Source: Planobispora longispora
GTDB taxonomy: Bacteria; Actinomycetota; Actinomycetes; Streptosporangiales; Streptosporangiaceae
Assembly (NCBI RefSeq): GCF_016863135.1
Contig: NZ_BOOH01000034.1
Coordinates: 59,546-123,545 of the forward strand
Direction: 5' to 3'
DNA: 64,000 nt
A program made the translations under genes and the position numbers. Positions 1-64,000 of the stretch are shown here, piece after piece; the first letter of the stretch is position 1, and each line of letters starts with the position of its first letter. A model generated the notes under the pieces. It worked only from the letters and a program-made list of their open reading frames with translations, was not told the origin of the DNA and did no database searches.

Positions 1-950
1 ACGTTGCGGGAGACCTCGTTCGCCGCGGCCGCGACGACGTCGGTCTGGGCGGCGGACTCCGTCGCCCCGTCGGCGATCCGGCGCGACAGCGCGCCGATCC
101 GCTCGCTGGTCCCGTTCAGGCCGTCGGCGCTGCGCGTGAAGGCGGCCATGACCTCGCCGATCTTCGCCAGGGCGGAGTTCATGGCCTGCCCCATCCGGCC
201 GACCTCGTCTCCGGAGGTGACCTCCACCCGCCGGGTCAGGTCGCCCTCCGCGACGGCGTCCATCACCGCGACCGCCTCGGCCAGGGGGCGGGTGATGCTG
301 CGGGTGATCCGCCAGGCCACGACGACCGCGACGGCGATCGCCAGGGCGCACAGCAGCATCATGACGGTCAGGAAGCCGTCGGCGGTGCTGCGCGCCTGGG
401 CGGTCTCCGCCCGGTTCATCGACTCCTCGAGGTCGATCAGGCGGTTGATCGCCGCGAGCCAGTCGACGAACAGCGGCTTGGCCTGCTCCGTCAGGATCTC
501 CATGGCCTTGCCGGTGTCGCCGGCCATGCGCAGGGTGATCACCTCGTCGATCAGCGGCAGGGTCTCCCGCTCGATCCGCTCGATCTCCGCGTGCGCGTCC
601 TTCTCCGCCTGGCCGACCTTGTCCTCGTCGGCGAATATCGCGGTCAGCTTCTCAGCCGAGGCGGCGTAGTCGGCTGCGAGTTCCTCGATGTTGCCGACCT
701 CCGGCTCGGCCTCGGCGGGGGTCTTGGCCATCACCACGTCCCGCAGGCTGATGGCGCGGTCGTGCACGCTCCCGCGGAAGTTGATCGCATAGCGCTGCTT
801 CACGCTGTTGAGGTCGTTGATGGTGCTCAGCCGATTGTTGATCTCTTCGACTCGCGTCACCCCGACAACCGTCACCATCAGCATGGTGAGCACGACCACG
901 AAGAAGCCGACGCCCAGCCTGCGGCTGATCGTGAATTTCGATGTTCTCAT
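1..950 (-). CDS. Methyl-accepting chemotaxis-type receptor, C-terminus beyond left edge
   Basis: Membrane chemoreceptor-like signalling protein. About 316 residues are visible before the window ends. It begins MRTSKFTISRRLGVGFF, where a basic start leads into a first membrane helix (about residues 12-33). A helical extracytoplasmic region of the four-helix-bundle type (about 34-190) and a second membrane helix (about 192-212, FLTVMMLLCALAIAVAVVVAW) follow. Next come a HAMP segment (RSITRPLAEAVAVMDAVAEG, DEVGRMGQAMN) and the start of the coiled-coil signalling domain (ESAAQTDVVAAAANEVSRN). The reading frame stays open to base 1, so the conserved receptor tip cannot be seen. No che genes are visible, so it may act in another signalling system or with partners elsewhere. 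A histidine kinase with the same front end cannot be excluded, but the sequence after HAMP is receptor-like. Confidence 0.8.
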   Translation of the reverse strand, partial: MRTSKFTISRRLGVGFFVVVLTMLMVTVVGVTRVEEINNRLSTINDLNSVKQRYAINFRGSVHDRAISLRDVVMAKTPAEAEPEVGNIEELAADYAASAEKLTAIFADEDKVGQAEKDAHAEIERIERETLPLIDEVITLRMAGDTGKAMEILTEQAKPLFVDWLAAINRLIDLEESMNRAETAQARSTADGFLTVMMLLCALAIAVAVVVAWRITRSITRPLAEAVAVMDAVAEGDLTRRVEVTSGDEVGRMGQAMNSALAKIGEVMAAFTRSADGLNGTSERIGALSRRIADGATESAAQTDVVAAAANEVSRN

Positions 951-1108
951 TAAAAGCCCTGCTTCCGACGGCAATCCCGATAAGGGCGGAACCCGGAAGG
1001 ATCTTCCTTCCTGGCCGCTCGATCCCGTATCGGAAAACGCGCCGGAAAACTGAGACAAACACCCGCCCGATATCCGCGCCGTCAGAACACAGCGCACCCA
1101 CCGCACCA

Positions 1109-1144
1109 CCGGAACCCGTCGCGGCACCGGAACCCGTCGCGGCA
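1109..1144. repeat. Perfect 18-bp tandem duplication
   Basis: The unit CCGGAACCCGTCGCGGCA occurs twice with no spacer in the 298-bp stretch between the chemoreceptor start and the proS stop. Apart from this and the hairpins next to proS, I see nothing in that stretch. The upstream part (951-1108) probably holds the chemoreceptor promoter, but no clear -35/-10 pair stands out. Confidence 0.7.
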
Positions 1145-1220
1145 CGAAAACACCGCGGCGCCGGAGCGCGCCCTGTCAGGGCACGCCGACGAGCGGCCCG
1201 CCGGGCGGCGGACCGCTCAT

Positions 1221-1249
1221 CGTCGTCCGGCGACGACCGTCCGGACGGT
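1221..1249 (-). terminator. Hairpins just past the proS stop
   Basis: GTCGTC-CGGC-GACGAC (1222-1237) is followed by the palindrome ACCGTCCGGACGGT (1236-1249), which runs up to the proS stop codon. The two share bases, so only one can form at a time. There is no T tract, which is common for actinobacterial terminators. Confidence 0.5.
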
Positions 1250-2979
1250 CAGGCGCGGCAGGCGGCCTCGACCCGGTCGGCCGCCTCGGCGATCGGGATC
1301 TCCTCCTTGACGCCGCTGACCCGGTCACGGAGCTCGGCGACACCCTGGGTGAGGCCCCGGCCGATGACCACGATGGTCGGCAGGCCGAGCAGCTCGGCGT
1401 CCTTGAACTTCACCCCGGGGGAGACCCCGGCGCGGTCGTCCACCAGGACGCGAAGGCCGCGCGCCCGGAGCTCCTCGGCGAGCTGGAGGGCCGCCTCGAT
1501 CTGGTTCTCCTTGCCGGTGCCCACGATGTGCACGTCGGCCGGGGCGACCTCGCGGGGCCAGACCAGGCCCAGCTCGTCGTGCTTCTGCTCGGCCAGCACC
1601 GCCACCGCCCGCGAGACGCCGATGCCGTACGAGCCCATGGTGATGCGGACCGGCTTGCCGTCGGGACCGAGGGCGTCGAGCTTGGCGGCGTCGGCGTACT
1701 TGCGGCCGAGCTGGAAGATGTGGCCGATCTCGATGCCGCGGTCGATGGAGAGCGGGGAACCGCACGCGGGGCAGTCGTCCCCGGCGCGGACCTCGGCGGC
1801 CTCGATGGTGCCGTCGGGGACGAAGTCGCGTCCGGCGACCACGTTCGCGGCGTGCTTGCCGGGCTCGTTGGCGCCGGTCACCCAGGAGGTGCCGGTGACG
1901 ACCCGGGGGTCGACGAGGTAGCGGACGCCGAGACCCTTGAGCACCTGCGGGCCGATGTAGCCGCGGACCAGGCCGGGGTGCCTGGCGAAGTCCTCGGCCT
2001 CGAAGATGGCGGGCTCGCCGGGGGCCAGCGACGCCTCCAGCCGCTTGAAGTCGACCTCGCGGTCGCCGGGGACGCCGATGATCAGGACCTCGGTCTTGTC
2101 CGAACCGGGCGTGGTGACCTTGACCACGACGTTCTTGAGCGTGTCGGCGGCGGTGACGTCCAGGCCGTGGTGCTCGTTGACGTGGGCCACCAGCGACTCG
2201 ATGGTCGGGGTGTCCGGGGTGTCCAGCACCCGCAGGGCCGGGTGCTCGCCCCCGGGCGCGGCGGGCGCGGGAGTGGTGACCGCCTCGGCGTTTGCCGCGT
2301 AGCCGCAGTGGTGGCAGGCCACGAAGGTGTCCTCGCCGGTCGCGGCCGGGGCGAGGAACTCCTCCGACGCCGAACCGCCCATCGCCCCGGAGGTGGCGAA
2401 GCAGATCTTGTAGGTGAGCCCGAGCCGGTCGAAGGTCCGGATGTAGGCCTCGCGGTGCTGCTCGTAGGAGCGCTTGAGACCGTCGTCGTCCAGGTCGAAG
2501 GAGTAGGAGTCCTTCATGACGAACTCGCGGCCGCGCAGGATGCCGGCCCGGGGGCGGGCCTCGTCGCGGTACTTCGTCTGGATCTGGTAGAGGGTCACCG
2601 GGTAGTCCTTGTAGGAGGAGTACTCCCCCTTGACCATGTCGGTGAACATCTCTTCGTGGGTGGGGCCCAGCAGGTAGTCGGCGCCCTTGCGGTCCTTGAG
2701 ACGGAAGAGCGTGTCGCCGTACTCCGTCCAGCGGCCGGTGGCCTCGTAGTACTCCCGGGGCAGGAGCGCGGGGAAGAGCACTTCCTGGGCGCCCATGCGA
2801 TCCATCTCCTCGCGCACGACGCGCGCGACGTTCTCCAGGACCATCTTGCCGAGCGGCAGCCAGGAGTAGACGCCGGGGGCGACGCGACGGATGTAACCGG
2901 CGCGGACGAGCAGCTTGTGGCTCGGAACCTCCGCGTCTGCCGGGTCGTCCCTCAGCGTTCGAAGAAACAACGACGACAT
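1249..2979 (-). CDS. proS: Prolyl-tRNA synthetase (bacterial type)
   Basis: Charges tRNA-Pro with proline in the cytoplasm. The protein is 576 aa, the usual length for the bacterial form with the editing insertion. It starts [20 protein letters not shown]. Class II motif 2 lies near residues 142-160 ([13 protein letters not shown]). The INS editing domain spans roughly 225-405, motif 3 lies near 445 ([20 protein letters not shown]), and the anticodon-binding domain fills the last 100 residues ([20 protein letters not shown]). The frame is open far upstream, but family alignment fixes the start at this ATG. Stop-proximal hairpins suggest the transcript ends here. It is a single housekeeping gene with no operon partner. 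Confidence 0.97.
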
Positions 2980-3041
2980 GCGCAGCAGCACGGCTACTCC
3001 TAGAGCTCTGTGGGGACCGTCAGGGATCGTTTCCTGACAGG

Positions 3042-3509
3042 TTATCGATTCGGGCGGGACGGCCGCCCGCCATTGTCCCGGCCGCCGGAGCCCCGTCGCG
3101 AACGCCGGCCGGCCGCGGCGGCGTACACCAGCGTGCCGGCGGAGGTCAGGGCCAGGAGCGTCAGGTTCAGCTCCATGCCGTCGGCGCCCAGATGGGGATC
3201 GTGGCTCCCCGCCGCGAAAAGGGTCGCGCCCAGCGTGGAGATGACCGGGCCGAGCGCGGCCAGCGCGCTGCCCAGCACCGCCCAGCCGAATCCTGCGGCG
3301 GTCCACCCCACGACGGCCGCCAGCAGGAGGTGGGCGTAGGGGTCGTAGACGGCGTGCAGCGCGGCCTGCCCGTGCGAGAGCAGCTCGCCCACCGCGCCGA
3401 CCGCCAGTCCCCCGACGAGCGAGAGCATCATGTGACGCAGGATCGCTCGCTCTCTGCGCTCCCCCGCGAGGAAGTCGAGCGTGTCGTTCTGTCCAACCAA
3501 AGTCGCCAA
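3042..3509 (-). CDS. Small multi-pass membrane protein, unknown function
   Basis: A 155-aa protein with about four hydrophobic segments ([75 protein letters not shown]) and a basic tail ([14 protein letters not shown]). I do not recognise a characterised family. The annotated start is a TTG with a G-rich stretch almost touching it. An internal ATG pair at residues 27-28 is an alternative and would remove the polar leader. It sits between proS and the divergent acyl-CoA dehydrogenase, so its promoter region overlaps the operator at 3589-3608 and it could share that control. Confidence 0.6.
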
Positions 3510-3588
3510 TCCCCCGATTTACATCCGACTGTGGCCATACAGAGCATATATGACCTGCAAAGATGCACAAAAACCTTCAAACCGTACC

Positions 3589-3608
3589 AAACAAGCTAGC
3601 GCTTGTTT
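3589..3608. promoter_or_regulatory. KstR2-type operator (site 1)
   Basis: AAACAAGC-TAGC-GCTTGTTT, a perfect 8-bp inverted repeat around four bases, in the divergent promoter between the membrane protein and the acyl-CoA dehydrogenase. The inner 14-mer at 3594-3607 (AGCTAGCGCTTGTT) fits AnCAAGnnCTTGnT with one mismatch. It ends 27 bp before the ATG at 3635. Confidence 0.75.
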
Positions 3609-3634
3609 ATCATGTGCCCGTGGACGCCACCGAC

Positions 3635-4606
3635 ATGAGCCTCACCGAGGAGCAAGCCGCCCTCCGCGACGCCGTCCGTTCCTTCCTGTCCGAGCGCCCG
3701 GACGCGTCATGGCGCCGGTTCGCCGCCGAGCTCGGCGTGGCGGGTCTCGCCGTTCCCGAGGAGTACGGCGGGGCGGGCTGCGGCATGGCGGAGGTCGCCG
3801 TCGTCTGCGAGGAGCTGGGCCGCGCGCTGGCGCCGTACCCCTACCTGTCCACCGTCGTGCTCGCCGCCGAGGCGCTCAGGGCGGGCGGCGACCCGTCGGC
3901 GATGGCCCGCCTGCTGCCGGGCATCGCCGACGGCTCCCGGACCGCGACCGTCCTGCTGCCCGGCGACGCCGACCTGACGCTGACCGGCGGCCGGCTCACC
4001 GGCGCCGCCCGCTACGCGCTGGACGCCGAGGTGGTGCTGGCGTTCGCCGGCGGGGAACTGGTCGAGGCCGTCCCCTCTTCCCGCACGCCGCACACGACCC
4101 TGGACCCCACCCGCCCGCTCGCCACCCTGACCTTCGACGCCGTCCCGGTCCGGCCCGCCGGGGACGGCGCGGCCGCCGGCCGGATCCGCGACCTGGGGGT
4201 CACCGGCCTGGCCGCCGAGCAGGCGGGCGGCGCCGCCCGCTGCCTGGAGACGGCCGTCGCCCACGCGGCCGGGCGCCACCAGTTCGGCCGTCCCATCGGG
4301 TCGTTCCAGGCCGTCAAACACAAGCTCGCCGACATGCTGCTGATGGTCGAGTCCGCCCGGTCGGCCGCCATGGCCGCCGCCCGCGCCCTCCCCGGGGACC
4401 TCCCCGTCGCCGCCGCCGTCGCCGGCTCCTACTGCACGGAGGCGTACCTCTCCGTCGCGGGCGAGAACATCCAGATCCACGGCGGCACCGGCATCACCTG
4501 GGAGCACTCCGCCCACCGCCACTTCAAGCGCGCCGCCGCCGACGCGCAGCTCTTCGGCCCGCCCCAGGCCCACCGCGCCCGGCTGGCCTCCGCCGCCGGC
4601 CTGTGA
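3635..4606 (+). CDS. Acyl-CoA dehydrogenase, short form (FadE32/FadE33-like size)
   Basis: FAD-dependent alpha,beta-dehydrogenation of an acyl-CoA. At 323 aa it is shorter than the usual 380-400 aa. Seen: a typical N-terminus (MSLTEEQAALRDAVRSFL), GLAVPEEYGGAGCG near residue 42, the C-terminal helical domain (GRHQFGRPIGSFQAVKHKLA) and the terminal signature ENIQIHGGTGITWEHSAHRH. Short FadE proteins of steroid catabolism in mycobacteria work as heteromers of two different subunits. No partner of that size lies beside this gene, so the partner may be elsewhere. GTG codons at 3614 and 3620 are in-frame alternatives. The operator immediately upstream (3589-3608) ties it to the regulon described here. 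Confidence 0.88.
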   Translation: MSLTEEQAALRDAVRSFLSERPDASWRRFAAELGVAGLAVPEEYGGAGCGMAEVAVVCEELGRALAPYPYLSTVVLAAEALRAGGDPSAMARLLPGIADGSRTATVLLPGDADLTLTGGRLTGAARYALDAEVVLAFAGGELVEAVPSSRTPHTTLDPTRPLATLTFDAVPVRPAGDGAAAGRIRDLGVTGLAAEQAGGAARCLETAVAHAAGRHQFGRPIGSFQAVKHKLADMLLMVESARSAAMAAARALPGDLPVAAAVAGSYCTEAYLSVAGENIQIHGGTGITWEHSAHRHFKRAAADAQLFGPPQAHRARLASAAGL

Positions 4607-4707
4607 CCGCTCCCGGCACGGGTCCGCCGGCCGCTCCCGGAACGGGCCCCGCCGAGGGCTCACCGGCCGCTCCGGCAGGGGGCTCACCGATCATTCCGGT
4701 ACGGGAC

Positions 4708-5217
4708 TCACCGATCACGCAGGGGCACGACGCCCGAGACCGTCGTCCCGCCGCCGGGCGTGCCGTTGACGGTGAGCACGCCGCCGAGCTCGGCGAAAGC
4801 CGTCCGCATCGCCGCGGAGCCGCGCCCGAACGCCAGCCTGGAGAAGCCCACGCCCCCGTCGCTCACCGTCAGCTTCAAACTGTCCTGGCCGGCGGTCACC
4901 GCGACGGAGACCGAGCGCGCCCGGCTGTGCCGCTCGACGTTCGACAGCGCCTCCTCCACGGCGACGAGCACGCCCCGGGCGACCCGGGCGGGCACCCGCC
5001 TGCCGGGCAGGGCCCAGGTCTCGACCGTGATCCCCGTACGCCCCGACCAGCTCGCCAGCAGCTCTTCCAACGCCTCCGCCAACGCCCCGTCCTCGACCCC
5101 GGACGCGCGCGGGACTCCCCCGGCGGCGGCCTCCTCCGTGCCGTGGGCGCCACCGGGCACCGAGCCGGCCGCGTCACCACCGAACTGCATGGGCAACTGT
5201 TTTCTCCCGTCTTGCAC
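4708..5217 (-). CDS. Lone histidine-kinase-type ATPase domain protein
   Basis: A 169-aa protein that is almost only a HATPase_c domain of the NarL-family sensor kinase type. The N-box is VAVEEALSNVERHSRA, the G1 box is SDGGVGF and the G2-like segment is GSAAMRTAFAELGG. No membrane segment and no HisKA/HisKA_3 phospho-acceptor block is visible before it, and the first 45 residues look unstructured. Such proteins may act as anti-sigma-like kinases or be remnants of sensor kinases. No response regulator is adjacent. The start is a GTG; an in-frame ATG at 5190 with an upstream GGGAG is an alternative. It converges on the acyl-CoA dehydrogenase. Confidence 0.65.
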   Translation of the reverse strand: MQDGRKQLPMQFGGDAAGSVPGGAHGTEEAAAGGVPRASGVEDGALAEALEELLASWSGRTGITVETWALPGRRVPARVARGVLVAVEEALSNVERHSRARSVSVAVTAGQDSLKLTVSDGGVGFSRLAFGRGSAAMRTAFAELGGVLTVNGTPGGGTTVSGVVPLRDR

Positions 5218-5300
5218 GGATCATCACTTTGCCCAGCATCGCCGAGAACCGCAAGACGGCCACTGATCTGTTCACGGCGGCATACGGGGGCGGCCGCCCG

Positions 5301-5765
5301 TCAGCCTCCGAGGAGCTCCTCCCAGGGGTGGCGGGCGGCCGGGGGGCGGGTGGTGTCGAGGGCGTCCGCCAGGCGCCAGGGGGCGGGACGGGCGTCCAGG
5401 CGGGCGCGGCCGAGGGGGTCGACGGCCCGCAGGACGAAACGGACGCCCATCACGTCCAGGACGGCGGTCCCGGCGGCGACCAGCCCGGCCGGGGCGACCA
5501 GGGGCACGCAGTGGTCCGGCTCGCGGACGTGGGCGGCCAGGGTGTCCGCGACCTCGGAGGCGTACAGACCCTCGCGCCACTCGATGTGCCAGCTGTGGTC
5601 GGCCCCGCGCCACCAGGTCAGGTCGGAGCAGGTCTCCATCAGTTCGGCGTCGCAGGCGAGCGCGGCCATCACCCGGCCGAAGGCCTCGAAGCGGCGCGCG
5701 CCGGTCAGCTGGATCTGGATCTCGTCGGGCGCGATCGCCGCGCGCCCTCCGCACAGTCCCCTCAT
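5301..5765 (-). CDS. Conserved hypothetical protein, 154 aa
   Basis: Not recognised. It is a soluble protein with several Trp and Cys residues (LACDAELMETCSDLTWWRG, HSWHIEWREGLYASEVADTL), a central VPLVAPAGLVAAGTAVLDVMG stretch and the ending HPWEELLGG. There is no signal peptide or membrane helix. Codon use matches its neighbours, and the frame opposite to the other candidates has consistent GC-rich third positions, which supports a real gene. It lies between the HATPase protein and the operator of the monooxygenase operon and is transcribed away from the latter. Confidence 0.5.
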   Translation of the reverse strand: MRGLCGGRAAIAPDEIQIQLTGARRFEAFGRVMAALACDAELMETCSDLTWWRGADHSWHIEWREGLYASEVADTLAAHVREPDHCVPLVAPAGLVAAGTAVLDVMGVRFVLRAVDPLGRARLDARPAPWRLADALDTTRPPAARHPWEELLGG

Positions 5766-5943
5766 GACTGGGAGCGTCCCATCTCCGAAGTGTCGCGTCC
5801 CCCTCTTTGCCTCTTCTTCGCCCCGGCCTCACGAGAACCCGCCCTGCCGGCTCCCGCTCCGGCCCCGCGGGCGCCCGCCCGGCCGACCGGCCCGCCTCAC
5901 GGCGCGGTCGGCTTGTTGCCGTTGCACCCGGCTGGTAATCTCG

Positions 5944-5960
5944 CCAAGCGAGCGCTTGGT
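5944..5960. promoter_or_regulatory. KstR2-type operator (site 2)
   Basis: CCAAGC-GAGC-GCTTGG followed by T. The 14-mer at 5947-5960 (AGCGAGCGCTTGGT) fits AnCAAGnnCTTGnT with one mismatch. It lies 50 bp before the ATG of the luciferase-type monooxygenase, so it most likely controls the 6010-12365 operon. Confidence 0.8.
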
Positions 5961-6009
5961 TAAGTAAGAGCCCGCGACCGGGGATCGACGTGACACAACG
6001 GAGGCGTGG

Positions 6010-7077
6010 ATGACGTCCCTACGGATCAGCCTGGGATACGAACTGGAGGTCCGCGGGCGTTCCCGCGAGGTCGAGCAGCGCGCGTTCCGGAACGTGATCG
6101 ACCAGGTGGTCCTGGGCGACCAGCTGGGCTACGACACCGCCTGGTTCGTCGAGCACCACTTCACCCGGGGCTTCTCCCATTCCTCCGCCCCCGACCTGGT
6201 CCTGGCGGCGGCCTCCCAGCTGACCGAGCGCATCCACCTGGGTCTCGGCGTGGTCCTGCTGCCCTTCCAGTCCCCGATCCGCACCGCGGAGCGCGTCGCG
6301 ACGCTCGACGTCCTCTCCGGCGGCCGGGTGGAGTTCGGCACCGGCCGGGGCGCCTCCCCGCTGGAGTACCAGGCGTTCCAGCGGCCGTTCGAGAAGTCCC
6401 GGCAGATCTGGGAGGACTCCCTGGAGGCCACGCTGGCGATCTGGAAGGCCGACGGCGAGCCGGTCAGCCGCTCGAACGAGTTCTTCGAGATCCCCGACGT
6501 CGCGGTCTACCCCCGCCCGGCGCAGGTCCCGCACCCGCCGGTGTGGGTGGCCTCCACCTCCCTGGAGGGCTACCTCGCCGCGGCCAGGCACGGCTACAAC
6601 CTGCTCGGCATGACGATGCTCAAGGGCCTCGACGACGTCGCCGAGGACATCGCCAAGTACAAGAGGTGCCTGGCCGACAGCGGCTTCGACCCCGAGACGC
6701 GGCGGATCGCGCTGATGATCCCCTGGTTCGTCGGGCGGACCCGCGAGGAGGCGATCGAGATCGCCGCCGATCCCGTGCTCTGGTACATCAGGCGCCAGGT
6801 CAACCTGGTCACACCGCCCGACTACTACGACGCCCGGCACGCCACCCACAAGGTCCTCGGCCAGCTCGCCGCCGGCCTGCCGCCGGAGGACGCCATGGCC
6901 ACGCTCCGCGAGCACCACATGGTGGTGGTCGACGACGTCGAGGGCTCGCGCAAGGCCGCCGCCCGGATCGCCGAGGCCGGGGCCACCGACCTGATCCTCC
7001 AGGCTCAGGTGGGCGGTCTCGCGCACGAGCAGGTCTGCTCGTCGATGCGGCTGTTCATGACCGAGGTGATGAAGTGA
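6010..7077 (+). CDS. LLM-class (luciferase-like) flavin/F420-dependent oxidoreductase
   Basis: A TIM-barrel oxidoreductase of the bacterial luciferase superfamily, 355 aa, near the family length. Seen: GYDTAWFVEHHF (residues 40-51), an SSAPDLVLAAASQLTERI block, LPFQSPIRTAERVATLDVLS and GRVEFGTGRG, all standard for the fold. Members use FMNH2 from a separate reductase, or F420H2; the sequence alone does not tell which. The start has GGAGG six bases upstream. It is first in an operon with three adenylate-forming homologues and FprA, and a KstR2-type operator lies 50 bp upstream. The HsaB-like flavin reductase at 24240, behind the same operator type, could supply its reduced flavin; this is inference. 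Confidence 0.85.
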   Translation: MTSLRISLGYELEVRGRSREVEQRAFRNVIDQVVLGDQLGYDTAWFVEHHFTRGFSHSSAPDLVLAAASQLTERIHLGLGVVLLPFQSPIRTAERVATLDVLSGGRVEFGTGRGASPLEYQAFQRPFEKSRQIWEDSLEATLAIWKADGEPVSRSNEFFEIPDVAVYPRPAQVPHPPVWVASTSLEGYLAAARHGYNLLGMTMLKGLDDVAEDIAKYKRCLADSGFDPETRRIALMIPWFVGRTREEAIEIAADPVLWYIRRQVNLVTPPDYYDARHATHKVLGQLAAGLPPEDAMATLREHHMVVVDDVEGSRKAAARIAEAGATDLILQAQVGGLAHEQVCSSMRLFMTEVMK

Positions 7078-8138
7078 CGACCCCGATGACCTGGCGGACC
7101 CGGAGCGACCTGGCCGCCGCGGGCCGCACCGCGACGGGACTCCTGCACGTCTCCCCGGACGGCGACACCGTCGTGCCGGGCGACCCCGCCGGAGCCGCCG
7201 GAGCGTTCGTCGCGGCGCTGCGGGCGGCGGGCGTGGACCCCTCGGACCGGGTCGTGGCGGCGCTCTCCGGGGACGGCGAGCTGGCCGCGCCGCAGTGGAC
7301 GCACGCCGCGGCGGAGGTCGCGGCCGCGGCGGCCGCGGTCGGCCCCCGCGGGCGGCTCCGGCTGCACCACGCGCTGGAGACGCTGAAGGCCACGACGCTG
7401 GTCATCACGCCCACCGGGGCGATGGACCTGCTGGCCCGGCTGCACCTGGAGTTCCTGCTCGACCCGCTGGACCTGGGACTGCGGCACATCGTGCTGACCG
7501 GTGAGATCGCGTCCCGGCGGACCATGGACCACCTCGCCGCCGAGTTCGACGCGGAGGTCACGGAGGTCTACTGCTCGCCGTTCACCGCCGCCCCGCTGGG
7601 CTGGAGGTCCTCGGAGGCGGAACCGCTCACCCCGATCGCCCCGGGGTCGCTCGCCCTGGCCTCGCTGGAGAAGGACGAGCTGCTGGCCCCGCCGTACGCC
7701 GAAGGGCTGGCCGAGCTGGTCGTCGCCGACGGCGACACCGTCCTGCGGACCGGGCAGGTCGCCCGGGTGCCCGCCGGGGACGCGGTCCCCGCGCCCGCGC
7801 ACACCGTCGGCGACCACGTGCTGGTGCGCGGGGTCTGGCTCTCGCTGGAGCGCGTCCGCAAGGCGATGGGCAGGATCGACGGGGTCTCCGGCTGGGAGCT
7901 CGGCATCTCGCGCCAGGGCACCCTCGACGCCGCCGTCTTGACGGTGACGTTCAACCGGGAAAGTCTCATCGACAACCCCATGTGGAAGTCCCGCATCCAG
8001 CAGTCGCTCAAGGCGCTCACCCCGATCACGATCACCGTCGAGGTCGCCGGGGAGGTCGCGGAGGCGAGCACGCCGGGCACGGTGAACGACGCGCGGGGCC
8101 ACCACCTGGGCAGGGACCGCACCGCCATCGCCCGCTGA
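7074..8138 (+). CDS. PaaK-like adenylate-forming protein with degraded nucleotide loop
   Basis: Resembles phenylacetate-CoA ligase (PaaK/CapK) in its second half: RHIVLTGEIASRRTMDHLAA, EVTEVYCSPFTAAPLGWR, LVVADGDTVLRTGQVARV, and the C-terminal part RVRKAMGRIDGVSGWELGI to SLKALTPITITVEV. At 354 aa it is shorter than PaaK (about 430). Where PaaK has the SSGTTGKP phosphate-binding loop this protein reads LLHVSPDGDTVVPG, so ATP-dependent ligation is doubtful. The GTG start overlaps the upstream stop by 4 nt (GTGA), showing translational coupling with the LLM protein; an ATG at 7086 is possible. It may be a non-catalytic acyl-binding partner, or a divergent enzyme. Confidence 0.65.
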   Translation: MTTPMTWRTRSDLAAAGRTATGLLHVSPDGDTVVPGDPAGAAGAFVAALRAAGVDPSDRVVAALSGDGELAAPQWTHAAAEVAAAAAAVGPRGRLRLHHALETLKATTLVITPTGAMDLLARLHLEFLLDPLDLGLRHIVLTGEIASRRTMDHLAAEFDAEVTEVYCSPFTAAPLGWRSSEAEPLTPIAPGSLALASLEKDELLAPPYAEGLAELVVADGDTVLRTGQVARVPAGDAVPAPAHTVGDHVLVRGVWLSLERVRKAMGRIDGVSGWELGISRQGTLDAAVLTVTFNRESLIDNPMWKSRIQQSLKALTPITITVEVAGEVAEASTPGTVNDARGHHLGRDRTAIAR

Positions 8139-8156
8139 CGTCCCGAAAGGCGCGAG

Positions 8157-9758
8157 ATGGAAGTTCCGGACTGGGGGACCATCCCCCGGATGTTGCGCGA
8201 CCAGGCCAAGAACCATCCCTCCGACATCGTGGTGGCCGACGGGGAGGTGCGGCTCTCCCTCGCCGAGCTGCGCACCCGGGCCGCTTCCGTCGCCCGCGGG
8301 CTGATCGCCCTGGGCGTGGCGCCCGGCGACCGGGTCGCGATCTGGGGCCTCAACGACCTGCAGTGGGTGGTCGCGGCGTTCGGGGTCTGGGACGCCGGGG
8401 CGGCGGTGGTGCCGCTGTCGTCGCGGTACAAGGGCATCGAGGCGGCCGAGCTGCTCCGCGCGACCGGGGCGGTCCTGCTGATCACCGGGGAGAGTCTCGA
8501 CGGCTCCTCCTTCACCGACCTGCTGGCCGACGCGATGGGCGGCCCCGTGGCCGGGCGCCCCTTCGCCGGGCTGCACGACCTGCGGCACGCGGTCGTGCCC
8601 GAGGGCCTGGAGCGTCCCGGGACGCTCCCGCTCTTCCGGCTGCTCTCCGCGGGCTCGCGGGTCTCGCACGCCGAGGTCGAGGAGCGGGCCTGCGCCGTAC
8701 GGCCCGGCGACCTGTGCGAGATCATGTCCACCTCCGGGACCACCGGCACGCCCAAGGGGGTGATGCTGGAGCACGGGCAGGTCCTGCGCGGCTACTGGGA
8801 CTGGGCGGAGATCGTCACGCTCGGCCCCGGGGACCGCTACCCGGTCGTCGCGCCGTTCGCCCACGGGTTCGGCCTCAACGCCGGGCTGCTCGCCTGCGTG
8901 CTGCGCCGCGCCACGATGATGCCCATCCGGGCGTTCAGCCCGGACCTGCTCACCGAGCTGATCCGGGACAAGAGGATCACGATCCTGGCCGGGCCGCCGA
9001 CCCTGTTCCACCGCATCCTGGACGAGGTCGACACCACCGGCCACACGCTCCGGGTGGCGATCTGCGGCGCCGCCGCGGTCCCGGCGGAGCTGGTCCGGCG
9101 GCTGCTGGACCGGCTCGGGCTGGAACGCATGATCAACGCGTACGGGCTGATGGAGGGCACTGTCGTCTCCATGACCAGGGCGGAGGACCCGGTCGAGGTC
9201 ATCGCCTCCAGCACCGGCCGCGCGGTTCCCGGCGTCGAGGTCAAAATCGTGGACGACGGGGGCGCGGAGGTCCCGGCCGGGGAGCGCGGCGAGATCCTGG
9301 TCCGCGGGTACGGCGTCATGCGCGGCTACTGGGGCGAGCCCGTCAAGACCGCCGAGGTGGTCCGCGACGGCTGGCTGCACACCGGCGACATCGGCGCCCT
9401 CGACCCCGCCGGCAACCTGGCGATCGTGGACCGGAAGAAGGAGCTGTTCATCGTCAACGGGTTCAACGTCTCCCCCGCCGAGGTCGAGGGCCTGCTGCTG
9501 CGGGAGGGCTCGCTGGCCCAGGCGGCGGTGGTGGGGGTCCCGGACGTGCGCCGGGGCGAGGTGGGCTGGGCGTTCGTGGTGCCCCTGCCGGAGGCCGGCG
9601 CCGACCCGGAGAAGATACCGGACAAGATCATCGCATGGGCCCGGGACAACATGTCCGGCTACAAGGTCCCCGCGCGCGTGATCGTGGTGGACGCCCTCCC
9701 CGTGAACGCCAACGGCAAAATAGACAAGCGGGCATTGAAGGAACGGACCGCCATATAG
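8157..9758 (+). CDS. fadD3: Acyl-CoA synthetase, FadD3-like
   Basis: ATP-dependent activation of a carboxylic acid to its CoA thioester. It is a complete 533-aa ANL-family ligase with loop TSGTTGTPKGVMLEHG (about residues 192-207), ICGAAAVPAELV, AYGLMEGTVVS, the core DGWLHTGDIGALDPAGN, hinge DRKKELFIVNGFNVSPAE and the C-terminal lysine motif NANGKIDKRAL. Blocks such as ALGVAPGDRVAIWGLND and DAGAAVVPLSSRYKG resemble mycobacterial FadD3, which activates the steroid C/D-ring fragment HIP. The exact substrate here is inferred. It is 18 nt downstream of the PaaK-like gene with GAAAGG as ribosome site. It is the only one of the three adenylate-forming proteins in this operon with all motifs intact. 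Confidence 0.8.
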   Translation: MEVPDWGTIPRMLRDQAKNHPSDIVVADGEVRLSLAELRTRAASVARGLIALGVAPGDRVAIWGLNDLQWVVAAFGVWDAGAAVVPLSSRYKGIEAAELLRATGAVLLITGESLDGSSFTDLLADAMGGPVAGRPFAGLHDLRHAVVPEGLERPGTLPLFRLLSAGSRVSHAEVEERACAVRPGDLCEIMSTSGTTGTPKGVMLEHGQVLRGYWDWAEIVTLGPGDRYPVVAPFAHGFGLNAGLLACVLRRATMMPIRAFSPDLLTELIRDKRITILAGPPTLFHRILDEVDTTGHTLRVAICGAAAVPAELVRRLLDRLGLERMINAYGLMEGTVVSMTRAEDPVEVIASSTGRAVPGVEVKIVDDGGAEVPAGERGEILVRGYGVMRGYWGEPVKTAEVVRDGWLHTGDIGALDPAGNLAIVDRKKELFIVNGFNVSPAEVEGLLLREGSLAQAAVVGVPDVRRGEVGWAFVVPLPEAGADPEKIPDKIIAWARDNMSGYKVPARVIVVDALPVNANGKIDKRALKERTAI

Positions 9759-9781
9759 GCGGTCGCGGGAGTACTTTGGAG

Positions 9782-11038
9782 ATGGCCGCCTTCACCATGG
9801 GGAGCCCGCCCATGCTCCGACTGCTCTCCGGGGAGGCCGCACGCAGGTTCGGGGGGCGCGCCGCGGTCGACTCCGGCTCCCTCGTCCTCTCCTTCGCCGA
9901 GCTCGACCGTCTCTCCGACGGCGTCGCCGCCGGGCTCGCCCACCGGGGCGTGCGGATGGGCGACCTGGTGGTGCTCGCCCTTCCCGACGGACCCGAGTTC
10001 CCGATCTGCTACCTGGCCGCGGCCAAGGTGGGCGCGGTCACCGCGGGGCTCCGCCCCGACCGGCCCGTCCCGCCGGCCCGCCTCGATCCGGCGCTGGTGG
10101 TCGCCGCCCCCGGGACGGCGCTGCCGGGGCTGGAGGTGGTCACCCTTCCGCTGCGGGACGGCCCGGCCGGGCGCAGGCCGTACGATCCCGGACGGCTGGG
10201 AGCCCTGTACCGGTCCGAACCGCCGCCCCCGCCGCTCCCGCCCGACCCGAGGCGGCCGGTGGCCGTGGTGTTCACCCGGGGAGCCGTGCGCAGAGCGGAC
10301 GGCGGGACGGCCCCGCGGGGCGCGGTGTTCTCCACCCGCCGGCTGGAGGCGGTCCGCGCGCACGGGGCCGGGCTGCGCTGGGGCACCGGCGAGGCGAGGC
10401 TGCTGTCCCGTCCCCTGGGGCATTTGACGTTCATGACCAGGCTCCCGGTCTTCCTGCAGACCGGGCGGACCGCGCTCGTGCCGCCGCGCTGGGAGCCGGA
10501 GACGGTGCTGCGGATCCTGGCCGAGCAGCGGCTGGGCGTCCTGCAGGGCACCCCGGGGCAGCTGGCGGAGCTGCTGTCCCACGAGGCCGCCGCGGCCGGG
10601 GGGCCGGTGCGGCTGCCGTACCTCCGGATGGTCCTGTCCAGCGGCGGCGCGCCGGCCGCGGAGCTGATCCGGGCGCTGCGGAAGCGGTTCGGCGTGCCGG
10701 TCTGCAACCGCTACCTGTGCACCGAGGCCGGGCTGGGCCTGGGCACCCGCCCCGAGGACCCGCCGGAGGACGCCGAGCACACGGTGGGCCGCCCGCGCGG
10801 CGGGGTGAGCGTCGCGCTGCGGGACTCCTCCGGGCGGTCGCTGCCGCCGGGCGAGATCGGCGAGGTGCTGCTCCGGTCGGAGGCGGTGGCGGACGGCTAC
10901 TACCGCGACGCCCGGGCGAGCGCCGGGCTTTTCACCCGGGATGGGTACGTACGCACGGGAGACATGGGATACCTCGACGACGCCGGCCGGTTGAGTCTGG
11001 TGGGGCGTGCTTCGGTTGATACACAATCGCGGGCATAA
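9782..11038 (+). CDS. Truncated, probably inactive acyl-CoA synthetase homologue
   Basis: A 418-aa AMP-binding-fold protein resembling the large domain of FadD enzymes: AGLAHRGVRMGDLVVLALPD, VLSSGGAPAAELIRALRKRF, CNRYLCTEAGLGLG, GEIGEVLLRSEAVADGYY, RDGYVRTGDMGYLDDAGRLSLVGR. The phosphate loop is degenerate (FTRGAVRRADGGTAPRGAVF instead of TSGTTGxPKG). The chain ends right after the hinge (GRASVDTQSRA), so the whole C-terminal domain with the catalytic lysine is absent. The start is unclear: the ATG sits directly behind GGAG, and a TTG at 9776 with GGGAG is in frame. Its position right behind the intact ligase suggests a regulatory or binding role, or decay after duplication. Confidence 0.65.
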   Translation: MAAFTMGSPPMLRLLSGEAARRFGGRAAVDSGSLVLSFAELDRLSDGVAAGLAHRGVRMGDLVVLALPDGPEFPICYLAAAKVGAVTAGLRPDRPVPPARLDPALVVAAPGTALPGLEVVTLPLRDGPAGRRPYDPGRLGALYRSEPPPPPLPPDPRRPVAVVFTRGAVRRADGGTAPRGAVFSTRRLEAVRAHGAGLRWGTGEARLLSRPLGHLTFMTRLPVFLQTGRTALVPPRWEPETVLRILAEQRLGVLQGTPGQLAELLSHEAAAAGGPVRLPYLRMVLSSGGAPAAELIRALRKRFGVPVCNRYLCTEAGLGLGTRPEDPPEDAEHTVGRPRGGVSVALRDSSGRSLPPGEIGEVLLRSEAVADGYYRDARASAGLFTRDGYVRTGDMGYLDDAGRLSLVGRASVDTQSRA

Positions 11039-11054
11039 CCCTCTGGGAGGCGAC

Positions 11055-12365
11055 GTGTCATTGCGAGTCGCGATCATCGGATCAGGGCCCGCCGGGGTCT
11101 ACACGGCCGAGGCGCTGGTCAAGCAGGCCCCCGGGACGGTCGAGGTGGACGTGCTGGAACGGCTGCCCACGCCCTACGGCCTGGTCCGGTACGGCGTCGC
11201 CCCCGACCACACCTCGATCAAGTCGATCGCGGGCTACCTCCGCCGGGTGCTGGAGCTGCCGGGCGTGCGCTTCCTGGGCGGCGTCGAGTTCGGCCGGGAC
11301 GTCACCGTCGAGGACCTGCGGGCCTGCTACGACGCGGTGATCTACTGCACCGGCGCGATGGTGGACCGGCGGATGGGCATCCCCGGTGAGGACCTGCCCG
11401 GCAGCGTGGCGGCCACCGATTTCGTGAACTGGTACTGCGGGCATCCGGACATGCCCGCCGACCGGTTCGTCCTCGACAGCCCCGAGGTCGCGGTGATCGG
11501 GGTGGGCAACGTGGCGGTGGACGTGGTGCGCGTCCTGGCCAAGACCGCCGAGGAGCTGCGGGCCACGGACGTTCCGGAGGAGGTCCTGACGCGGCTGGCC
11601 GAGAGCCAGGTCAAGGCCATCCACATGATCGGCCGTCGGGGGCCCGAGCATGCCAAGTTCACCCTGAAGGAGCTGCGGGAGCTCGGCGAGCTGGTCAACG
11701 CGGACGTGTGCGTGCGTCCCGACGAGGCCCCGATCTCCGGCGACCCGGCGGCGCTGTCCCGGCAGATCCGGGGGAACGTCGAGGTGATCCAGGCGTGGGC
11801 CGCCCGCACGCCCGCGGGCCGTCCCCGCCGGCTGGACGTGCGCTTCTGGATGCGCCCGGTGGAGATCCTGGGCGACGGGCGGGTGGAGGCCCTGCGCCTG
11901 GAGCGGACCCGCCTGGAGGACGGCCGGGTCGTGGGCACCGGCGAGTTCGAGACCATCCCGGTCGGCATGGTGCTGCGCTCGGTCGGTTACCGGAGCGTCC
12001 CGCTGCCCGGCGTCCCCTTCTCCGAGGCCACCATGACCGTGCCCAACGAGGCGGGACGGGTGCGCGAGCGGGAGTACGTGGCGGGCTGGCTCAAGCGCGG
12101 CCCCACCGGCGTGATCGGCACCAACAAGTCCGACGCCGCCGAGACGGTCCGCACCCTGCTGGCCGACCTCGACGGCCTGGACCCGGTACGGCGCGCGGAC
12201 CTGGACGCCGTCCTCGCCGAGCGCGGGATCTCCCCCGTGACCTACCGCCAGTGGTTGTCCATCGAGGCCGCCGAGGCCGACCTGGCCCGCACCCTCGGCC
12301 GCGGCGAGCGGGTGAAGCTGCCGGGCCTGGCCGCCATGCTCGGCGCCCTGAACCGGCCGGAGTGA
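11055..12365 (+). CDS. fprA: Ferredoxin--NADP reductase (FprA family)
   Basis: Transfers electrons between NADPH and ferredoxin; such enzymes feed P450s and other oxygenases. 436 aa. Seen: FAD-binding IGSGPAGVYTAEAL at the N-terminus, the FprA signature PTPYGLVRYGVAPDHTSIKS, the NADP-binding fold VIGVGNVAVDVVRVLAK near residue 155, GRRGPEHAKFTLKELREL and the C-terminal KRGPTGVIGTNKSDAAETV. The GTG start is set by GGGAGG four bases upstream. It closes the operon opened by the LLM monooxygenase and lies 16 nt after the truncated ligase, so it probably supplies reducing power to an oxygenase of the same pathway. Confidence 0.93.
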   Translation: MSLRVAIIGSGPAGVYTAEALVKQAPGTVEVDVLERLPTPYGLVRYGVAPDHTSIKSIAGYLRRVLELPGVRFLGGVEFGRDVTVEDLRACYDAVIYCTGAMVDRRMGIPGEDLPGSVAATDFVNWYCGHPDMPADRFVLDSPEVAVIGVGNVAVDVVRVLAKTAEELRATDVPEEVLTRLAESQVKAIHMIGRRGPEHAKFTLKELRELGELVNADVCVRPDEAPISGDPAALSRQIRGNVEVIQAWAARTPAGRPRRLDVRFWMRPVEILGDGRVEALRLERTRLEDGRVVGTGEFETIPVGMVLRSVGYRSVPLPGVPFSEATMTVPNEAGRVREREYVAGWLKRGPTGVIGTNKSDAAETVRTLLADLDGLDPVRRADLDAVLAERGISPVTYRQWLSIEAAEADLARTLGRGERVKLPGLAAMLGALNRPE

Positions 12366-12402
12366 ACCGAAAATCACCCAGCGTGTTCGCTATTTCACTC
12401 AA

Positions 12403-14202
12403 ATGGAGGGAATCGCTAAGGAGGTGGACACCTCCGCCGATGGGCCCTTCGTGAACGGACCACTGGCTGACAAGGTTCCGGGACGGACGTCGAGGACACC
12501 CGCCCCGGGAGACTCGTCGCGCTCGACCTCAGACAGCCCTGCCGGGGCACTCACTGTCGAAGCGATCTGCGCCGAGCTGGACACGCTGGAGAGCGCCAGC
12601 GTCTACAACATCGAGACCGCCTACGACCACGCCGTGGAGCTGGAGCGGGCGGCGGAGGAGCTGGGCGAGATCGTCGCGGCGCTGCGCGCCCGGCTGATCC
12701 AGGCCGACGTGCGGATCCGCTCGGGTGAGGTGACCGCGGTCGTCCCGGTCATCTGGCAGGTCAACCAGTGGGCCGACGCCAACGGCTGCCGCCCCCTGCT
12801 GGCCCGCAGCCATCTGCTGATGGCCCGGGTCTACCGCGACCTGGGCGACGTGGCGTCCACGCTGGAGCAGATGGTCTCCTCCATGGAGGCGCTCGACGAG
12901 GACACCCCCTCCCGCATCCGGCTGACCCACCTGATGAAGCTCGCCGACGCGCTCGACGAGAGCGGCTCCAGGGACGCCTCCCACGAGCGCTACCGGCAGG
13001 CCGAGCGCCTGGCCGCCACCATCGACGTGGAGCGGCACGTGGCGGTGCTCAACAACCTCGCCTACTCGGAGTACTCGGCCGGGGATTACGAGCGTGCCTG
13101 GGAGGTCGTCGAGCGCATGCTGACGATCAGCGAGGCGCGCGGGTACGACCCCGACACGACGATCATGGACACCGTCTCCCGGGTCCAGGTCGGCCTGGGG
13201 CACTACGCCGAGGGCGTGATGACCGCCGAGGCCGGCATCGAGATGTACGACTCCCAGGAGCTGACGCAGGCCGACTCGCTCCCCGAGGCCCTGCTCACCC
13301 TGGCCATCGCGCAGCGGCACCTGGGCACCACCAGGGACGCCGAGCGCAACCTGAGCACCCTGAAGGACGCCCAGAAGACCCTCGACCGCGCCCGCGCGAT
13401 CTGCGAGGAGCACGGCTTCGTCAGGATCCTGGTCCAGATCAAGCAGGAGCAGGCCGAGCTGTACGCCGCCTCCGGCGACTACCGGAAGGCCTTCGAGGCG
13501 TACAAGCTCTACCACGCCGCGGAGAAGGACCTGGTCTCCATGCAGCGGGCGGCCCGCGCCCACACCCGGCAGGCCATGTTCGAGGCGGCCGAGGCCCGCC
13601 AGGAGGCCGAGCGCTTCCGCGAGCAGGCCCGCCGCGACCCGCTCACCGGGCTGCGCAACCGCCGGTACGTGGACGAGCACCTGCCCGGCCTCCTCGCCGA
13701 CGCCGCCTCGACCGGCGGCGCGGTGACGGTCGCGCTCGTGGACCTCGACCACTTCAAGCGGATCAACGACACCTGCTCCCACGACGTGGGCGACCAGGTC
13801 CTGGTGGCGATCGCCAAGATGCTCGAGGCCGTGCCGCCCTGCGACACCGGCGCCTCGGGCTTCGCGGCCCGCATGGGCGGCGAGGAGTTCCTGCTGGTCC
13901 TGAACGGGATGACCCCCACCGCCGCGGTGGCCAAGCTGGAGGACCTGCGGGCCTCCATCGCCGCCCGCTCCTGGCAGTCGCTCACCGGCGACCTGCCCGT
14001 GACGGTGAGCATCGGCGTGACGGCCTCCCAGCCGCACAGCGGCCAGGCCGAGCTCCTCAACCTCGCCGACGCGAACCTGTACACCGCCAAGCACAAGGGA
14101 CGCAACCGCGTCTGCGCCACCTCCGGCGCGGCTCCGGTGCCCACCCCCTCCGGCGACCGGCGGCGTCACCGCGACGCCCCGCTCCCGGCGGACACCCGCT
14201 GA
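12403..14202 (+). CDS. TPR-repeat diguanylate cyclase (GGDEF)
   Basis: Predicted to make cyclic di-GMP. It is a 599-aa soluble protein. An unstructured leader (about 1-45) is followed by helical TPR-like repeats (about 50-385: AHERYRQAERLA-type pairs, ALLTLAIAQRHLGTT, ELYAASGDYRKAFEAYKLYH) and a coiled segment. The GGDEF domain (about 405-575) has DPLTGLRNRRYVDE, the metal and substrate motif DLDHFKRINDT and the active loop MGGEEF, which is a functional variant. No RxxD inhibitory site precedes the loop. It lacks membrane helices, so any signal probably comes through the TPR part. The start is the first in-frame ATG with no clear ribosome site and may be leaderless. Confidence 0.87.
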   Translation: MEGIAKEVDTSADGPFVNGPLADKVPGRTSRTPAPGDSSRSTSDSPAGALTVEAICAELDTLESASVYNIETAYDHAVELERAAEELGEIVAALRARLIQADVRIRSGEVTAVVPVIWQVNQWADANGCRPLLARSHLLMARVYRDLGDVASTLEQMVSSMEALDEDTPSRIRLTHLMKLADALDESGSRDASHERYRQAERLAATIDVERHVAVLNNLAYSEYSAGDYERAWEVVERMLTISEARGYDPDTTIMDTVSRVQVGLGHYAEGVMTAEAGIEMYDSQELTQADSLPEALLTLAIAQRHLGTTRDAERNLSTLKDAQKTLDRARAICEEHGFVRILVQIKQEQAELYAASGDYRKAFEAYKLYHAAEKDLVSMQRAARAHTRQAMFEAAEARQEAERFREQARRDPLTGLRNRRYVDEHLPGLLADAASTGGAVTVALVDLDHFKRINDTCSHDVGDQVLVAIAKMLEAVPPCDTGASGFAARMGGEEFLLVLNGMTPTAAVAKLEDLRASIAARSWQSLTGDLPVTVSIGVTASQPHSGQAELLNLADANLYTAKHKGRNRVCATSGAAPVPTPSGDRRRHRDAPLPADTR

Positions 14203-14275
14203 GCCCGGCTCGCCGGAGCCCCGGGGCGAGGCACTAAGGTGCGACGGGTCAGGTACGTCCACGAGGAGCACCACC

Positions 14276-15442
14276 ATGCGCGTCACACTCGCCGACCCTC
14301 TCGCCCTGATCCCGGGCTTCGCGCAGACTCACCGAGAGCAGTCGGCGCGTTATCCGGCGGCGGCGCCGGGGTGGCAGCCGGTGCACACCGTCTACGTGCC
14401 GGCCGACCGGTTCGGCGCGGAGACGCCGGCGCAGTGGGGCGCCGCGGCGCTGGAGCTGTTCACCCGCCACCTGGCCGGGCCCGGCGATCTCGCCGCGGTC
14501 TTCGGGGTGGACGCGCATCTGGCCGATGACGTGCACGCAAGAGTGGCCGCCAAGCTCCGCCGCGAGCCGGTCGAGGACCTCCGGGTGGACTTCGAGGACG
14601 GGTACGGAGTGCGTCCCGCCGAAGAGGACGGCCACGCCGCGCGCGCGGCCGAGGCGGTCGCCGCCCTGCACGCGGCCGGGGCCCTCCCCCGCCGCTGGGG
14701 GCTGCGGGTCAAGTCGTTCGCCGACGGCGACCCGGGCCGGAGCCTGCGGACGCTGGACGGGTTCCTGACCGGCGTCGTCGAGCGGGCCGGGCTCCTGCCG
14801 GAGGGGTTCACGGTCACCTTCCCCAAGGTGCTGATGAAGGACTACCTGTACCAGTTCACCGACTGCCTGGGAGCGCTGGAGAAGGGGCTGGGCCTGGCCG
14901 GGGGCACGCTGCGGTTCGAGATCCAGGTCGAGGCCACCCAGACCGTCGGCTTCCTCGACTCCTCCCTGGCCGGCTCGCTCGGCGGGAGGCTCGCGGCCGC
15001 CCACTTCGGCGTCTTCGACTACACCGCGAGCTGCGCGCTCCCCCCGCACGAGCAGCGGCTGGACCATCCGGCCTGCGACCACGCCCGGCACGTCATGCAG
15101 ACGGCGTTCGCCGGGACCGGCGTGGAGCTGTCGGACGGCTCGCTGGCCGCCTCCCCCGCCTCCGACGGCAGGGACGACGTGCACGCGCTGTGGGCGCGTC
15201 ACGCGGAGCTGGTCGGGCACTCCCTGCGGCACGGCTTCTCCCAGGGCTGGGACATGCATCCCTCGCACCTGGTCAGCCGCTTCGTCACGGTCTACGCCTT
15301 CCACCTGCGCCACTACGCCGAGTTCTCCGCCCGGGTCCGGGCGTGGGAGGAGCAGCGCGAGGCCGGCGGCGGGGTGATGGACGAGCCCGCGACGGTCAAG
15401 ACGATGGCCGCCGCGCTGCGCCGCGCGGATCTGGCGCTCTGA
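14276..15442 (+). CDS. CitE/HpcH-like aldolase family protein (DUF6986 type)
   Basis: A 388-aa member of the citrate-lyase-beta/HpcH aldolase superfamily. Metal and substrate motifs are visible: DLRVDFEDGYGVRP (near residue 105), LRFEIQVEATQTVG (near 210) and AAHFGVFDYTASCALPPHEQ (near 240), then WDMHPSHLVSRFVTVYAFH towards the end. In actinobacteria such proteins often sit near purine- or glyoxylate-related genes; here it stands alone, so the substrate is unknown. The ATG follows GAGGAGCACCACC. Its only neighbour in the same direction is the GGDEF gene 73 nt upstream. Convergent with cutC. Confidence 0.75.
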   Translation: MRVTLADPLALIPGFAQTHREQSARYPAAAPGWQPVHTVYVPADRFGAETPAQWGAAALELFTRHLAGPGDLAAVFGVDAHLADDVHARVAAKLRREPVEDLRVDFEDGYGVRPAEEDGHAARAAEAVAALHAAGALPRRWGLRVKSFADGDPGRSLRTLDGFLTGVVERAGLLPEGFTVTFPKVLMKDYLYQFTDCLGALEKGLGLAGGTLRFEIQVEATQTVGFLDSSLAGSLGGRLAAAHFGVFDYTASCALPPHEQRLDHPACDHARHVMQTAFAGTGVELSDGSLAASPASDGRDDVHALWARHAELVGHSLRHGFSQGWDMHPSHLVSRFVTVYAFHLRHYAEFSARVRAWEEQREAGGGVMDEPATVKTMAAALRRADLAL

Positions 15443-15478
15443 GTCCGCGCTCCCCGGCCCGCGGACCCGGCACCGCGG

Positions 15479-16153
15479 TCAGTCGATCAGGGTCCGCCAC
15501 CGGCGGACCCTGAAGGGGTCGACCGGGTCCGACCACGACGCCCGCACGGCGCTTCCGACGTGGAAGGCCCGCACGCCGTACTCCAGCAGGACCGGGACGT
15601 GGGCGGGCTTCAGCCCGCCGCCCGCCATGATCAGGGGGCCGTCGCCGGCCTCGCACCGGGTCTTGAGGACGGGCAGGCCGTCCCCCACGCCGCCGGGCGC
15701 GCCGGAGGTGAGCACGGTGGCGAGGTTGGGCAGCAGCCGGACGGCGCGCCAGCCCGCCTGGACGTCGGCGGCGTGGTCCACCGCCCGGTGGAAGGTCCAG
15801 GGCAGCGGGGCCACCGCGTGGATCATCGCCTCGGTGGCGGCCAGGTCGACCGCGCCCTCGGCGTCGAGGAAGCCGAACACGAACCCGGCCGCGCCCGCCT
15901 CGGCCAGGGCCTTGGCGTCGCGCCGCAGCCCCTCCAGCGATTCGGGCGTGGCCAGGAACGCGGGCTCGGCGCGCAACATGACCATCTGCGGCAGCGCGCA
16001 CACCTTGGAGATCTCCGCGACCGTCTCCGCCGCCGGGGTGAGCCCGTCGGAGGCCATGTCGGCGACGATCTCCAGGCGGTCGGCGCCGCCCTCTTCGGCC
16101 GCGACCGCATCACGCGCGTCGAGCGCGATCACCTCAAGCAGGGACCCGGTCAT
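15479..16153 (-). CDS. cutC: CutC family protein
   Basis: A 224-aa TIM-barrel protein of the CutC family, historically linked to copper homeostasis although the biochemical role is not settled. Family blocks seen: LLEVIALDARDAVAAEEGGA, DRLEIVADMASDGLTP, VMLRAEPAF, LPWTFHRAVDHAAD, VLTSGAPGGVGDGLPVL and MAGGGLKPAHVPVLLEYG, ending with FHVGSAVRASWSDPVDPF. It is full length. It stands 52 nt upstream of nothing in its own direction and converges with the CitE-like gene, so it is probably monocistronic. Confidence 0.9.
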   Translation of the reverse strand: MTGSLLEVIALDARDAVAAEEGGADRLEIVADMASDGLTPAAETVAEISKVCALPQMVMLRAEPAFLATPESLEGLRRDAKALAEAGAAGFVFGFLDAEGAVDLAATEAMIHAVAPLPWTFHRAVDHAADVQAGWRAVRLLPNLATVLTSGAPGGVGDGLPVLKTRCEAGDGPLIMAGGGLKPAHVPVLLEYGVRAFHVGSAVRASWSDPVDPFRVRRWRTLID

Positions 16154-16205
16154 AAGATGAGGCTATCGGATGGCTTTGTCCGAGATCTCTGGGGATCGCC
16201 CTGAT

Positions 16206-16841
16206 TCAGGCATGCTCCGCGACCCGCTCCGCGGGCGCCGGCGCCCGCCGGTCCGCGAACGGCAGCGCGGTTCCCGCAAGCCCCCCGCGCACCCCGCCGA
16301 GCCGCTGGAACAGCGCTCCCGAGGCGCGGTGCGGCAGATCGACCGTCCGCAGATGGGTGAACCGCTGGCGCCGGTAGTAGTCCTGCAGTCCCGGGTTGTC
16401 CTTGGAGCAGTCCAGCCGGAGCCAGCGCCTGCCCTCGGCGAGCACGCGCAGCCCCGCCCAGTCGAGCAGCGCCTCGCCCAGCCCGCGGCCGGAGTGGCTG
16501 CGCGCCACCGCCAGTTTGTGGACGTAGAGCGCCGCGTCCGGGCTGTCCTGCGGGGTCCAGAACTCGGGGTCGGCGTTGCCGTCCAGGGCCACGGTCGCGG
16601 CGGGGCGGCCCTCGCCGTCCCCGTCGTCCTCCCCGTCGATCACATACAGGGTGCCCTCCTCGATCAGCGGGATGATGCGTTCGGCGGGGAAACCGCCGGC
16701 GGGCCACTGCCGCACGCCGCGGCCGTTCAGCCAGGCGGCGGTCTTCGCCAGGAGCCCGAGCACGCCGGGGAGGTCGTCGCGGGTCGCCCTGCGGAGGGCG
16801 AGGCGACGCCGGGTGACGAGATTGACGGTGTTCGAGTGCAT
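16206..16841 (-). CDS. GNAT-family N-acetyltransferase
   Basis: A 211-aa acyl-CoA-dependent acetyltransferase. The acetyl-CoA loop region reads YVHKLAVARSHSGRGLGEAL with the Q/RxxGxG/A-type core SGRGLG, followed by RWLRLDCSKDNPGLQDYYRRQRF, the usual motif B. An N-terminal TRRRLALRRATRDDLPGVLG is typical. Substrate unknown. AAGGG nine bases before the ATG supports the start. It lies downstream of the GntR regulator (195-nt gap, same strand), a pairing common in actinobacteria, so it may be regulated by it. Confidence 0.85.
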   Translation of the reverse strand: MHSNTVNLVTRRRLALRRATRDDLPGVLGLLAKTAAWLNGRGVRQWPAGGFPAERIIPLIEEGTLYVIDGEDDGDGEGRPAATVALDGNADPEFWTPQDSPDAALYVHKLAVARSHSGRGLGEALLDWAGLRVLAEGRRWLRLDCSKDNPGLQDYYRRQRFTHLRTVDLPHRASGALFQRLGGVRGGLAGTALPFADRRAPAPAERVAEHA

Positions 16842-17036
16842 GATTCATCCCTTCGTTGCGTTCGGTACACGAGTTGACACGTTCCGTGATCGGCCGATGG
16901 CGCACGGCATCCAGGCCGGCCCTCGGAGAGGTCCTAGGGGCCGGAGGCGAAACGGGGGAAGAGACGGGGAAAGAAGCGCCGCCGCCCGCGGCGCGGGCGG
17001 GGCGGAGACCACCCGGCCGGGGTGGTCACGGGGACC

Positions 17037-17783
17037 TCAACGGCTTTCCAGCTCGTACCTGATCAGGTGCTTGTCGGCGGGGAGCACGGAGACCGCCACC
17101 CGTACGGGGACGTCTTCCTCGTCATAGCCGACGCGGACATAGACGAGGACCGGCGTGCCCGACTGGAGCTGCAGTCGCTCGGCCTCCGAACTGGTGGGCA
17201 TCCGTGCCCAGATGTCGTCCACGACCCTGATCTGGGGGTGGCCGAGTTCCTCAAGCACCCGGTTGGCCCCGCGCGCGATGTCACCGGGACGGGCGATCTC
17301 CGATCCGGAGACCAGCGCGAGCGGGAAGTACGAGTCATTGGTGTTGTACGGCTGGCCGTCCACGAACCGCAGCCTGCGGCGGACCACGGCGAGCTCCTCG
17401 TCGGGCAGTTCCAGCCTGCTGGCGATCTCCTCCACCGGACGCACGATCGACACCTCGATCTCCTGGCCCGGCTTGCGGCCTTCCTGGGACACCGCCCAGG
17501 CGAAGGCCTCCCGAGTCTCCCCGGGCTGCGGCTGGAGCTCTCGCTGGGGATGCATGAGCAGCGGACGGCGTTCCCTGACCACGGTGCCCCGGCGCGGCGT
17601 CCGCGTGACCAGGCCCTCGTTGACCAGCTCACCGAGGGCGAGCCGGACGGTGTTCCGGCTCACCTGGTGGGTGAGCATGAGTTCGGATTCGGTCGGCAGC
17701 TGATCCCCCGGTCCGAGCACACCGGTGTAGATGGTCCTCCTGAGCTCGGAGGCCACCAATTGGTACAGCGATGACCGTGCCAT
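17037..17783 (-). CDS. GntR-family (HutC/UTRA) transcriptional regulator
   Basis: A 248-aa repressor-type regulator. The winged helix at residues 5-70 (YQLVASELRRTIYTGVLGPG, LPTESELMLTHQVSRNTVRL, EGLVTRTPRRGTVV) is followed by a UTRA effector domain (IVRPVEEIASRLELPDEELA, LRFVDGQPYNTNDSYFP, PVLVYVRVGYDEEDVPV). The effector is unknown. The ATG has GGGG six bases upstream. The 136-bp divergent space to the next gene has a weak CTAGA-N9-TCTAG repeat (about 17812-17826) that could be its operator. It probably controls itself and the GNAT gene. Confidence 0.88.
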   Translation of the reverse strand: MARSSLYQLVASELRRTIYTGVLGPGDQLPTESELMLTHQVSRNTVRLALGELVNEGLVTRTPRRGTVVRERRPLLMHPQRELQPQPGETREAFAWAVSQEGRKPGQEIEVSIVRPVEEIASRLELPDEELAVVRRRLRFVDGQPYNTNDSYFPLALVSGSEIARPGDIARGANRVLEELGHPQIRVVDDIWARMPTSSEAERLQLQSGTPVLVYVRVGYDEEDVPVRVAVSVLPADKHLIRYELESR

Positions 17784-17919
17784 TAAATCCCCTTTGTTCC
17801 AACAAACCTAGACGATCTGGTTCTAGTGGGGAACAGCCCCTTGACCTAACCTGCCAGGGGCCGCATCATCCAATCGTTGGTACAAATCCATCGAAAGGTC
17901 GGCAAGGGGGTGGAGGCCG

Positions 17920-18252
17920 GTGCCGTTGGTCCGTGCGGATGCGCCGTACCTGCCCTGGCGTGATCCCTGCGAGGCGACACGTTTACTGCGCTACGCGTTG
18001 CACCGCCAGGGGTTCACCCACACCTACCAGAGCAATGGGAACGGGATGTCCGTGCTTTCGGTGCTGACCGATCTGACCGTGTGGTGCAAGAGCGGATCGT
18101 TCATCTGGAGAGAAGACGGGTGCGAGATCTCGCACCCGGCGGACGATCCGGTCGGAGCGGCACGAATGATCTCCCAGCACTACCGGCGACCGGCCGCCGA
18201 GGACGACTCGGAGGTGATGGATTTCGCCCCCACCGACTCCCTGCGCGACTGA
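17920..18252 (+). CDS. Small conserved hypothetical protein
   Basis: A 110-aa soluble protein I cannot assign. It is compositionally ordinary, with a conserved-looking centre (FTHTYQSNGNGMSVLSVLTD, TVWCKSGSFIWREDG) and an acidic tail. Small proteins of this look accompany regulators in Streptosporangiaceae, but I know no function. The GTG start lies three bases after GGAGG. It is divergent from the GntR gene and is followed by two strong hairpins, so it is a single-gene transcript. Confidence 0.6.
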   Translation: MPLVRADAPYLPWRDPCEATRLLRYALHRQGFTHTYQSNGNGMSVLSVLTDLTVWCKSGSFIWREDGCEISHPADDPVGAARMISQHYRRPAAEDDSEVMDFAPTDSLRD

Positions 18253-18259
18253 CCGGCCT

Positions 18260-18287
18260 GAGGACCCCATCCCTCGCCGGGGTCCTC
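18260..18287 (+). terminator. Terminator hairpin 1
   Basis: GAGGACCCC-N10-GGGGTCCTC, a perfect 9-bp stem 8 nt past the stop of the small gene ending at 18252. Confidence 0.75.
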
Positions 18288-18312
18288 TACCGGCGCGCAG
18301 GGCGGAACGCGT

Positions 18313-18339
18313 CCTGGCGGGTCCCCCACGCCCGCCAGG
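18313..18339 (+). terminator. Terminator hairpin 2
   Basis: CCTGGCGGG-N9-CCCGCCAGG followed by GCGCGCTTT. It is a second stem 25 bp after the first, making a tandem terminator that isolates the kinase operon downstream. Confidence 0.75.
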
Positions 18340-18449
18340 GCGCGCTTTCGTGTGACGTTTCCCGATTTCGCGGGCTTCCGCTTTCCCGCGAGACACACCC
18401 ATAATGGGCGCTCAGGTGAAATGTCTCATCGAGAGACAGGGGCGTCTGA

Positions 18450-20408
18450 ATGCCGCATGCCGCACCTTTAACCCCGGCGGATCCACGGGAATTCGCGGGT
18501 TACCGGATCACCGGCAGGTTCGACGACCCGCGCTCGGAGGGCACCTATCTCGCCGAGGCCCCCTCCGGCGGTCAGGCGGTGATCCGGATCCTCTCCGGCG
18601 GCGCGGACCCCGACCGTTTCCTCCAGGCCGTGGAACCGCTGCGCGGGGTGTCGGCGTTCGGCGTGGCGCAGGTCCTGGGCGGCGGCGTGCACGACGGCCG
18701 GCCCTACCTGGTGAGCGAGCACGTCGAGGGCCCGGCGCTGGCGGAGGCGGTCCCGGCGGACGGCACGCTGCGCGGCGCCGCCCTGGACCGGCTGGCCATC
18801 GGCGCCATGGCCGCGCTGGCCGCCGTGCACCGGACCGGCGTCGTGCACGGCGACATCCGCCCGGAGACGGTGGTCCTGGGCCCCGACGGCCCCGTCGTCA
18901 CGGATTTCGGGCTCGTCCAGGCGCTGGGGGCCGTGGACACCGGGCCGACCCGGTCCGTCGGCCTGCCCGCCTACCAGGCCCCCGAGCAACTGGGCGGTTC
19001 CCCGCCCGGCCCCGCGGCCGACGTGTTCGCCTGGGCGGCGACCATGGTGTTCGCCGCGACCGGCGTCTCCCCGTTCGCCGCCGGCACGGTGGCCATGACG
19101 ATCAACCGGGTCCTGCGCGACGAGCCGAACCTCACCGCCGTGCCCGGGGAGCTGGGCTCCGTGCTGGCGGAGTGCCTGGCCAAGGACCCGGCGGACCGGC
19201 CCGCCGCCGGCGCCGTGCTGATGCGGCTGATCGGCGAATCGTCGCTCCTGCAGGCCGCCACGGCAATCGCCACCGGGCAGGTGCCCCACCCGCCGGCTCC
19301 CCCGCCGCGCGGAGGCCGTCGCCGGCGCGCCCTGCTCCTGGGCGGCGCCTTCCTCGCGGTGGCGGGCGTCGCCGGCGCCGCGGTGTACCTGGTGGCGCCG
19401 CCTCGACCGGCGGAGATCCGGCAGGCCGCCGCGGCGGTCACGCCCGGCGGCTCGCCGGCCCCGGCGCCCACGGCCGCCCAGCCCGTCACGACGGCGCAGC
19501 CGACCACCGCGGCCTGGGCGAAGGTCGAGAAACCGACCTCGGAGGTCGAGCTCGCCGGCACCTCCGTCACCGTCCACGAGCACCCCTCCGACCCCGTCAA
19601 GCTCAGCACCTACCTGCTGGCCAAGCAGCCGTTCACGTCCTACCTGCGGGAGCGGTCCGGGAACTTCCGCCAGGTCGGCACGGCGGAGCAGGCCGTGCCG
19701 TCCCCGGACGGCAGATGGGTGGCGCTGAACCCGTTCATCAAGTTCGTCGAAGCCGACCACGACCGGGTACGGCTGAGCAACCCGTCCACCGGGGAGCAGT
19801 TCACGGTCGCCACGGTCGAGAAACCCCTGCAGACGACGTTCCCGGTCTGGTCCCGCGACGGTTCCCGGCTGCTGCTGTCGATCCACGACCCGGAGAAGGA
19901 GCTGATCACCGGTTTCGTGCTCGTCGACCCGGTCTCCCGTACCGCCACCGCCGTCCAGGCCGAATACTTCGACCACGCGGCCAGGCCGTTCACCTTCATG
20001 CCCGACGGCCGGATCGCCCGCGGGTTCTCGGACGGCAAGCGGATCGGGATCAACGTCTACGACACGTCCGGGCGGGTGGCCAGGTCCATGCACTGGGTGG
20101 GCGGCCCGCAGGGCACCTCCTGGTTCTCCCCCTCCGGCGCCCTGTTCGCCACCTACTGCCCCAGGGGCGACGGGAGCATCTGCGTCTGGAGCACCGCGGA
20201 GGGCGAGCGGCGGGCCACCATCACACCGCCCGCTAAGGCGCAGCTGGACGGCTGGTTCAACGAGCAGCACGTCATCGTGCGGGTCCCGCACAAGAAGGGC
20301 GCCCGCCTCCAGCTCGTGGGCCTCGACGGCGCCGTCGAGCGTGTGCTGGCCGACGTGCCCCGGGAGGACGAGGCCTTCCTCAGGTTCGACCCGGTCGCGC
20401 CGAAGTGA
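18450..20408 (+). CDS. Receptor Ser/Thr kinase-like protein, predicted pseudokinase
   Basis: A 652-aa protein with a cytoplasmic kinase fold (about 15-275), one membrane helix (about 293-316, ALLLGGAFLAVAGVAGAAVY) and a 330-residue outer domain with propeller-like stretches (SPDGRWVALNPFI, PVWSRDGSRLLLSI). Key kinase residues are altered. The glycine loop is GRFDDPRSEGTYLAE rather than GxGxxG. The ATP lysine is Arg (AVIRIL). The HRDxKxxN loop reads HGDIRPET, keeping the Asp but losing the metal-binding Asn. DFG is kept (TDFGL). It is therefore probably a poor or inactive kinase. AGGGG seven bases before the ATG supports the start. The stop overlaps the next kinase gene. Confidence 0.82.
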   Translation: MPHAAPLTPADPREFAGYRITGRFDDPRSEGTYLAEAPSGGQAVIRILSGGADPDRFLQAVEPLRGVSAFGVAQVLGGGVHDGRPYLVSEHVEGPALAEAVPADGTLRGAALDRLAIGAMAALAAVHRTGVVHGDIRPETVVLGPDGPVVTDFGLVQALGAVDTGPTRSVGLPAYQAPEQLGGSPPGPAADVFAWAATMVFAATGVSPFAAGTVAMTINRVLRDEPNLTAVPGELGSVLAECLAKDPADRPAAGAVLMRLIGESSLLQAATAIATGQVPHPPAPPPRGGRRRRALLLGGAFLAVAGVAGAAVYLVAPPRPAEIRQAAAAVTPGGSPAPAPTAAQPVTTAQPTTAAWAKVEKPTSEVELAGTSVTVHEHPSDPVKLSTYLLAKQPFTSYLRERSGNFRQVGTAEQAVPSPDGRWVALNPFIKFVEADHDRVRLSNPSTGEQFTVATVEKPLQTTFPVWSRDGSRLLLSIHDPEKELITGFVLVDPVSRTATAVQAEYFDHAARPFTFMPDGRIARGFSDGKRIGINVYDTSGRVARSMHWVGGPQGTSWFSPSGALFATYCPRGDGSICVWSTAEGERRATITPPAKAQLDGWFNEQHVIVRVPHKKGARLQLVGLDGAVERVLADVPREDEAFLRFDPVAPK

Positions 20409-22435
20409 TGTCCCCCGGCACGCACCCCTCCCCCGAGGATCCCGGGCTCCGCGAGCTCCGCGAGCTGCCGGCGGGCTACCGCGTGCTCGGCAGGCTCGGC
20501 GCGGGCGGGCAGGGCGTGGTGTACCTCGCGGAGCTCGCGGAGCCCGCGCGCTCCGCGGAGTCGGCCGGGGGCGAGCGCGTCGCGGTCAAGGTGCTCCACC
20601 GGCACGCGGCCGGCGACCTGGGCCCGTTCCTCGCCGAGGCCGAGATGATCCGCAGGGTCCGGGCGTTCTGCACCGCCCAGGTGGTGGACTCGGGGGTGGC
20701 CGACGGCCTGCCGTACCTCGTCACCGAGTACGTCGACGGGCCGAGCCTGGCCCGGGTGATCGATGAGCGCGGCGCGCTGCGCGGGGCCGAGCTGGTCCGG
20801 CTGGTCTTCGGCACGCTCACCGCGCTGGCCGCCGTCCACCAGGCCGGGGTGGTGCACCGGGACTTCAAACCGGCCAACGTGCTGCTCGGCCGGGACGGGC
20901 CGCGAGTGATCGACTTCGGGATCGCCCGGCTGCTGGACGCCGCCGCCGGCACCGGCGAGCTGGTCGGCACGCCGCCCTACATGGCGCCGGAGCAGTTCGA
21001 CGGGGCGGAGGCCGGACCGCCCGCGGACATGTTCGCCTGGGCCTCCACCGTCGTCTGCGCCGCCACCGGCAGGCCCCCGTTCGGGACCGGACCGCCCCCC
21101 GCGGTGATCAACCGGATCCTGAACGAGCCCCCGGACCTGGGCGAGGCGGGGGAACTGGACGACGAGCTGCGCCGGCTGGTGACCGCCTGCCTGGACAAGG
21201 ACCCCGCCCGGCGGCCCACCGCCTCCGGCGCCCTGATGCGCCTGCTGGGCGGGGAGGTTCCCGCGCGGGAGCTCCTGCCCGAAGGGAGCCGCCGGGCCGC
21301 GCCGGACGCCCCGCCCGAGGGGGGCGTCCCCGCGGGGGGAGGGCCCCGCGGGAAGGACACCGCACCGCCGCCCGCTCCGGACCGGGCGCGACGGCCCCGG
21401 CGGGCCGTGGCGGTGGGGACCGCGCTGGCGGTCGCGCTGGTCGCGGGCGGTCTGGTGACCGCCCGCCTCCTGGCGGCCGGCGACCCGCCGGCCTCCTCCC
21501 CGTCCGCGGCTCCGCCCTCCTCGCCCGACCCCGTCGCCCCGCCGACCATGGCGGCCGAGCCGACCGCGCGGACTCCCGTCCCCGGCTCCGGGGTGACGCT
21601 GCACGAGGACCCCGCCGACGAGATGCGGGTCTCGTCCTACTGGGACCGGCGTTCGAAGGAGGCGCCCTGGTTCCTGCGGGATCCCCGCTCGGGCGCCTTC
21701 CGGCCGGTCGTGGAGCCGCGGCAGGCGATGGAGGTGGCCCCGGGCGGGCGCCTGGTCGCGTCGCTCTCGGCCCTGCGCCTGTACACGCTCGACTACGACC
21801 GCGTCCACATCGCCGACCGCGCCTCCGGCGGCTCCTACGACATCCGCACCGTGGACCGGCCGCTGTTCACCGGCGACCTCTCCTGGAACGACGACGGCAC
21901 CCGGCTCCTGCTCACCGTCTACGCGGAGGCCAGGGACGACGCGCCGTCCGTCGGCTTCGCGGTGGCCGACCCGGCCGGGCGCACGGCGCGCGTCACCCGG
22001 ATGCCCGCGACCGAGCACCCCTACATATGGGGTCCCGAACCCGGCACCGTGCTGCAGCGGGGTCCCGGCGGCGCGGTCCGGGTGTACGGCCTGGACGGCA
22101 CGCCGCGGCGGACCATCCCCGGCGTGGGCGACCTGCTCCGGGGCGGGGCCGTCGCCACCGCCGGGGGCGGTCTGTTCCTGACCGCCTGCCCGGACGCGCC
22201 CGGGGACACGTGCGTCTGGGACTACCGCTCGGGCGCGCGCGAGGCCAGGCTGCGGACCGGCGGCCGGATCACGGTGCACGGCTGGCTGGGCGCGGAGCAC
22301 CTGCTGGCCACCCGGAAGGGGGCGAAGGTCTCCGAGGTCGTCATGCTCGACCTGTCGGGGAAGGCCGTCCGGGTGCTCGCCGACGGGCCCGCCGCCGAGG
22401 TCGACAAGATCGCCCTGTCGTACACGCGGAAGTAG
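20408..22435 (+). CDS. Receptor Ser/Thr protein kinase, catalytically intact
   Basis: A 675-aa PknB-type transmembrane kinase. All catalytic elements are present: glycine loop GRLGAGGQGVVYLAE, AVKVL lysine, HRDFKPANVL, DFGIA and the APE-type MAPEQFDG. A membrane helix near residues 330-350 (AVAVGTALAVALVAGGLVTA) leads to an outer domain clearly related to that of the preceding protein (VTLHEDPADEMRVSSYW, LSWNDDGTRLLLTV, CVWDYRSGAREARL). The ATG overlaps the upstream stop by one base, and a GTG three bases earlier is also in frame. The overlap and shared outer domain suggest the two proteins form a complex. Confidence 0.92.
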   Translation: MSPGTHPSPEDPGLRELRELPAGYRVLGRLGAGGQGVVYLAELAEPARSAESAGGERVAVKVLHRHAAGDLGPFLAEAEMIRRVRAFCTAQVVDSGVADGLPYLVTEYVDGPSLARVIDERGALRGAELVRLVFGTLTALAAVHQAGVVHRDFKPANVLLGRDGPRVIDFGIARLLDAAAGTGELVGTPPYMAPEQFDGAEAGPPADMFAWASTVVCAATGRPPFGTGPPPAVINRILNEPPDLGEAGELDDELRRLVTACLDKDPARRPTASGALMRLLGGEVPARELLPEGSRRAAPDAPPEGGVPAGGGPRGKDTAPPPAPDRARRPRRAVAVGTALAVALVAGGLVTARLLAAGDPPASSPSAAPPSSPDPVAPPTMAAEPTARTPVPGSGVTLHEDPADEMRVSSYWDRRSKEAPWFLRDPRSGAFRPVVEPRQAMEVAPGGRLVASLSALRLYTLDYDRVHIADRASGGSYDIRTVDRPLFTGDLSWNDDGTRLLLTVYAEARDDAPSVGFAVADPAGRTARVTRMPATEHPYIWGPEPGTVLQRGPGGAVRVYGLDGTPRRTIPGVGDLLRGGAVATAGGGLFLTACPDAPGDTCVWDYRSGAREARLRTGGRITVHGWLGAEHLLATRKGAKVSEVVMLDLSGKAVRVLADGPAAEVDKIALSYTRK

Positions 22436-22492
22436 TCGTGCACGCAGGGGGAGGAGCCCGCAGGGCCACTCCGCCGGGGAGATCCGGGGCTC

Positions 22493-22894
22493 TCAGGCCG
22501 CCGGGCGCCAGTCGATCAGCGTCAGCCCGTCGTCCACCGCGGTGAAGGCCGCCTCGACGCGCTGCCCGGCCCGCGGGGGCTCCTCACCTCGCCAGTTGCC
22601 GTACATCACGCACTCGGGCGCGGCGGCCAGCCTGACCATCACCACGACGTACGGCTCCCGCACCCCGGGCAGGAACGGCTGGTGGCTGACGATCCAGCTC
22701 TCGATCCGCCCGGCGGGCTCGACCGGCTCCCAGCTCCACTCCGCGCCGCGGCAGCGGTGGCAGTAGGCGCGGGCGGGGAAGCGCGGCGTGCCGCAGGAGC
22801 CGCACCGCTGGAGGGCGAACTCGCCCGCGCGGACCCGGTCCCACCACTCCGCCGAGTCCCGGTCGGTCACCGGCCGTATCGCTTCCGCGGACAC
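22493..22894 (-). CDS. DUF35 OB-fold zinc-ribbon protein, Ltp partner
   Basis: A 133-aa protein with an N-terminal rubredoxin-like zinc ribbon (CGSCGTPRFPARAYCHRC, two CxxC pairs) and a C-terminal OB fold (GRIESWIVSHQPFLPG, YVVVMVRLAAAPECVMYGNW). In steroid side-chain degradation DUF35 proteins (for example in ChsH2) bind thiolase-like Ltp proteins to form an acyl-CoA retro-aldolase. The GTG start lies 4 nt after the Ltp stop, so the two are translated together and probably act as one enzyme. The operon is headed by the operator at 24055. Confidence 0.88.
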   Translation of the reverse strand: MSAEAIRPVTDRDSAEWWDRVRAGEFALQRCGSCGTPRFPARAYCHRCRGAEWSWEPVEPAGRIESWIVSHQPFLPGVREPYVVVMVRLAAAPECVMYGNWRGEEPPRAGQRVEAAFTAVDDGLTLIDWRPAA

Positions 22895-22898
22895 GGGT

Positions 22899-24041
22899 TC
22901 ACCCCTTCCTGAGGATCAGCGCCGAGGTGGCGGGCAGGATGTAGCCGGGCTGGGCGGTGGACAGGGCCACCTCGGCGCCGTCCACCTGCCGGTCGCCGGC
23001 GTCGCCGCGGAGCTGGGAGACGGCCTCGGCGACGTGGTTGATCCCGTGCACGTACCCCTCGGAGAGGAACCCGCCGTGGGTGTTGACCGGGATCCCCTCC
23101 CCCGAGGCGGCGTACGGCCCGCCCTCGCCCTTGGCGCAGAACCCGTAGTCCTCCAGCTGGACGACCACCGAGTAGGTGAAGCAGTCGTAGATCTCGGCCA
23201 CGTCGATCTCGGCGGGGCCGACGCCGGCCTGCCGGTACAGGCGGGGGGCCAGTTCGGCGGCGGCGGTCACCGTGACGTCGGACGGCCCGCCGGACAGGAA
23301 CGAGTCGCCGCCGCCCCAGGCCGCCGCGGAGATCAGCACCGGCGGGCGGCGCAGGTCGCGGGCCCGTTCGGCGGTGGTGACGACCAGGGCGCAGGCGCCG
23401 TCGGTCTCCAGGCAGCAGTCGAGCAGCCGGAACGGCTCGGCGATCCAGCGGCTGGCGAGGTAGTCGTCGAGGGTGATCGGGGTGCGCATCAGGGCCCGGG
23501 GGTTCTTGGCCGCGCTGGCGCGCTGCCGTACGGCGAGCTGCCCGAAGTGCTCTTCTTTAGTTCCATATTTCGCCATGTGGGCGCGGGCGAACATCGCGTA
23601 CTGCTGCGGCGGCGCGACGTACCCGTAGGGCGCCTGATACTGCACCTCGGGACTGACCGGCAGGCCGCGGCCGGTCCCGCCCATCCGGAACTCCGAGCGC
23701 GCGTTGATCGCCCGGTAGCAGACGACCGTCTCCGCCACCCCGGCCGCGACCGCGAGCGCGGCCTGCCCGATCACGGAGTGGGAGACGCTGCCGCCGCCGA
23801 ACTGGTCCAGGTGCCAGGAAGGCCGGTGGACGCCGAGCGCGGGGCCCACCACCGAGGGAGCCGCGGAGTCGCCGACCCGGTGGGTGGCCAGGCCGTCCAC
23901 GTCGTCGGCGGTCAGCCCGGCGTCCTCCAGCGCGGCCAGGATCGCCTCACAGGCCAAAGTCAGCGTGCTGACACCGGAATCCTTGGAGAACCGCGTGTAC
24001 CCGACGCCCGCGACGGCCGTACGGTCCCGGAATCCCGCCAC
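22899..24041 (-). CDS. Thiolase-like lipid-transfer protein (Ltp-type retro-aldolase)
   Basis: A 380-aa SCP2-thiolase-fold protein. It begins VAGFRDRTAVAGVGYTRFSK. Where true thiolases have the nucleophilic Cys, this reads QFGGGSVSHSVIGQ, as in Ltp aldolases that cleave rather than thiolyse. Other family blocks are CCLETDGACALVV, DVAEIYDCFTYSVVVQLEDY and HGGFLSEGYVHGINHVAE. With the DUF35 protein just downstream it should form a heteromeric aldolase acting on a beta-hydroxyacyl-CoA. I chose the GTG at 24041 because AGGGG lies about six bases before it; a GTG at 24047 is the alternative. The operator begins 14 bp upstream, so binding there should block transcription. Confidence 0.88.
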   Translation of the reverse strand: MAGFRDRTAVAGVGYTRFSKDSGVSTLTLACEAILAALEDAGLTADDVDGLATHRVGDSAAPSVVGPALGVHRPSWHLDQFGGGSVSHSVIGQAALAVAAGVAETVVCYRAINARSEFRMGGTGRGLPVSPEVQYQAPYGYVAPPQQYAMFARAHMAKYGTKEEHFGQLAVRQRASAAKNPRALMRTPITLDDYLASRWIAEPFRLLDCCLETDGACALVVTTAERARDLRRPPVLISAAAWGGGDSFLSGGPSDVTVTAAAELAPRLYRQAGVGPAEIDVAEIYDCFTYSVVVQLEDYGFCAKGEGGPYAASGEGIPVNTHGGFLSEGYVHGINHVAEAVSQLRGDAGDRQVDGAEVALSTAQPGYILPATSALILRKG

Positions 24042-24054
24042 ACGCACCCCCTAT

Positions 24055-24070
24055 CCAAGCAAGCGCTTGG
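24055..24070. promoter_or_regulatory. KstR2-type operator (site 3)
   Basis: CCAAGC-AAGC-GCTTGG, a perfect 6-bp inverted repeat. It contains CAAGCGCTTG and lies 14 bp before the Ltp start at 24041, in the divergent region shared with the flavin reductase. Confidence 0.85.
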
Positions 24071-24135
24071 CCAGAGGCTAGGCTGGTGCGCCGCGAGTGT
24101 CAACGAACACACTTTTTCCGGCGCTTCCCTACCAT

Positions 24136-24152
24136 CCAAGCAAGCGCTTGGT
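24136..24152. promoter_or_regulatory. KstR2-type operator (site 4)
   Basis: CCAAGC-AAGC-GCTTGG-T. The 14-mer at 24139-24152 (AGCAAGCGCTTGGT) matches AnCAAGnnCTTGnT at every defined position. It is centred 81 bp from site 3 and faces the flavin reductase-FadE30 operon, 88 bp before the ATG at 24240. Confidence 0.87.
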
Positions 24153-24239
24153 AATATGAAGGGGACGGCGGACCCCCGGTCCGCCGCCGCCATCCCCACG
24201 GGGGGCCGATCGGGCGCGATTGAGGAGGCGAGAGCGACC

Positions 24240-24884
24240 ATGGGCACCCACGCGGCACGGCTGCTGGAACCGGAGGGCCACTCCCGCGCGCATCTGAACG
24301 GACACGGGACCACCGGCAACGGAGCCGCCATGCGCAACGGCCTTCTCCCGGGTCACTCCGACGGATCCGGCGACCGGTCCCGCAGGCCCGGCGACCGCAA
24401 CGGGCCCGTCGACAGCACGCGGTTCCGGTCCGTGCTCGGCCACTTCGCCACCGGCGTCGTGGCCATCACCGCGATCGACCCCGACACCGGCGCGCCGTGC
24501 GGCCTGGCCGCCAACTCCTTCACCTCGGTCTCGCTCGACCCGCCGCTCGTGGCGTTCTGCGTGGCGCACACCAGCACCAGCTGGCCGCGCGTGCGCGCCG
24601 CCACGACCCTGACGGTCAACGTGCTGGCCGAGCACCAGCAGCCGGTCTGCGCGGCGCTGGCGAGCAAGGGCGGCGACAAGTTCGCCGACCTGGAGTGGAC
24701 CGCCTCCCCCAGCGGCAACCCCGTGATCAGCGACGCGCTGGCCTGGATCGACTGCTCCATCGAGGCCGAGCACCCGGCCGGCGACCACGTCATCGTCGTC
24801 GCCCGCGTCCACCAGCTCGACGTCCACGGCGACAGCGGCCCGCTGGTGTTCTTCCGCGGCGGCTACGGCCGGTTCCACACATGA
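24240..24884 (+). CDS. Flavin reductase, HsaB-like
   Basis: NAD(P)H:flavin oxidoreductase that supplies reduced flavin to a two-component monooxygenase. 214 aa with a 55-residue unstructured leader, then the reductase domain: FRSVLGHFATGVVAITAI, GLAANSFTSVSLDPPLVAFC, SWPRVRAATTLTVNVLAEHQ, AWIDCSIEAEHPAGDHVIVV and VFFRGGYGRFH. These blocks resemble HsaB of cholesterol degradation. No HsaA-type partner is in the window; the LLM protein at 6010 is one possible client. GAGGAGG lies 11 bases before the ATG; an in-frame ATG at 24156 would lengthen the leader. It is first in an operon with FadE30. Confidence 0.87.
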   Translation: MGTHAARLLEPEGHSRAHLNGHGTTGNGAAMRNGLLPGHSDGSGDRSRRPGDRNGPVDSTRFRSVLGHFATGVVAITAIDPDTGAPCGLAANSFTSVSLDPPLVAFCVAHTSTSWPRVRAATTLTVNVLAEHQQPVCAALASKGGDKFADLEWTASPSGNPVISDALAWIDCSIEAEHPAGDHVIVVARVHQLDVHGDSGPLVFFRGGYGRFHT

Positions 24885-24924
24885 CCGGGCTCACCGGGGC
24901 CGGGCGGCCCGCAGAGGAGGGCGC

Positions 24925-26076
24925 GTGACCGCCGCCTTCCGCGAGGAGATCCGCTCCTGGCTGGAGAAGCACCTGAGCGGCGAGTTCGCCCACGCCCGGG
25001 GGCTGGGCGGGCCCGGCCGCGAGCACGAGGGCCACGAGGTGCGCCTGGCCTGGGAGCGGCTGCTCGGCGCGGCGGGCTGGACCTGCCTGGGCTGGCCCGG
25101 GGAGCACGGCGGGCGGGAGGCGTCCCTGGCCGAGCAGGTCGTCTTCCACGAGGAGTACGCCCGCGCCCAGGCTCCGGCCCGGGTCGGGCACATCGGCGAG
25201 GGCCTCATCGGCCCCACCGTCATCGACTACGGCACCGAGGAGCAGAAGCGCCGCTTCCTGCCGCCGATCCGGCTCGGCGAGGAGCTGTGGTGCCAGGGCT
25301 ACTCCGAGCCGGAGGCCGGGTCCGACCTGGCGAACGTGCAGACCCGGGCGCGCCTGGAGGGCGGCGAGTGGGTGATCACCGGCCAGAAGGTGTGGACCTC
25401 CCTGGCCCACGTCGCCGACTGGTGCTTCGCCCTGTGCCGCACCGAGCCGGGCTCGGCGCGGCACAGGGGGCTGTCGTACCTGCTGATCCCGATGGACCAG
25501 CCCGGCGTCGAGGTCCGGCCCATCGTCCAGCTGACCGGGACCAGCGAGTTCAACGAGGTCTTCTTCGACGGGGCCCGCACGGCCGCCGCCAACATCCTGG
25601 GCGCGCCCGGCGACGGCTGGCGGGTGGCGATGGCCACGCTCGGCTACGAGCGCGGCGCCTCCACCCTCGGCCAGCAGATCGGTTTCCAGCGGGAGTTCGA
25701 CCGCGTCGTGGAGACCGCCAGGCGCACCGGCGCCGCCGAGGACCCGGTCCTGCGCGACCGGCTGGTCCGCTCGTGGCTGGAGCTGCGGATCATGCGCCTG
25801 AACGCGCTGCGCACGATGACCTCCCTGGCGGCCGGGGAACCGGGCCCCGAGGTGTCGATCGCCAAGCTCTACTGGTCGGAGTGGCACCGGCGGCTGGGCG
25901 AGCTGGCGCAGGCCGCGCAGGGCAGGGCGGGGCTGGTGGCCGACGGCCCGCCGTACGAGCTGAACGACCTGCAGCGGCTCTATCTGTTCAGCCGTGCCGA
26001 CACCATCTACGCCGGGTCCAGTGAGATCCAGCGCAACATCATCGCCGAACGCACCCTCGGCCTCCCCAAGGCATAG
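24925..26076 (+). CDS. fadE30: Acyl-CoA dehydrogenase, FadE30-like
   Basis: A full-length FAD-dependent acyl-CoA dehydrogenase, 383 aa. Its N-terminal run (FREEIRSWLEKHLSGEF, GLGGPGREHEGHE, GWTCLGWPGEHGGRE) and the core GYSEPEAGSDLANVQTRARL, ITGQKVWTSLAHVADWCFAL and SRADTIYAGSSEIQRNIIAE are, as recalled, very close to mycobacterial FadE30. FadE30 acts early in breakdown of the steroid C/D-ring fragment HIP after activation by FadD3. It follows the HsaB-like reductase by 40 nt and lies behind operator site 4. A strong hairpin starts at its stop codon. The ortholog call is from memory, not a search. Confidence 0.9.
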   Translation: MTAAFREEIRSWLEKHLSGEFAHARGLGGPGREHEGHEVRLAWERLLGAAGWTCLGWPGEHGGREASLAEQVVFHEEYARAQAPARVGHIGEGLIGPTVIDYGTEEQKRRFLPPIRLGEELWCQGYSEPEAGSDLANVQTRARLEGGEWVITGQKVWTSLAHVADWCFALCRTEPGSARHRGLSYLLIPMDQPGVEVRPIVQLTGTSEFNEVFFDGARTAAANILGAPGDGWRVAMATLGYERGASTLGQQIGFQREFDRVVETARRTGAAEDPVLRDRLVRSWLELRIMRLNALRTMTSLAAGEPGPEVSIAKLYWSEWHRRLGELAQAAQGRAGLVADGPPYELNDLQRLYLFSRADTIYAGSSEIQRNIIAERTLGLPKA

Positions 26077-26119
26077 CTCCCCGGATCCTCCTGCCTGCCG
26101 GGGCCGGAATCCGGGGAGC
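26076..26119. terminator. Terminator hairpin after fadE30
   Basis: GCTCCCCGGAT ... ATCCGGGGAGC, an 11-bp perfect stem whose 5' arm starts at the last base of the stop codon. It lies between convergent genes and may work in both directions. Confidence 0.75.
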
Positions 26120-26176
26120 GGGCCTCCGACGGCCCGGGCCGCGGGTGAGGCGTGCCCGGGCGCGTCACCGCCCGCC

Positions 26177-26656
26177 TCAGCGGGCCGTCAGCTCGGCGAG
26201 CAGCTCCTCCAGGCGCTCGTCGGAGTCGCGCACACCGTGCTCCATGCCGGAGGCGACCATCCCGTCGCGGTCCTCGACCGACTGGAAGACCGAGACCGTG
26301 CGCACCAGCGTCCTGCCGTCGCGCTCCTCCAGGGTGAGCGTCTCCAGGCAGACGTGGCCCGGCATGCCATCGAACTCGAAGGTCTGCACGATGGCGTCCG
26401 GCGACGGGGTGCCGTGGAAGATCCCGTGGAAGCCGTACTCGTTGCCCTCGGCGTCGGTGGAGATGTAACGCCACCTGCCGCCGTCACGCACGTCGTACTC
26501 CTTGACCGTCATGGTCAGGTCGCGCGGACCGAGCCACTTCGGCAGCAGCTCCGGGTCGGTGTACGCGCGGAAAACCAGGTCGCGGGGGGCGTCGAACTCA
26601 CGGGTGATGATGATCTGCGGGAGGCCGGGCTCCGCGGTGATCTGCGTCTTGGCCAT
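26177..26656 (-). CDS. SRPBCC/AHSA1-like domain protein
   Basis: A 159-aa START-fold protein of the AHSA1 type: ITREFDAPRDLVFRAYTDPE, LPKWLGPRDLTMTV, YDVRDGGRWRYISTD and the helix at the end (MVASGMEHGVRDSDERLEEL). Members bind hydrophobic ligands, and many are co-transcribed with ArsR regulators, as here. GGGGAG seven bases before the ATG fixes the start; an upstream in-frame ATG at 26698 lies inside the ArsR gene. The gene begins within the last 59 nt of arsR, implying coupled translation. Ligand unknown. Confidence 0.85.
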   Translation of the reverse strand: MAKTQITAEPGLPQIIITREFDAPRDLVFRAYTDPELLPKWLGPRDLTMTVKEYDVRDGGRWRYISTDAEGNEYGFHGIFHGTPSPDAIVQTFEFDGMPGHVCLETLTLEERDGRTLVRTVSVFQSVEDRDGMVASGMEHGVRDSDERLEELLAELTAR

Positions 26657-27041
26657 TGTCTTCTCCCCTTGCTCGAACGGATTCGTCACCTTCGCCACGG
26701 CCGGGCGTCTCGTCCCGGCCGCCTTGCAGCACCACGAGCAGCTCGTCGAGCCTCTCGTGGCTCTCGTCCCAGAACCGCTGGTAACGGGCCAGCCACGTGG
26801 TCACCTCGCGCAGCGGCTCGGCCTCCAGATGGCTGAGCCGGGCGGTCGCGCGCCGGGTGCGCGAGATGAGGCCCGCGTTCTCCAGCACCTTGAGATGCCG
26901 GGAGATCGCCGGCTGGGACACGTCGAACGGCGCGGCGAGCTCGGCGACGGTCGCGTCACCTTCGATCAGGCGCAGCAGGAGCGCACGCCGGGTCGGGTCC
27001 GCGAGCGCCGCGAACACGAGACTGAGCCTGTCTTCCGCCAT
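26598..27041 (-). CDS. ArsR-family transcriptional regulator
   Basis: A 147-aa winged-helix repressor. The DNA-binding domain fills residues 5-95 (VFAALADPTRRALLLRLIEG, VAELAAPFDVSQPAISRHLK, VLENAGLISRTRRATARLSH). No metal-binding Cys pair is present, so it probably senses something other than a metal, as usual for ArsR-SRPBCC pairs. The tail (about 110-147) is rich in Asp, Arg and His and reads across the start of the next gene, so it may be non-essential. Two TGTT-N4-AACA palindromes lie 12-39 bp upstream, likely for autorepression. Confidence 0.9.
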   Translation of the reverse strand: MAEDRLSLVFAALADPTRRALLLRLIEGDATVAELAAPFDVSQPAISRHLKVLENAGLISRTRRATARLSHLEAEPLREVTTWLARYQRFWDESHERLDELLVVLQGGRDETPGRGEGDESVRARGEDNGQDADHRGARPPADHHHP

Positions 27042-27052
27042 CGGTGGCCGCC

Positions 27053-27111
27053 TGTTCGATAACAGCCTTGTTTAATAACAAAACTATTCCATAACCATCA
27101 TGTTAATGATG
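27053..27111. promoter_or_regulatory. Operator cluster upstream of arsR
   Basis: TGTTCGATAACA (27053-27064) and TGTTTAATAACA (27069-27080) are two palindromes of the form TGTT-N4-AACA. A third inverted repeat, CATCAT-GTTA-ATGATG, lies at 27096-27111. The stretch is AT-rich against a GC-rich background, as expected for an autoregulated promoter. Confidence 0.65.
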
Positions 27112-27259
27112 CGCCCGTACTTCCTGCCCGTCAAGAGAGCCGCAAGGAAAGTCGGTATCGTGATCCGTGGCGGGCCCGTAGCGCTTGCTCCCCGGGGCCC
27201 GAGACGCGAACCGGACCCGCGACGGCGACCGTCACCGGCGACACGACGACCGGAGAGCC

Positions 27260-27604
27260 ATGGACCGCGAGAAGATCACCCTCAGCGGCGCCCAGGAAAC
27301 CATGCTCGCCACGCTGTACGGCAGAGCACTGAACAGCCGCTCACCGAAATCGGTCCTGCACGACGACGAGGCCGCCAGGGCGGTCCGGCGCATCGACTAC
27401 GACTTCCGCAGGACGGGCGTGGCAGCGACCACCGCGGCGGGAGTCGCGCTGCGAGCCCGGCAGCTCGACGGGATACCCGCCGACCGCCCGGCCGTGGCCG
27501 TCTTCGAGGGCCTGACGATGTACCTCCGTAAGGAGGACGGCAAACGGCTGATCCAGCGGATCACCGGGCGCTTCCCCGGCGGACAGCTGCTCTTCGACGC
27601 CTAA
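27260..27604 (+). pseudogene. Leucine-carboxyl-type SAM methyltransferase with internal deletion
   Basis: Begins like actinobacterial SAM-dependent methyltransferases of the LCM/PPM1 type (MDREKITLSGAQETMLATLY, GRALNSRSPKSVL, RIDYDFRRTGV, AGVALRARQLDG). It then jumps straight to IPADRPAVAVFEGLTMYLRK and RITGRFPGGQLLFDA before a TAA. Family members of about 270 aa carry about 70 residues with the SAM-binding HLGCGLDSR motif between these blocks and about 90 more after them. Here both are missing, leaving 114 aa. The ribosome site (GGAG) is intact. The frame is kept across the deletion, but without the SAM site it cannot be an active methyltransferase. In 27605-27859 I see only an unassignable fragment (AVLGAEGMDPHLYQDLRRQV) and no gene. 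Confidence 0.75.
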
Positions 27605-27859
27605 CTGCGGGAGGTGCCGCCTTTGAGCGGGGACGCCTTCGCGGACGCCGTACTCGGAGCCGAGGGGATGGACCCGCACCTCTACCAGGACCTGCGCCGG
27701 CAGGTACGCGACAGAATCCGGCGTCTCCTCGTCACTGTCGGCCCGACGAGCCAAGCCTACGGTCTGCTCTGCCGAAGTGCCGGACCGACCAAGCCGCCGA
27801 GATCGAATGCGGGTCCGCTCCGGAGGAGCAAGCCGTACGGCCCTACTCTCGCGAATGGG

Positions 27860-28537
27860 TCACATGGCTTGACGCCGGCGACCGGCCAGGTACCGCCACC
27901 CCAGGGTGCCGTACCAGATCATGATCGGCAGGTGGAGGGCGTACCCGAGCTGTTCCAGCGCCACCGTCGGGCCGCCGGTCCCGGTCGTCCACGGGAGCGC
28001 CGCCCCGGCCAGACCGGAGAGCGCGGCGATCATGCCGGCGATGCGGAGCCCCGCGGGCATCGGGATGCCGGCCGCTCCGGCGGCGGTGGCGGCGACCCAC
28101 AGCAGCCCGGCCAGGTTGACCACCCACTTGGCGGTGAGCATGAGCGCCAAGGCCACGGTGGTGGCCGCCGGGGCGGCGGGGTCGACGGCCAGCCGGGTCA
28201 GGGCCAGGTTTCCGGCGTCGTGGAGGAGGCCCGCCAGCCCGGCCGCGGTCAGCAGGCCGCCGGAGAGCGTCACCATGTGCGGTCTGGGCGCGTCCGCCGG
28301 GCGGGCGGCCAGCGCCAGCCCGGCCGCGGTCAGCGCCAGCCAGCCCAGCACGTCGAGGGCCAGCTCGGTCATGTGCAGTACGGTCTGCTCGCCCACCGCG
28401 GCCAGCGCGGCGCCGGGGTCGGACGGGTTCAGGGTCAACCCCGATGGCACCACGATGGCCGCACCCGCCACCATGGCTATCGGCGAGATCAGCAGCAGCA
28501 CGCCGGTGAGCCGGTTCCGAGAGTTCAGATCAGTCAT
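27860..28537 (-). CDS. Integral membrane protein under MerR control
   Basis: A 225-aa protein with about six hydrophobic segments (LTGVLLLISPIAMVAGAAIV, VLGWLALTAAGLALAARP, LTAAGLAGLLHDAGNLAL, AKWVVNLAGLLWVAATAAGA, IAGMIAALSGLAGAALPW) and a basic end (LAGRRRQAM). I know no function. It is divergent from the MerR gene, and a long-spacer promoter with a central dyad (28546-28577) points at it, so it is probably the regulator's target, perhaps in drug or stress response. The start codon sits only about 9 nt past the predicted -10, suggesting a leaderless message. Confidence 0.75.
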   Translation of the reverse strand: MTDLNSRNRLTGVLLLISPIAMVAGAAIVVPSGLTLNPSDPGAALAAVGEQTVLHMTELALDVLGWLALTAAGLALAARPADAPRPHMVTLSGGLLTAAGLAGLLHDAGNLALTRLAVDPAAPAATTVALALMLTAKWVVNLAGLLWVAATAAGAAGIPMPAGLRIAGMIAALSGLAGAALPWTTGTGGPTVALEQLGYALHLPIMIWYGTLGWRYLAGRRRQAM

Positions 28538-28545
28538 GGACGGTG

Positions 28546-28577
28546 ACGGTAGAACCCTGACACAGGGGCAAGGTCAA
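28546..28577 (-). promoter_or_regulatory. MerR-type promoter and operator
   Basis: On the minus strand, -35 TTGACC (28577-28572) and -10 TACCGT (28551-28546) are separated by 20 bp. The dyad CCCTG-ACA-CAGGG (28555-28567) sits inside the spacer. An overlong spacer carrying the dyad is the arrangement MerR proteins use to activate by DNA distortion. Confidence 0.65.
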
Positions 28578-28599
28578 CATGCCGGGGAGAGGAGACACC

Positions 28600-29373
28600 A
28601 TGTGGCGGATCGGGCAACTGGCGCGCATGGCCGGCGTCTCCGAGCGCACGCTGCGTCACTACGACAAGGTCGGACTGCTGGCCCCCGCCGCAGTCGACCG
28701 CACCACCGGCTACCGCTGGTACGGCGTGGCCGAACTGTCCCGGCTCGAACGCATCCGCGGGCTGCAGCGCCTCGGCCTGCCGCTGCGCCGGATCGCCGAC
28801 CTGCTGGACGCTCCCGAGACACAGCTGCGGCAGGCGCTGACCGAGGTCGTGACCGGCATCCGGCATGACATCGCCGCAATGGCCACGACCGCAGCACACG
28901 CCGAGGACCATCTCGCCACGCCGATGTCGATCCTGCCCCAGCAGGCCGCGGTGGGCCCGCGCCGGCTGCGCGTCCGCCGCATGCGTCTCGACCATCCGTC
29001 CGAACTGGCCGCCGTCTGCCCGGCGCCACCGGCGACGCTGGTGACCTGGCTCGACGGGCAGCCGACGGGCGCGTTCACCGTCGCGGTCACCATCGGCCGG
29101 GACGGCGAGCGGCTCGTCCTGCCCGCCCGTACCGTCGTGCGGGCCGTCGTCCCCCCTTCGGGAGACGTGGTCAGCGCCGGGCAGGAGCTGTTCGGCTGGC
29201 TGCGCCGCCATCGCCTGGGCGTCGCCGGTCCCACTGTGGAGGAACACCTCGTCGACGCCGACGGCGTCCGCGCCGTCGTCCTTGAGATAGCCACCTCGCC
29301 CCTTATAGACACCTCGCCCCTGAGGCAGCCGTCTGTTCCCCGGACCGCGCCCACACCGCTTGACCGCAGGTGA
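28600..29373 (+). CDS. MerR-family transcriptional regulator
   Basis: A 257-aa activator. The N-terminal winged helix has WRIGQLARMAGVSERTLRHY, DKVGLLAPAAVDRTTGYRWY and LSRLERIRGLQRLGLPLRRI. A coiled helix follows (QLRQALTEVVTGIRHDIAAM) and then a 150-residue ligand-type domain (RRLRVRRMRLDHPSELAAV, VTIGRDGERLVLPARTVV) like the GyrI-type effector domains of BmrR-like proteins. GGAG six bases before the ATG chooses this start over the upstream ATG at 28579. It shares a 62-bp divergent promoter with the membrane protein. Confidence 0.9.
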   Translation: MWRIGQLARMAGVSERTLRHYDKVGLLAPAAVDRTTGYRWYGVAELSRLERIRGLQRLGLPLRRIADLLDAPETQLRQALTEVVTGIRHDIAAMATTAAHAEDHLATPMSILPQQAAVGPRRLRVRRMRLDHPSELAAVCPAPPATLVTWLDGQPTGAFTVAVTIGRDGERLVLPARTVVRAVVPPSGDVVSAGQELFGWLRRHRLGVAGPTVEEHLVDADGVRAVVLEIATSPLIDTSPLRQPSVPRTAPTPLDRR

Positions 29374-29464
29374 CCAGACGGGGCAAGTCAGGCCGAAAGT
29401 CCATCCCTGGTGGGACCGTTCTCCTCTGATCCCGCCGGTACGGGCGTGCGATGGTGTTCTCAGA

Positions 29465-29508
29465 CCCCCGGAGACGAGGCGCCCCTCTGACTGCCGGGTC
29501 TCCGGGGG
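29465..29508 (+). terminator. Terminator hairpin after the MerR gene
   Basis: CCCCCGGAGAC ... GTCTCCGGGGG, an 11-bp perfect stem with a 22-nt loop, 91 nt past the MerR stop. Confidence 0.6.
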
Positions 29509-29582
29509 CTACATGATCGGGCGGGTCCGCGCGGGGCGCGGCCGAGGAGCCGCCCCGGAGATTGTCGGTCCGGTGGAGCAGG

Positions 29583-30212
29583 ATGGCCGGCATGGCTGAG
29601 CGCAAGTACGGCGTGCCCGCGCCCGAGACCCGGACGACCATCCGCTCCGAGGACTGGGGCTGCGACGATCTTTCGGACCGCGCCTTCGAACGGGTCGCCT
29701 TCGTCGACGTGGACATGACCGAGGCGACGAGCCGGGGGGCGACCTTCACCGAGTGCACGTTCCGCGACGTCCGGTTCAACGCGTCCGTCCACTCCGAGAG
29801 CGCGTTCCTGAACTGCACCTTCACCCGCTGCACGTTCTTCGACGCCGCCTTCACCGGCTGTAAGCTCGTCGGCAGCATGTTCGACGACTGCACCTTCGAC
29901 CTGCTCAAGGTCGACGGCGGCGACTGGTCGTTCGTCGGCCTGCCGGGAGCCGTCCTGCGCGGCGCCTCCTTCACCGGCGCGCGGATGCGCGAGGCCGATC
30001 TCACCGGCGCGCGGTGCGAGGGGGCGACGCTCCGGGAGGTCGACCTGTCCGGCGCGTGGCTGCACCGGGCCGACCTGTCCCGCTGCGACCTGCGCGGCAG
30101 CGACCTGTCCTCCCTCGACCCGCTCACCACCGCGATCAAGGACGCGGTGATCGACCTCCGCCAGGCCGTCACGATCGCCACCGCGCTCGGCCTGCAGGTG
30201 CGCTCCGAGTGA
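29583..30212 (+). CDS. Pentapeptide-repeat protein
   Basis: A 209-aa protein with about 25 pentapeptide units of the A(D/N)LxX type: FTECTFRDVRFNAS, FLNCTFTRCTFFDAAF, ASFTGARMREADLTGARCEG and LSGAWLHRADLSRCDLRGSD. These fold into a right-handed quadrilateral beta-helix. Some members mimic DNA and protect gyrase (Qnr, MfpA). The continuous run with a middle break at DLLKVDGGDWSFVG resembles the Qnr/McbG shape, but the function is not proven. ATG 29583 follows GGAG closely; ATG 29592 is equally possible. The last 20 residues form a non-repeat helix (VIDLRQAVTIATALGLQV). Confidence 0.85.
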   Translation: MAGMAERKYGVPAPETRTTIRSEDWGCDDLSDRAFERVAFVDVDMTEATSRGATFTECTFRDVRFNASVHSESAFLNCTFTRCTFFDAAFTGCKLVGSMFDDCTFDLLKVDGGDWSFVGLPGAVLRGASFTGARMREADLTGARCEGATLREVDLSGAWLHRADLSRCDLRGSDLSSLDPLTTAIKDAVIDLRQAVTIATALGLQVRSE

Positions 30213-30344
30213 ACGCCGCCGGGCGGGCGGAAGACCGGGCGGCGGGAACGGTCAGCGGGCGGTAAGGGCGCGGTCAGCGCTCCCGTCGATGCTTCTCGGC
30301 AGGCCCCTCACGGGCCGGTCCGACGACACGACGAGGAGTCCTCC

Positions 30345-31556
30345 GTGAAGAACACGAACGTGCTGATCTCCGGCGCCGGCATCGCCGGGCCCGCGCTGGC
30401 GCACTGGCTGAGCCGGTACGGCTTCGCCGTCACGGTGGTGGAGCGGGCCCCGGCCCTGCGCGAGGGCGGCCAGGCGGTCGACTTCCGCGGCGCGGCGCAC
30501 ATGGGCATGCTGCGGCGCATGGGCGTCCTGGCGGACATCCGCCGGCTGCGGACCACCCCGGGCCCGCTGACCGTGGTCGACGGGGCCGGGACGCCGCTGG
30601 TGAGCCTGCCGCCGGAGTTCACCGGCGGCGAGGTGGAGATCCTCCGGGGCGACCTGAGCCGCCTGCTGTACGAGCGGACCAGGGACGACGTCGAATACGT
30701 CTTCGGCGACTCCATCGTCTCCATGGACGAGACCGCCGCCGGGGTGGACGTCGCCTTCGACCGCGGCGCCCCGCGCAGGTTCGACCTGGTCATCGGGGCC
30801 GACGGCCTGCACTCCACCGTGCGCGGACTGACCTTCGGCCCCGAGGAGCGGTTCGTCCACCCGTCCGGCTACCACGTCGCGATCTTCACCACGGACGACG
30901 ACCCCGGCCTCGGTCCGGGCTCGCTGATGTACACCGAGCCCGGCAGGGCCGTGGCCGCGGGCGGTCAGGGCGGCCGTACCGACGTCATGTGCGTCTTCTC
31001 CGCCGAACTGCCGGCCTACGACCACCGCGACGTCGCGAGGCACCGGGAGATCCTGGCCGGCGCGTACGAGGGCATGGGCTGGCTCGCCCCGCGGCTGATG
31101 ACGGCCGTGTGGGAGGCCGACGACCTGTACTTCGACTCCATCGCCATGGTGCGCATGGACCGCTTCACCGGCGGGCGCGTGGCGCTGCTCGGGGACGCCG
31201 GGTACGGCGCCACCTGCGGCGGCATGGGCGCCGGGATGGCGATGATCTCCTCCTACGTGCTGGCCGGGGAGCTGGCGGAGGCCGGCGGCGACCACCGCTC
31301 CGCCTTCCCCCGCTACGAGGAGGCGATCCGCGGCTACGCCCGCGCCTGCCAGAAGGTCGCCGGCAACGTCGGGCCGTTCTTCGCGCCGCCGACCGCCAGG
31401 AAGATCCGGAGCCGGAACCGGGCCTACCGGATGCTGACCTCCCCGCTGCTGGGCGGTCTCCTCAACCGGCTGACCACCAGGGCCGCGAACTCGATCACGC
31501 TGAAGGACTACGGGAGCGCGCGGAGCACGAACGGCTCGCCGCACACGATCCCGTGA
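30345..31556 (+). CDS. FAD-dependent monooxygenase (group A, PHBH fold)
   Basis: A 403-aa NAD(P)H-dependent aromatic hydroxylase-type enzyme. The N-terminal FAD fold is VLISGAGIAGPALAHWLSRY, then EGGQAVDFRG and the second FAD/NADPH motif DLVIGADGLHSTVR (about residue 145). The third motif GRVALLGDAGYGATCGGMGAG is near 285. It resembles the TetX-like/antibiotic-modifying subset as well as catabolic hydroxylases, and the substrate cannot be told. The GTG start is backed by GAGGAG seven bases upstream. It stands alone, with no KstR2-type operator near it. Confidence 0.88.
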   Translation: MKNTNVLISGAGIAGPALAHWLSRYGFAVTVVERAPALREGGQAVDFRGAAHMGMLRRMGVLADIRRLRTTPGPLTVVDGAGTPLVSLPPEFTGGEVEILRGDLSRLLYERTRDDVEYVFGDSIVSMDETAAGVDVAFDRGAPRRFDLVIGADGLHSTVRGLTFGPEERFVHPSGYHVAIFTTDDDPGLGPGSLMYTEPGRAVAAGGQGGRTDVMCVFSAELPAYDHRDVARHREILAGAYEGMGWLAPRLMTAVWEADDLYFDSIAMVRMDRFTGGRVALLGDAGYGATCGGMGAGMAMISSYVLAGELAEAGGDHRSAFPRYEEAIRGYARACQKVAGNVGPFFAPPTARKIRSRNRAYRMLTSPLLGGLLNRLTTRAANSITLKDYGSARSTNGSPHTIP

Positions 31557-31668
31557 TCGGCAGTCGCGCCCCCAAGATCCCATTGATTACTGATATGCCG
31601 TTAATACGTTCCAAAATCCTCCTTCGTCATCTGGCGGACACCGGTTCTGCGGGTTTACCGTGCGCATC

Positions 31669-32967
31669 ATGACCACCGACGGGCGCTCGGCCCACATACT
31701 CGACGTCCTCGTCACCGAGTTCGGTGACTCCATGGCGATCGACCCGCCCGCCTTCCGGCGTAAGTTCCGGAAGATGGCGGCCTCCCCGTTCGCTTTCTAC
31801 CGGGGCAGCGCCTGCCTGTTCTACGCGGACATGACCGGCGCGTTCGCCGACGACGCGTTCCTGGACGGCCCGACGAGCCGGGTGTGGATCCACGGTGACC
31901 TGCACGCCGAGAACTTCGGCACCTACATGAACGCCTCGGGCGTCCTCGTGTTCAACGTCAACGACTTCGACGAGGCCTACGTCGGCCCCTACGTGTGGGA
32001 CCTCAAGCGCTTCGCCGCCAGCGTCGCGCTGATCGGCTACGCCAAAGCGCTCTCGGACGAGATGATCTCGGGTCTGGTCACCGAGTTCACCCGCGCCTAC
32101 CTGGCCGAGCTGAACGGCATCGCGCACGACGGCGACGACGCGATCGGCTCGCTGACGCTGAAGACCACCAGCGGCGTGCTCCACCAGGTGCTGCAGCGCG
32201 CCCGGCTGCACACCCGGGTGGCCCTGCTGGACCTGGAGACCACGGTCGAGAACTACGACCGCCGCTTCGCCGTCATGGAGGGCCGTCACCCGGTCGACGA
32301 GGAGACGCGGCACGCGGTCGAGGCGGCCTTCCAGGACTACCTGACCACCCTCCCCTCGGTCTCCGAGGTCGAGCACCGGATCAAGGACGTCGCGCTGCGC
32401 AAGGGCGTCGGCATCGGCTCGGCCGGACTGCCCTCCTACAACCTGCTGCTGGAGGGCCACACCGAGGCGCTGGAGAACGACGTCATCCTCTACATGAAGC
32501 AGGCGCAGGTCCCGGCCGTGGCCCGGCACATCGCCGACGAGAAGGTGCACGGCTACTTCAGGCACCAAGGCCACCGCACCGCCGAGTCCCAGCGCGCCCT
32601 GCAGGCCTACGCCGACCCCTGGCTCGGGTACACCGAGCTGAACGGCGTCGGCCAGCTCGTCGCCGAGATCAGCCCGTACTCCGCGGACCTCGACTGGGGT
32701 GACGTGAACGAGCCGGAGGAACTCGCCTCCGTCATCCGCGACCTGGGCACCGCGGTGGCCCGCATGCACTCGGTGGCCGACGACGAGTCCAGCCACGACC
32801 TGGTCGACTTCTCCACCGAGGACGCGATCACGGCCGTGATCGGCGACGACGAGAAGGGCTTCACGGCCATGCTCGTCGACTTCGCCCACGCCTACGGCGC
32901 CCAGGCCAGGGCCGACCACCAGCTCTTCGTCGACCTGTTCCGCAACGGCCGCCTCCCCGGCCTCTGA
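31669..32967 (+). CDS. DUF2252 family protein
   Basis: A 432-aa protein with an aminoglycoside-kinase-like fold suggested by WIHGDLHAENFGTY (about residue 70) and FNVNDFDEAYVGPYVWDL (about 98), matching the HGDxHxxN and DFD active-site pattern. Further blocks are KDVALRKGVGIGSAGLPSYN, VILYMKQAQVPAVARHI and YTELNGVGQLVAEISPYSAD, and a C-terminal DFAHAYGAQARADHQLF. The biochemical role of DUF2252 is not known to me. An in-frame GTG lies nine bases upstream at 31660. It has no obvious partners. Confidence 0.85.
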   Translation: MTTDGRSAHILDVLVTEFGDSMAIDPPAFRRKFRKMAASPFAFYRGSACLFYADMTGAFADDAFLDGPTSRVWIHGDLHAENFGTYMNASGVLVFNVNDFDEAYVGPYVWDLKRFAASVALIGYAKALSDEMISGLVTEFTRAYLAELNGIAHDGDDAIGSLTLKTTSGVLHQVLQRARLHTRVALLDLETTVENYDRRFAVMEGRHPVDEETRHAVEAAFQDYLTTLPSVSEVEHRIKDVALRKGVGIGSAGLPSYNLLLEGHTEALENDVILYMKQAQVPAVARHIADEKVHGYFRHQGHRTAESQRALQAYADPWLGYTELNGVGQLVAEISPYSADLDWGDVNEPEELASVIRDLGTAVARMHSVADDESSHDLVDFSTEDAITAVIGDDEKGFTAMLVDFAHAYGAQARADHQLFVDLFRNGRLPGL

Positions 32968-33050
32968 GCCTCCGGGGCGCGGACCTCCCGCCGGGCGACA
33001 GGCCCGCGCCGGACCCAGGCTCCCGGCCGAGCTCGGATCCCCCGCCGGGC

Positions 33051-34019
33051 TCAGAGCGGGGCCCGGCTCACCTCGGCGAAATAGCAGGCGACCCGGGAGC
33101 CCGGCACGGCGGGCAGGATGCTCAGCGGCTGCGACCGGCAGCGCCCGTCGACCCCGGCCTCGGCCGCCTTCCCCCCGGCCAGGACCTGGCAGCGGGGGTG
33201 GAAGCGGCAGCCCCCGGGGACACGGGTCGGGTCCGGTGGCTCGCCGCCCAGCACGATGGGCGCCGGCGACTCCGGGAGCACCGAGAGAAGCGCCTGGGTG
33301 TAGGGGTGGGAGGGCGCGCTCAGCACCTGCTCGACGGGGCCCGACTCGACGATCCTGCCGAGGTACATCACCGCGACGCGGTCGGCGATGTTCCAGGCCA
33401 GGCCGAGGTCGTGGGTGACCACCAGCGCGGACAGGCCCAGCTCCGCCCGCAGGCGCAGCAGCAGGGCGAGGATCTCGCCGCGGACGGAGGCGTCCAGGGA
33501 GGCGACGGGTTCGTCGGCGACCAGGACCTTGGGATCGAGGGCGAGCGCCCCGGCGATGACCACGCGCTGGCGCTGCCCGCCGGACAGCTCGTGCGGGTAC
33601 ACCGGGAAGAACCGCTCCGGCGGGCGGAGCCCGGCCCGCGACAGCGCCGAGGCGACCCGTTCCCGCTCGCCGGGCAGGCCGTGGATGCGCGGCCCCTCGG
33701 CCACCGCCTCGTAGACGGTGTGCCGGGGGTTGAGCGAGCCGGTCGGATCCTGCGGCACCAGCTGGACCTCGCGGCGGTAGGCCTTGAGCGCGCGGGTGGA
33801 GTAGGTCAGGGGCGCGCCGCCGTACCGGACGGCGCCCGAGGCGGGCCGTTCCAGGCCGAGCAGGGTGCGGGCCAGCGTCGTCTTGCCGCAGCCGGACTCC
33901 CCGACGAGCGCGACGATCTCGCCCTCGCCGACGGTGAGGTTGACCCCGTCCACCGCCCGGGCCCGCCGCCCGCGCGAGGTGAACTCCACGTGCACGTCCA
34001 CGGCTTCGAGCAGGGTCAT
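33051..34019 (-). CDS. Oligopeptide-type ABC transporter ATP-binding protein (OppF/DppF-like)
   Basis: ATPase subunit of a peptide or nickel-type importer. 322 aa. Walker A is LVGESGCGKTTLARTLLGLE, the signature is LSGGQRQRVVIAGALALD, Walker B is VLVADEPVASLD and the switch is VTHDLGLAWN. The C-terminal Opp extension (PGGCRFHPRC) carries Cys residues that ligate an iron-sulfur cluster in some homologues. The start overlaps the stop of the second ATPase by 4 nt (ATGA). It is the last gene of the operon, which runs binding protein, two permeases, two ATPases. Confidence 0.93.
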   Translation of the reverse strand: MTLLEAVDVHVEFTSRGRRARAVDGVNLTVGEGEIVALVGESGCGKTTLARTLLGLERPASGAVRYGGAPLTYSTRALKAYRREVQLVPQDPTGSLNPRHTVYEAVAEGPRIHGLPGERERVASALSRAGLRPPERFFPVYPHELSGGQRQRVVIAGALALDPKVLVADEPVASLDASVRGEILALLLRLRAELGLSALVVTHDLGLAWNIADRVAVMYLGRIVESGPVEQVLSAPSHPYTQALLSVLPESPAPIVLGGEPPDPTRVPGGCRFHPRCQVLAGGKAAEAGVDGRCRSQPLSILPAVPGSRVACYFAEVSRAPL

Positions 34020-35140
34020 GCGCTCTCCTTCGCCGGTCGCCCGGCCGGGGTCTCGTCCTCACCGGTCGTCTCCGGCTCCGGTCCCGCCTCCGGATCCGGC
34101 AGGACGTGGACGCACGCGGCGGTGTGCGAGGGAGCGGAGCTCGCGGGGCTCGCGGGCTCTTCCGGAGCGCGGTCGGCGGGCCACAGCTCGACGTCCCGCC
34201 ACGCGCAGGACGGCAGCGCCACCGGGCAGCGGGGGTGGAAGGAACAGCCGCCCGGCAGCCGCATCGGATCGGGCGGGTCGCCGCCCAGGCCCCGGGGCGC
34301 CATGCGGGAGGCGAAGTCGCCGACCGTGGGGAACGCCTCGGCCAGCGCCCTGCTGTACGGGTGCCGGGCGCCGGTGAAGACCTCCCGTGACGGCCCCGTC
34401 TCGACCAGCCGCCCGGCGTACATCACCGCCAGCCGGTCGCACGTCGCCGCCAGCACCGACAGGTCGTGCGAGATCATGATCAGGCTGATGCCCCGGCCGG
34501 CGATGAGCGAGCGGATCAGCGTGAGCACCTGGGCCTGGATCATCACGTCCAGGGCCGTCGTCGGCTCGTCGGCGATGATCAGCTGGGGCTCGCAGGCCAG
34601 CGCCATGGCGATCATCACGCGCTGGCGCTGCCCGCCGGACAGCTCGTGCGGGTAGCTCCGGGCCCGCCAGGCGGGCAGGCCCACCTGCTCCAGCAGCTCG
34701 GTCACCCGCGTGCGCGCCCGCGCCGGGGTCGCCATGCGGTGCACCAGCAGCGGCTCGGCGATCTGCGTGCCGACCCGGCGCACCGGGTTCAGCGCGTGCT
34801 GGGCCCCCTGGAAGACCACCGAGGCCGACGCCCACCGCACCGCGCGCAGCCGTCCCCACGTCATCGCGAGCACGTCCTCGCCGTCCAGCATGATCTCGCC
34901 GGTCACCCGGGCGGTCTTCGGCAGCAGCCGGAGCAGGGCCAGCGCCAGCGTCGACTTCCCCGATCCGGACTCCCCGGCGACGCCGAGGGCCTCGCCCTCG
35001 GCCAGCTCCAGCGAGACCCCGCGCACGGCGGGGACGTCCCCGGCGGCGCTCCGGTAGGTGACCGCCACGTCGCGCAGCTCCAGCAGCCCTCCCCGCCGCG
35101 CCTCCGGCCGGGTTCCCGGCCGCGTCTCCGGTGATGTCAC
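34016..35140 (-). CDS. Oligopeptide-type ABC transporter ATP-binding protein (OppD/DppD-like)
   Basis: Second ATPase of the importer, 374 aa. Walker A is VAGESGSGKSTLALALLRLL, the signature is LSGGQRQRVMIAMALACEPQ, Walker B is LIIADEPTTALD and the H-loop is MISHDLSVLAA. The Opp-type PGGCSFHPRCPVA follows, then an acidic Pro-rich tail (EPETTGEDETPAGRP). The GTG start overlaps the permease stop by 4 nt, which places it well inside a much longer open frame. Confidence 0.92.
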   Translation of the reverse strand: MTSPETRPGTRPEARRGGLLELRDVAVTYRSAAGDVPAVRGVSLELAEGEALGVAGESGSGKSTLALALLRLLPKTARVTGEIMLDGEDVLAMTWGRLRAVRWASASVVFQGAQHALNPVRRVGTQIAEPLLVHRMATPARARTRVTELLEQVGLPAWRARSYPHELSGGQRQRVMIAMALACEPQLIIADEPTTALDVMIQAQVLTLIRSLIAGRGISLIMISHDLSVLAATCDRLAVMYAGRLVETGPSREVFTGARHPYSRALAEAFPTVGDFASRMAPRGLGGDPPDPMRLPGGCSFHPRCPVALPSCAWRDVELWPADRAPEEPASPASSAPSHTAACVHVLPDPEAGPEPETTGEDETPAGRPAKESA

Positions 35141-36015
35141 GAGACCCCCCGCAGGCGTGGGTTGAGGACGACCTCCAGCGCCCGGCCGCAGAGCGTGAAC
35201 GCCAGGACGACCGCGACGATGCACAGGCCCGGCGGCAGGACGTACCACCACGCGCCGGAGGTGACCGCGCCCCAGTCGTAGGAGCCGCGCAGCATGCTGC
35301 CCCACGACGCCTGCCCGGCGTCCGCGCCGAGGAAGGCCAGGGTCGACTCGGTGACGATGGCGCCGGCCACCGTGAGGGTGGTGTTGGCGAGCACCAGCGG
35401 CGCGACGTTGGGCAGCACGTGCCGGGTCATGACGTGCCAGTGCCCCCCGCCCAGCACCCGGGAGCGCTCGACGTACGGCCGGGCCTCCACCGCCAGCGTC
35501 TGCGCCCGGATCAGCCGGGCCGTCGACGCCCAGGAGGTCACCCCGATCGCCAGGACGATCGTGGAGGTGCCGCCGCCGAGGATGGCGGCGAGCACCAGCG
35601 CCAGCACGAGCGTGGGCAGGACCAGGAACCAGTCCGTGATCCGCATCAGCACGGCCGACGGCCAGCCCCGGAAGTGCCCCGCGGTGATCCCGACGACCGT
35701 GCCGATCACCATGCTGAGCAGCGCGGACAGGAAGCCGATGAGCAGGGACACCCGCGAGCCCCACAGGATCATCAGCAGGATCGAGCGGCCCGACTCGTCG
35801 GTGCCGAGCGGGAACCCGAGGCTCGGCGGCGCCATCTTCTCGCCCGTCGCCCTGGTCACGTCCAGTCCCGACGGGTCGGTGAGCAGGGGGGTGAGCAGGG
35901 CCGCCAGGACGGCCACGACCAGGATGGCGGCGCCGTACATCCCGGACCGCTGCGCGCGGTACTCCCGCCAGAACCGGGCGAGCCCCTCGCGGCGGCGCGC
36001 CGTCACATCACTCAT
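35137..36015 (-). CDS. ABC transporter permease (OppC/DppC-like)
   Basis: A 292-aa inner-membrane subunit with the BPD_transp domain. The N-terminal cytoplasmic helix (REGLARFWREYRAQRSGMYG) is followed by six membrane segments. The LGTDESGRSILLMILWGSR motif of DppC proteins and the EAA-type ATPase contact YVERSRVLGGGHWHVMTRHV are present. It overlaps the ATPase gene by 4 nt and lies 68 nt after the DppB-like gene. Confidence 0.93.
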   Translation of the reverse strand: MSDVTARRREGLARFWREYRAQRSGMYGAAILVVAVLAALLTPLLTDPSGLDVTRATGEKMAPPSLGFPLGTDESGRSILLMILWGSRVSLLIGFLSALLSMVIGTVVGITAGHFRGWPSAVLMRITDWFLVLPTLVLALVLAAILGGGTSTIVLAIGVTSWASTARLIRAQTLAVEARPYVERSRVLGGGHWHVMTRHVLPNVAPLVLANTTLTVAGAIVTESTLAFLGADAGQASWGSMLRGSYDWGAVTSGAWWYVLPPGLCIVAVVLAFTLCGRALEVVLNPRLRGVS

Positions 36016-36082
36016 GCGGCTTCCCCGCCCGGCGGCTCGGGGCCCGCGTCCGCGGGCGCGCCGTGTCCGTCGATCCGCTCGC

Positions 36083-37168
36083 TCATGCAGACCTCACTCT
36101 GGGGTCCAGGACGTGGTAGAGCACGTCGGCCAGCGTGTTCATGACGATCACCGCGACGCACAGGACCATGAACGTCCCCTGCATCACGGCGAAGTCGGGG
36201 CCCTTGATCGCCTCGTAGAACAGCAGGCCCAGGCCCGGCCAGGAGTAGACGGTCTCGGTCGTCACCGCGCCCTGGACCACCAGCCCGATGTGCAGGAAGA
36301 CCAGTGTCACCGTGGGCAGCAGGGCGTTGGGCACCGCGTGCCGCCGGCGCACCTCGGCGTCGCGCAGGCCCTTGGCGCGGGCGGTGGTCACGTAGTCCTG
36401 GCCGATCTCGTCGAGCAGGGACGAGCGCATCACCACCAGGTACTGGGCGTAGACGACGGCGACCAGGGTGACGCACGGCAGCACCAGGTGGTGGGCGACG
36501 TGCAGCAGGTAGAGCGGGCCGTCCGGCGCGTCGACGTCCTCCATGCCCCGGGTGGGGAAGATCCCCGGGATCGGCCCCACCCCGGCCGCGAAGACCATCA
36601 GCAGCAGCAGCCCGAGCCAGAACGTCGGCACCGACCACAGGGTGAGCGAGAGCCCGGTGGAGAAGCGGTCCAGCCGCCCCCCGTGGTTCCAGGCGGCCCT
36701 GGCGCCCTGCCACAGGCCCAGCGTGACGGCGACCGCCAGGCCGGTGCCGACCAGCAGCAGGGTCGGGCCGAGCCGCTCGCCGATGAGCTCGGCGACCGGC
36801 CTGCGGTACTCGTAGGAGGTGCCGAGGTCCCCCCGGAGGGACTTGAGCACGAAGTCCAGGAACTGCTCCGGCAGCGGGCGGTCCAGCCCCATCTGGCGGC
36901 GGAGCAGGGTGAGCTGGTCGGGGCTGAGCGGCACGTCCCTGGTGTAGGCGACCGCCGGGTCGCCGGGGATCAGCCGGAACAGGAAGAACGTCGCGACCAC
37001 GACCATGCCGATGCTCAGGAGCGCGCCGCCGAGCTTGGCCAGGGCGTAGCGGATCAGGCCCCGTCCGGTTCCGCGGGCGCCGCGGAGCCCGGACGGCGCG
37101 GCTCCGCCCGCGGCGCCCTCTGCGGAGCCCGCCGGTCCGACGGGCTCCATCTCGGTGGGTACGGCCAT
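36083..37168 (-). CDS. ABC transporter permease (OppB/DppB-like)
   Basis: A 361-aa inner-membrane subunit. After a 40-residue polar leader it shows the DppB start (LIRYALAKLGGALLSIGMVV, FFLFRLIPGDPAVAY), LRRQMGLDRPLPEQFLDFVL, GLLLLMVFAAGVGPIPGIFP and the coupling loop DYVTTARAKGLRDAEVRRRH, ending VLYHVLDPRVRSA. It pairs with the DppC-like subunit to form the channel. 160 nt separate it from the binding-protein gene, with short repeats in between. Confidence 0.93.
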   Translation of the reverse strand: MAVPTEMEPVGPAGSAEGAAGGAAPSGLRGARGTGRGLIRYALAKLGGALLSIGMVVVATFFLFRLIPGDPAVAYTRDVPLSPDQLTLLRRQMGLDRPLPEQFLDFVLKSLRGDLGTSYEYRRPVAELIGERLGPTLLLVGTGLAVAVTLGLWQGARAAWNHGGRLDRFSTGLSLTLWSVPTFWLGLLLLMVFAAGVGPIPGIFPTRGMEDVDAPDGPLYLLHVAHHLVLPCVTLVAVVYAQYLVVMRSSLLDEIGQDYVTTARAKGLRDAEVRRRHAVPNALLPTVTLVFLHIGLVVQGAVTTETVYSWPGLGLLFYEAIKGPDFAVMQGTFMVLCVAVIVMNTLADVLYHVLDPRVRSA

Positions 37169-37262
37169 GCGCGCTTACCCGCGGCCGGTCTCGGCGGGCA
37201 CTGCCGTGCGGTTCCCGCGCTTCCCGCGCTTCCCGCAGTCCGCGCGGTTCATGCGACCCCCG

Positions 37263-37297
37263 CGGTTCGAGCGGTGGCCACGGTTCGAGCGGTGGCC
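37263..37297. repeat. 17-bp direct repeats between importer genes
   Basis: CGGTTCGAGCGGTGGCC occurs at 37263-37279 and 37281-37297 (18-bp period), preceded by GCGCTTCCC direct copies near 37217-37232. It lies in the 160-bp gap between the binding protein and the DppB-like gene. No function is evident. Confidence 0.6.
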
Positions 37298-37328
37298 TCG
37301 CTTCATGCGATCCGTACGGTCCACGGGC

Positions 37329-39173
37329 CTACTCCCGGTCGTCCGCGGCGGCACGGCGCCGCCGGGCCAGGAGATACCCGCCCGCGCCGAGGATCACCAC
37401 CGCGCCCGCGACGATCCCGGCGATCAGGCCGGCGGAGGAGCCGCCGTCCCCGGACGATCCGGCCGGGGTGGCGACCGCCTGGAGCGAGTAGACGGGCCAG
37501 TAGCCGCTGCCGCCGTACAGGATGCCCTTGTCCTCCGGGATCGGAGTGATCGAGGTGATCCGGTCCTTGCGGTAGGCCTCCAGGTTGTTCGGGTAGTAGA
37601 TGGCGATGATCGGCGCGTCGGTGTAGAGCTTCTCCTGCATCTGCTTGATCAGCTCGATGCGCTTGGGCCGGTCGAGCTCGGCCAGCTGCCGCTGGTAGAG
37701 CTTCTCGTACTCCTCGTCGCAGTAGAACGACTCGGTGCCGCCGCCCTCGCCGGCCGCCGTCGGCCGCCGGCTGCACAGGTGGGTGGCGAAGACCTCCTCC
37801 GGGTCGGGGTTGACCGACCAGCCGCTGATGGCGATGTCGTAGAGGGCGGTGCTCCCGGTCTCCTCGGTGAACTTGTTGGAGTCGAGCTTGCGCGTGGTCA
37901 GCTGGATGCCGATGTCCTTGAGCCAGCCGGTGAGGAACTGGGCCAGCTTGTCCTCGACCGGGTCCTCGGTGTGGATGCTGAAGCGCATCTCCAGTTTGCG
38001 GTCCCCGTCCGGCATGGTGCGGATGCCGTCGGAGCCCTTCTTGTACCCGGCGGCGTCGAGGATCTCGTTGGCCCGGGCCGGGTCGAAGGCGACCCGCGTG
38101 TCACCCTCGGCCTGCCAGAAGAAGTCCTTGTACATGGGCGGGACGATCGAGCCGTGGGCGGGCGCGGCCAGGCCGTTCTGCACCTGGTCGACCAGGGCCT
38201 GCTTGTCGATCGCATGGTGGATCGCCTGGCGCACCTTCGGGTCCTTCAGGGCCGGGTGGCCGTCGCCGATCTCCTTCCCGTCGGCGGTCGCCGCTCCGGG
38301 GTTGATCTGCAGGTAGGAGGCCCGGCGGCCCTGCGTGTTCCACTGCACGATGTCCGGGTCGCCGGCCAGGGCCTGGAACTGCGGGCCGGCCAGCCGGCCG
38401 ATCCAGTCGATGTCGCCCTTCTTCAGCCCGACGTTGGCCGCCTCGGGGTTCTCATAGAAGATCACGTGCAGTTCGTCGATCTTGGGGGCGCCGCGCCAGT
38501 AGCCCGGGTTGGCCTTCAGCTTCACGTAGGCGTTCTTCTTGTGCTCGATCGCGATGTAGGGCCCGTTGCCGACGGCCGGGTACTGCTCGGCCTCGAAGGC
38601 GGCGATGTCGGTGACCTTCTCCCAGACGTGCTTGGGCATGATCGGGATCGGCAGCTCCAGCATCGAGGCCTGCGGCTGCTTCGTCTTGATCACCAGCGTG
38701 CGGTCGTCGGAGGCGGTCACGCTGTCGAAGTTCTCCACCGCGGGGCCGTTGGCCGTCTTCGCCCCGTCATCGGTCATGATCTTGTTGAGGGTCCACGCGG
38801 CGTCGTGCGCGGTGACCGGGGCGCCGTCGGACCACTTCGTGTCGCGGATCTTGAAGGTCCAGGTCAGCTTGTCGTCCGAGGTCTCCCACGACTCCGCCAG
38901 GTCCGGGCTCGGTGCGAGGGTCTTGGAGTCCGGGGTCGTCAGGTAGGCGTACATCCACCGGTGGACCCCGGTGGAGACCACCCGGACCGCCAGGAAGGGG
39001 TTCATCGAATCGATGGCCTGTATCGCGCCCAGGCGGACGATCCTCTTGCCCGCCGCGGGGTCCTGCGCCGCCTGCGCCGGCACGGCCGGTCCCGCCTGCG
39101 CGGCGGTCGCGGGGAAGGCCGCGAGCGACAGCCCCAGCCCCAGCGCCGCCAGCCGCACGCCCAATCTGGTCAT
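37329..39173 (-). CDS. Peptide-type ABC transporter substrate-binding protein with C-terminal membrane anchor
   Basis: A 614-aa SBP_bac_5 receptor. The signal peptide MTRLGVRLAALGLGLSLAAF ends at ATAAQAG and has no lipobox Cys. The binding domain (about 45-560) shows SMNPFLAVRVVSTGVHRWMY, LTWTFKIRDTKWSDGAPVTA, VRQAIHHAIDKQALVDQV and CDEEYEKLYQRQLAE. A second hydrophobic segment close to the end (GLIAGIVAGAVVILGAGGYL) is followed by LARRRRAAADDRE, so the protein is anchored by its C-terminus rather than by a lipid. GAGGG eight bases before the ATG fixes the start. It is first in the importer operon. The ligand is unknown. Confidence 0.92.
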   Translation of the reverse strand: MTRLGVRLAALGLGLSLAAFPATAAQAGPAVPAQAAQDPAAGKRIVRLGAIQAIDSMNPFLAVRVVSTGVHRWMYAYLTTPDSKTLAPSPDLAESWETSDDKLTWTFKIRDTKWSDGAPVTAHDAAWTLNKIMTDDGAKTANGPAVENFDSVTASDDRTLVIKTKQPQASMLELPIPIMPKHVWEKVTDIAAFEAEQYPAVGNGPYIAIEHKKNAYVKLKANPGYWRGAPKIDELHVIFYENPEAANVGLKKGDIDWIGRLAGPQFQALAGDPDIVQWNTQGRRASYLQINPGAATADGKEIGDGHPALKDPKVRQAIHHAIDKQALVDQVQNGLAAPAHGSIVPPMYKDFFWQAEGDTRVAFDPARANEILDAAGYKKGSDGIRTMPDGDRKLEMRFSIHTEDPVEDKLAQFLTGWLKDIGIQLTTRKLDSNKFTEETGSTALYDIAISGWSVNPDPEEVFATHLCSRRPTAAGEGGGTESFYCDEEYEKLYQRQLAELDRPKRIELIKQMQEKLYTDAPIIAIYYPNNLEAYRKDRITSITPIPEDKGILYGGSGYWPVYSLQAVATPAGSSGDGGSSAGLIAGIVAGAVVILGAGGYLLARRRRAAADDRE

Positions 39174-39315
39174 GATGGTGCCCTCACCTTCGAACCAGCG
39201 AATCGTTGTAGTCGAAGTCACACCCTGTCGGGACGCCGTGTCAACGAGCGATGGAAGATTGTTTCACTCTTGTTTCTTTTTCCGGCATTATTTTTCACCT
39301 CGGGCGAGGGTCAAA

Positions 39316-39329
39316 ACCGACCAGTCGGT
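39316..39329. promoter_or_regulatory. TetR-type palindrome before the RhlG-like SDR
   Basis: ACCGAC-CA-GTCGGT, a perfect 6-bp inverted repeat 39 bp before the ATG at 39368. The shape is typical of TetR-family operators. It differs from the CCAAGC-type sites, so a different regulator is expected. Confidence 0.6.
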
Positions 39330-39367
39330 ATGGACGGGGCGGCGGCCGTACGGCATGCTTACCGGAC

Positions 39368-40129
39368 ATGAGTCTGTTCTCCGTGGAAGGCAAGACAGTC
39401 GTGGTCACGGGCGGATCCCGGGGGATCGGCCGGATGATCGCGGCGGGGTTCGTGGACGCCGGGGCCACGGTCTACATCTCCTCGCGCAAGGCCGCCGACG
39501 TCGAGAAGACGGCCGCCGAACTGGGCTGCGCCGCCGTACCGGCCGACCTGTCCACCCCCGACGGCGTCGCCACGCTCGTGGAGGCGGTCTCCGCCCGCGA
39601 GGAGCGGCTGGACGTGCTGGTCAACAACGCCGGGGCGACCTGGGGCGCGCCGCTGGAGGAGTACCCCGACCACGCCTTCGACAAGCTCTGGAACGTCAAC
39701 GTCAAGGGCGTGTTCTACCTGACCCAGCGGTTCCTGCCGCTGCTGCGCGCCGCCGCGTCCGCCGAGGACCCGGCCCGGGTGATCAACATCGGATCCGTCG
39801 ACGGCATCCGGGTGCCCGCGATGGAGACCTACGCCTACTCCACGACCAAGGCGGCCGTGCACATGCTCACCCGCCAGCTGGCGCACCGGCTCGCCGCCGA
39901 GTCGATCACGGTCAACGCGATCGCGCCCGGCCCGTTCGAGTCCAAGATGATGGCCTTCGCCCTCAACGACCCGGGCACCCGTGACGCGGTCGCGGCGAGC
40001 GTGCCGCTCGGCCGGATCGGCACCCCGGAGGACATGGCGGGCGCCGCGATCTACCTCTCCTCCCGGGCGGGCGCCTACCTCACCGGGGCCGTGATCCCGG
40101 TGGACGGCGGCATCACCACCCACGGCTAA
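39368..40129 (+). CDS. Short-chain dehydrogenase/reductase, RhlG-like
   Basis: A 253-aa NAD(P)-dependent oxidoreductase. The cofactor motif VVVTGGSRGIGRMIAAGF, NAG motif VLVNNAGATWGAPLEEYP, Ser of INIGSVDGIRVPA, catalytic YAYSTTKAAVHML and terminal GAVIPVDGGITTHG are all present. The ISSRKA stretch after strand 2 and the GATWGAPLEE block are characteristic of the RhlG-like branch, which reduces 3-oxoacyl or similar substrates. No clear ribosome site precedes the ATG. A TetR-type palindrome lies upstream. It is monocistronic. Confidence 0.9.
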   Translation: MSLFSVEGKTVVVTGGSRGIGRMIAAGFVDAGATVYISSRKAADVEKTAAELGCAAVPADLSTPDGVATLVEAVSAREERLDVLVNNAGATWGAPLEEYPDHAFDKLWNVNVKGVFYLTQRFLPLLRAAASAEDPARVINIGSVDGIRVPAMETYAYSTTKAAVHMLTRQLAHRLAAESITVNAIAPGPFESKMMAFALNDPGTRDAVAASVPLGRIGTPEDMAGAAIYLSSRAGAYLTGAVIPVDGGITTHG

Positions 40130-40221
40130 CCCCTCCACCCGCGACCGGGTCCGCCCATCCTCGGCACAACCACACATTTCGTATCTTGCTGGCGACGATC
40201 ACGGGTGACACCGTGATCGTC

Positions 40222-42753
40222 ATGGCGAACCGCTTCAAAGTGATCGCGACGGCCGTCCTGGCCGTCGCCGTCACGCTCCCCGCCGGGGCCGCCCACGCGG
40301 ACCCCGCCCCGGCCGCATCCCCCGCCCCCGCCCTCACCGGCTGCGACGCCACCCAGACCGCCCCCTCCTACACCGGCGGCGTGCCCACGCCCCGGAGCGT
40401 GCTCGGCTTCGACCTCGGCGAGCGCGAGGTCACCGTCGCCGAGTCCGACACCCTGCTGGCCGCGATCGACGCCGCCAGCGACCGGGTCGTCTCCGGCACG
40501 CTGGCCACCAGCGCCCAGGGACGCGCGCTGAAGTACGCGATCGTCGGCGCCCCCCGGAACCTCCGGGCCCTGCCCGCGATCGAGGCCGCGATCAAGACGC
40601 TGCGCAACCCGCTCACCCCCGAGCCCGCCGCCCGCGCCCTGGCCCGGAAGACGCCCGCGATCCTCTGGGTCGCCGGGAACGTCCACGGCGGCGAGGAGAG
40701 CGGCACCGACGCCGCCCTGAAGACCCTCTACGACCTCGCCGGGCGCGACGACTGCGCGGCCCGGCGCATCCTGGACAACGCCGTCGTCGTCGTCCTGCCC
40801 ACGCAGAACCCCGACGGCCGCGAGGCCGACACCCGGCGCAACGCCTACGCCTTCGACATGAACCGCGACTGGTTCGCCCGGACCCAGCCGGAGACCGACG
40901 GCAAGATCGAGCTGCTCCGGAAGTACCCGCCGCAGCTGTTCATCGACGCCCACGAGATGGGCGGCACGGAGTACTTCTTCCCGCCGAACGCCGACCCGAT
41001 CTACCACGACATCGCCGAGCCGGCGGTCTCCTGGATCAACGACGTCTACGGCGCCTCGATGATCGCCGAGTTCACCCGGCGCGGCATCCCCTTCTTCAAC
41101 CGCGACGTCTACGACCTGTTCTACATGGGCTACGGCGACACGGTCCCGGTGACCGGCTTCAACGCCGCGGGCATGACCTTCGAGAAGGGCGGCTCCTCCC
41201 CGATCGCCGCCCGCACCTTCGAGCAGTGGCTCACCCAGTGGGTCTCCCTGTCGGCCGCGGCCGACCGGAGGGCCGAGATCCTCACCGCCTGGGCGGGCAT
41301 GCACCGGGAGGCGTTCAGGCAGGGCCTGGCCGGTGAGCTGGAGCCGAACAAGGTCTACAACCCGGGCAACGAGGTCATCACCCAGGTCCCGGACCGCAAG
41401 GTCCGCCACTACTTCCTGCGCGCCGACGACCCGGCCAAGAAGGCCGGGACCGAGCTGATCGTGCGCCGCCTGCAGCGCATGGACGTGCAGGTGTTCAAGC
41501 TCGCGCGGCCGCTGACGGTAAGGGACTTCAAGGCGTACGGCCGTCCCGAGGCGAAGACCACCCTGCCCGCGGGCACCTACTGGATCCCCATGGCCCAGGG
41601 CCAGAAGCACTGGATCCAGGCCATGCTGAACGAGGACACCTACACGCCGTTCCCGTACTTCTACGACGTCACGGCCTGGAGCCTGCCGCTGCTGGCCAAC
41701 GTCTCCGGCGGCTCCTCCGGCGCCGTGCTGCTCCCGGCCGCGGTCCCGGTCAGGCCCGTCGCCGCCCCCTCGGGCCGGATCACCACCTCCCGGAAGATCG
41801 GCGTGCTCCAGCTGGCCGGTCCGGCCCAGGCCGCCAACGAGTCCACCGGCTGGCTCCGCCACCGGCTGGACCGCGACTGGCGGGTCCCGTACGAGGTGCT
41901 CGTCCCCGCCGACGTCGCCGCCGGCAGGCTCGCCGGGCTCGACGTGCTGCTGGTCCCGGACGGCCCGGCGGCGGCGGGCAACGAGACCCTCGGCGAGGCG
42001 GGCCGTGCCGCGCTGCGGGAATGGGTGGCCGCGGGCGGCCGGTACGTCGGCTGGGCGGGCGGCACGCGACTGGCCGCGCTGGCGGGCGTCTCCGGCGTCA
42101 CGCTGGCCGAGCCGACCTCCGACGTGCCCGGCTCGCTGTTCCGGACGAACGTCTCCGACGGGCCCCTGGGCGCGGGCGTCGGGCCGCACGTCATGACCTT
42201 CTACGCCTACGACCTGGTGATGCGGGCCGCCGACCCGTCCCACGCGGTCGTCTCCTACCCGGCTCCGGACTCACCCGACTGGTACGTGTCCGGCTTCGCG
42301 GCGGGCGCCGAGGAACTCGGCGGCACGGCCGCGGTGGTCGACGAGCCGGTCGGCGCGGGCCACGCGGTGCTGTTCGCCGCCGACCCGAACTTCCGCGCCT
42401 TCACCGACGGCACCGCCAAGCTCGTCGCCAACGCCGTCACCGCCGACCTGCCCTCCGCGCGGGCCAGGGCCGCGGCCCCCGCGCCGGAGGCGTCCCGCGC
42501 CGCGGCGGCCGTGCCCGACCGGGAGTCCCCGATCCGGATCACCGTCCCGGCGGCCCAGAAGGCCGAGCTCGCCGCGGTCCTGACCGGCTACGGAGCCGCC
42601 TGGACCGAGCAGCCCGCCCCCGGCGGCGCGGCCCGCCTGGTGGTCGCCAACCCCGGCGGCCTGAGCCTGGACGAGCACCCGTGGGCGGCCAGGCTCCCCG
42701 CGGCCCTGCGCGCGGCGGGCGTCTCACCGCTCGCGGTGGTCCTTCCCCGCTGA
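40222..42753 (+). CDS. Secreted M14-family zinc carboxypeptidase
   Basis: An 843-aa exported metallopeptidase. The signal peptide MANRFKVIATAVLAVAVTLP ends near AAHADP. The peptidase domain has the zinc ligands in WVAGNVHGGEESGTDA (HxxE) and FIDAHEMGG (distal His), plus NPDGREADTRRN and FDMNRDWF of the M14 fold. The remainder (about 400-843) is a long C-terminal part with a class I glutamine-amidotransferase-like look (GLDVLLVPDGPAAAGN, LREWVAAGGRYVGWAGGT), as seen in other large actinobacterial M14 proteins. A GTG at 40213 preceded by GGGTGA is an alternative start. It is followed by a very strong terminator. Confidence 0.88.
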   Translation: MANRFKVIATAVLAVAVTLPAGAAHADPAPAASPAPALTGCDATQTAPSYTGGVPTPRSVLGFDLGEREVTVAESDTLLAAIDAASDRVVSGTLATSAQGRALKYAIVGAPRNLRALPAIEAAIKTLRNPLTPEPAARALARKTPAILWVAGNVHGGEESGTDAALKTLYDLAGRDDCAARRILDNAVVVVLPTQNPDGREADTRRNAYAFDMNRDWFARTQPETDGKIELLRKYPPQLFIDAHEMGGTEYFFPPNADPIYHDIAEPAVSWINDVYGASMIAEFTRRGIPFFNRDVYDLFYMGYGDTVPVTGFNAAGMTFEKGGSSPIAARTFEQWLTQWVSLSAAADRRAEILTAWAGMHREAFRQGLAGELEPNKVYNPGNEVITQVPDRKVRHYFLRADDPAKKAGTELIVRRLQRMDVQVFKLARPLTVRDFKAYGRPEAKTTLPAGTYWIPMAQGQKHWIQAMLNEDTYTPFPYFYDVTAWSLPLLANVSGGSSGAVLLPAAVPVRPVAAPSGRITTSRKIGVLQLAGPAQAANESTGWLRHRLDRDWRVPYEVLVPADVAAGRLAGLDVLLVPDGPAAAGNETLGEAGRAALREWVAAGGRYVGWAGGTRLAALAGVSGVTLAEPTSDVPGSLFRTNVSDGPLGAGVGPHVMTFYAYDLVMRAADPSHAVVSYPAPDSPDWYVSGFAAGAEELGGTAAVVDEPVGAGHAVLFAADPNFRAFTDGTAKLVANAVTADLPSARARAAAPAPEASRAAAAVPDRESPIRITVPAAQKAELAAVLTGYGAAWTEQPAPGGAARLVVANPGGLSLDEHPWAARLPAALRAAGVSPLAVVLPR

Positions 42754-42760
42754 TCCGCCC

Positions 42761-42801
42761 GGTACGGCGTGCGTCCCCCTCGTGGGGACGCACGCCGTAC
42801 C
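42761..42801 (+). terminator. Very stable terminator hairpin
   Basis: An 18-bp perfect stem (GGTACGGCGTGCGTCCCC and its complement) around the five-base loop CTCGT, 8 nt past the M14 stop. Confidence 0.9.
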
Positions 42802-42924
42802 CCCGGCGCATCGAATGGTCCGGAACCGGGAACCCGTGGCGGGCGATCAGCCGGCCGGTATCCGGCGCCCGTGGGTGAGTGGTTAGGTATTAGAGACGAT
42901 CCGCGGGAAAGGCGGCGGTTTGGC

Positions 42925-43423
42925 ATGTCGGGGAAGCACGGCGACGACCTGTCGCACTGGATCGGCGACCCGCTGGTGGTCCAGCGGGTGTTCGACCAGC
43001 TGCCGCTGATCATCGGCGCCCTGGAGGGCCCGGAGCACCGGTTCGTGGCGACCACCGCCCTCCAGCGCGCCTACGCCGACCGCGACAGCGTGATCGGCAT
43101 GCGGTGGGAGGACGCCTACCCCGAAGTCGTCAGCCAGCAGTTCAAACCGGCCTTCGACCGGGTCTACGCCTCCGGGCAGCCGGCTCACCCGCATCGCCGG
43201 CGTCACCGGCACCCGCTCGCTGACCGTGGACCTGACCGGGGTGACCCACCTGGCCAGCGCCGGCGTCGCCGTCCTGCACCGGCTGCTCGCCCTGCACCGC
43301 GACAACGGCACCACGCTGCAGCTCTACGCGCCGATCGGCACGCCCGCCGACGTGATCCTGTCACTGGTGAACGTCGCGCACGAGACCCACGATCCGCACG
43401 ATGTATCAGACGCGTCCGATTGA
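42925..43423 (+). pseudogene. PAS-STAS remnant of a larger SpoIIE-type regulator
   Basis: The first 85 codons from the ATG give a PAS-like start (LSHWIGDPLVVQRVFDQLPL, HRFVATTALQRAYADRDSVI, FKPAFDRVYASGQP) typical of actinobacterial PAS-GAF-PP2C-STAS proteins. Around 43175-43190 the homologous reading switches to the next frame. There the chain continues as a STAS domain tail (RLTRIAGVTGTRSLTVDLTG, VTHLASAGVAVLHRLLALHR) to the stop at 43423. All intervening domains are gone and the join is out of frame. Translation from the ATG would instead run on to 43896 in nonsense sequence across the antisense gene. It looks like a large internal deletion that killed the gene. Confidence 0.75.
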
Positions 43424-43425
43424 GT

Positions 43426-43827
43426 TCAGGTCTCCACCGCCTCCCCTGCCGAGACGCGGGCCGGTCGCGGCGGGCGCCGGTCGAGCGCCTGGGCCCACTT
43501 GGCCGCGACGGCGGCGACCTGGATCAGCTCGGTCCGCAGCGCCTCGGGGTCGTCCTCGGCGAACGCCTCCAGCACCTCCTCGATCAGGATGTGCCGCCAG
43601 GTCAGCGTGCCGTCCGCGAAGGCCGCCCCGGTCTCCTCCTTGGCCCGCTCGGCATCGGCCGTCCCCTCCGGGCCGGTGCCGTCGGGGATGTCCTGGATCC
43701 CCCACCGGGCGTCCTGGGCGGCCCGCTCCGCGCCGATCTCGGCGAGCACCCGGGCCAGCGAGCCCGGCACGCCGAAGTCTCCGTCCGCGGGCGTCGTGCG
43801 CTGCGGCGTTGTTCCATCGATGTCCAC
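43426..43827 (-). CDS. Conserved hypothetical protein (MazG-like look)
   Basis: A 133-aa soluble helical protein. The conserved core is LARVLAEIGAERAAQDARWG, then DIPDGTG, LTWRHILIEEVLEAFAEDD and LRTELIQVAAVAAKWAQALD. Acidic EEVxEA and E-x-x-Q-V patterns recall all-alpha NTP pyrophosphohydrolases, and similar sequences occur in phages and actinobacteria, but I cannot name a function. The GTG at 43827 was chosen because the residues before it (to 43962) are low-complexity. Its stop is 3 nt from the end of the PAS-STAS remnant. Confidence 0.65.
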   Translation of the reverse strand: MDIDGTTPQRTTPADGDFGVPGSLARVLAEIGAERAAQDARWGIQDIPDGTGPEGTADAERAKEETGAAFADGTLTWRHILIEEVLEAFAEDDPEALRTELIQVAAVAAKWAQALDRRPPRPARVSAGEAVET

Positions 43828-44039
43828 GCCGGGGAACGCTACCGCTCCGCGACGCCCGCAGCCGATCTCCTCACCGAGATCGCGTCCCCTGGGTGACGGG
43901 GCCGGGCGCGGCGCCGGCCTCCCGGAACCCGTCGCGGAAAAATCTTCCGGGGGCGTGTCCATCCGGAGGTGTCCCGTTCGTCGTCATGGCGTACGGCGAG
44001 CACGCCGTACGAGATCACACAGAACGCAGGAGTCGGACC

Positions 44040-44390
44040 ATGAAGTACATGCTGCTGATCAACGCCGCGATGGACGATGAGACCGGCCCCGTCGGCAACG
44101 GGTGCACCGTCGAGGACTGGATGGCCTACGACAAGACCGTGAAGGACGCGGGGATCTTCGTCACCGGGCACTCGCTGGCGGATCTGGTCACCGCCACGAC
44201 GGTCCGGGTCGGTCCCGGCGGCGAGCGGACCATCACCACGGACGGGCCCTTCGCCGAGACGCGCGAGGTCCTCGGCGGCTACTACGTGATCGACGTGCCG
44301 GACCTCGACGTCGCCCTCGACTGGGCCGCCCGCTGCCCCGGGTCGTGGGGCGGCGGCTCGGTCGTGGTGCGGCCGGTCGCCGAGTTCTAG
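44040..44390 (+). CDS. YCII/DGPF-domain protein, ECF42 partner
   Basis: A 116-aa YCII-related protein with the signature TTDGPFAETREVLGGYYVIDV that gives the DGPF name. It starts MKYMLLINAAMDDETGP. ECF42-group sigma factors are regularly encoded next to one or more DGPF proteins, which are thought to take part in their regulation in place of a classical anti-sigma factor. AGGAG eight bases before the ATG supports the start. The sigma gene begins 11 nt after its stop. Confidence 0.92.
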   Translation: MKYMLLINAAMDDETGPVGNGCTVEDWMAYDKTVKDAGIFVTGHSLADLVTATTVRVGPGGERTITTDGPFAETREVLGGYYVIDVPDLDVALDWAARCPGSWGGGSVVVRPVAEF

Positions 44391-44401
44391 GCCCGACGGC
44401 C

Positions 44402-45820
44402 ATGGACGAGCGAGCCGCCGAGACCTCGGGACCCACGGGATCCGCCGGGGAACCGCCCGCCGGACCGGCTGCGGGGCCTCCCGCGGGATCCGCCGGGGAA
44501 CCGGCTGCCGGACCGGCTGCGGGGCCTCCCGCGGAGTGGGCCGTGGAGGCGGTGTTCCGTGAGGAGCGCGGCCGGTTGCTCGCCGCCCTCGCCCGCCGCT
44601 TCGGCGACCTCGACCTGGCCGAGGAGGTCGCCTCCGAGGCGGTCGAGGCGGCGCTGGTGCACTGGCCGGTCGAGGGCGTCCCGCCCAAGCCCGGCGCCTG
44701 GCTGATGACGACGGCGCGGCGCAAGGCCGTCGACCGGCTGCGGCGGGACAAGGTCTACGCCGCACGGCTCGCCATCCTGCAGGCGGAGGCGGACCGGGCC
44801 GGTCCCGTCCCGTCCCCGGACCCGGACGCCGATCTGCCCGACGAGCGGCTGCAGCTGTTCTTCACCTGCGCCCACCCGGCCCTTCCCGCCGAGGACCGGG
44901 GCGCGCTGACCCTGCGCTGTCTCGCCGGGCTGACCACGCCCGAGGTGGCACGGGCCTTCCTCGTGCCGGTCGAGACGATGGCCAAGCGCATCGTCCGGGC
45001 GAAGAAGAAGATCCGCGAGGCCCGCATCCCGTTCCGCGTGCCCGGCCCGGACGAGCTGCCCGGACGGCTGCCGGGAGTGCTCCAGGTCATCTACTCGATC
45101 TTCACCGAGGGCTACGCGGCCAGCTCGGGCCCGGATCTGCAACGGCTCGACCTCGCCGAGGAGGCCATCCGGCTGGCGCGGATCCTGCGCCGGCTGCTGC
45201 CCGCCGAGCGGGAGGTCGCGGGCCTGCTCGGACTGATGCTGCTGATCCACGCGCGGCGCGACGCACGGACCGGCCCGGACGGCGGGCTCGTGCTCCTCGA
45301 CGACCAGGACCGCGGCCGCTGGGACCGTACGATGATCGAGGAGGGCCGCGGCCTGGTGGTCGTCGCGCTGACCGGCGGCCCGCCCGGCCCGTACGGGGTG
45401 CAGGCCGCCATCGCCGCCCTGCACGACGAGGCCGCGAACGTCGCGACCACCGACTGGCCCCAGATCGTGGCGCTCTACGACGTGCTGCTCGTGCTGACCC
45501 CGTCCCCGATCGTCGCGCTGAACCGCGCCGCGGCGGTGGCGATGCGCGACGGCCCGGAGGCGGGCCTGGCGCTGCTCGACGAGCTGGCCGGCGAGCCCCG
45601 GCTGCGCGGCTACCCCCCGTACCCGACGGCCCGGGCCGACCTGCTGTTCCGGATCGGCCGCCTCCCCGAGGCCGCGGCGGCCTACCGGGAGGCGCTCGGC
45701 CTGGCCGGCAGCGAGCCCGAGCGGGCGCACCTGCGGCGCAGACTGGCCGCGGCCGAGGCGGCGGACCCGGGGGCGCGACAGGCTCGTGACGGCGGGCCGG
45801 ACGGTATGCCGCACGTGTGA
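44402..45820 (+). CDS. ECF42-type RNA polymerase sigma factor
   Basis: A 472-aa extracytoplasmic-function sigma factor with a long C-terminal extension. Region 2 lies near 50-115 (VFREERGRLLAALARRFGD, LDLAEEVASEAVEAALVHWP, AWLMTTARRKAVDRLRRDK). Region 4 lies near 150-200 (LFFTCAHPALPAEDRGALTL, GLTTPEVARAFLVPVETMAK). The remaining 270 residues are the helical TPR-like part of this group (GLMLLIHARRDARTG, LNRAAAVAMRDGPEAGLALL). The first 45 residues hold two near-identical Ala-Gly-Pro repeats (SAGEPPAGPAAGPPAG, SAGEPAAGPAAGPPAE) that are not part of the family core. It is co-transcribed with the DGPF protein. Confidence 0.92.
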   Translation: MDERAAETSGPTGSAGEPPAGPAAGPPAGSAGEPAAGPAAGPPAEWAVEAVFREERGRLLAALARRFGDLDLAEEVASEAVEAALVHWPVEGVPPKPGAWLMTTARRKAVDRLRRDKVYAARLAILQAEADRAGPVPSPDPDADLPDERLQLFFTCAHPALPAEDRGALTLRCLAGLTTPEVARAFLVPVETMAKRIVRAKKKIREARIPFRVPGPDELPGRLPGVLQVIYSIFTEGYAASSGPDLQRLDLAEEAIRLARILRRLLPAEREVAGLLGLMLLIHARRDARTGPDGGLVLLDDQDRGRWDRTMIEEGRGLVVVALTGGPPGPYGVQAAIAALHDEAANVATTDWPQIVALYDVLLVLTPSPIVALNRAAAVAMRDGPEAGLALLDELAGEPRLRGYPPYPTARADLLFRIGRLPEAAAAYREALGLAGSEPERAHLRRRLAAAEAADPGARQARDGGPDGMPHV

Positions 45821-45989
45821 CGGCGCCCGGGACGACCTGACCGGCTTGTGACGCGCGCAGCCGGTGATCACTCCGCCACCCGGCTCGACGTCTGTTTTCC
45901 GCCAGCGCCCCCCCTCGGCCGGTCACGCACACTTGATCTCGTACCCGTCACGCTCGCCGCAGCGTTCCCGACCCCCAGAGGGTGGACTC

Positions 45990-46634
45990 GTGCACAAGGT
46001 CTCCGACTTGAAGGTGCTGTACTTCGGCACGCCCGTCGTACTGATCAGCTCCCGCAACCCCGACGGCGGCGCCAACCTCGCGCCGATGTCCTCGGCGTGG
46101 TGGCTGGGCCAGTCCTGCATGCTCGGCCTCGGCAATTCCGCCCAGACCACGGCCAATCTCCGGCGGGAACGGGAGTGCGTGCTGAACCTGGCGCCGTCGT
46201 CGCTCGTCGACGCGGTCGACCGGCTCGCCATGACCACCGGCGCCCCCGTCGTGCCACGGCGCAAGGCGGAGATGGGCTATCGCTACGAGCCGCGCAAGTT
46301 CGCCGCCGCGGGGCTGACCGAACAGCCTTCGGATCTGGTCGCCCCGCCGCGCGTCCTGGAGTGCCCGATCCAGCTGGAGTGCGAGGTGGTGGCCGCGCAT
46401 CCGTTCGGCGATCACGGCGCGACCGCCACCGCGTTCCACGTCACGGTCCGCCGCGCCCACGTCCACGAGGAACTCGTCATCCCGGGGACGCACTACGTCG
46501 ACCCGATCGCCTGGGACCCGCTCATCATGAAGTTCTGCGAGTTCTTCGGCGACGCGCGCAACGTCCGGTCGTCCCGGCTCGCCGCGGGCTGGCGGATGCC
46601 GCACGACCTGCGGGCCCCGGCCGAGGTCTCCTAG
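45990..46634 (+). CDS. Flavin reductase-like FMN-binding protein
   Basis: A 214-aa split-barrel flavoprotein: VLYFGTPVVLISSRNPDGGA, APMSSAWWLGQSCMLGLGN, SAQTTANLRRERECVLNLA and IQLECEVVAAHPFGDHGATA. Family members bind FMN and reduce flavin or small substrates. It differs from the HsaB-like protein at 24240 in lacking its C-terminal pattern. GAGGG seven bases before the GTG supports the start. It stands alone, convergent with kptA. Confidence 0.8.
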   Translation: MHKVSDLKVLYFGTPVVLISSRNPDGGANLAPMSSAWWLGQSCMLGLGNSAQTTANLRRERECVLNLAPSSLVDAVDRLAMTTGAPVVPRRKAEMGYRYEPRKFAAAGLTEQPSDLVAPPRVLECPIQLECEVVAAHPFGDHGATATAFHVTVRRAHVHEELVIPGTHYVDPIAWDPLIMKFCEFFGDARNVRSSRLAAGWRMPHDLRAPAEVS

Positions 46635-46641
46635 GACCGGC

Positions 46642-47184
46642 TCAGCCCGGGAACCGGATGAACGACGGCGGGACGTGGTCGGACAGCCAGACGCCGTTGG
46701 CGCTGAGGCGGAACTCGTGCCCGGCGGCGCGCATCGCGCCCGCGTCGACGGCCAGCACGACCGGCCTGCCGCGGCGGCCCCCGACGCGGGCTGCGGTCTC
46801 GCGGTCGGGCGACAGGTGGACGTGGTGGCGGCTCATCGGCCGCAGTCCCTCGGCGCGGATCGCGGCCAGGTTGCGGGCCACCGTGCCGTGGTAGAGGAAC
46901 GCGGGCGGCTCGGTCACCGGCAGGTCGAGGTCCACGGCCACCGAGTGGCCCTGGCTGGCCCGGATCATGCCGTCCCCGACGGCGTAGCGCCGCTTGTCGT
47001 TGGCCGCCACGACCTGCTCCAGCTCGTCCCGCGAGATCGGGAACCCGTGCGCCGCCGCGGCCGACAGCAGCACGTCGATCTCCACCCAACCGCGCTCGTC
47101 CAGCGTGATCCCGATCCGCTCGGGCTGGTGCCGCAGGTGTTTCGCCAGATACTTGGAGATCTTCACCAGCCGCCGGTCGTCCAT
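46642..47184 (-). CDS. kptA: RNA 2'-phosphotransferase (KptA/Tpt1)
   Basis: A 180-aa enzyme that in yeast moves the splice-junction 2'-phosphate of tRNA to NAD+. Seen: the N-terminal winged domain SKYLAKHLRHQPERIGITLD, AHGFPISRDELEQVVAANDK, RYAVGDGMIRASQGHSV, then the ART-like domain YHGTVARNLAAIRAEGLRPM, RHHVHLSPDRETAARVG and PVVLAVDAGAM. The Arg-His-Arg-Arg set appears intact. Bacteria lack the tRNA splicing that makes its known substrate, so its bacterial role is unclear. GGAGG five bases before the ATG defines the start. Confidence 0.93.
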   Translation of the reverse strand: MDDRRLVKISKYLAKHLRHQPERIGITLDERGWVEIDVLLSAAAAHGFPISRDELEQVVAANDKRRYAVGDGMIRASQGHSVAVDLDLPVTEPPAFLYHGTVARNLAAIRAEGLRPMSRHHVHLSPDRETAARVGGRRGRPVVLAVDAGAMRAAGHEFRLSANGVWLSDHVPPSFIRFPG

Positions 47185-47264
47185 CGCGTCCTCCCCCGTA
47201 CCGGGCGACCGTCCCGTCCCGGCTCTCACGGCGTCATGAGAGCGCCGGGCCTCTCCGGCCGCCT

Positions 47265-47816
47265 TCACCCGTCCCATCCGTCGGGCAGCGTGTAGGTCCA
47301 GCCTTCCCGCCAGGCGAACGGCGCGTCCACGAGTTTTTCCAGCGGCTCCCCGCCGAGCAGGTGGTCCAGCGCCCACCGGTTGGCCGAGTGGGCGATCACC
47401 AGCACCCTGCGGCCGTCCCATCCCGCGGCCAGGTCGCGCAGGAAGTCACGGGTCTGCTCGACCACCTGCCGGTAGCTCTGCCCGCCCGGCCACGGCTCGT
47501 CGACGCGCGCGGACCGCTCGGCTGCGAGGCGGGCGACGGGCATGCCGTTCCACTCGCCGTAGTCGCACTCGCGCAGCCGGGCGTCCCGGCGGATCGGGAT
47601 CTCCCCGCCGGGAAAGGCGATCTCCGCCGTCTGCACGGCGCGGCGCAGGTCGGAGGTGAAGACCGCGGCCAGCCCGTCGTCCCGGCGGCGCTCGCCCAGG
47701 CTCCGGGCCAGCTCCCTGCCGCGCGGCGACAGCTCGCCGGGGAGCCAGCCGGTCGCGGTCCCGGCCTCGTTGTCGGTCGTGATCGAGTGCGTCTCGTAGA
47801 CGATCGTGACGGCCAC
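47265..47816 (-). CDS. Histidine-phosphatase-fold protein with altered RHG motif
   Basis: A 183-aa protein of the phosphoglycerate-mutase/phosphatase superfamily. The catalytic N-terminal motif, normally RHGxT, reads VYETHSITTDNEAGTATG. The phospho-accepting His is kept but the preceding Arg is Thr and the Gly is Ser. The second His is kept in VLVIAHSANRWALDHLLGG. Further blocks are LSPRGRELARSLGERRRDD, VFTSDLRRAVQTAEIAF and RLRECDYGEWNG. I believe a subfamily of actinobacterial proteins shares the ETHS form, so it may be functional with a different substrate. Confidence 0.82.
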   Translation of the reverse strand: MAVTIVYETHSITTDNEAGTATGWLPGELSPRGRELARSLGERRRDDGLAAVFTSDLRRAVQTAEIAFPGGEIPIRRDARLRECDYGEWNGMPVARLAAERSARVDEPWPGGQSYRQVVEQTRDFLRDLAAGWDGRRVLVIAHSANRWALDHLLGGEPLEKLVDAPFAWREGWTYTLPDGWDG

Positions 47817-47842
47817 GACAGCCGAGGCTACGTCACCTCACC

Positions 47843-48685
47843 TCACGCCGGGGAGACCCACTCGCGCAGGGCCCGGGCCAGGTTGGCCGCCGCGTCCGGG
47901 GCGTAGCGCAGGAACAGGTAGGGCTCGGCGAGCTCGATCTCGATGAGGGCCGGGCTGCCGTCGGGGAGCCGGACCATGTCCACCCGGGCGTACAGCACGC
48001 CGGGGAACTCCGCGAGGACCCGCTCGGCGAGGGCGACCTGGTCGGGCTCCGGGGTGCGGAGATCCGCCCGGGCGTTGTCGGCGTCCGGCGCGGCGGTGCC
48101 CCCGGCGAGCATCGGGTTGCGCCGTACGGTGTGACTGAGCCGCCCGCCGAAGTAGAGCAGCGAGGTCTCCCCCTCGGCCTCGACCATGTCCAGGTACGGC
48201 TGGACCATCGCGGTACGGCCCTCGGCCGCCAGCAGGGCCGCGTGGGCCCCCGCCTTCTCCCGGTCGACGGTCCTGATCGTGTCGCGGGCGCCCGCCGAGA
48301 TCGCGGGCTTGACCACGTACTCGTCGAGGACCGGCAGGTCCGCGTCCCGTCCGGGCTCGACCCAGGAGGTGGGGATGGACGGGACCGGCAGGTCGCGCAG
48401 GTAGGTCTTGTCGGTGTTGCGCTCCAGCACGGCGGCGGGGTTGGCCAGCCGGGTCACCGCCTCGACGCGGCGCGCCCAGGCCAGGAACTCCTCGCGGCGG
48501 GCCACGTAGTCCCAGACCGAGCGGACCACGACGGCGTCGAAGGAGGCCCAGTCGACGGAGGGGTCGTCCCAGCGCACGATCCGCCCGGTGATGCCCTCCT
48601 CGGCCCAGGCGGCGAGCGCGATCTCCTTCTCGTCGTCGAACCCGTCCAGGTCTTCGTACGTCACGTACGCCACGGAGATGCTCAC
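47843..48685 (-). CDS. ATP-grasp domain protein
   Basis: A 280-aa RimK/glutathione-synthetase-like ATP-grasp protein. Seen: VVVRSVWDYVARREEFLAWA, LERNTDKTYLRDLPVPSIPT, the ATP-binding YVVKPAISAGARDT, MVQPYLDMVEAEGETSLLYF and the metal-binding end GSPALIEIELAEPYLFLRYA. Members ligate a carboxylate to an amine; the substrate here is unknown. The start is a GTG. An AT-rich region with ATTTAAAT (48707-48714) lies just upstream and probably contains the promoter. Its stop is 26 nt from the phosphatase-like gene on the same strand. Confidence 0.88.
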   Translation of the reverse strand: MSISVAYVTYEDLDGFDDEKEIALAAWAEEGITGRIVRWDDPSVDWASFDAVVVRSVWDYVARREEFLAWARRVEAVTRLANPAAVLERNTDKTYLRDLPVPSIPTSWVEPGRDADLPVLDEYVVKPAISAGARDTIRTVDREKAGAHAALLAAEGRTAMVQPYLDMVEAEGETSLLYFGGRLSHTVRRNPMLAGGTAAPDADNARADLRTPEPDQVALAERVLAEFPGVLYARVDMVRLPDGSPALIEIELAEPYLFLRYAPDAAANLARALREWVSPA

Positions 48686-48799
48686 CGAAACGCCCCAAAT
48701 GTCAGCATTTAAATAACATTAGAGACATTACACATCGGAAGTGAGATCCATCCCGGCGGGTTCCGGCGCCGCCCCGGGAGGGCGTTCAGGCAGGGGCGC

Positions 48800-49705
48800 T
48801 CACGCGCCGTACACCGGCTCCGGCCCGGGCGCGCCGGCGAGCAGCTTGGCGACCGCCTCGCCGACCTCGGCCGGTTCCCAGCGGGCGTCCCGCTCCGCGC
48901 GCGGGCCGTGCCGCCAGCCGTCGGCGAGCGCGATGCTCCCGCCCTCCACCTCGAACATCCGCCCGGTGACGTGCGCCGAATCCGCCGATCCCAGCCAGAC
49001 CACCACAGGAGCCACGTTGGCCGGGTCCATGGCGTCGAAACCGCTCTCCGGCCGGGCCATCATCTCGGCGAAGACCTCCTCGGTCATCCGGGTCCGGGCG
49101 GCCGGGGCGATCCCGTTCACGGTCACGCCGTAGCGGCCCAGCTCGGCCGCCGCGACCAGGGTGAGGGCCGCGATGCCCGCCTTGGCGGCGGCGTAGTTGC
49201 CCTGCCCGACGCTGCCGAACAGGCCCGCCCCCGAGGAGGTGTTGATCACCCTGGCGTCCACCCGCTCGCCGGACTTCGACCGCTCCCGCCAGTGCGCCGA
49301 AGCATGGCGCAGCGGCAGGAAGTGCCCCTTGAGATGGACGCGGATCACGTCGTCCCACTCCTGCTCGGTCATCGAGACCAGCATCCGGTCGCGGACGAAC
49401 CCGGCGTTGTTCACCAGGACGTCGAGCCTGCCGAAGGCGCTCAGCGCCATCTTCACCAGGCGCGCCGAGCCGTCCCAGTCGGCGATGTCGTCGCTGTTGG
49501 CCACCGCCTGCCCGCCCAGGGCGCGGATCTCCTCGACCACCTCCAGGGCGGGGCCTCCGGAGCGGCCCGTCCCCCCGGGCCCGGCGCCCAGGTCGTTGAC
49601 CACGACCTTCGCCCCCTGGCGGGCGAACTCCAGGGCGTGCTCCCTGCCGATGCCGCGCCCGGCGCCGGTAACGATCACCACGCGCCCGTCACAGATCCCG
49701 CTCAT
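48800..49705 (-). CDS. Short-chain dehydrogenase of steroid C/D-ring catabolism (Rv3548c-like)
   Basis: A 301-aa NAD(P)-dependent dehydrogenase. The cofactor loop is VVIVTGAGRGIGREHALEFA, and then VVVNDLG, VLVNNAGFVRDRMLVSMTEQ, the Ser/Tyr/Lys site in INTSSGAGLFGSVGQGNYAA and TVNGIAPAARTRMTEEVF. The long C-terminal part (RMFEVEGGSIALADGW, ARWEPAEVGEAV, ending PVYGA) matches, as recalled, M. tuberculosis Rv3548c, a KstR2-regulon SDR. The operator at 49804-49820 lies about 100 bp upstream. It is divergent from the PadR gene. The substrate is presumed to be a hydroxyacyl-CoA of the pathway. Confidence 0.87.
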   Translation of the reverse strand: MSGICDGRVVIVTGAGRGIGREHALEFARQGAKVVVNDLGAGPGGTGRSGGPALEVVEEIRALGGQAVANSDDIADWDGSARLVKMALSAFGRLDVLVNNAGFVRDRMLVSMTEQEWDDVIRVHLKGHFLPLRHASAHWRERSKSGERVDARVINTSSGAGLFGSVGQGNYAAAKAGIAALTLVAAAELGRYGVTVNGIAPAARTRMTEEVFAEMMARPESGFDAMDPANVAPVVVWLGSADSAHVTGRMFEVEGGSIALADGWRHGPRAERDARWEPAEVGEAVAKLLAGAPGPEPVYGA

Positions 49706-49803
49706 GCCAAGGTCCCTTCGCCGTGATCATCCAGAGTTTCCCGGGCGTTCACCCGCCCTGTCCAGACACGGTCCCCAGCCGGAGGGGTCCGGCCGTCATT
49801 TTA

Positions 49804-49820
49804 CCAAGCAAGCGTTAGGT
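49804..49820. promoter_or_regulatory. KstR2-type operator (site 5, imperfect)
   Basis: CCAAGC-AAGC-GTTAGG-T. The left arm is perfect. The right arm has two changes against AnCAAGnnCTTGnT (14-mer AGCAAGCGTTAGGT at 49807-49820). It is located 99 bp before the SDR start. Confidence 0.65.
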
Positions 49821-49872
49821 CGAACAGGGGGTGGCTGCCCGCCTCCTTGCTTCGAGGGGCGTACGGACACAT

Positions 49873-49899
49873 ATTCGTTCACGAGTATTCGTTGACGAG
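49873..49899. promoter_or_regulatory. Tandem 13-bp repeats, likely PadR operator
   Basis: ATTCGTTCACGAG (49873-49885) and ATTCGTTGACGAG (49887-49899), period 14, end 10 bp before the PadR start. The placement fits autorepression. Confidence 0.6.
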
Positions 49900-49909
49900 C
49901 GAAGGTCTG

Positions 49910-50554
49910 ATGAGCAAACGACGCAAGGTGGGGAACCTGCTCGCGCCGGCGCTGCTCGCCACCGTCATCCAGCGGCCGACGCATCCGTACGAGATGGCCT
50001 CCCTGCTACGGGCCCGCGGCAAGGAAGACGACATGGAGATCAAGTGGGGCTCCCTGTACACCGTGGTGGGAAACCTGGTCAAACACGGATTCCTCGAAGT
50101 CGCGGACACCACGCGGCGGGGCGCCCGACCGGAGCGGACGGTCTACCGGATCACCGACGCCGGGCGCGCCGAACTGGTCGACTGGGCTCGCGAACTGGTC
50201 TCCATCCCGCAACCCGAGCACCCGAAGTTCAAGGCCGGGCTGTCCGTGCTCGCGACGCTCTCCCCCGACGAGGCCACGACTCTGCTGCGCGACCGGCTCG
50301 ACAGGCTGGAGCAGGCGATCGCGGCGTCACGCGCGTCACTGACGCGGTACGGCCGGGACGTCCCCCGGCTGTTCCTCGTCGAGGACGAGTACGAACTCGC
50401 CGTCCGCGAGGCGGAGGCTGCATGGGTGCGCTCGCTGCTCGACGAGCTCGCCTCCGGCGCCTTCCCCGGCCTGGCCATGTGGCGGCGGTGGCACGCCACC
50501 GGCGAGATCCCACCCGAAATGGCCGAACTGGCGGAGAGAGGGAGCGTGGACTGA
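49910..50554 (+). CDS. PadR-family transcriptional regulator
   Basis: A 214-aa repressor. The winged helix has LAPALLATVIQRPTHPYEMA, EIKWGSLYTVVGNLVKHGFL, RPERTVYRITDAGRAELVDW, and a long C-terminal dimerisation helix follows (LLRDRLDRLEQAIAASRASL). PadR proteins control multidrug pumps, phenolic acid genes or monooxygenases. The ATG was chosen over the upstream in-frame start because GAAGG precedes it and the tandem repeats then lie in the promoter. It is followed 73 nt later by a truncated flavin monooxygenase, a common target type. Confidence 0.9.
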   Translation: MSKRRKVGNLLAPALLATVIQRPTHPYEMASLLRARGKEDDMEIKWGSLYTVVGNLVKHGFLEVADTTRRGARPERTVYRITDAGRAELVDWARELVSIPQPEHPKFKAGLSVLATLSPDEATTLLRDRLDRLEQAIAASRASLTRYGRDVPRLFLVEDEYELAVREAEAAWVRSLLDELASGAFPGLAMWRRWHATGEIPPEMAELAERGSVD

Positions 50555-50627
50555 ACGACCCCGGCGGGGTGTCGGCGCACCACCGCCGGGGTCATCGGCT
50601 TCGAGCGCGAGTTCCGTGGGAGAACCC

Positions 50628-51152
50628 ATGACGAAAGCACGCACAGCACTGATCATCGGCGGTGGGATCGCCGGTCCGGTCACCGCCCTGGCCCTGCGCA
50701 GGGCAGGCGTCGAGGCGACCGTCTACGAGGCGTATCCGAGTACGGCGGACGGCGTCGGCGGCACGCTCGCCCTCGCCCCCAACGGGCTGGCCGCGCTCGA
50801 CGTGGTCGGCGCCCGCGAGGCGGTGGCGGCCCGCGCCCTGCCGATCCCCCGGACGGTGATGTCGTTCGGCGGCAAGAAGGTCGAGATCCCCCGGCTGGCC
50901 GGCCTGCCGCCGCTGCACCTGGTGCACCGGGCCGATCTCCACCGCGCCCTGCACGACGTCGCGGCGGCCCGCGGCATCCGGGTCGAGCACGGCAGACGCC
51001 TGGTGTCCGCCGAGCAGGGCGCCACCGGCGCGCTCATGCCGCTGCTGATGAGAACGGTGATGAGGCCGGAGAAGAACGCCGGCCCGGTACAGCGGTACCG
51101 CATCGACTGGGACGCCCCTGCGGATTCGGACGGCGTGACGGCGCCCGCCTGA
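50628..51152 (+). pseudogene. FAD monooxygenase with large internal deletion
   Basis: A 174-aa remnant of a group A flavin monooxygenase. Residues 1-130 are a normal FAD-binding start (TALIIGGGIAGPVTALALRR, AYPSTADGVGGTLALAPNGL, HLVHRADLHRALHDVAAARG). They are followed directly by what looks like the end of such a protein (LMPLLMRTVMRPEKNAGPVQ, RYRIDWDAPADSDG). About 200 residues with the DG and GD motifs that complete the FAD site are missing. The join is in frame and GGGAG six bases before the ATG is intact, so a short protein may still be made, but it should not be an active oxygenase. It is downstream of PadR and ends with a hairpin terminator. Confidence 0.72.
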
Positions 51153-51165
51153 CTACCGGCCGTTA

Positions 51166-51188
51166 CCGGAGGCGTAATTCGCCTCCGG
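51166..51188 (+). terminator. Terminator hairpin after the monooxygenase remnant
   Basis: CCGGAGGCG-TAATT-CGCCTCCGG, a perfect 9-bp stem with a five-base loop, 13 nt past the stop. Confidence 0.8.
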
Positions 51189-51344
51189 CACAAGAACCGC
51201 CTTTACGAAGTAATGTCAGCCCATTCCGGAAATATCAACACCTGGAGTCGCGAGTACGGACACCCCGCGCGGACCGGCCGGGCAGGACGATCCGCGCGGG
51301 CAGGGCGACCGGCCAGGCGGGGGGGAGGTCGGGCGGGCGGGAGG

Positions 51345-52853
51345 TCAGGCGGGAAGGTCTCCGGCGAGCAGTTCGGCCGCCGCCTGGCCGCAGACCCGGG
51401 CGGAGCCGTGGGTGGCGATGTGCACGGCGCCGAGGTCGGAGCGGCCGGGCAGTCCCATCTCGACCACGACCGCGTCCGGGCGGGCCGCCAGCAGGTGGGC
51501 GAGCGCGTCCGTCTGCCAGGCGTGGCGATGGGCGTCGCGGACCACGGCCACCAGGGGGCGGCCCGCGGCGGACGCCAGGACGGCCTCGACCGCACCCCCG
51601 GTCGCGGTCGAGGCGCCCAGGCGGGTCACCGTGGTGCCGGGCAGGAGCTTGCCGAGCGGCTCTCCGACGCCCCACGGCGTGCTCTTGTCGATGGCGAGGT
51701 TCATCTCCGGGGCGAGTTCGACGACGTGCGGCGGGGCGGGCAGGGGCAGGACCGCGTCCGCCGAGCGCCGGGTGACCCGCAGGGCGCGCCGGGCGGCGGC
51801 CATGCCGACCGGGACGTCGCCGGGGCGGCCGGGAACGGCCGGGGGGATGCGGCCGGAGGCGCCCCAGACGGCGAGCGCCTCGACCCTGCGGGCCGCGTCG
51901 GCGAGCCGCTCCTCGGGCAGCCATCCCTCGATCACGGCGTCCACGATGGCGTCGCGGATCGAGACGGCGGTCCGCTCGTCGGCGTGCTCCCCGCCCACGC
52001 AGACGGCGTCGGCGCCCGCGGCGATCGCGCGGGCGGACGCTCCGCCGATGCCGTAGGGGCCGGAGACGGCTGCCATCTCGATGCCGTCGGTGATGATCAC
52101 GCCGTCGAAGCCCATCTCGACCCTCAGCAGGTCGTGCAGGATCCGGGCGCTGAGCGTCGCGGGCATCTCCGTGTCGTAGGCGGGGACCAGCAGGTGGCCG
52201 GTCATGACCAGGCGCACACCGGCCTCGATGGCCGCCCGGAAGGGACGCAGCGCCACCTCGTGGAGTTCCTCGGCGGTGGCGGCGATCAGCGGGAGTCCGT
52301 GGTGGGAGTCCACCGAGGTGTCCCCGTGGCCGGGGAAGTGCTTGGCGCAGGCGGCCACGTGGGCGGACTGCAGGCCCTTGATCCAGGCGACGGTGTGCCG
52401 GGCGACGAGGTCGGGGTCGGCGCCGAAGGAACGCAGTCCGATGACCGGGTTGTCCGGGTTGGAGTTGACGTCCGCCGAGGGCGCGAAGTCCAGGTTGACA
52501 CCCGCCCGGGCGAGGTCGTGGCCGAGCTCCCTGGCGATCTCCTCGGTGAGCTCGGCGTCGTCCACGACGCCGAGCGCGAAGTTCCCCGGCCGGGTGCTCC
52601 CGGCGGCGGCCTCCAGGCGGGTGACCTCCCCGGACTCCTCGTCGATGCCGACGAGCACGCACGGGTTCTCCGCGCGGAGCGCGGCCGTCAACTCGGCCAC
52701 CTGGGGCGGGGAGGCGATGTTCCGGGAGAAGAGGACCACCCCGGTCAGTCCGCCGGCCAGACGCCTGCGGACCCAGTCGGGCGGGGTCTTGCCCTCGAAC
52801 CCCGGGAAAACGACCGTGTCGGCCAGACGGAGCAGCTCCGGTCCGCGCTTCAT
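51345..52853 (-). CDS. nagZ: Beta-N-acetylhexosaminidase, glycoside hydrolase family 3
   Basis: A 502-aa cytoplasmic GH3 enzyme that removes terminal GlcNAc, typically from cell-wall recycling products. The family signature KHFPGHGDTSVDSHHGLP holds the Asp-His dyad typical of NagZ, and the nucleophile Asp lies in GVIITDGIEMAAVSG. VVLFSRNIASPPQVAELTAA is typical of the N-terminus. The C-terminal 150 residues form the extra domain found in Gram-positive NagZ (ALRVTRRSADAVLPLPAPP, PDAVVVEMGLPGRSDLGAVH). GGAGG sets the ATG inside a longer open frame. No signal peptide. A perfect palindrome 108 bp upstream is a likely operator. Confidence 0.9.
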   Translation of the reverse strand: MKRGPELLRLADTVVFPGFEGKTPPDWVRRRLAGGLTGVVLFSRNIASPPQVAELTAALRAENPCVLVGIDEESGEVTRLEAAAGSTRPGNFALGVVDDAELTEEIARELGHDLARAGVNLDFAPSADVNSNPDNPVIGLRSFGADPDLVARHTVAWIKGLQSAHVAACAKHFPGHGDTSVDSHHGLPLIAATAEELHEVALRPFRAAIEAGVRLVMTGHLLVPAYDTEMPATLSARILHDLLRVEMGFDGVIITDGIEMAAVSGPYGIGGASARAIAAGADAVCVGGEHADERTAVSIRDAIVDAVIEGWLPEERLADAARRVEALAVWGASGRIPPAVPGRPGDVPVGMAAARRALRVTRRSADAVLPLPAPPHVVELAPEMNLAIDKSTPWGVGEPLGKLLPGTTVTRLGASTATGGAVEAVLASAAGRPLVAVVRDAHRHAWQTDALAHLLAARPDAVVVEMGLPGRSDLGAVHIATHGSARVCGQAAAELLAGDLPA

Positions 52854-52960
52854 GCATCCTCCTCGCCTGGCGGATCGGCGGCATGACATGCCGAGAGCGC
52901 GCAGACAACCGTCATCCCGAACCCGCCGGGAAAGCGCTCCCCGCGGGCTTGGGGTAAATC

Positions 52961-52981
52961 TAATAGGAAAGTTTCCTATTA
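52961..52981. promoter_or_regulatory. Perfect 21-bp palindrome upstream of nagZ
   Basis: TAATAGGAAA and its complement around a single G (52971). The AGGAAA-TTTCCT core recalls operators of ROK-family sugar repressors such as CsnR (from memory). It lies in the 323-bp intergenic region 52854-53176 between divergent nagZ and the KstR2-like gene. Apart from this and the weak site at 53143, I see nothing defined in that region. Confidence 0.7.
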
Positions 52982-53142
52982 GCCATAGTGCTGACCATGG
53001 CTCTTTTCGCATAAGTCGGTTGAGCGGTGCGACGGAGGCACCGCTTGAGGGCGGAGAACGACCCGCGGCCGGGGCGTCCGGAGCGCCCCGGCGAGGCGAT
53101 CCGGGCGCTCGCCGGAGCGGGACGAACCGGCGCGTTCTCGTG

Positions 53143-53156
53143 AACAAGCGATTGCG
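53143..53156. promoter_or_regulatory. Possible weak KstR2-type operator (site 7)
   Basis: AACAAGCGATTGCG agrees with AnCAAGnnCTTGnT except at two positions in the right half. It is placed 20 bp before the regulator's start, where an autoregulatory site is expected. Confidence 0.4.
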
Positions 53157-53176
53157 CAAGGGCTCATAATGGAACG

Positions 53177-53866
53177 GTGAACATGCGAAAGAACTCCGGC
53201 GGCGCCGCCACCACCCCGGTCAAGCGCCAGGGCACGACGAAGCGCGCGGCCGCATCCGGCTCCGCCTCGGAGCGCCGCGATCACCTCGTCAAGCTCGCCG
53301 CCGAGCTCTTCGCCCGCAAGGGGTTCCAGGCGACCACCGTCCGCGAGATCGCGGAGGAGGCCGGAATTCTATCCGGGAGTCTCTACCACCACTTCGACTC
53401 CAAGGAGACGATCGTCGACGAGGTGCTCAGCACCTTCCTCGACGACCTCGTCGGCCGCTACCGCGCCGCGCTGGAGCAGGGCGGCGACCCCCGCACGGTC
53501 CTGTCGGAGATGGTGCGGATCGGTTTCAGCACCCTCGAACCGCACCGCGCGGCGATCACGGTCATGCAGAACGACTGGAACTACCTGCGCTCCCTCCCCG
53601 GCGACCGCTTCGACTACCTGGTCAAGGCGGAGGAGGAGGTCGAGCGCATGTGGGTCGAGCAGATCAAGCGCGGCCAGGCCGCCGGCCAGTTCCGGGGAGA
53701 CGTGGACCCCAAGCTCACCTACCGCATGATCCGCGACACCATCTGGGTCGCCGTCCGCTGGTTCCGCCCGGGCGGCCGCCTCAACACCGCCGGTCTCGCC
53801 GACCACTACGTCACCGTCCTCTTCGACGGGCTGGCCACCGGAGAGCGCACCAGCCAGAAGGCGTGA
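53177..53866 (+). CDS. kstR2: KstR2-like TetR-family repressor
   Basis: A 229-aa TetR repressor. After a basic 35-residue leader comes the helix-turn-helix domain (HLVKLAAELFARKGFQATTV, REIAEEAGILSGSLYHHFDS, KETIVDEVLSTFLDDL). The ligand domain ends with MWVEQIKRGQAAGQFRGD, YRMIRDTIWVAVRWFRPGG and LADHYVTVLFDGLA. The ILSGSLYHHF, MWV...GQFR and IRDT-W-VRW-RPGG blocks coincide, as recalled, with mycobacterial KstR2, which is released from DNA by the CoA ester of the steroid fragment HIP. The operators in this window fit its known site. An ATG at 53183 is an alternative start. It stands alone, not beside its presumed targets. Confidence 0.85.
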   Translation: MNMRKNSGGAATTPVKRQGTTKRAAASGSASERRDHLVKLAAELFARKGFQATTVREIAEEAGILSGSLYHHFDSKETIVDEVLSTFLDDLVGRYRAALEQGGDPRTVLSEMVRIGFSTLEPHRAAITVMQNDWNYLRSLPGDRFDYLVKAEEEVERMWVEQIKRGQAAGQFRGDVDPKLTYRMIRDTIWVAVRWFRPGGRLNTAGLADHYVTVLFDGLATGERTSQKA

Positions 53867-54014
53867 CACTCCGCCCGCGCACGCGGGACGCGACACAGTC
53901 TCAGCCAAGCCGGAGGACATGAGTCCCCCGCGGGCCGACCCCGGCGCGGTACGCTCTACGGCCGGCGAGGCATGAGCCGTCCGTGAAAAAGCGAACGAGG
54001 AGTGGTGAGCGGGC

Positions 54015-54695
54015 ATGGAGGCACTCCTGAAGGCCGTGAGGCTGGCGCTCTCCGAGGCCGCCGACCCCGTCAAGGCTCCGGCCATGCAGGCTTACATGAA
54101 GTCGGCCATGCCCTTCCTCGGCGTGCAGGCCCCGCTCCGGCGCGCCCTGCTGCGGAGGGTCTTCGCCGAGCACCCCATCGCGAGCGCGCCCGAGTGGCGC
54201 AGGGCCGTGCTCGCCCTGTGGCGGGAGGCGGAATACCGCGAGGAGCGGTACGCGGCGATCGCCCTCACCGAGTTCCCCGTCCAGTGGGGCCGGACGCTCT
54301 ACACCCTGCCGATCTACGAGGAGATGATCGTCTCCGGGGCGTGGTGGGACTTCGTCGACGAACTCGCCATCCGGCGCGTCGGCCCGCTGCTGCGCGAGTT
54401 CCCCGACACCATGCGCCCGCTCATGCTCGAATGGGCGCACAAAGGCGACCTCTGGAAGCGCCGGACCTCGATCATCTGTCAGATCAAGTTCGGGGACGCC
54501 ACCGACACCGGCCTGCTCTACGCCTGCATCGAGCCCAACCTCTCCGACACCGACTTCTTCACCCGCAAGGCGATCGGCTGGGCTCTGCGCGAATACGCCA
54601 AGACCAACTCCGACGAGGTCGTCCGCTACGTCACCCACACGGGCATCAGCGGCCTGAGCCGCCGCGAGGCCCTGAAGAACCTCCCCCTCCGATAG
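54015..54695 (+). CDS. AlkD-like DNA alkylation repair protein
   Basis: A 226-aa HEAT-repeat protein related to the DNA glycosylase AlkD, which removes bulky N-alkylated bases without base flipping. Seen: MKSAMPFLGVQAPLRRALLR, YREERYAAIALTEF, SGAWWDFVDELAIRRVGPLL, KGDLWKRRTSIICQIKFGD, NLSDTDFFTRKAIGWALREY and GLSRREALKNLPLR. The W-D/R residues of the AlkD active site appear in WWDFVDE and WKRR. It is monocistronic and closed by a strong hairpin. Confidence 0.92.
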   Translation: MEALLKAVRLALSEAADPVKAPAMQAYMKSAMPFLGVQAPLRRALLRRVFAEHPIASAPEWRRAVLALWREAEYREERYAAIALTEFPVQWGRTLYTLPIYEEMIVSGAWWDFVDELAIRRVGPLLREFPDTMRPLMLEWAHKGDLWKRRTSIICQIKFGDATDTGLLYACIEPNLSDTDFFTRKAIGWALREYAKTNSDEVVRYVTHTGISGLSRREALKNLPLR

Positions 54696-54747
54696 CCCGG
54701 GACCCCTCCTCCGCTCTTCCGGTACGGCGCAGCCTCCCCGAATCCCC

Positions 54748-54780
54748 GCATCCCCGCTTGCCCTCGGCAGGCGGGGATGC
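54748..54780 (+). terminator. Terminator hairpin after the AlkD-like gene
   Basis: GCATCCCCGC ... GCGGGGATGC, a 10-bp perfect stem that separates the repair gene from the iron operon. Confidence 0.8.
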
Positions 54781-54816
54781 GGCGTTTCACCCCCCGGCCT
54801 GCACCCCAAGATTTCA

Positions 54817-54835
54817 TTAGGTTAGCCTTTCCTAA
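54817..54835. promoter_or_regulatory. Iron box (DmdR/IdeR-type), site A
   Basis: TTAGGTTAGCCTTTCCTAA, close to the consensus TTAGGTTAGGCTAACCTAA. It lies 38 bp before the binding-protein start, so iron-loaded repressor should shut this operon. Confidence 0.85.
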
Positions 54836-54836
54836 G

Positions 54837-54855
54837 AAAAATTAGGCCAACCTAA
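54837..54855. promoter_or_regulatory. Iron box, site B (right half conserved)
   Basis: The 14 bases TTAGGCCAACCTAA (54842-54855) match the right part of the iron-box consensus with one change; the left arm is replaced by an A tract. It lies directly after site A, giving adjacent repressor sites. Confidence 0.65.
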
Positions 54856-54872
54856 CCTCGATCAGGAGTGTC

Positions 54873-55886
54873 ATGAAGGCTTTATCCCGCCGCCGCTGGG
54901 CAACCGCCGTCATCACGGCCGCGGCCATGCTGACTCTCGCCGCCTGCGGCTCCGGAACGGACTCCGCCGGGACGAAGAGTGCGGCCGCCGGGACGGGGAG
55001 CTCCGGGAAGACCAGGAGCGTTCAGCACGACGCGGGCACCACGGAGGTGCCGGTCTCCCCCAAGCGCATCGTCTCGGTGAGCGTGACCCTCACCGGCCAC
55101 CTGCTGGCCCTGGAGGCGCCGCTGGTCGCCTCGCAGGCAACCCCGCCGAGCCCGATCACCGACGCCAACGGCTTCTTCTCGCAGTGGGCGGGCGTGGCCA
55201 CGCAGCGTGGCGTCCAGGTGGTCTACCAGGGCTTCGAGGCCGACATCGAGAAGGTCATCGCGGCCAAGCCCGACCTCATCATCGGCTCCGCCTCCGGCGC
55301 GGACAGCACGCTCAAGGTCTACGACCGGCTCAAGGCCGTCGCCCCGACGGTGCTCTTCCGCCACGACGGCCTGTCCTGGCAGGACCTGATGACCAAGCTG
55401 GGCGGCGCGCTCGGGCTCGAGGAGAACGCCAAGAAGGTCCTGTCCGCCTACGACCAGCGCGTGGCCGAGGTGAAGGGCAAGATCAAGGCGCCGGAGCAGG
55501 ACGCCGTGCTGCTGCGTGACAACAACACCGACATCCCCGTCTTCACCGACGCCTCCGCGCAGGGCGCGCTGCTCGCCTCCCTGGGCTTCACGCTGCACGC
55601 GGTCGACCCCTCCTTCGCCGCCGCGGACAACCGGGAGGGCGGAACCCGCAAGGACATCGTGAGCGTCTCCCAGGAGAACGTCGTCAAGGCGTTCGGGGAC
55701 AGCTCGCTCTTCTTCGTCAGCCACAGCGCCGACGAGATCACCGCGACCCAGGCCAAGCCCCTGTGGAAGGACCTCGCCGCGGTCGCCGACAAGCGCGTCC
55801 ACGACCTGGGCCTCGACTCCTTCCGCATCGACTACTACAGCGCGTCCAACATCATCGACCGCGTCGAGAAGCAGTTCGCCCCCTGA
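54873..55886 (+). CDS. Iron-siderophore ABC transporter binding lipoprotein (FepB-like)
   Basis: A 337-aa surface receptor of class III binding proteins. The lipoprotein signal MKALSRRRWATAVITAAAML has lipobox TLAACGSG (Cys near residue 26). A Gly-Ser-rich linker is followed by the PeriBP domain: EVPVSPKRIVSVSVTLTGHL, KVIAAKPDLIIGSASGADST, RLKAVAPTVLF and SLFFVSHSADEITATQAKPL. Iron boxes upstream show Fe-dependent repression. AGGAG precedes the ATG. Its stop overlaps the Fes-like start by one base, so both belong to one transcript. Confidence 0.92.
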   Translation: MKALSRRRWATAVITAAAMLTLAACGSGTDSAGTKSAAAGTGSSGKTRSVQHDAGTTEVPVSPKRIVSVSVTLTGHLLALEAPLVASQATPPSPITDANGFFSQWAGVATQRGVQVVYQGFEADIEKVIAAKPDLIIGSASGADSTLKVYDRLKAVAPTVLFRHDGLSWQDLMTKLGGALGLEENAKKVLSAYDQRVAEVKGKIKAPEQDAVLLRDNNTDIPVFTDASAQGALLASLGFTLHAVDPSFAAADNREGGTRKDIVSVSQENVVKAFGDSSLFFVSHSADEITATQAKPLWKDLAAVADKRVHDLGLDSFRIDYYSASNIIDRVEKQFAP

Positions 55887-57121
55887 TGCGGAACGTCCCT
55901 CCCCAGATCCCCTGCCCCTGTCCTCCCCAGGTCGTCACGGGACGGCGCGTCGCCGCACTGGCCGCGGACCTGCGGGAGGGGCGGGCGGGGGCGCTGGACG
56001 CGTTCTGGGCGGAGGCGGCCGCGAAAGGCGCGCCCCTGACCGAGGAGATCCCCGGCGACCCCGGCCACCGCGCCGTCACCTTCCTGTGGCGCGGCGACGC
56101 GGAGGACGTGCTCGTCATGGCCAACAAGATCACTGACCCGGGCACGCTCGACGCGGGCCTGATGGAGCGGCTCGACGGAACCGACGTCTGGCACCGCACC
56201 TTCCGGATCAGGTCGGGCTGGCGCGGCTCCTACCGGCTCGCGCCGCGCGCCGCCGGCACGGCCTCCGCGCCGGTCGGCGGCGAGGCGGCCCGGCGGCGGG
56301 ACGCCATGATCGCCGCCGGGTCCCCGGCCCCGCGCGCCGCGGTCGAGCGCTGGTGCCTGGGGCTGACCCAGGCGGTCGCCGACCCGCTCAATCCCCGGAC
56401 CGTCGGCGGGCACTCGGTCGCCGAACTGCCGGACGCCCCGCCGCAGCGGTGGCTCGCGCCCGGCCCGCACCGGGGCCGGACGGACCGTCACACGATCGGC
56501 GGCCGGACCGTGTGGCGCCACCGGCCGGACCGGAGGCCGCAGGGCACCGTCGTGCTGCTGGACGGGGAGTCCTGGCTCGACGACCTGCCCGTCATCCTCG
56601 GCAACCTGACCGAGGCGGGCGCCGTTCCCCCGCTGACCGCGCTGCTGCTCCAGGCGGGGCCTCCGGTCGCCAGGATCCGCGACATGACCTGCGATGACGG
56701 ATTCGTCGCCTTCCTCGCCGACGGCCTGCCCTCCGGGGAGCACCCGCCGGCCCGGACCGTCGTCGCGGGGCAGAGCCTCGGCGGACTGACCGCTCTGTAC
56801 GCCGCCCACCGCCGTCCGGACCGGTTCGGGTCCGCCATCTCGCAGTCCGGCTCGTTCTGGTGGCCCAACACCCCCGACGGGCACGGCGGGAACGGCGGCG
56901 AGTGGCTGACCGCCGAGCTGGCCGCGGCGGACCGGGTCCCGGCCCGCGCCTACGTCGAGGTCGGCACCTACGAGTGGGCGCTGCTCGACCCGACCCGGCG
57001 GCTGCGCGACGCGCTCCGCGCGGGAGGCTGCGAGCTGACCTACCGGGAGTACGAGGGCGGGCACGACCTCGCCTGCTGGCGCGGCTCACTCGCCGACGGC
57101 CTGATCTCGGCCTCCTCCTGA
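55886..57121 (+). CDS. fes: Enterochelin-esterase-like hydrolase (Fes)
   Basis: A 411-aa cytoplasmic esterase that cleaves imported ferric siderophores to free the iron. The N-terminal domain (VTFLWRGDAEDVLVMANKI, DVWHRTFRIRSGWRGSYRLA) is the Fes-specific module. The alpha/beta-hydrolase half has the nucleophile in VVAGQSLGGLTALYAAHR, SQSGSFWW, and the catalytic His in YEGGHDLACWRG. The pairing with a binding protein behind iron boxes implies a tri-ester or similar ester-linked catechol or hydroxamate siderophore. It converges with the permease genes, 39 nt apart. Confidence 0.92.
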   Translation: MRNVPPQIPCPCPPQVVTGRRVAALAADLREGRAGALDAFWAEAAAKGAPLTEEIPGDPGHRAVTFLWRGDAEDVLVMANKITDPGTLDAGLMERLDGTDVWHRTFRIRSGWRGSYRLAPRAAGTASAPVGGEAARRRDAMIAAGSPAPRAAVERWCLGLTQAVADPLNPRTVGGHSVAELPDAPPQRWLAPGPHRGRTDRHTIGGRTVWRHRPDRRPQGTVVLLDGESWLDDLPVILGNLTEAGAVPPLTALLLQAGPPVARIRDMTCDDGFVAFLADGLPSGEHPPARTVVAGQSLGGLTALYAAHRRPDRFGSAISQSGSFWWPNTPDGHGGNGGEWLTAELAAADRVPARAYVEVGTYEWALLDPTRRLRDALRAGGCELTYREYEGGHDLACWRGSLADGLISASS

Positions 57122-57160
57122 TCCTCGGGGCCGGCCGGTGCGCCGTTCCCGCCTCCGGCG

Positions 57161-58210
57161 TCAGGACCGGCCGGCGCGCCACTCCCGGTGGAGCAGCCAG
57201 GCCAGGTAGAGCCCGCCCAGGCCGCCGGTCAGCACGCCCACCGGCAGCTGTCCCGGGGTCGGCAGCCGCTGGGCCGTCAGGTCGGCGGCGCCCAGCAGCA
57301 GGGCGCCGGTCGCCGCCGCGGCGGCCACGCCGGCGCCGGGCGCCCGGGTCAGCCGGCGCGCGAGCTGGGGGGCGGCGAGGGCGACGAAGCCGATGGGGCC
57401 CGCCACGGAGACCGCCACCCCCGACAGCGCCACGGCCGCCATCAGCAGGGCCAGGCGCAGGCGCTCCACCGGGAGACCGAGGGCGGCGGCCGCGTCGTCG
57501 CCCATCTCCATGACGGCCAGGGAGCGGCTCAGCCCGAGCGTCAGCGGCAGCAGGACGGCCATCGCGGCCGCCACCGGCCACACCCGCTCCCAGCCCGCCC
57601 CGGCCAGGCTGCCCACCAGCCACACCTTCGCCCCCTGCGACTCGTACAGGTCGGCCCTGGTCAGCATGTAGGCGATCGCCGAGTGCAGCGTGGCGGTGAC
57701 TCCGATGCCGACCAGCACCAGCCGGGTGCCCTGCACCCCTCGCTTGAACGACAGCGCGTAGACGGCCAAGGCTGCGGTCAGGCCGCAGGCCAGCGCGCCC
57801 CCCGTGACGGCCGCCGGGGTGACCGCCCCGACGACGAGGATCATCAGGACCGCACCCGCCGCCGCGCCCGCGTTCACCCCGATCACGTCGGGGCTGCCCA
57901 GCGGGTTGCGGGACAGGCTCTGCACGACCGCGCCCCCGCCGCCCAGAGCCGCCCCCACCAGCAGGGCCAGCAGCGCCCGGGGGGCGCGGAGCTCGAAGAC
58001 GACCATCTCGCTCATGGCGTCGCCCCGCCCGAGCAGGGTCATCACGACGTCGCCCACCGGCACCGCCGAACCGGTGCCCATGGCGGCCAGCGCGATCCCG
58101 CAGGCCGCGGCGAGCAGGCCGAGGACGACCGCCGCCGCGCGCAGGTGGACCCGCATCGAGATCCGGCGCGACGGGGTGCGCAGGACGCGGTAGACGCTGT
58201 GGACGCTCAC
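57161..58210 (-). CDS. fepG: Iron-siderophore ABC permease (FepG-like)
   Basis: A 349-aa FecCD-family channel subunit with about nine membrane helices. Seen: FELRAPRALLALLVGAALGG, VVQSLSRNPLGSPDVIGVNA, GAKVWLVGSLAGAGWERVWP, ALGLPVERLRLALLMAAVAL and the ATPase-contact region SVAGPIGFVALAAPQLARRL. It forms the pore with the FepD-like protein encoded 144 nt upstream. The GTG start lies just after a short GC-rich spacer. No ATPase gene (FepC) follows in this direction. Confidence 0.93.
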   Translation of the reverse strand: MSVHSVYRVLRTPSRRISMRVHLRAAAVVLGLLAAACGIALAAMGTGSAVPVGDVVMTLLGRGDAMSEMVVFELRAPRALLALLVGAALGGGGAVVQSLSRNPLGSPDVIGVNAGAAAGAVLMILVVGAVTPAAVTGGALACGLTAALAVYALSFKRGVQGTRLVLVGIGVTATLHSAIAYMLTRADLYESQGAKVWLVGSLAGAGWERVWPVAAAMAVLLPLTLGLSRSLAVMEMGDDAAAALGLPVERLRLALLMAAVALSGVAVSVAGPIGFVALAAPQLARRLTRAPGAGVAAAAATGALLLGAADLTAQRLPTPGQLPVGVLTGGLGGLYLAWLLHREWRAGRS

Positions 58211-58354
58211 GCGGCCTCGACCTCCTTCGCCGGCCGCGTTGACCGCGTTCGCGGCGCCGCCGGATCCGCGGCTCGCTGGCTCCGCTCGCTCACTGGTGCA
58301 CCATCCTCGGGCGGGTGGCCCGCATCGGGCTCGGCATCGGACTCGGCATCGGGT

Positions 58355-59341
58355 TCACAGCCGGACGATCCGGCGCCGGCGCAGGAGGAAGACGAACACC
58401 GGGGCCCCGACGAACGCCGTGACGATGCCGCTCTCCAGCTCGCCCGGGCGGACCACCACCCTGCCCAGCACGTCGGCGGCGAGCAGCAGGGCCGGGGCGA
58501 GCACCGCCGAGTAGGCCAGCACCCAGCGGTTGTCCGGGCCGGTGAAGGCCCGTACGGCGTGCGGGGCCATCAGTCCGATGAAGCCGATGGGGCCCGCGGC
58601 GGCGGTCGCCGCACCGCACAGCAGCATGACGGCCGCCGCCCCGGCGAGGCGGACCCGGCCCAGGTCCACCCCCAGGCCCTGGCCCGTCTGCTCGCCGAGC
58701 GCGATGGCGTTGAGGCCGCGCCCGAGCCCGAGGGCGAGGACGGCGCCCGCCACGACGAACGGCGCGACCTGCCCGACCACCTCGGCGTCCCGCCCGGCGA
58801 GCGCGCCCACGTCCCAGAACCGCCACTTGTCGAACACCGCGAGGTTCAGGGTGAGCACCGCCTCGATGACCGCCAGCAGGGAGGCGCTGATCGCCGCGCC
58901 GGCGAGCACCAGCCGGGCGGGGTTCGCCGCGCCGCGCCCCGTCGTGCCGAGCGTGTAGACCGCGGCCGCGGCGGCGGCCGCGCCGGCGAGGGAGAACCAG
59001 ACCCAGCCCCGCAGGTCGGTGACGCCGAAGAGCAGGATGGACAGGACCACCGCCAGCGAGGCCCCGGCGTTCACGCCGAGCAGTCCCGGGTCGGCCAGCG
59101 GGTTGCGGGTGAGCCCCTGCATGAGCGCCCCGGCCAGGCCGAGCGCCGAGCCGACGCAGAGCCCGAGCAGCGTCCGGGGGATGCGCAGGTCGTGGATGAT
59201 CGCCGCGGTCTCGCCCCCGTCCGGCCACCAGAGCTGCCGCCAGACCTCCCCCGGCGGGATCGCCTGGGCGCCGACCGCGAGACTGAGCGCCGCCACCGCG
59301 GCGAGGACCGCGAAGGAGACGGCGAGCCCCGTCCAGCGCAT
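58355..59341 (-). CDS. fepD: Iron-siderophore ABC permease (FepD-like)
   Basis: A 328-aa FecCD-family subunit: HDLRIPRTLLGLCVGSALGL, AGALMQGLTRNPLADPGLLG, VNAGASLAVVLSILLF, FWDVGALAGRDAEVVGQVAP and AAGPIGFIGLMAPHAVRAFT. GGGAGG four bases before the ATG gives the start; the TTG before it is too close to that site. An iron box lies 22 bp upstream. It is first of the two-permease operon that runs towards the Fes gene. Confidence 0.93.
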   Translation of the reverse strand: MRWTGLAVSFAVLAAVAALSLAVGAQAIPPGEVWRQLWWPDGGETAAIIHDLRIPRTLLGLCVGSALGLAGALMQGLTRNPLADPGLLGVNAGASLAVVLSILLFGVTDLRGWVWFSLAGAAAAAAAVYTLGTTGRGAANPARLVLAGAAISASLLAVIEAVLTLNLAVFDKWRFWDVGALAGRDAEVVGQVAPFVVAGAVLALGLGRGLNAIALGEQTGQGLGVDLGRVRLAGAAAVMLLCGAATAAAGPIGFIGLMAPHAVRAFTGPDNRWVLAYSAVLAPALLLAADVLGRVVVRPGELESGIVTAFVGAPVFVFLLRRRRIVRL

Positions 59342-59362
59342 CAAGCCTCCCGCACAATGATG

Positions 59363-59381
59363 TTAGGTGAGGCTAACCTTA
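59363..59381. promoter_or_regulatory. Iron box before fepD
   Basis: TTAGGTGAGGCTAACCTTA, two changes from TTAGGTTAGGCTAACCTAA, 22 bp before the FepD-like start. Confidence 0.9.
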
Positions 59382-59482
59382 TATACACTCCGCTGGCGGG
59401 GAGGAACCGGGGGCTCCGCCGATAGCGGCCGGAAATCCGCCACACCGGTCCCGCATGGCCGTCCCGGCCGGGCACGCGCCGC

Positions 59483-60565
59483 TCAGACACCCCGGGTGAG
59501 CAGCGCGGCGCTGCCGTAGCTCCCGCCGAACCCCGTCACCAGCGCCGTCCGGCGGCCCGCCCGCAGTTCCCGTACGGCCTGCGCCACATTGTTGAGCCCG
59601 TGCACGTACCCTTCCGAGAGCAGGCCGCCGTGCGGATTGACCCCGGCGTGGCCGCGCCGGAGCAGGAACTCCCCGAGCTCGGCGCGCGCCACCAGGCCGA
59701 AGTCCTCCAGCTGGCGGGGGACCAGCCAGGAGTACGCGTCGTAGAGCAGGGCCACGTCCACCTCGCCCGGTTTCATCCCCGAGCGCTCCCAGAGCAGGGG
59801 GGCGAGGTGGCCGGAGAAGATCCCGGTGACGTCCGGCGCGCGGTCCATGGCCGAGCAGCCGGGGCCGCCGCCCCGCACCACCGTGTGGATGCGGGGGGCC
59901 TCGGGCGCCAGCCGCACGTCCCGGACCACCAGCGCGCACGCGCCGTCGGTCTCCTGGCAGCAGTCGACGGTCCGCAGCGGCGAGCAGACGTACGGCCGGG
60001 ACAGGTAGTCCTCCAGAGAGAGCGGGTCCCGGCGCAGGGCCCGGGGGTTGGCGGCGGCGTTCTCGCGGGACTGCGCGACGACCGCGTGCAGGTGCTCCTG
60101 CGTGAGGCCGGTCTCGTGCAGGTAGCGCTGGGCCGCCAGGGCGAACATCGGGATGGGGCCGGCCATGCCGTACGGGACGGTGAAGCGCTCCTGCGGACCG
60201 GTGGAGACGGTGTTCATGCGCGTGCCGGAGCGGCCGTTCAGCGCCCGGTAGACGAGGACCGTCCGGGCCAGGCCCGCGGCGATCAGCATGGCCGCCTCGC
60301 CCAGGATGGAGGCCGCCTGGGTGCCGCCGCCGGTGATGTCGTTGTGCCAGCCCAGCGGCTCGATCCGCAGCGCCGAGGCGACCTGGACGACCGGGGCGGA
60401 GTCGTTCATGTGGTAGCTGAGCACGGCGTCGACCTCGCCGGGCTCGATCCCCGCGTCGGCGCAGGCCGCCCGGGACGCCTCGACCGCGAGCTCCAGCTCG
60501 GTCCTGCCCGACTCCCTCGTCAGGGCCGTCATCCCGATCCCCGCGACGGCCGCCCTGTCGCGCAT
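59483..60565 (-). CDS. Second thiolase-like Ltp protein
   Basis: A 360-aa SCP2-thiolase-fold protein related to the one at 22899. It starts MRDRAAVAGIGMTALTRESG. The nucleophile position again lacks Cys (DITGGGTQAASILGEA), so it should be an Ltp-type aldolase or acyl-binding protein. Conserved blocks are CCQETDGACALVV, DVALLYDAYSWLVPRQLEDF and HGGLLSEGYVHGLNNVAQAV. Unlike the first Ltp gene it has no DUF35 gene beside it. GGGAG five bases before the ATG supports the start. The KstR2-type operator at 60687 lies 122 bp upstream, linking it to the regulon, not to the NRPS genes next door. Confidence 0.85.
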   Translation of the reverse strand: MRDRAAVAGIGMTALTRESGRTELELAVEASRAACADAGIEPGEVDAVLSYHMNDSAPVVQVASALRIEPLGWHNDITGGGTQAASILGEAAMLIAAGLARTVLVYRALNGRSGTRMNTVSTGPQERFTVPYGMAGPIPMFALAAQRYLHETGLTQEHLHAVVAQSRENAAANPRALRRDPLSLEDYLSRPYVCSPLRTVDCCQETDGACALVVRDVRLAPEAPRIHTVVRGGGPGCSAMDRAPDVTGIFSGHLAPLLWERSGMKPGEVDVALLYDAYSWLVPRQLEDFGLVARAELGEFLLRRGHAGVNPHGGLLSEGYVHGLNNVAQAVRELRAGRRTALVTGFGGSYGSAALLTRGV

Positions 60566-60686
60566 CGGACTCCCGAGAGATTCGTGTCGCCCGCCGGGGC
60601 GGGGCGCGATCCGCCCCGGCGAGCGACGTCCGTGGGCGGCCCGGTGCGGGCCGTCGCCCGTCACGCTAACGCGCTCCAGACACTTA

Positions 60687-60700
60687 GGCAAGCGCTTGCT
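60687..60700. promoter_or_regulatory. KstR2-type operator (site 6)
   Basis: GGCAAGCGCTTGCT, matching AnCAAGnnCTTGnT except at the first base, with the perfect palindrome GCAAGCGCTTGC inside. It lies in the 188-bp gap between the TauD-like gene's end and the Ltp start. Confidence 0.7.
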
Positions 60701-60753
60701 CGGGTGAATCGGCGCGCCCCGGACGGGTCCGCGGTGCGCTCCCGGAACCGAGG

Positions 60754-61659
60754 TCAGATCATCGAGACGAGAATCCTCCGGTTCCCGGTGTAGGCGTGCC
60801 TTCCGTGCATCACCAGGAGATTGTCGATCATCATGACGTCCCCCCGCTCCCACGGGAACGAGCACTCGTTGCGCTTGGCCGTCTCCCGCACCTCGCGGAG
60901 GTCGTCCGCGCCCAGCGGGCTCCCGTCCCCGTACGTCGCCTGGAGGGGGAGCTCCTCGTCGGAGGAGGCCATCTCCAGCAGGACCTCGGCCTCGTCGGCG
61001 GGCAGGCTGGACACGTGCCACTGCTCGGCCTGGTTGAACCAGACCTCCTCCCCCGTCACCGGGTGCGAGCGGACGGCCGGCCGGACCTGCCGCACGCGCA
61101 GCTCGTCGTCGTCCGTCCACCGGAACTCGGCGCCGGTCCCGGCGAGGGCGCGCTCGACCTCGTCCCGGTCCCCGGTCTCGTAGGTGTCCTGCCAGGACTT
61201 GCCGAGCCCGAACCCGCCGTGCAGGTTCTGCAGGTAGGCGATCCCGAGCGAGGTGAACCGCGAACGCACGCCGGGCGAGAGCCCGGCCAGCACGGCACGC
61301 GAGTCGGACACGGGGGTGGCGCCGCCGCCGGCGGGAGCCCGGTCGCAGTAGAAGAACAACCGCGAGGGCCACCGGTGGGCGTAGGACAGCTCGTTGTGCA
61401 GGGATATCTCGTACTCCGCCGGATACTCGGTGGACGTCCAGACACCGGTCTGCACGGCGACGCGGGGCGAATTGCCGTGGCGGTAGTCCGTGAACGGTTC
61501 CCCGAAGGTCCCGACGAACTCGTGGAAGGCCGCGGGCGAGTCGACGCCGAGCCCCCGGAAGAGGACCGCGCCGTGCTGGAGCAGCAGCGAGTCGGCGGAG
61601 TCCCGGTCGGAGGAGCCCAGAACGGCGATGGTCGTCGCACCAGAAGTGATCTTGTCCAT
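60754..61659 (-). CDS. TauD/TfdA-family Fe(II)/2-oxoglutarate dioxygenase (SyrP-like)
   Basis: A 301-aa dioxygenase. The iron site is HNE in EISLHNELSYAHRWPSRL (the HxE form of the SyrP/clavaminate branch), with the distal His in VMHGRHAYTGNRRILVSMI and the oxoglutarate Arg near the end. SyrP-type enzymes beta-hydroxylate amino acids, often aspartate held on an NRPS carrier. GGAG eight bases before the ATG supports the start. It begins two bases after the MFS stop and is last in the NRPS operon, consistent with tailoring of the peptide. Confidence 0.88.
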   Translation of the reverse strand: MDKITSGATTIAVLGSSDRDSADSLLLQHGAVLFRGLGVDSPAAFHEFVGTFGEPFTDYRHGNSPRVAVQTGVWTSTEYPAEYEISLHNELSYAHRWPSRLFFYCDRAPAGGGATPVSDSRAVLAGLSPGVRSRFTSLGIAYLQNLHGGFGLGKSWQDTYETGDRDEVERALAGTGAEFRWTDDDELRVRQVRPAVRSHPVTGEEVWFNQAEQWHVSSLPADEAEVLLEMASSDEELPLQATYGDGSPLGADDLREVRETAKRNECSFPWERGDVMMIDNLLVMHGRHAYTGNRRILVSMI

Positions 61660-61661
61660 GG

Positions 61662-62936
61662 TCAGTGCTCCTGCGGGTCCGGCATGCCCTTGGTGCGCGG
61701 GATCGGGGAGAGCGCCAGCACGATGATCGGGATCACCGCGCCCGCGGCGCAGATGAGCAGGGTGGTGCGCAGGCCGATGCCCTCGGCGAGAAGGCCCATG
61801 AGCAGGGCGCCCACAGGCGCCAGGCTGAGGGCGACGGCCCGCTGCGAGGCCATGACGCGGCCCTGGAGGCGTTCCGGGGTGGCGCCCATGCGGAGGGTGG
61901 CGCTGGAGACCATGGCGATGGGGCCGGTGACGCCGAGCAGGAACTGCGCGAGGCCGATCATGGTGACGAGCAGCCAGGTGGGTCCGGTGGCCAGGCCGAT
62001 GAGGAAGAGCGAGAGGTTGCCGACGACGGTCATCCAGAAGAAGGAGGGCCCGATGCCGATCTTCTTCATGGACCTGACGGCCAGGAGCGAGCCCAGGATG
62101 GCGCCGGGCCCGCCGATGGCCAGCAGGATGCCGACCCAGTACCCCGGCAGGCCCAGGCCCTTGATGACCCAGATGGGCAGCAGCACCTCGATGCCGGTGT
62201 AGAAGAACATGTAGAAGCCGGCGGCGATCACGCTGGGGCGGATCAGCGGGTCGCGCAGCACCCAGCGCAGGCCCTCGGCGATGGAGGAGAAGACTCCGGG
62301 CCGGTCCCCGTCGTGCTCCGGCACGGGCTCGGACTTGCGGATGAGCGCGCAGCTGATCGCGGAGACGACCAGCGTCACCACGTCGACGATCAGAACCTGG
62401 ACCGCGACGAAGGCGCTGACCAGCAGGGAGCCGACGCTGTTGCCCGCGACCCGGGCGACGGAGTTGCTCAGCTGGAGCTTGGCGTTGCCGTCGCCGATGA
62501 GCTCGCGTCCCACCAGGAACGGCAGGTGCGACATGTTCGCGACCTCGAAGAACACGAACAGCACGACGGACAGGAAGGAGATGGCGCCGAGCCAGAAGAG
62601 CGTCAACATGTCCGCGGCGTACAGGCCGATGACCGCCAGGAGGAGGACGGCGCGGCCGACGTCGGCGGCGATCATGGTGGGCCGCTTGCGGAACCTGTCG
62701 GCCCAGAACCCGGCGAACAGGAACAGCAGGAACGGCAGCCGCCCGACCGCGCCCAGCGTGCCCACCTCGGCCTCGCTGGCGCCCAGCACGATGATGGCGA
62801 CCAGCGGCATGGCCACGACCGTGATCTGGCCACCGAACTGGGAGGTGGTGTAGCCGAGCCAGAGTTTGAGGAAGTCGCGGTGCTTCCACAGGCTCGTCGG
62901 TGCTGTCTCAGTGGCGGGCATGGCTTTCGAGACCAC
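61662..62936 (-). CDS. MFS efflux transporter
   Basis: A 424-aa, 12-helix transporter of the MFS_3/enterobactin-exporter-like type: FLKLWLGYTTSQFGGQITVV, FLLFLFAGFWADRFRKRPTM (motif A), ALIRKSEPVPEHDGDRPGVF in the central loop, LLAIGGPGAILGSLLAVRSM and RMGATPERLQGRVMASQRAV. GGAGG nine bases before the GTG favours this start; the ATG at 62921 has only a poor site. It overlaps the NRPS end by 29 nt, so it is probably the exporter of the NRPS product. Confidence 0.9.
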   Translation of the reverse strand: MVSKAMPATETAPTSLWKHRDFLKLWLGYTTSQFGGQITVVAMPLVAIIVLGASEAEVGTLGAVGRLPFLLFLFAGFWADRFRKRPTMIAADVGRAVLLLAVIGLYAADMLTLFWLGAISFLSVVLFVFFEVANMSHLPFLVGRELIGDGNAKLQLSNSVARVAGNSVGSLLVSAFVAVQVLIVDVVTLVVSAISCALIRKSEPVPEHDGDRPGVFSSIAEGLRWVLRDPLIRPSVIAAGFYMFFYTGIEVLLPIWVIKGLGLPGYWVGILLAIGGPGAILGSLLAVRSMKKIGIGPSFFWMTVVGNLSLFLIGLATGPTWLLVTMIGLAQFLLGVTGPIAMVSSATLRMGATPERLQGRVMASQRAVALSLAPVGALLMGLLAEGIGLRTTLLICAAGAVIPIIVLALSPIPRTKGMPDPQEH

Positions 62937-64000
62937 GGTCCATCCACCTCCTCCATGCTTTGGCGGTCCGGGTGACGTAGGGGTCGTAGAGCGCGCTGAA
63001 GCGCGCACCGGGGATGGGCCCGGTCTCCAGGTTCGGGACGAACGCCCGCCACCCGTAGTCCTCGCCGGGCGGGGCGTCGTCCTCCTCGGGGATCAGCAGG
63101 ATCGCCGGCCCGTCGAAGGTGTCGTGCTTGTAGCGCCCCACCGCGTGCGCGTTGGCGCGGAAGACCTCGACGTAGCGCTGGATCTGGTCGAGGTCGGCGC
63201 TCTCCGTGCGGAGCTGCCCTTCCTTGGTGGCGGCGTTGACGATGGCCAGCAGCCGTTCGGCCGGTTCCATCAGGCTCAGCTCGCGGGGATCGAGCGAGGT
63301 GGCCCCGCCGGCCAGCGCGTGCACCATGAGCGCGGTGTCGTCCTCCAGCGTCGAGCCGACCACCGGCTCCTCCGCCGAGGACCAGGCCAGGAAGACGTAC
63401 GGCACCGCGTGGCCGTCCTCGCGCAGCCGCCGGGCCACTTCGAGGGCGATGTTCCCGCCGATGCAGAAGCCCCCGACGAAGTACGGCCCGGCCGGGAAGA
63501 GCTCGCGGATGTAGCCCGCGTAGGCTTCGGCCATCTCGTCGATGGTGGTCTGCACGGCGTCGCCCTCGGTCAGCCCGTGCGCGGGGATGGCGTAGACCGG
63601 CTGGTCGTCGCCCAGGTGCTGGGCGAGCGGCCGGTACCGGAAGACCTGCCCGCCCAGGGCGTGGATGAGGAAGAGCGGCGGGCGGTTGCCCGCGGTGCGC
63701 AGCGGCACGACCCGGCCCCGGGAGACCGGGTTCTCGCCCTCGTCCGCCAGGGCCTCGGCGAGCTGGGCGATCGTCGGCGCGGCGAGCACCGTGGCCACCG
63801 GGATCTCCCTGCCGAGCTCCTGCCGCATCCGCAGGGCCAGGCGGAGCGCCAGCAGCGAGTGCCCGCCCAGGTCGAAGAAGTCGTCGCGGATGCCCGGACG
63901 CTCCGCCCCGAGGATCTCCGCCCAGATCCCGGCGAGGGTCTCTTCCACCTCGTCGCGGGGCGCCTCGTAGGGGGGCCGGGCCACCGGCGCCGGATCCGGG
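62908..64000 (-). CDS. NRPS C-terminal part: carrier protein and thioesterase, cut by right edge
   Basis: The frame is open through the window edge (PDPAPVARPPYEAPRDEVEE), the usual link after an adenylation domain, so this is the end of a larger synthetase. The carrier domain has the phosphopantetheine Ser in DDFFDLGGHSLLALRL. The thioesterase (about 260 residues) starts RTAGNRPPLFLIHALGGQVF. Its nucleophile elbow reads FVGGFCIGGNIALEVARRL, with Cys instead of Ser. Near the end, where type I thioesterases have GDHF with the catalytic His, it reads IPGARFSALYDPYV. It is upstream of the exporter and dioxygenase in one operon. The product is unknown. Confidence 0.9.
   Translation of the reverse strand, partial: PDPAPVARPPYEAPRDEVEETLAGIWAEILGAERPGIRDDFFDLGGHSLLALRLALRMRQELGREIPVATVLAAPTIAQLAEALADEGENPVSRGRVVPLRTAGNRPPLFLIHALGGQVFRYRPLAQHLGDDQPVYAIPAHGLTEGDAVQTTIDEMAEAYAGYIRELFPAGPYFVGGFCIGGNIALEVARRLREDGHAVPYVFLAWSSAEEPVVGSTLEDDTALMVHALAGGATSLDPRELSLMEPAERLLAIVNAATKEGQLRTESADLDQIQRYVEVFRANAHAVGRYKHDTFDGPAILLIPEEDDAPPGEDYGWRAFVPNLETGPIPGARFSALYDPYVTRTAKAWRRWMDRGLESHARH

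Follow-up and report, generated by a model that had tools for sequence, protein, structure and literature searches.

In mycobacteria, KstR2 is described as having three sites, each close to the kstR2 gene, with a regulon of 15 genes (PMC3068626), which is reported to encode the catabolism of HIP (PMC5380842). Mycobacterial KstR, the side-chain and A/B-ring repressor, is described as controlling the side-chain genes (PMC9782250). The name KstR3 has been used for a TetR regulator of a small local operon in Mycolicibacterium neoaurum (PMC10398937) and also in connection with cholate clusters (PMC7593942, PMC8708139). For Nocardioides simplex VKM Ac-2033D, KstR2 sites were predicted in 29 operons, 10 of which responded to phytosterol; a single kstR2 gene is listed and the predicted regulon includes the HIP genes (PMC7807495). 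A dispersed KstR2 set has thus been predicted earlier. Our literature searches found no paper pairing Streptosporangi* with KstR2, and among the matches listed for CAAGCGCTTG, PMC3068626 was the only one whose title or abstract start had KstR2 as its subject.

Here we examined 64,000 nucleotides of Planobispora longispora DNA (the window; contig NZ_BOOH01000034.1, positions 59,546 to 123,545). An initial annotation had proposed that palindromes built on CCAAGC-N4-GCTTGG form a regulon spread over 57 kb and dedicated to steroid-like ring degradation, under the TetR protein encoded at position 53177.

The regulator encoded at 53177

53143..53156, no strand: AACAAGCGATTGCG, proposed autoregulatory site overlooked in the initial annotation, 20 bp ahead of the regulator start, two mismatches
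53177..53866, + strand: KstR2-family TetR regulator (window type; Pfam TetR_N and TetR_C_24), proposed repressor of the regulon

The assignment of this protein to the KstR2 family was borne out by its domains, its solved relatives and its recognition helix. TetR_N and TetR_C_24 are accompanied by clear similarity to solved KstR2 structures, the closest solved relatives being 2ibd (187 bits) and M. tuberculosis KstR2 (4w1u/4w97, 171 bits); an NCBIfam search returned no model named KstR2 among its matches. In an alignment, the recognition helix GILSGSLYHHF was the same in the 53177 protein and in KstR2 of M. tuberculosis and RHA1, and ILSGSLYHHF was found in all 120 of the 120 nearest relatives of the 53177 protein as well as in both of these KstR2 proteins. 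The protein also retains the RDTxWVxVRWxRPGG stretch, of which we take VRW.RPGG to be the ligand-contacting part.

The gene is flanked by a beta-hexosaminidase-like gene and a DNA-alkylation-repair gene, and the synteny with fadA6, ipdF, fadE and ipdAB was not found around it. We inspected the 250 bp upstream of orthologous regulator genes (the best 80 of 529 loci): a site with at most two mismatches was present in 70 of the 80 and an exact one in 37, compared with 0/79 in downstream control regions. At the level of sequence, the operator AnCAAGnnCTTGnT, at the gene's own promoter included, agrees with membership in the KstR2 family. The resemblance to KstR2 of M. tuberculosis, M. smegmatis and Rhodococcus (Rv3557c) covers TetR fold and sequence, recognition helix, a 14 bp operator, a site before the own gene and the RDTxWVxVRWxRPGG stretch. 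The 53177 protein is a KstR2-family member whose clade, a separate one, occurs in Streptosporangiaceae and Actinomadura-type genomes and has kept the recognition helix and operator of mycobacterial KstR2.

Sites and genes in the window

Mismatches in the window were counted against AnCAAGnnCTTGnT; conservation refers to the sister genome G002 and to genome G028.

3594..3607, no strand: site 1, AGCTAGCGCTTGTT, one mismatch; precedes the orthologue in G002, with none found in G028
3614..4606, + strand: acyl-CoA dehydrogenase subunit (IpdE2/ChsE-like; NCBIfam IpdE2 210 bits, under the cutoff of 450)
5947..5960, no strand: site 2, AGCGAGCGCTTGGT, one mismatch; kept in G002 and G028
6010..7077, + strand: luciferase-like monooxygenase (Pfam Bac_luciferase), leading gene of a likely operon
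7074..11038, + strand: likely further members of that operon, starting at 7074, 8190 and 9782
22493..24041, - strand: Ltp-type thiolase/aldolase (22899-24041) and ChsH2-type DUF35 partner (22493-22894)
24058..24071, no strand: site 3, AGCAAGCGCTTGGC, one mismatch; kept in G002 and G028
24139..24152, no strand: site 4, AGCAAGCGCTTGGT, perfect, no mismatch; kept in G002 and G028
24330..26076, + strand: flavin reductase (24330; Flavin_Reduct) with acyl-CoA dehydrogenase (24925), transcribed away from the Ltp unit
48800..49705, - strand: short-chain dehydrogenase adjoining site 5 (Pfam adh_short)
49807..49820, no strand: site 5, AGCAAGCGTTAGGT, weak, two mismatches; probably not a site
59483..60565, - strand: second Ltp-type thiolase (Thiolase_C_1; lipid-transfer subfamily model 287 bits, under the cutoff of 469)
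60687..60700, no strand: site 6, GGCAAGCGCTTGCT, one mismatch; kept in G002

All six palindromes lay within 0-5 bp of where the initial annotation had placed them, and its mismatch counts were reproduced (one at 3594, 5947 and 60687, none at 24139, two at 49807), with one mismatch also at 24058. Sites 1, 2, 3, 4 and 6 were found ahead of the orthologous gene in G002 too; site 5 is without support. Among 14 loci with an orthologous short-chain dehydrogenase (at least 60% identity, drawn from the 80 regulator loci), only one had a site within 200 bp upstream. Leaving out site 5 and counting sites 3 and 4, which lie in a single divergent promoter, once, the number of supported target promoters in the window is four instead of six. 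A gel-shift probe used for mycobacterial KstR2 also contains the site 4 14-mer (PMC3068626). The 14-mer of site 6 occurs in G028 before another gene, by eye an amidohydrolase, which itself precedes the thiolase orthologue; the 14-mer is two genes before the end of that orthologue.

For the 3614 gene the best solved relatives were Tcur3481 (6wy8) and next 4x28 chain D; its longest open reading frame, which begins at 3563, would run across site 1. The 24925 dehydrogenase matched Tcur3483 (6wy9) at 191 bits and 4x28 chain A at 166 bits. We take the Tcur3481/3483 and 4x28 dehydrogenases to act on steroid side chains. The 22899-24041 aldolase matched the lipid-transfer protein 6ok1 (286 bits) and a lipid-transfer subfamily model (379 bits, under the cutoff of 469), and its partner carries ChsH2 domains. 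In the likely operon, the 7074 product (354 aa) had no NCBIfam match, the 8190 product is a FadD3-like ligase (FadD3-family model 526 bits, under the cutoff of 657) and the 9782 product is AMP-ligase-like.

The motif across the genome and the family

Palindromes of this kind might be chance matches or a structural repeat instead of operators. Within the window, CCAAGC-N4-GCTTGG with up to three mismatches was indeed at chance level (37 found, 36.3 expected). Genome-wide, the free-centre form of the published consensus, with one mismatch at most, came close to its control (193 versus 164). The latter being too noisy, we used the CG-centred form ANCAAGCGCTTGNT for the genome scan. In the 8.84 Mb genome it matched 41 places with up to one mismatch (7 for the reversed control) and 8 exactly (0 in the control); five of the 41 lie within the window. 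The excess over random frequency resides in the CG-centred form. Thirty-two of the 41 places were intergenic and nine intragenic, where 14% intergenic would be expected over the fetched loci (p 4e-20). Genes around the sites were called by our own GC-frame script; C63:72340 was moved by hand from intragenic to intergenic because the overlapping ORF is apparently spurious, and C62:73232 and C37:155228 were counted as intergenic though they overlap a called start codon.

Among the 31 intergenic sites scored, a site preceded the orthologue in 30 in G002 and in 15 in G028; these 15 matches represent 13 distinct G028 loci, and the flanks around the 15 pairs (ungapped, 20+20) were down to 41.8% identity. 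The 93.8% identity of the sites themselves is not independent evidence, since a pattern match was demanded in both genomes. For the intragenic sites, the orthologous gene contained a site in 2/9 cases in G002 and 2/9 in G028, in a control covering 40 of 41 G002 and 31 of 35 G028 sites (an earlier version, with 0/8, had required adjacent gene starts, which most intragenic sites lack). With 2/9 intragenic against 15/31 intergenic, conservation alone is not enough in G028 to tell operators and coding matches apart. Conserved sites at about 30 promoters genome-wide extend the set beyond the 57 kb first proposed.

We also compared motif and regulator across 200 genomes of the family. The 51 genomes without a KstR2-like match (E <= 1e-35) had no exact site (control 14), the 138 with a best match at E <= 1e-58 had 315 (control 34), and the 11 with weaker or partial matches only had 38 (control 2). 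Exact sites were absent in 38 of the 138 genomes with a window-type regulator, and counts with up to one mismatch fell under the control in some genomes (for example 13 versus 25 and 14 versus 29). The excess of the mostly intergenic CG-centred form, the sites ahead of the regulator gene throughout the family and the lack of exact sites where the regulator family is missing leave very little probability for chance or a structural repeat.

A second KstR2-family gene and its different proposed operator

The initial annotation treated the 53177 protein as the KstR2 of this genome. This found no support: a second KstR2-family gene, 44% identical to it, is found on contig C52 in a cluster of the type echA20-ipdA-ipdB-ipdC / ipdF-fadA6. 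With gene names presumptively assigned by order, this is a HIP (ring C/D) cluster of canonical type. The syntenic KstR2 copy is the C52 gene, not that at 53177. A different operator, AACAA[AC]TGTTTGGT, occurs at exactly two places genome-wide, at two HIP-cluster promoters (predicted operator sequences AACAAMTGTTTGGT; AACAAATGTTTGGT, AACAACTGTTTGGT). The HIP cluster of this genome has no CAAGCGCTTG-type site, so that the sites at HIP genes expected of a KstR2 orthologue were not found for the 53177 protein. The 53177 system thus differs from mycobacterial KstR2 in having about 30 scattered sites, none of them in the HIP cluster, which has a KstR2 and an operator of its own. Names in database sources apply KstR2 to both kinds of protein.

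The two proteins also differ in the recognition helix, LGGSLYYHF being found in 120/120 of the nearest relatives of the C52 protein. Across 15 loci with a Gly/Ala helix, operators were of the CAA[ACT] type (L248 being a hybrid only), and at three loci that have a Ser-type helix and are not of the window type (L244, L245 and L246) they were of the CAAG..CTTG type; hybrid operators were seen at L248 and at the second L247 site. Where the helix of the 53177 protein and of mycobacterial KstR2 has Ser, that of the HIP-locus KstR2 has Gly or Ala, with Tyr mostly in place of His; from this we propose that the HIP-locus KstR2 would read AACAA[AC]TGTTTGGT. Given the differences in helix and operator, each repressor would then govern a steroid regulon of its own, and there would be little cross-talk.

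It might instead be the HIP-locus KstR2, or both proteins, that bind the CAAGCGCTTG sites, giving one overlapping steroid regulon. Both belong to the KstR2 family, mycobacterial KstR2 is overall more similar to the HIP-locus copy (204 bits versus 171 for the 53177 protein), and a tree places mycobacterial and rhodococcal KstR2 with the HIP-locus copies (support 98/90; grouping with the window type was not rejected, p-AU 0.32; distant TetR outgroups, with branches of 8-10, were excluded from the second tree). Furthermore, the HIP cluster of G025 has one CAAGCGCTTG site, beside fadA6. Against this reading stand the distinct HIP-cluster operators with their two places genome-wide, the helices that separate the two sets of 120 relatives without exception, and the CAAGCGCTTG-type sites ahead of the window-type gene in 70/80 loci; we consider it unlikely.

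For two separate regulons, a possible history is that the window-type paralogue holds the ancestral operator code together with its sterol side-chain regulon of about 30 promoters, and that the true HIP KstR2 switched operator through the Ser-to-Gly/Ala (and His-to-Tyr) change, a natural switch in specificity that would have divided steroid catabolism between two regulons in these actinomycetes. We regard this history as evenly balanced between right and wrong. G057, a genome without a window-type match, has the Gly/Ala helix as well, and this weakens the idea that the switch arose solely to prevent cross-talk; such avoidance cannot be the sole cause.

Predicted function of the regulon

Targets genome-wide include Ltp/ChsH2-type aldolases, ChsE-like dehydrogenases and FadD-like ligases. 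They also include EchA19 (266 bits, versus 190 for the first entry otherwise named) and a cholesterol oxidase (754 bits), the third gene behind its site and preceded by a gap of 273 bp. Models above cutoff were three for Ltp/thiolase and one for acyl-CoA synthetase; we take PRK07798, PRK07937 and PRK08313 to be FadD19, Ltp4 and Ltp3, and a solved-structure comparison did not settle the FadD19 identity of L032:16117. Targets without an obvious steroid role comprise a heparinase-like gene, SnoaL, a peptide-binding ABC protein and TauD.

The function might be broader, a lipid or terpenoid catabolic regulon induced by some other acyl-CoA. Many target families are generic (luciferase-like monooxygenases, P450, TauD, PhyH, CoA-transferase III, FMN oxidoreductase, F420H2-quinone reductase), and by eye we recognised no hsa, kstD or ksh gene in the stretches read. 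EchA19, the cholesterol oxidase, the Ltp/ChsH2-type pairs and the ChsE-like dehydrogenases point the other way, being associated with sterols through their best solved relatives. A broad lipid regulon is possible, if short of probable. The function that we predict from the target genes is sterol side-chain catabolism: no such site is present in the HIP cluster, and those targets that could be recognised are sterol side-chain enzymes and a cholesterol oxidase, which does not support the ring degradation suggested at first.

Side-chain genes are common ground with KstR, predicted as they are here, and the operators differ. What we presume to be the KstR operator, TAGAACNNGTTCTA, was not above control in the genome (10 versus 12), and none of the 10 genomic places of TAGAACnnGTTCTA overlapped a CAAGCGCTTG-type site. 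The KstR3 proteins resemble the 53177 system as TetR regulators associated with side-chain genes for sterols or bile acids, and one of them is found beside an aldolase/DUF35 pair; because that name is already used twice, we have not adopted it for the 53177 protein.

Proposed mechanism and significance

The notion of one dispersed regulon with a KstR2-type operator stands, and the 53177 protein is the inferred reader of the motif. We think it likely that this protein, as distinct from the HIP-cluster KstR2, is an autoregulated repressor of about 30 scattered units. It would bind the CAAGCGCTTG palindromes ahead of these units, repress its own gene through AACAAGCGATTGCG, and let go of the predicted sites upon binding a sterol-derived acyl-CoA, the predicted inducer being a CoA thioester.

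If this is true, labelling any KstR2-like protein as the repressor for ring C/D would be an error in a large actinomycete group. The two proteins would provide a clean pair for asking how one position of the recognition helix sets the operator of a TetR regulator, and the roughly 30 promoters may mark sterol side-chain genes in such actinomycetes.

Enrichment of a CG-centred palindrome

The initial annotation had read six inverted repeats (sites 1-6) and one TetR protein in the window as a dispersed KstR2-type regulon. All six palindromes are present at the places given for them, and five of them match AnCAAGnnCTTGnT or differ from it at a single position; site 5 departs from it at two. KstR2-family membership of the regulator is borne out by domain and similarity searches:

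53177..53866, + strand: TetR regulator of the KstR2 family (the 53177 protein)

The 16-mer pattern originally proposed, with three mismatches allowed, is found 37 times in the window against 36.3 expected, which is chance level. Genome-wide over-representation is slight for the free-centre consensus, with 193 sites versus 164 for the reversed control, but clear for the CG-centred form (CAAGCGCTTG type), of which the 8.84-Mb genome contains 8 exact sites versus 0 and, with up to one mismatch, 41 versus 7. The enriched motif is the CG-centred form, and the window holds five of the 41 sites. All 41 could be placed, 32 in intergenic and 9 in intragenic DNA, against an intergenic expectation of 14% for the retrieved regions in which the sites lie (p 4e-20); the split relies on gene calls from a purpose-written GC-frame script, with one site reassigned by hand to intergenic and two of those scored intergenic overlapping a start codon. 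Two exact KstR-type palindromes, TAGAACGTGTTCTA, are also found in this genome (C44:61943 and C63:59070), as in each of two relatives, G001 and G002; their count across this genome is not above control.

In the sister genome G002, a site precedes the orthologue for 30 of the 31 intergenic sites scored, a weak comparison of site with flank because the ungapped flanks are still 78.9% identical. In the relative G028 this is true of 15 of 31 (13 distinct loci), and there the sites are retained while the ungapped 20+20 flanks are 41.8% identical. Site 6 recurs in G028 ahead of the gene preceding the thiolase orthologue; site 5 has a counterpart at one locus out of 14. An intragenic control, which covered 40 of the 41 sites in G002 and 31 of the 35 in G028, found a site in the orthologous gene for 2 of 9 in each genome. 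Coding matches can thus persist too, and the footprint is support rather than proof.

Proposed pairing of regulator and motif

Regulators of the clade of the 53177 protein (window type) are spread over Streptosporangiaceae and Actinomadura-type genera. Among the best 80 of 529 orthologous loci, a site lies within 250 bp upstream of the regulator gene in 37 (exact), 55 (at most one mismatch) or 70 (at most two); the identical search downstream found sites in 0 of 79. Across 200 genomes of the family, the 138 whose best match reached E <= 1e-58 (counted as window type) contain 315 exact sites versus 34 in the control, 38 of these genomes having none, and the 51 genomes with no KstR2-like protein at E <= 1e-35 contain 0 versus 14. 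The remaining 11, with weaker or partial matches only, contain 38 versus 2; two of them (G016 and G159) encode KstR2-like proteins with a Ser-type helix and CAAG sites nearby, which fits the pairing. The highest count in the survey, 22 exact sites of the CAAGCGCTTG type, occurs in G208, which has four KstR2-like proteins, none window type at the threshold used.

A further KstR2-family gene and its proposed operator

The genome encodes one further strong relative of the 53177 protein, 44% identical and located on contig C52; the next match is 27% identical. Its neighbours, which we take from gene order to be echA20, ipdA, ipdB, ipdC, two acyl-CoA dehydrogenases, an ipdF-like SDR and fadA6, lead us to read the locus as a canonical HIP (ring C/D catabolism) cluster. 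It carries two operators, AACAAATGTTTGGT and AACAACTGTTTGGT, which are the only two matches to AACAAMTGTTTGGT in the whole genome with one mismatch allowed. Ten relatives likewise have operators of this type in the equivalent cluster, at eleven loci in all.

The two proteins differ in the recognition helix: EAGILSGSLYHHFDSK, which holds the helix of the M. tuberculosis and RHA1 KstR2, occurs in 120 of 120 nearest relatives of the 53177 protein, and LGGSLYYHF in 120 of 120 of the C52 protein, the members of each sample not being independent. Fifteen loci with Gly/Ala at the helix position have CAA[ACT]-type operators, and three with Ser (L244, L245 and L246) each have a CAAG..CTTG operator, that of L245 coming from the genome-wide exact-site list after the locus operator scan missed it. 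Helix and operator appear to change together, but not without exceptions: L247 and L248 have hybrid sites (in L248 it is the sole site), and G025 has one CAAGCGCTTG site (L143:11347) some 30 bp past fadA6 in its HIP cluster, possibly a cross-wiring between the two regulons. A third KstR2-like clade (L147, L248 and L249) has the helix ILAGSIYHHF; its operators are of the CAAA type except for the hybrid in L248.

The tree places mycobacterial and rhodococcal KstR2 with the HIP-locus copies (98/90) and the window type in a separate clade (100/96); the alternative uniting window type and mycobacterial KstR2 is also statistically acceptable (p-AU 0.32). It is likely that the Ser helix, with the CAAG operator, is ancestral and that the HIP-locus copies have changed. 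The VRW.RPGG stretch common to window-type and mycobacterial proteins is missing from the C-terminal half of the C52 relatives, where AASWY/AANWY and similar stand in its place; this may reflect a changed inducer.

Predicted targets and relation to known systems

Genes behind the sites in the window:
ChsE/IpdE2-like acyl-CoA dehydrogenase
luciferase-like monooxygenase, with ligases behind
Ltp-type aldolase and ChsH2-type partner
flavin reductase and second acyl-CoA dehydrogenase
another Ltp-type thiolase (site 6)

Genes behind the sites elsewhere in the genome:
EchA19
row of consecutive genes: ligase, 298 aa protein (DUF35-like on visual inspection), Ltp/thiolase proteins (two), second ligase
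ChsH2/Ltp pair
P450, PhyH, TauD, CoA-transferase III, FMN oxidoreductase and F420H2-quinone reductase
further luciferase-like proteins
cholesterol oxidase, third gene behind a perfect site

The site 6 thiolase lies amid iron-siderophore type genes (54873-63984: a binding protein, an enterochelin-esterase-like protein and two FecCD permeases, with TauD, MFS and PP-binding/thioesterase proteins at the contig end), possibly a siderophore cluster that the contig edge truncates. The window also contains a bacterial KptA/Tpt1 RNA 2'-phosphotransferase gene (46642-47184) and a tandem pair of AfsK-like serine/threonine kinase genes, below model cutoff (18450-22435).

The KstR2 operator was already known, as was its recognition by mycobacterial KstR2, and one published gel-shift probe contains the exact 14-mer of site 4 (PMC3068626). 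A dispersed KstR2 set of 29 operons was predicted earlier in Nocardioides (PMC7807495). The best common denominator of the predicted targets would be sterol side-chain and entry reactions. One of the ligases may be FadD19. In M. smegmatis, FadD19 is required for C24-branched side chains (PMC6273163). As far as the literature searched shows, what is new is a second KstR2-family regulator, the 53177 protein, with its own predicted genome-wide regulon, and a probable operator switch in the HIP-locus copy.
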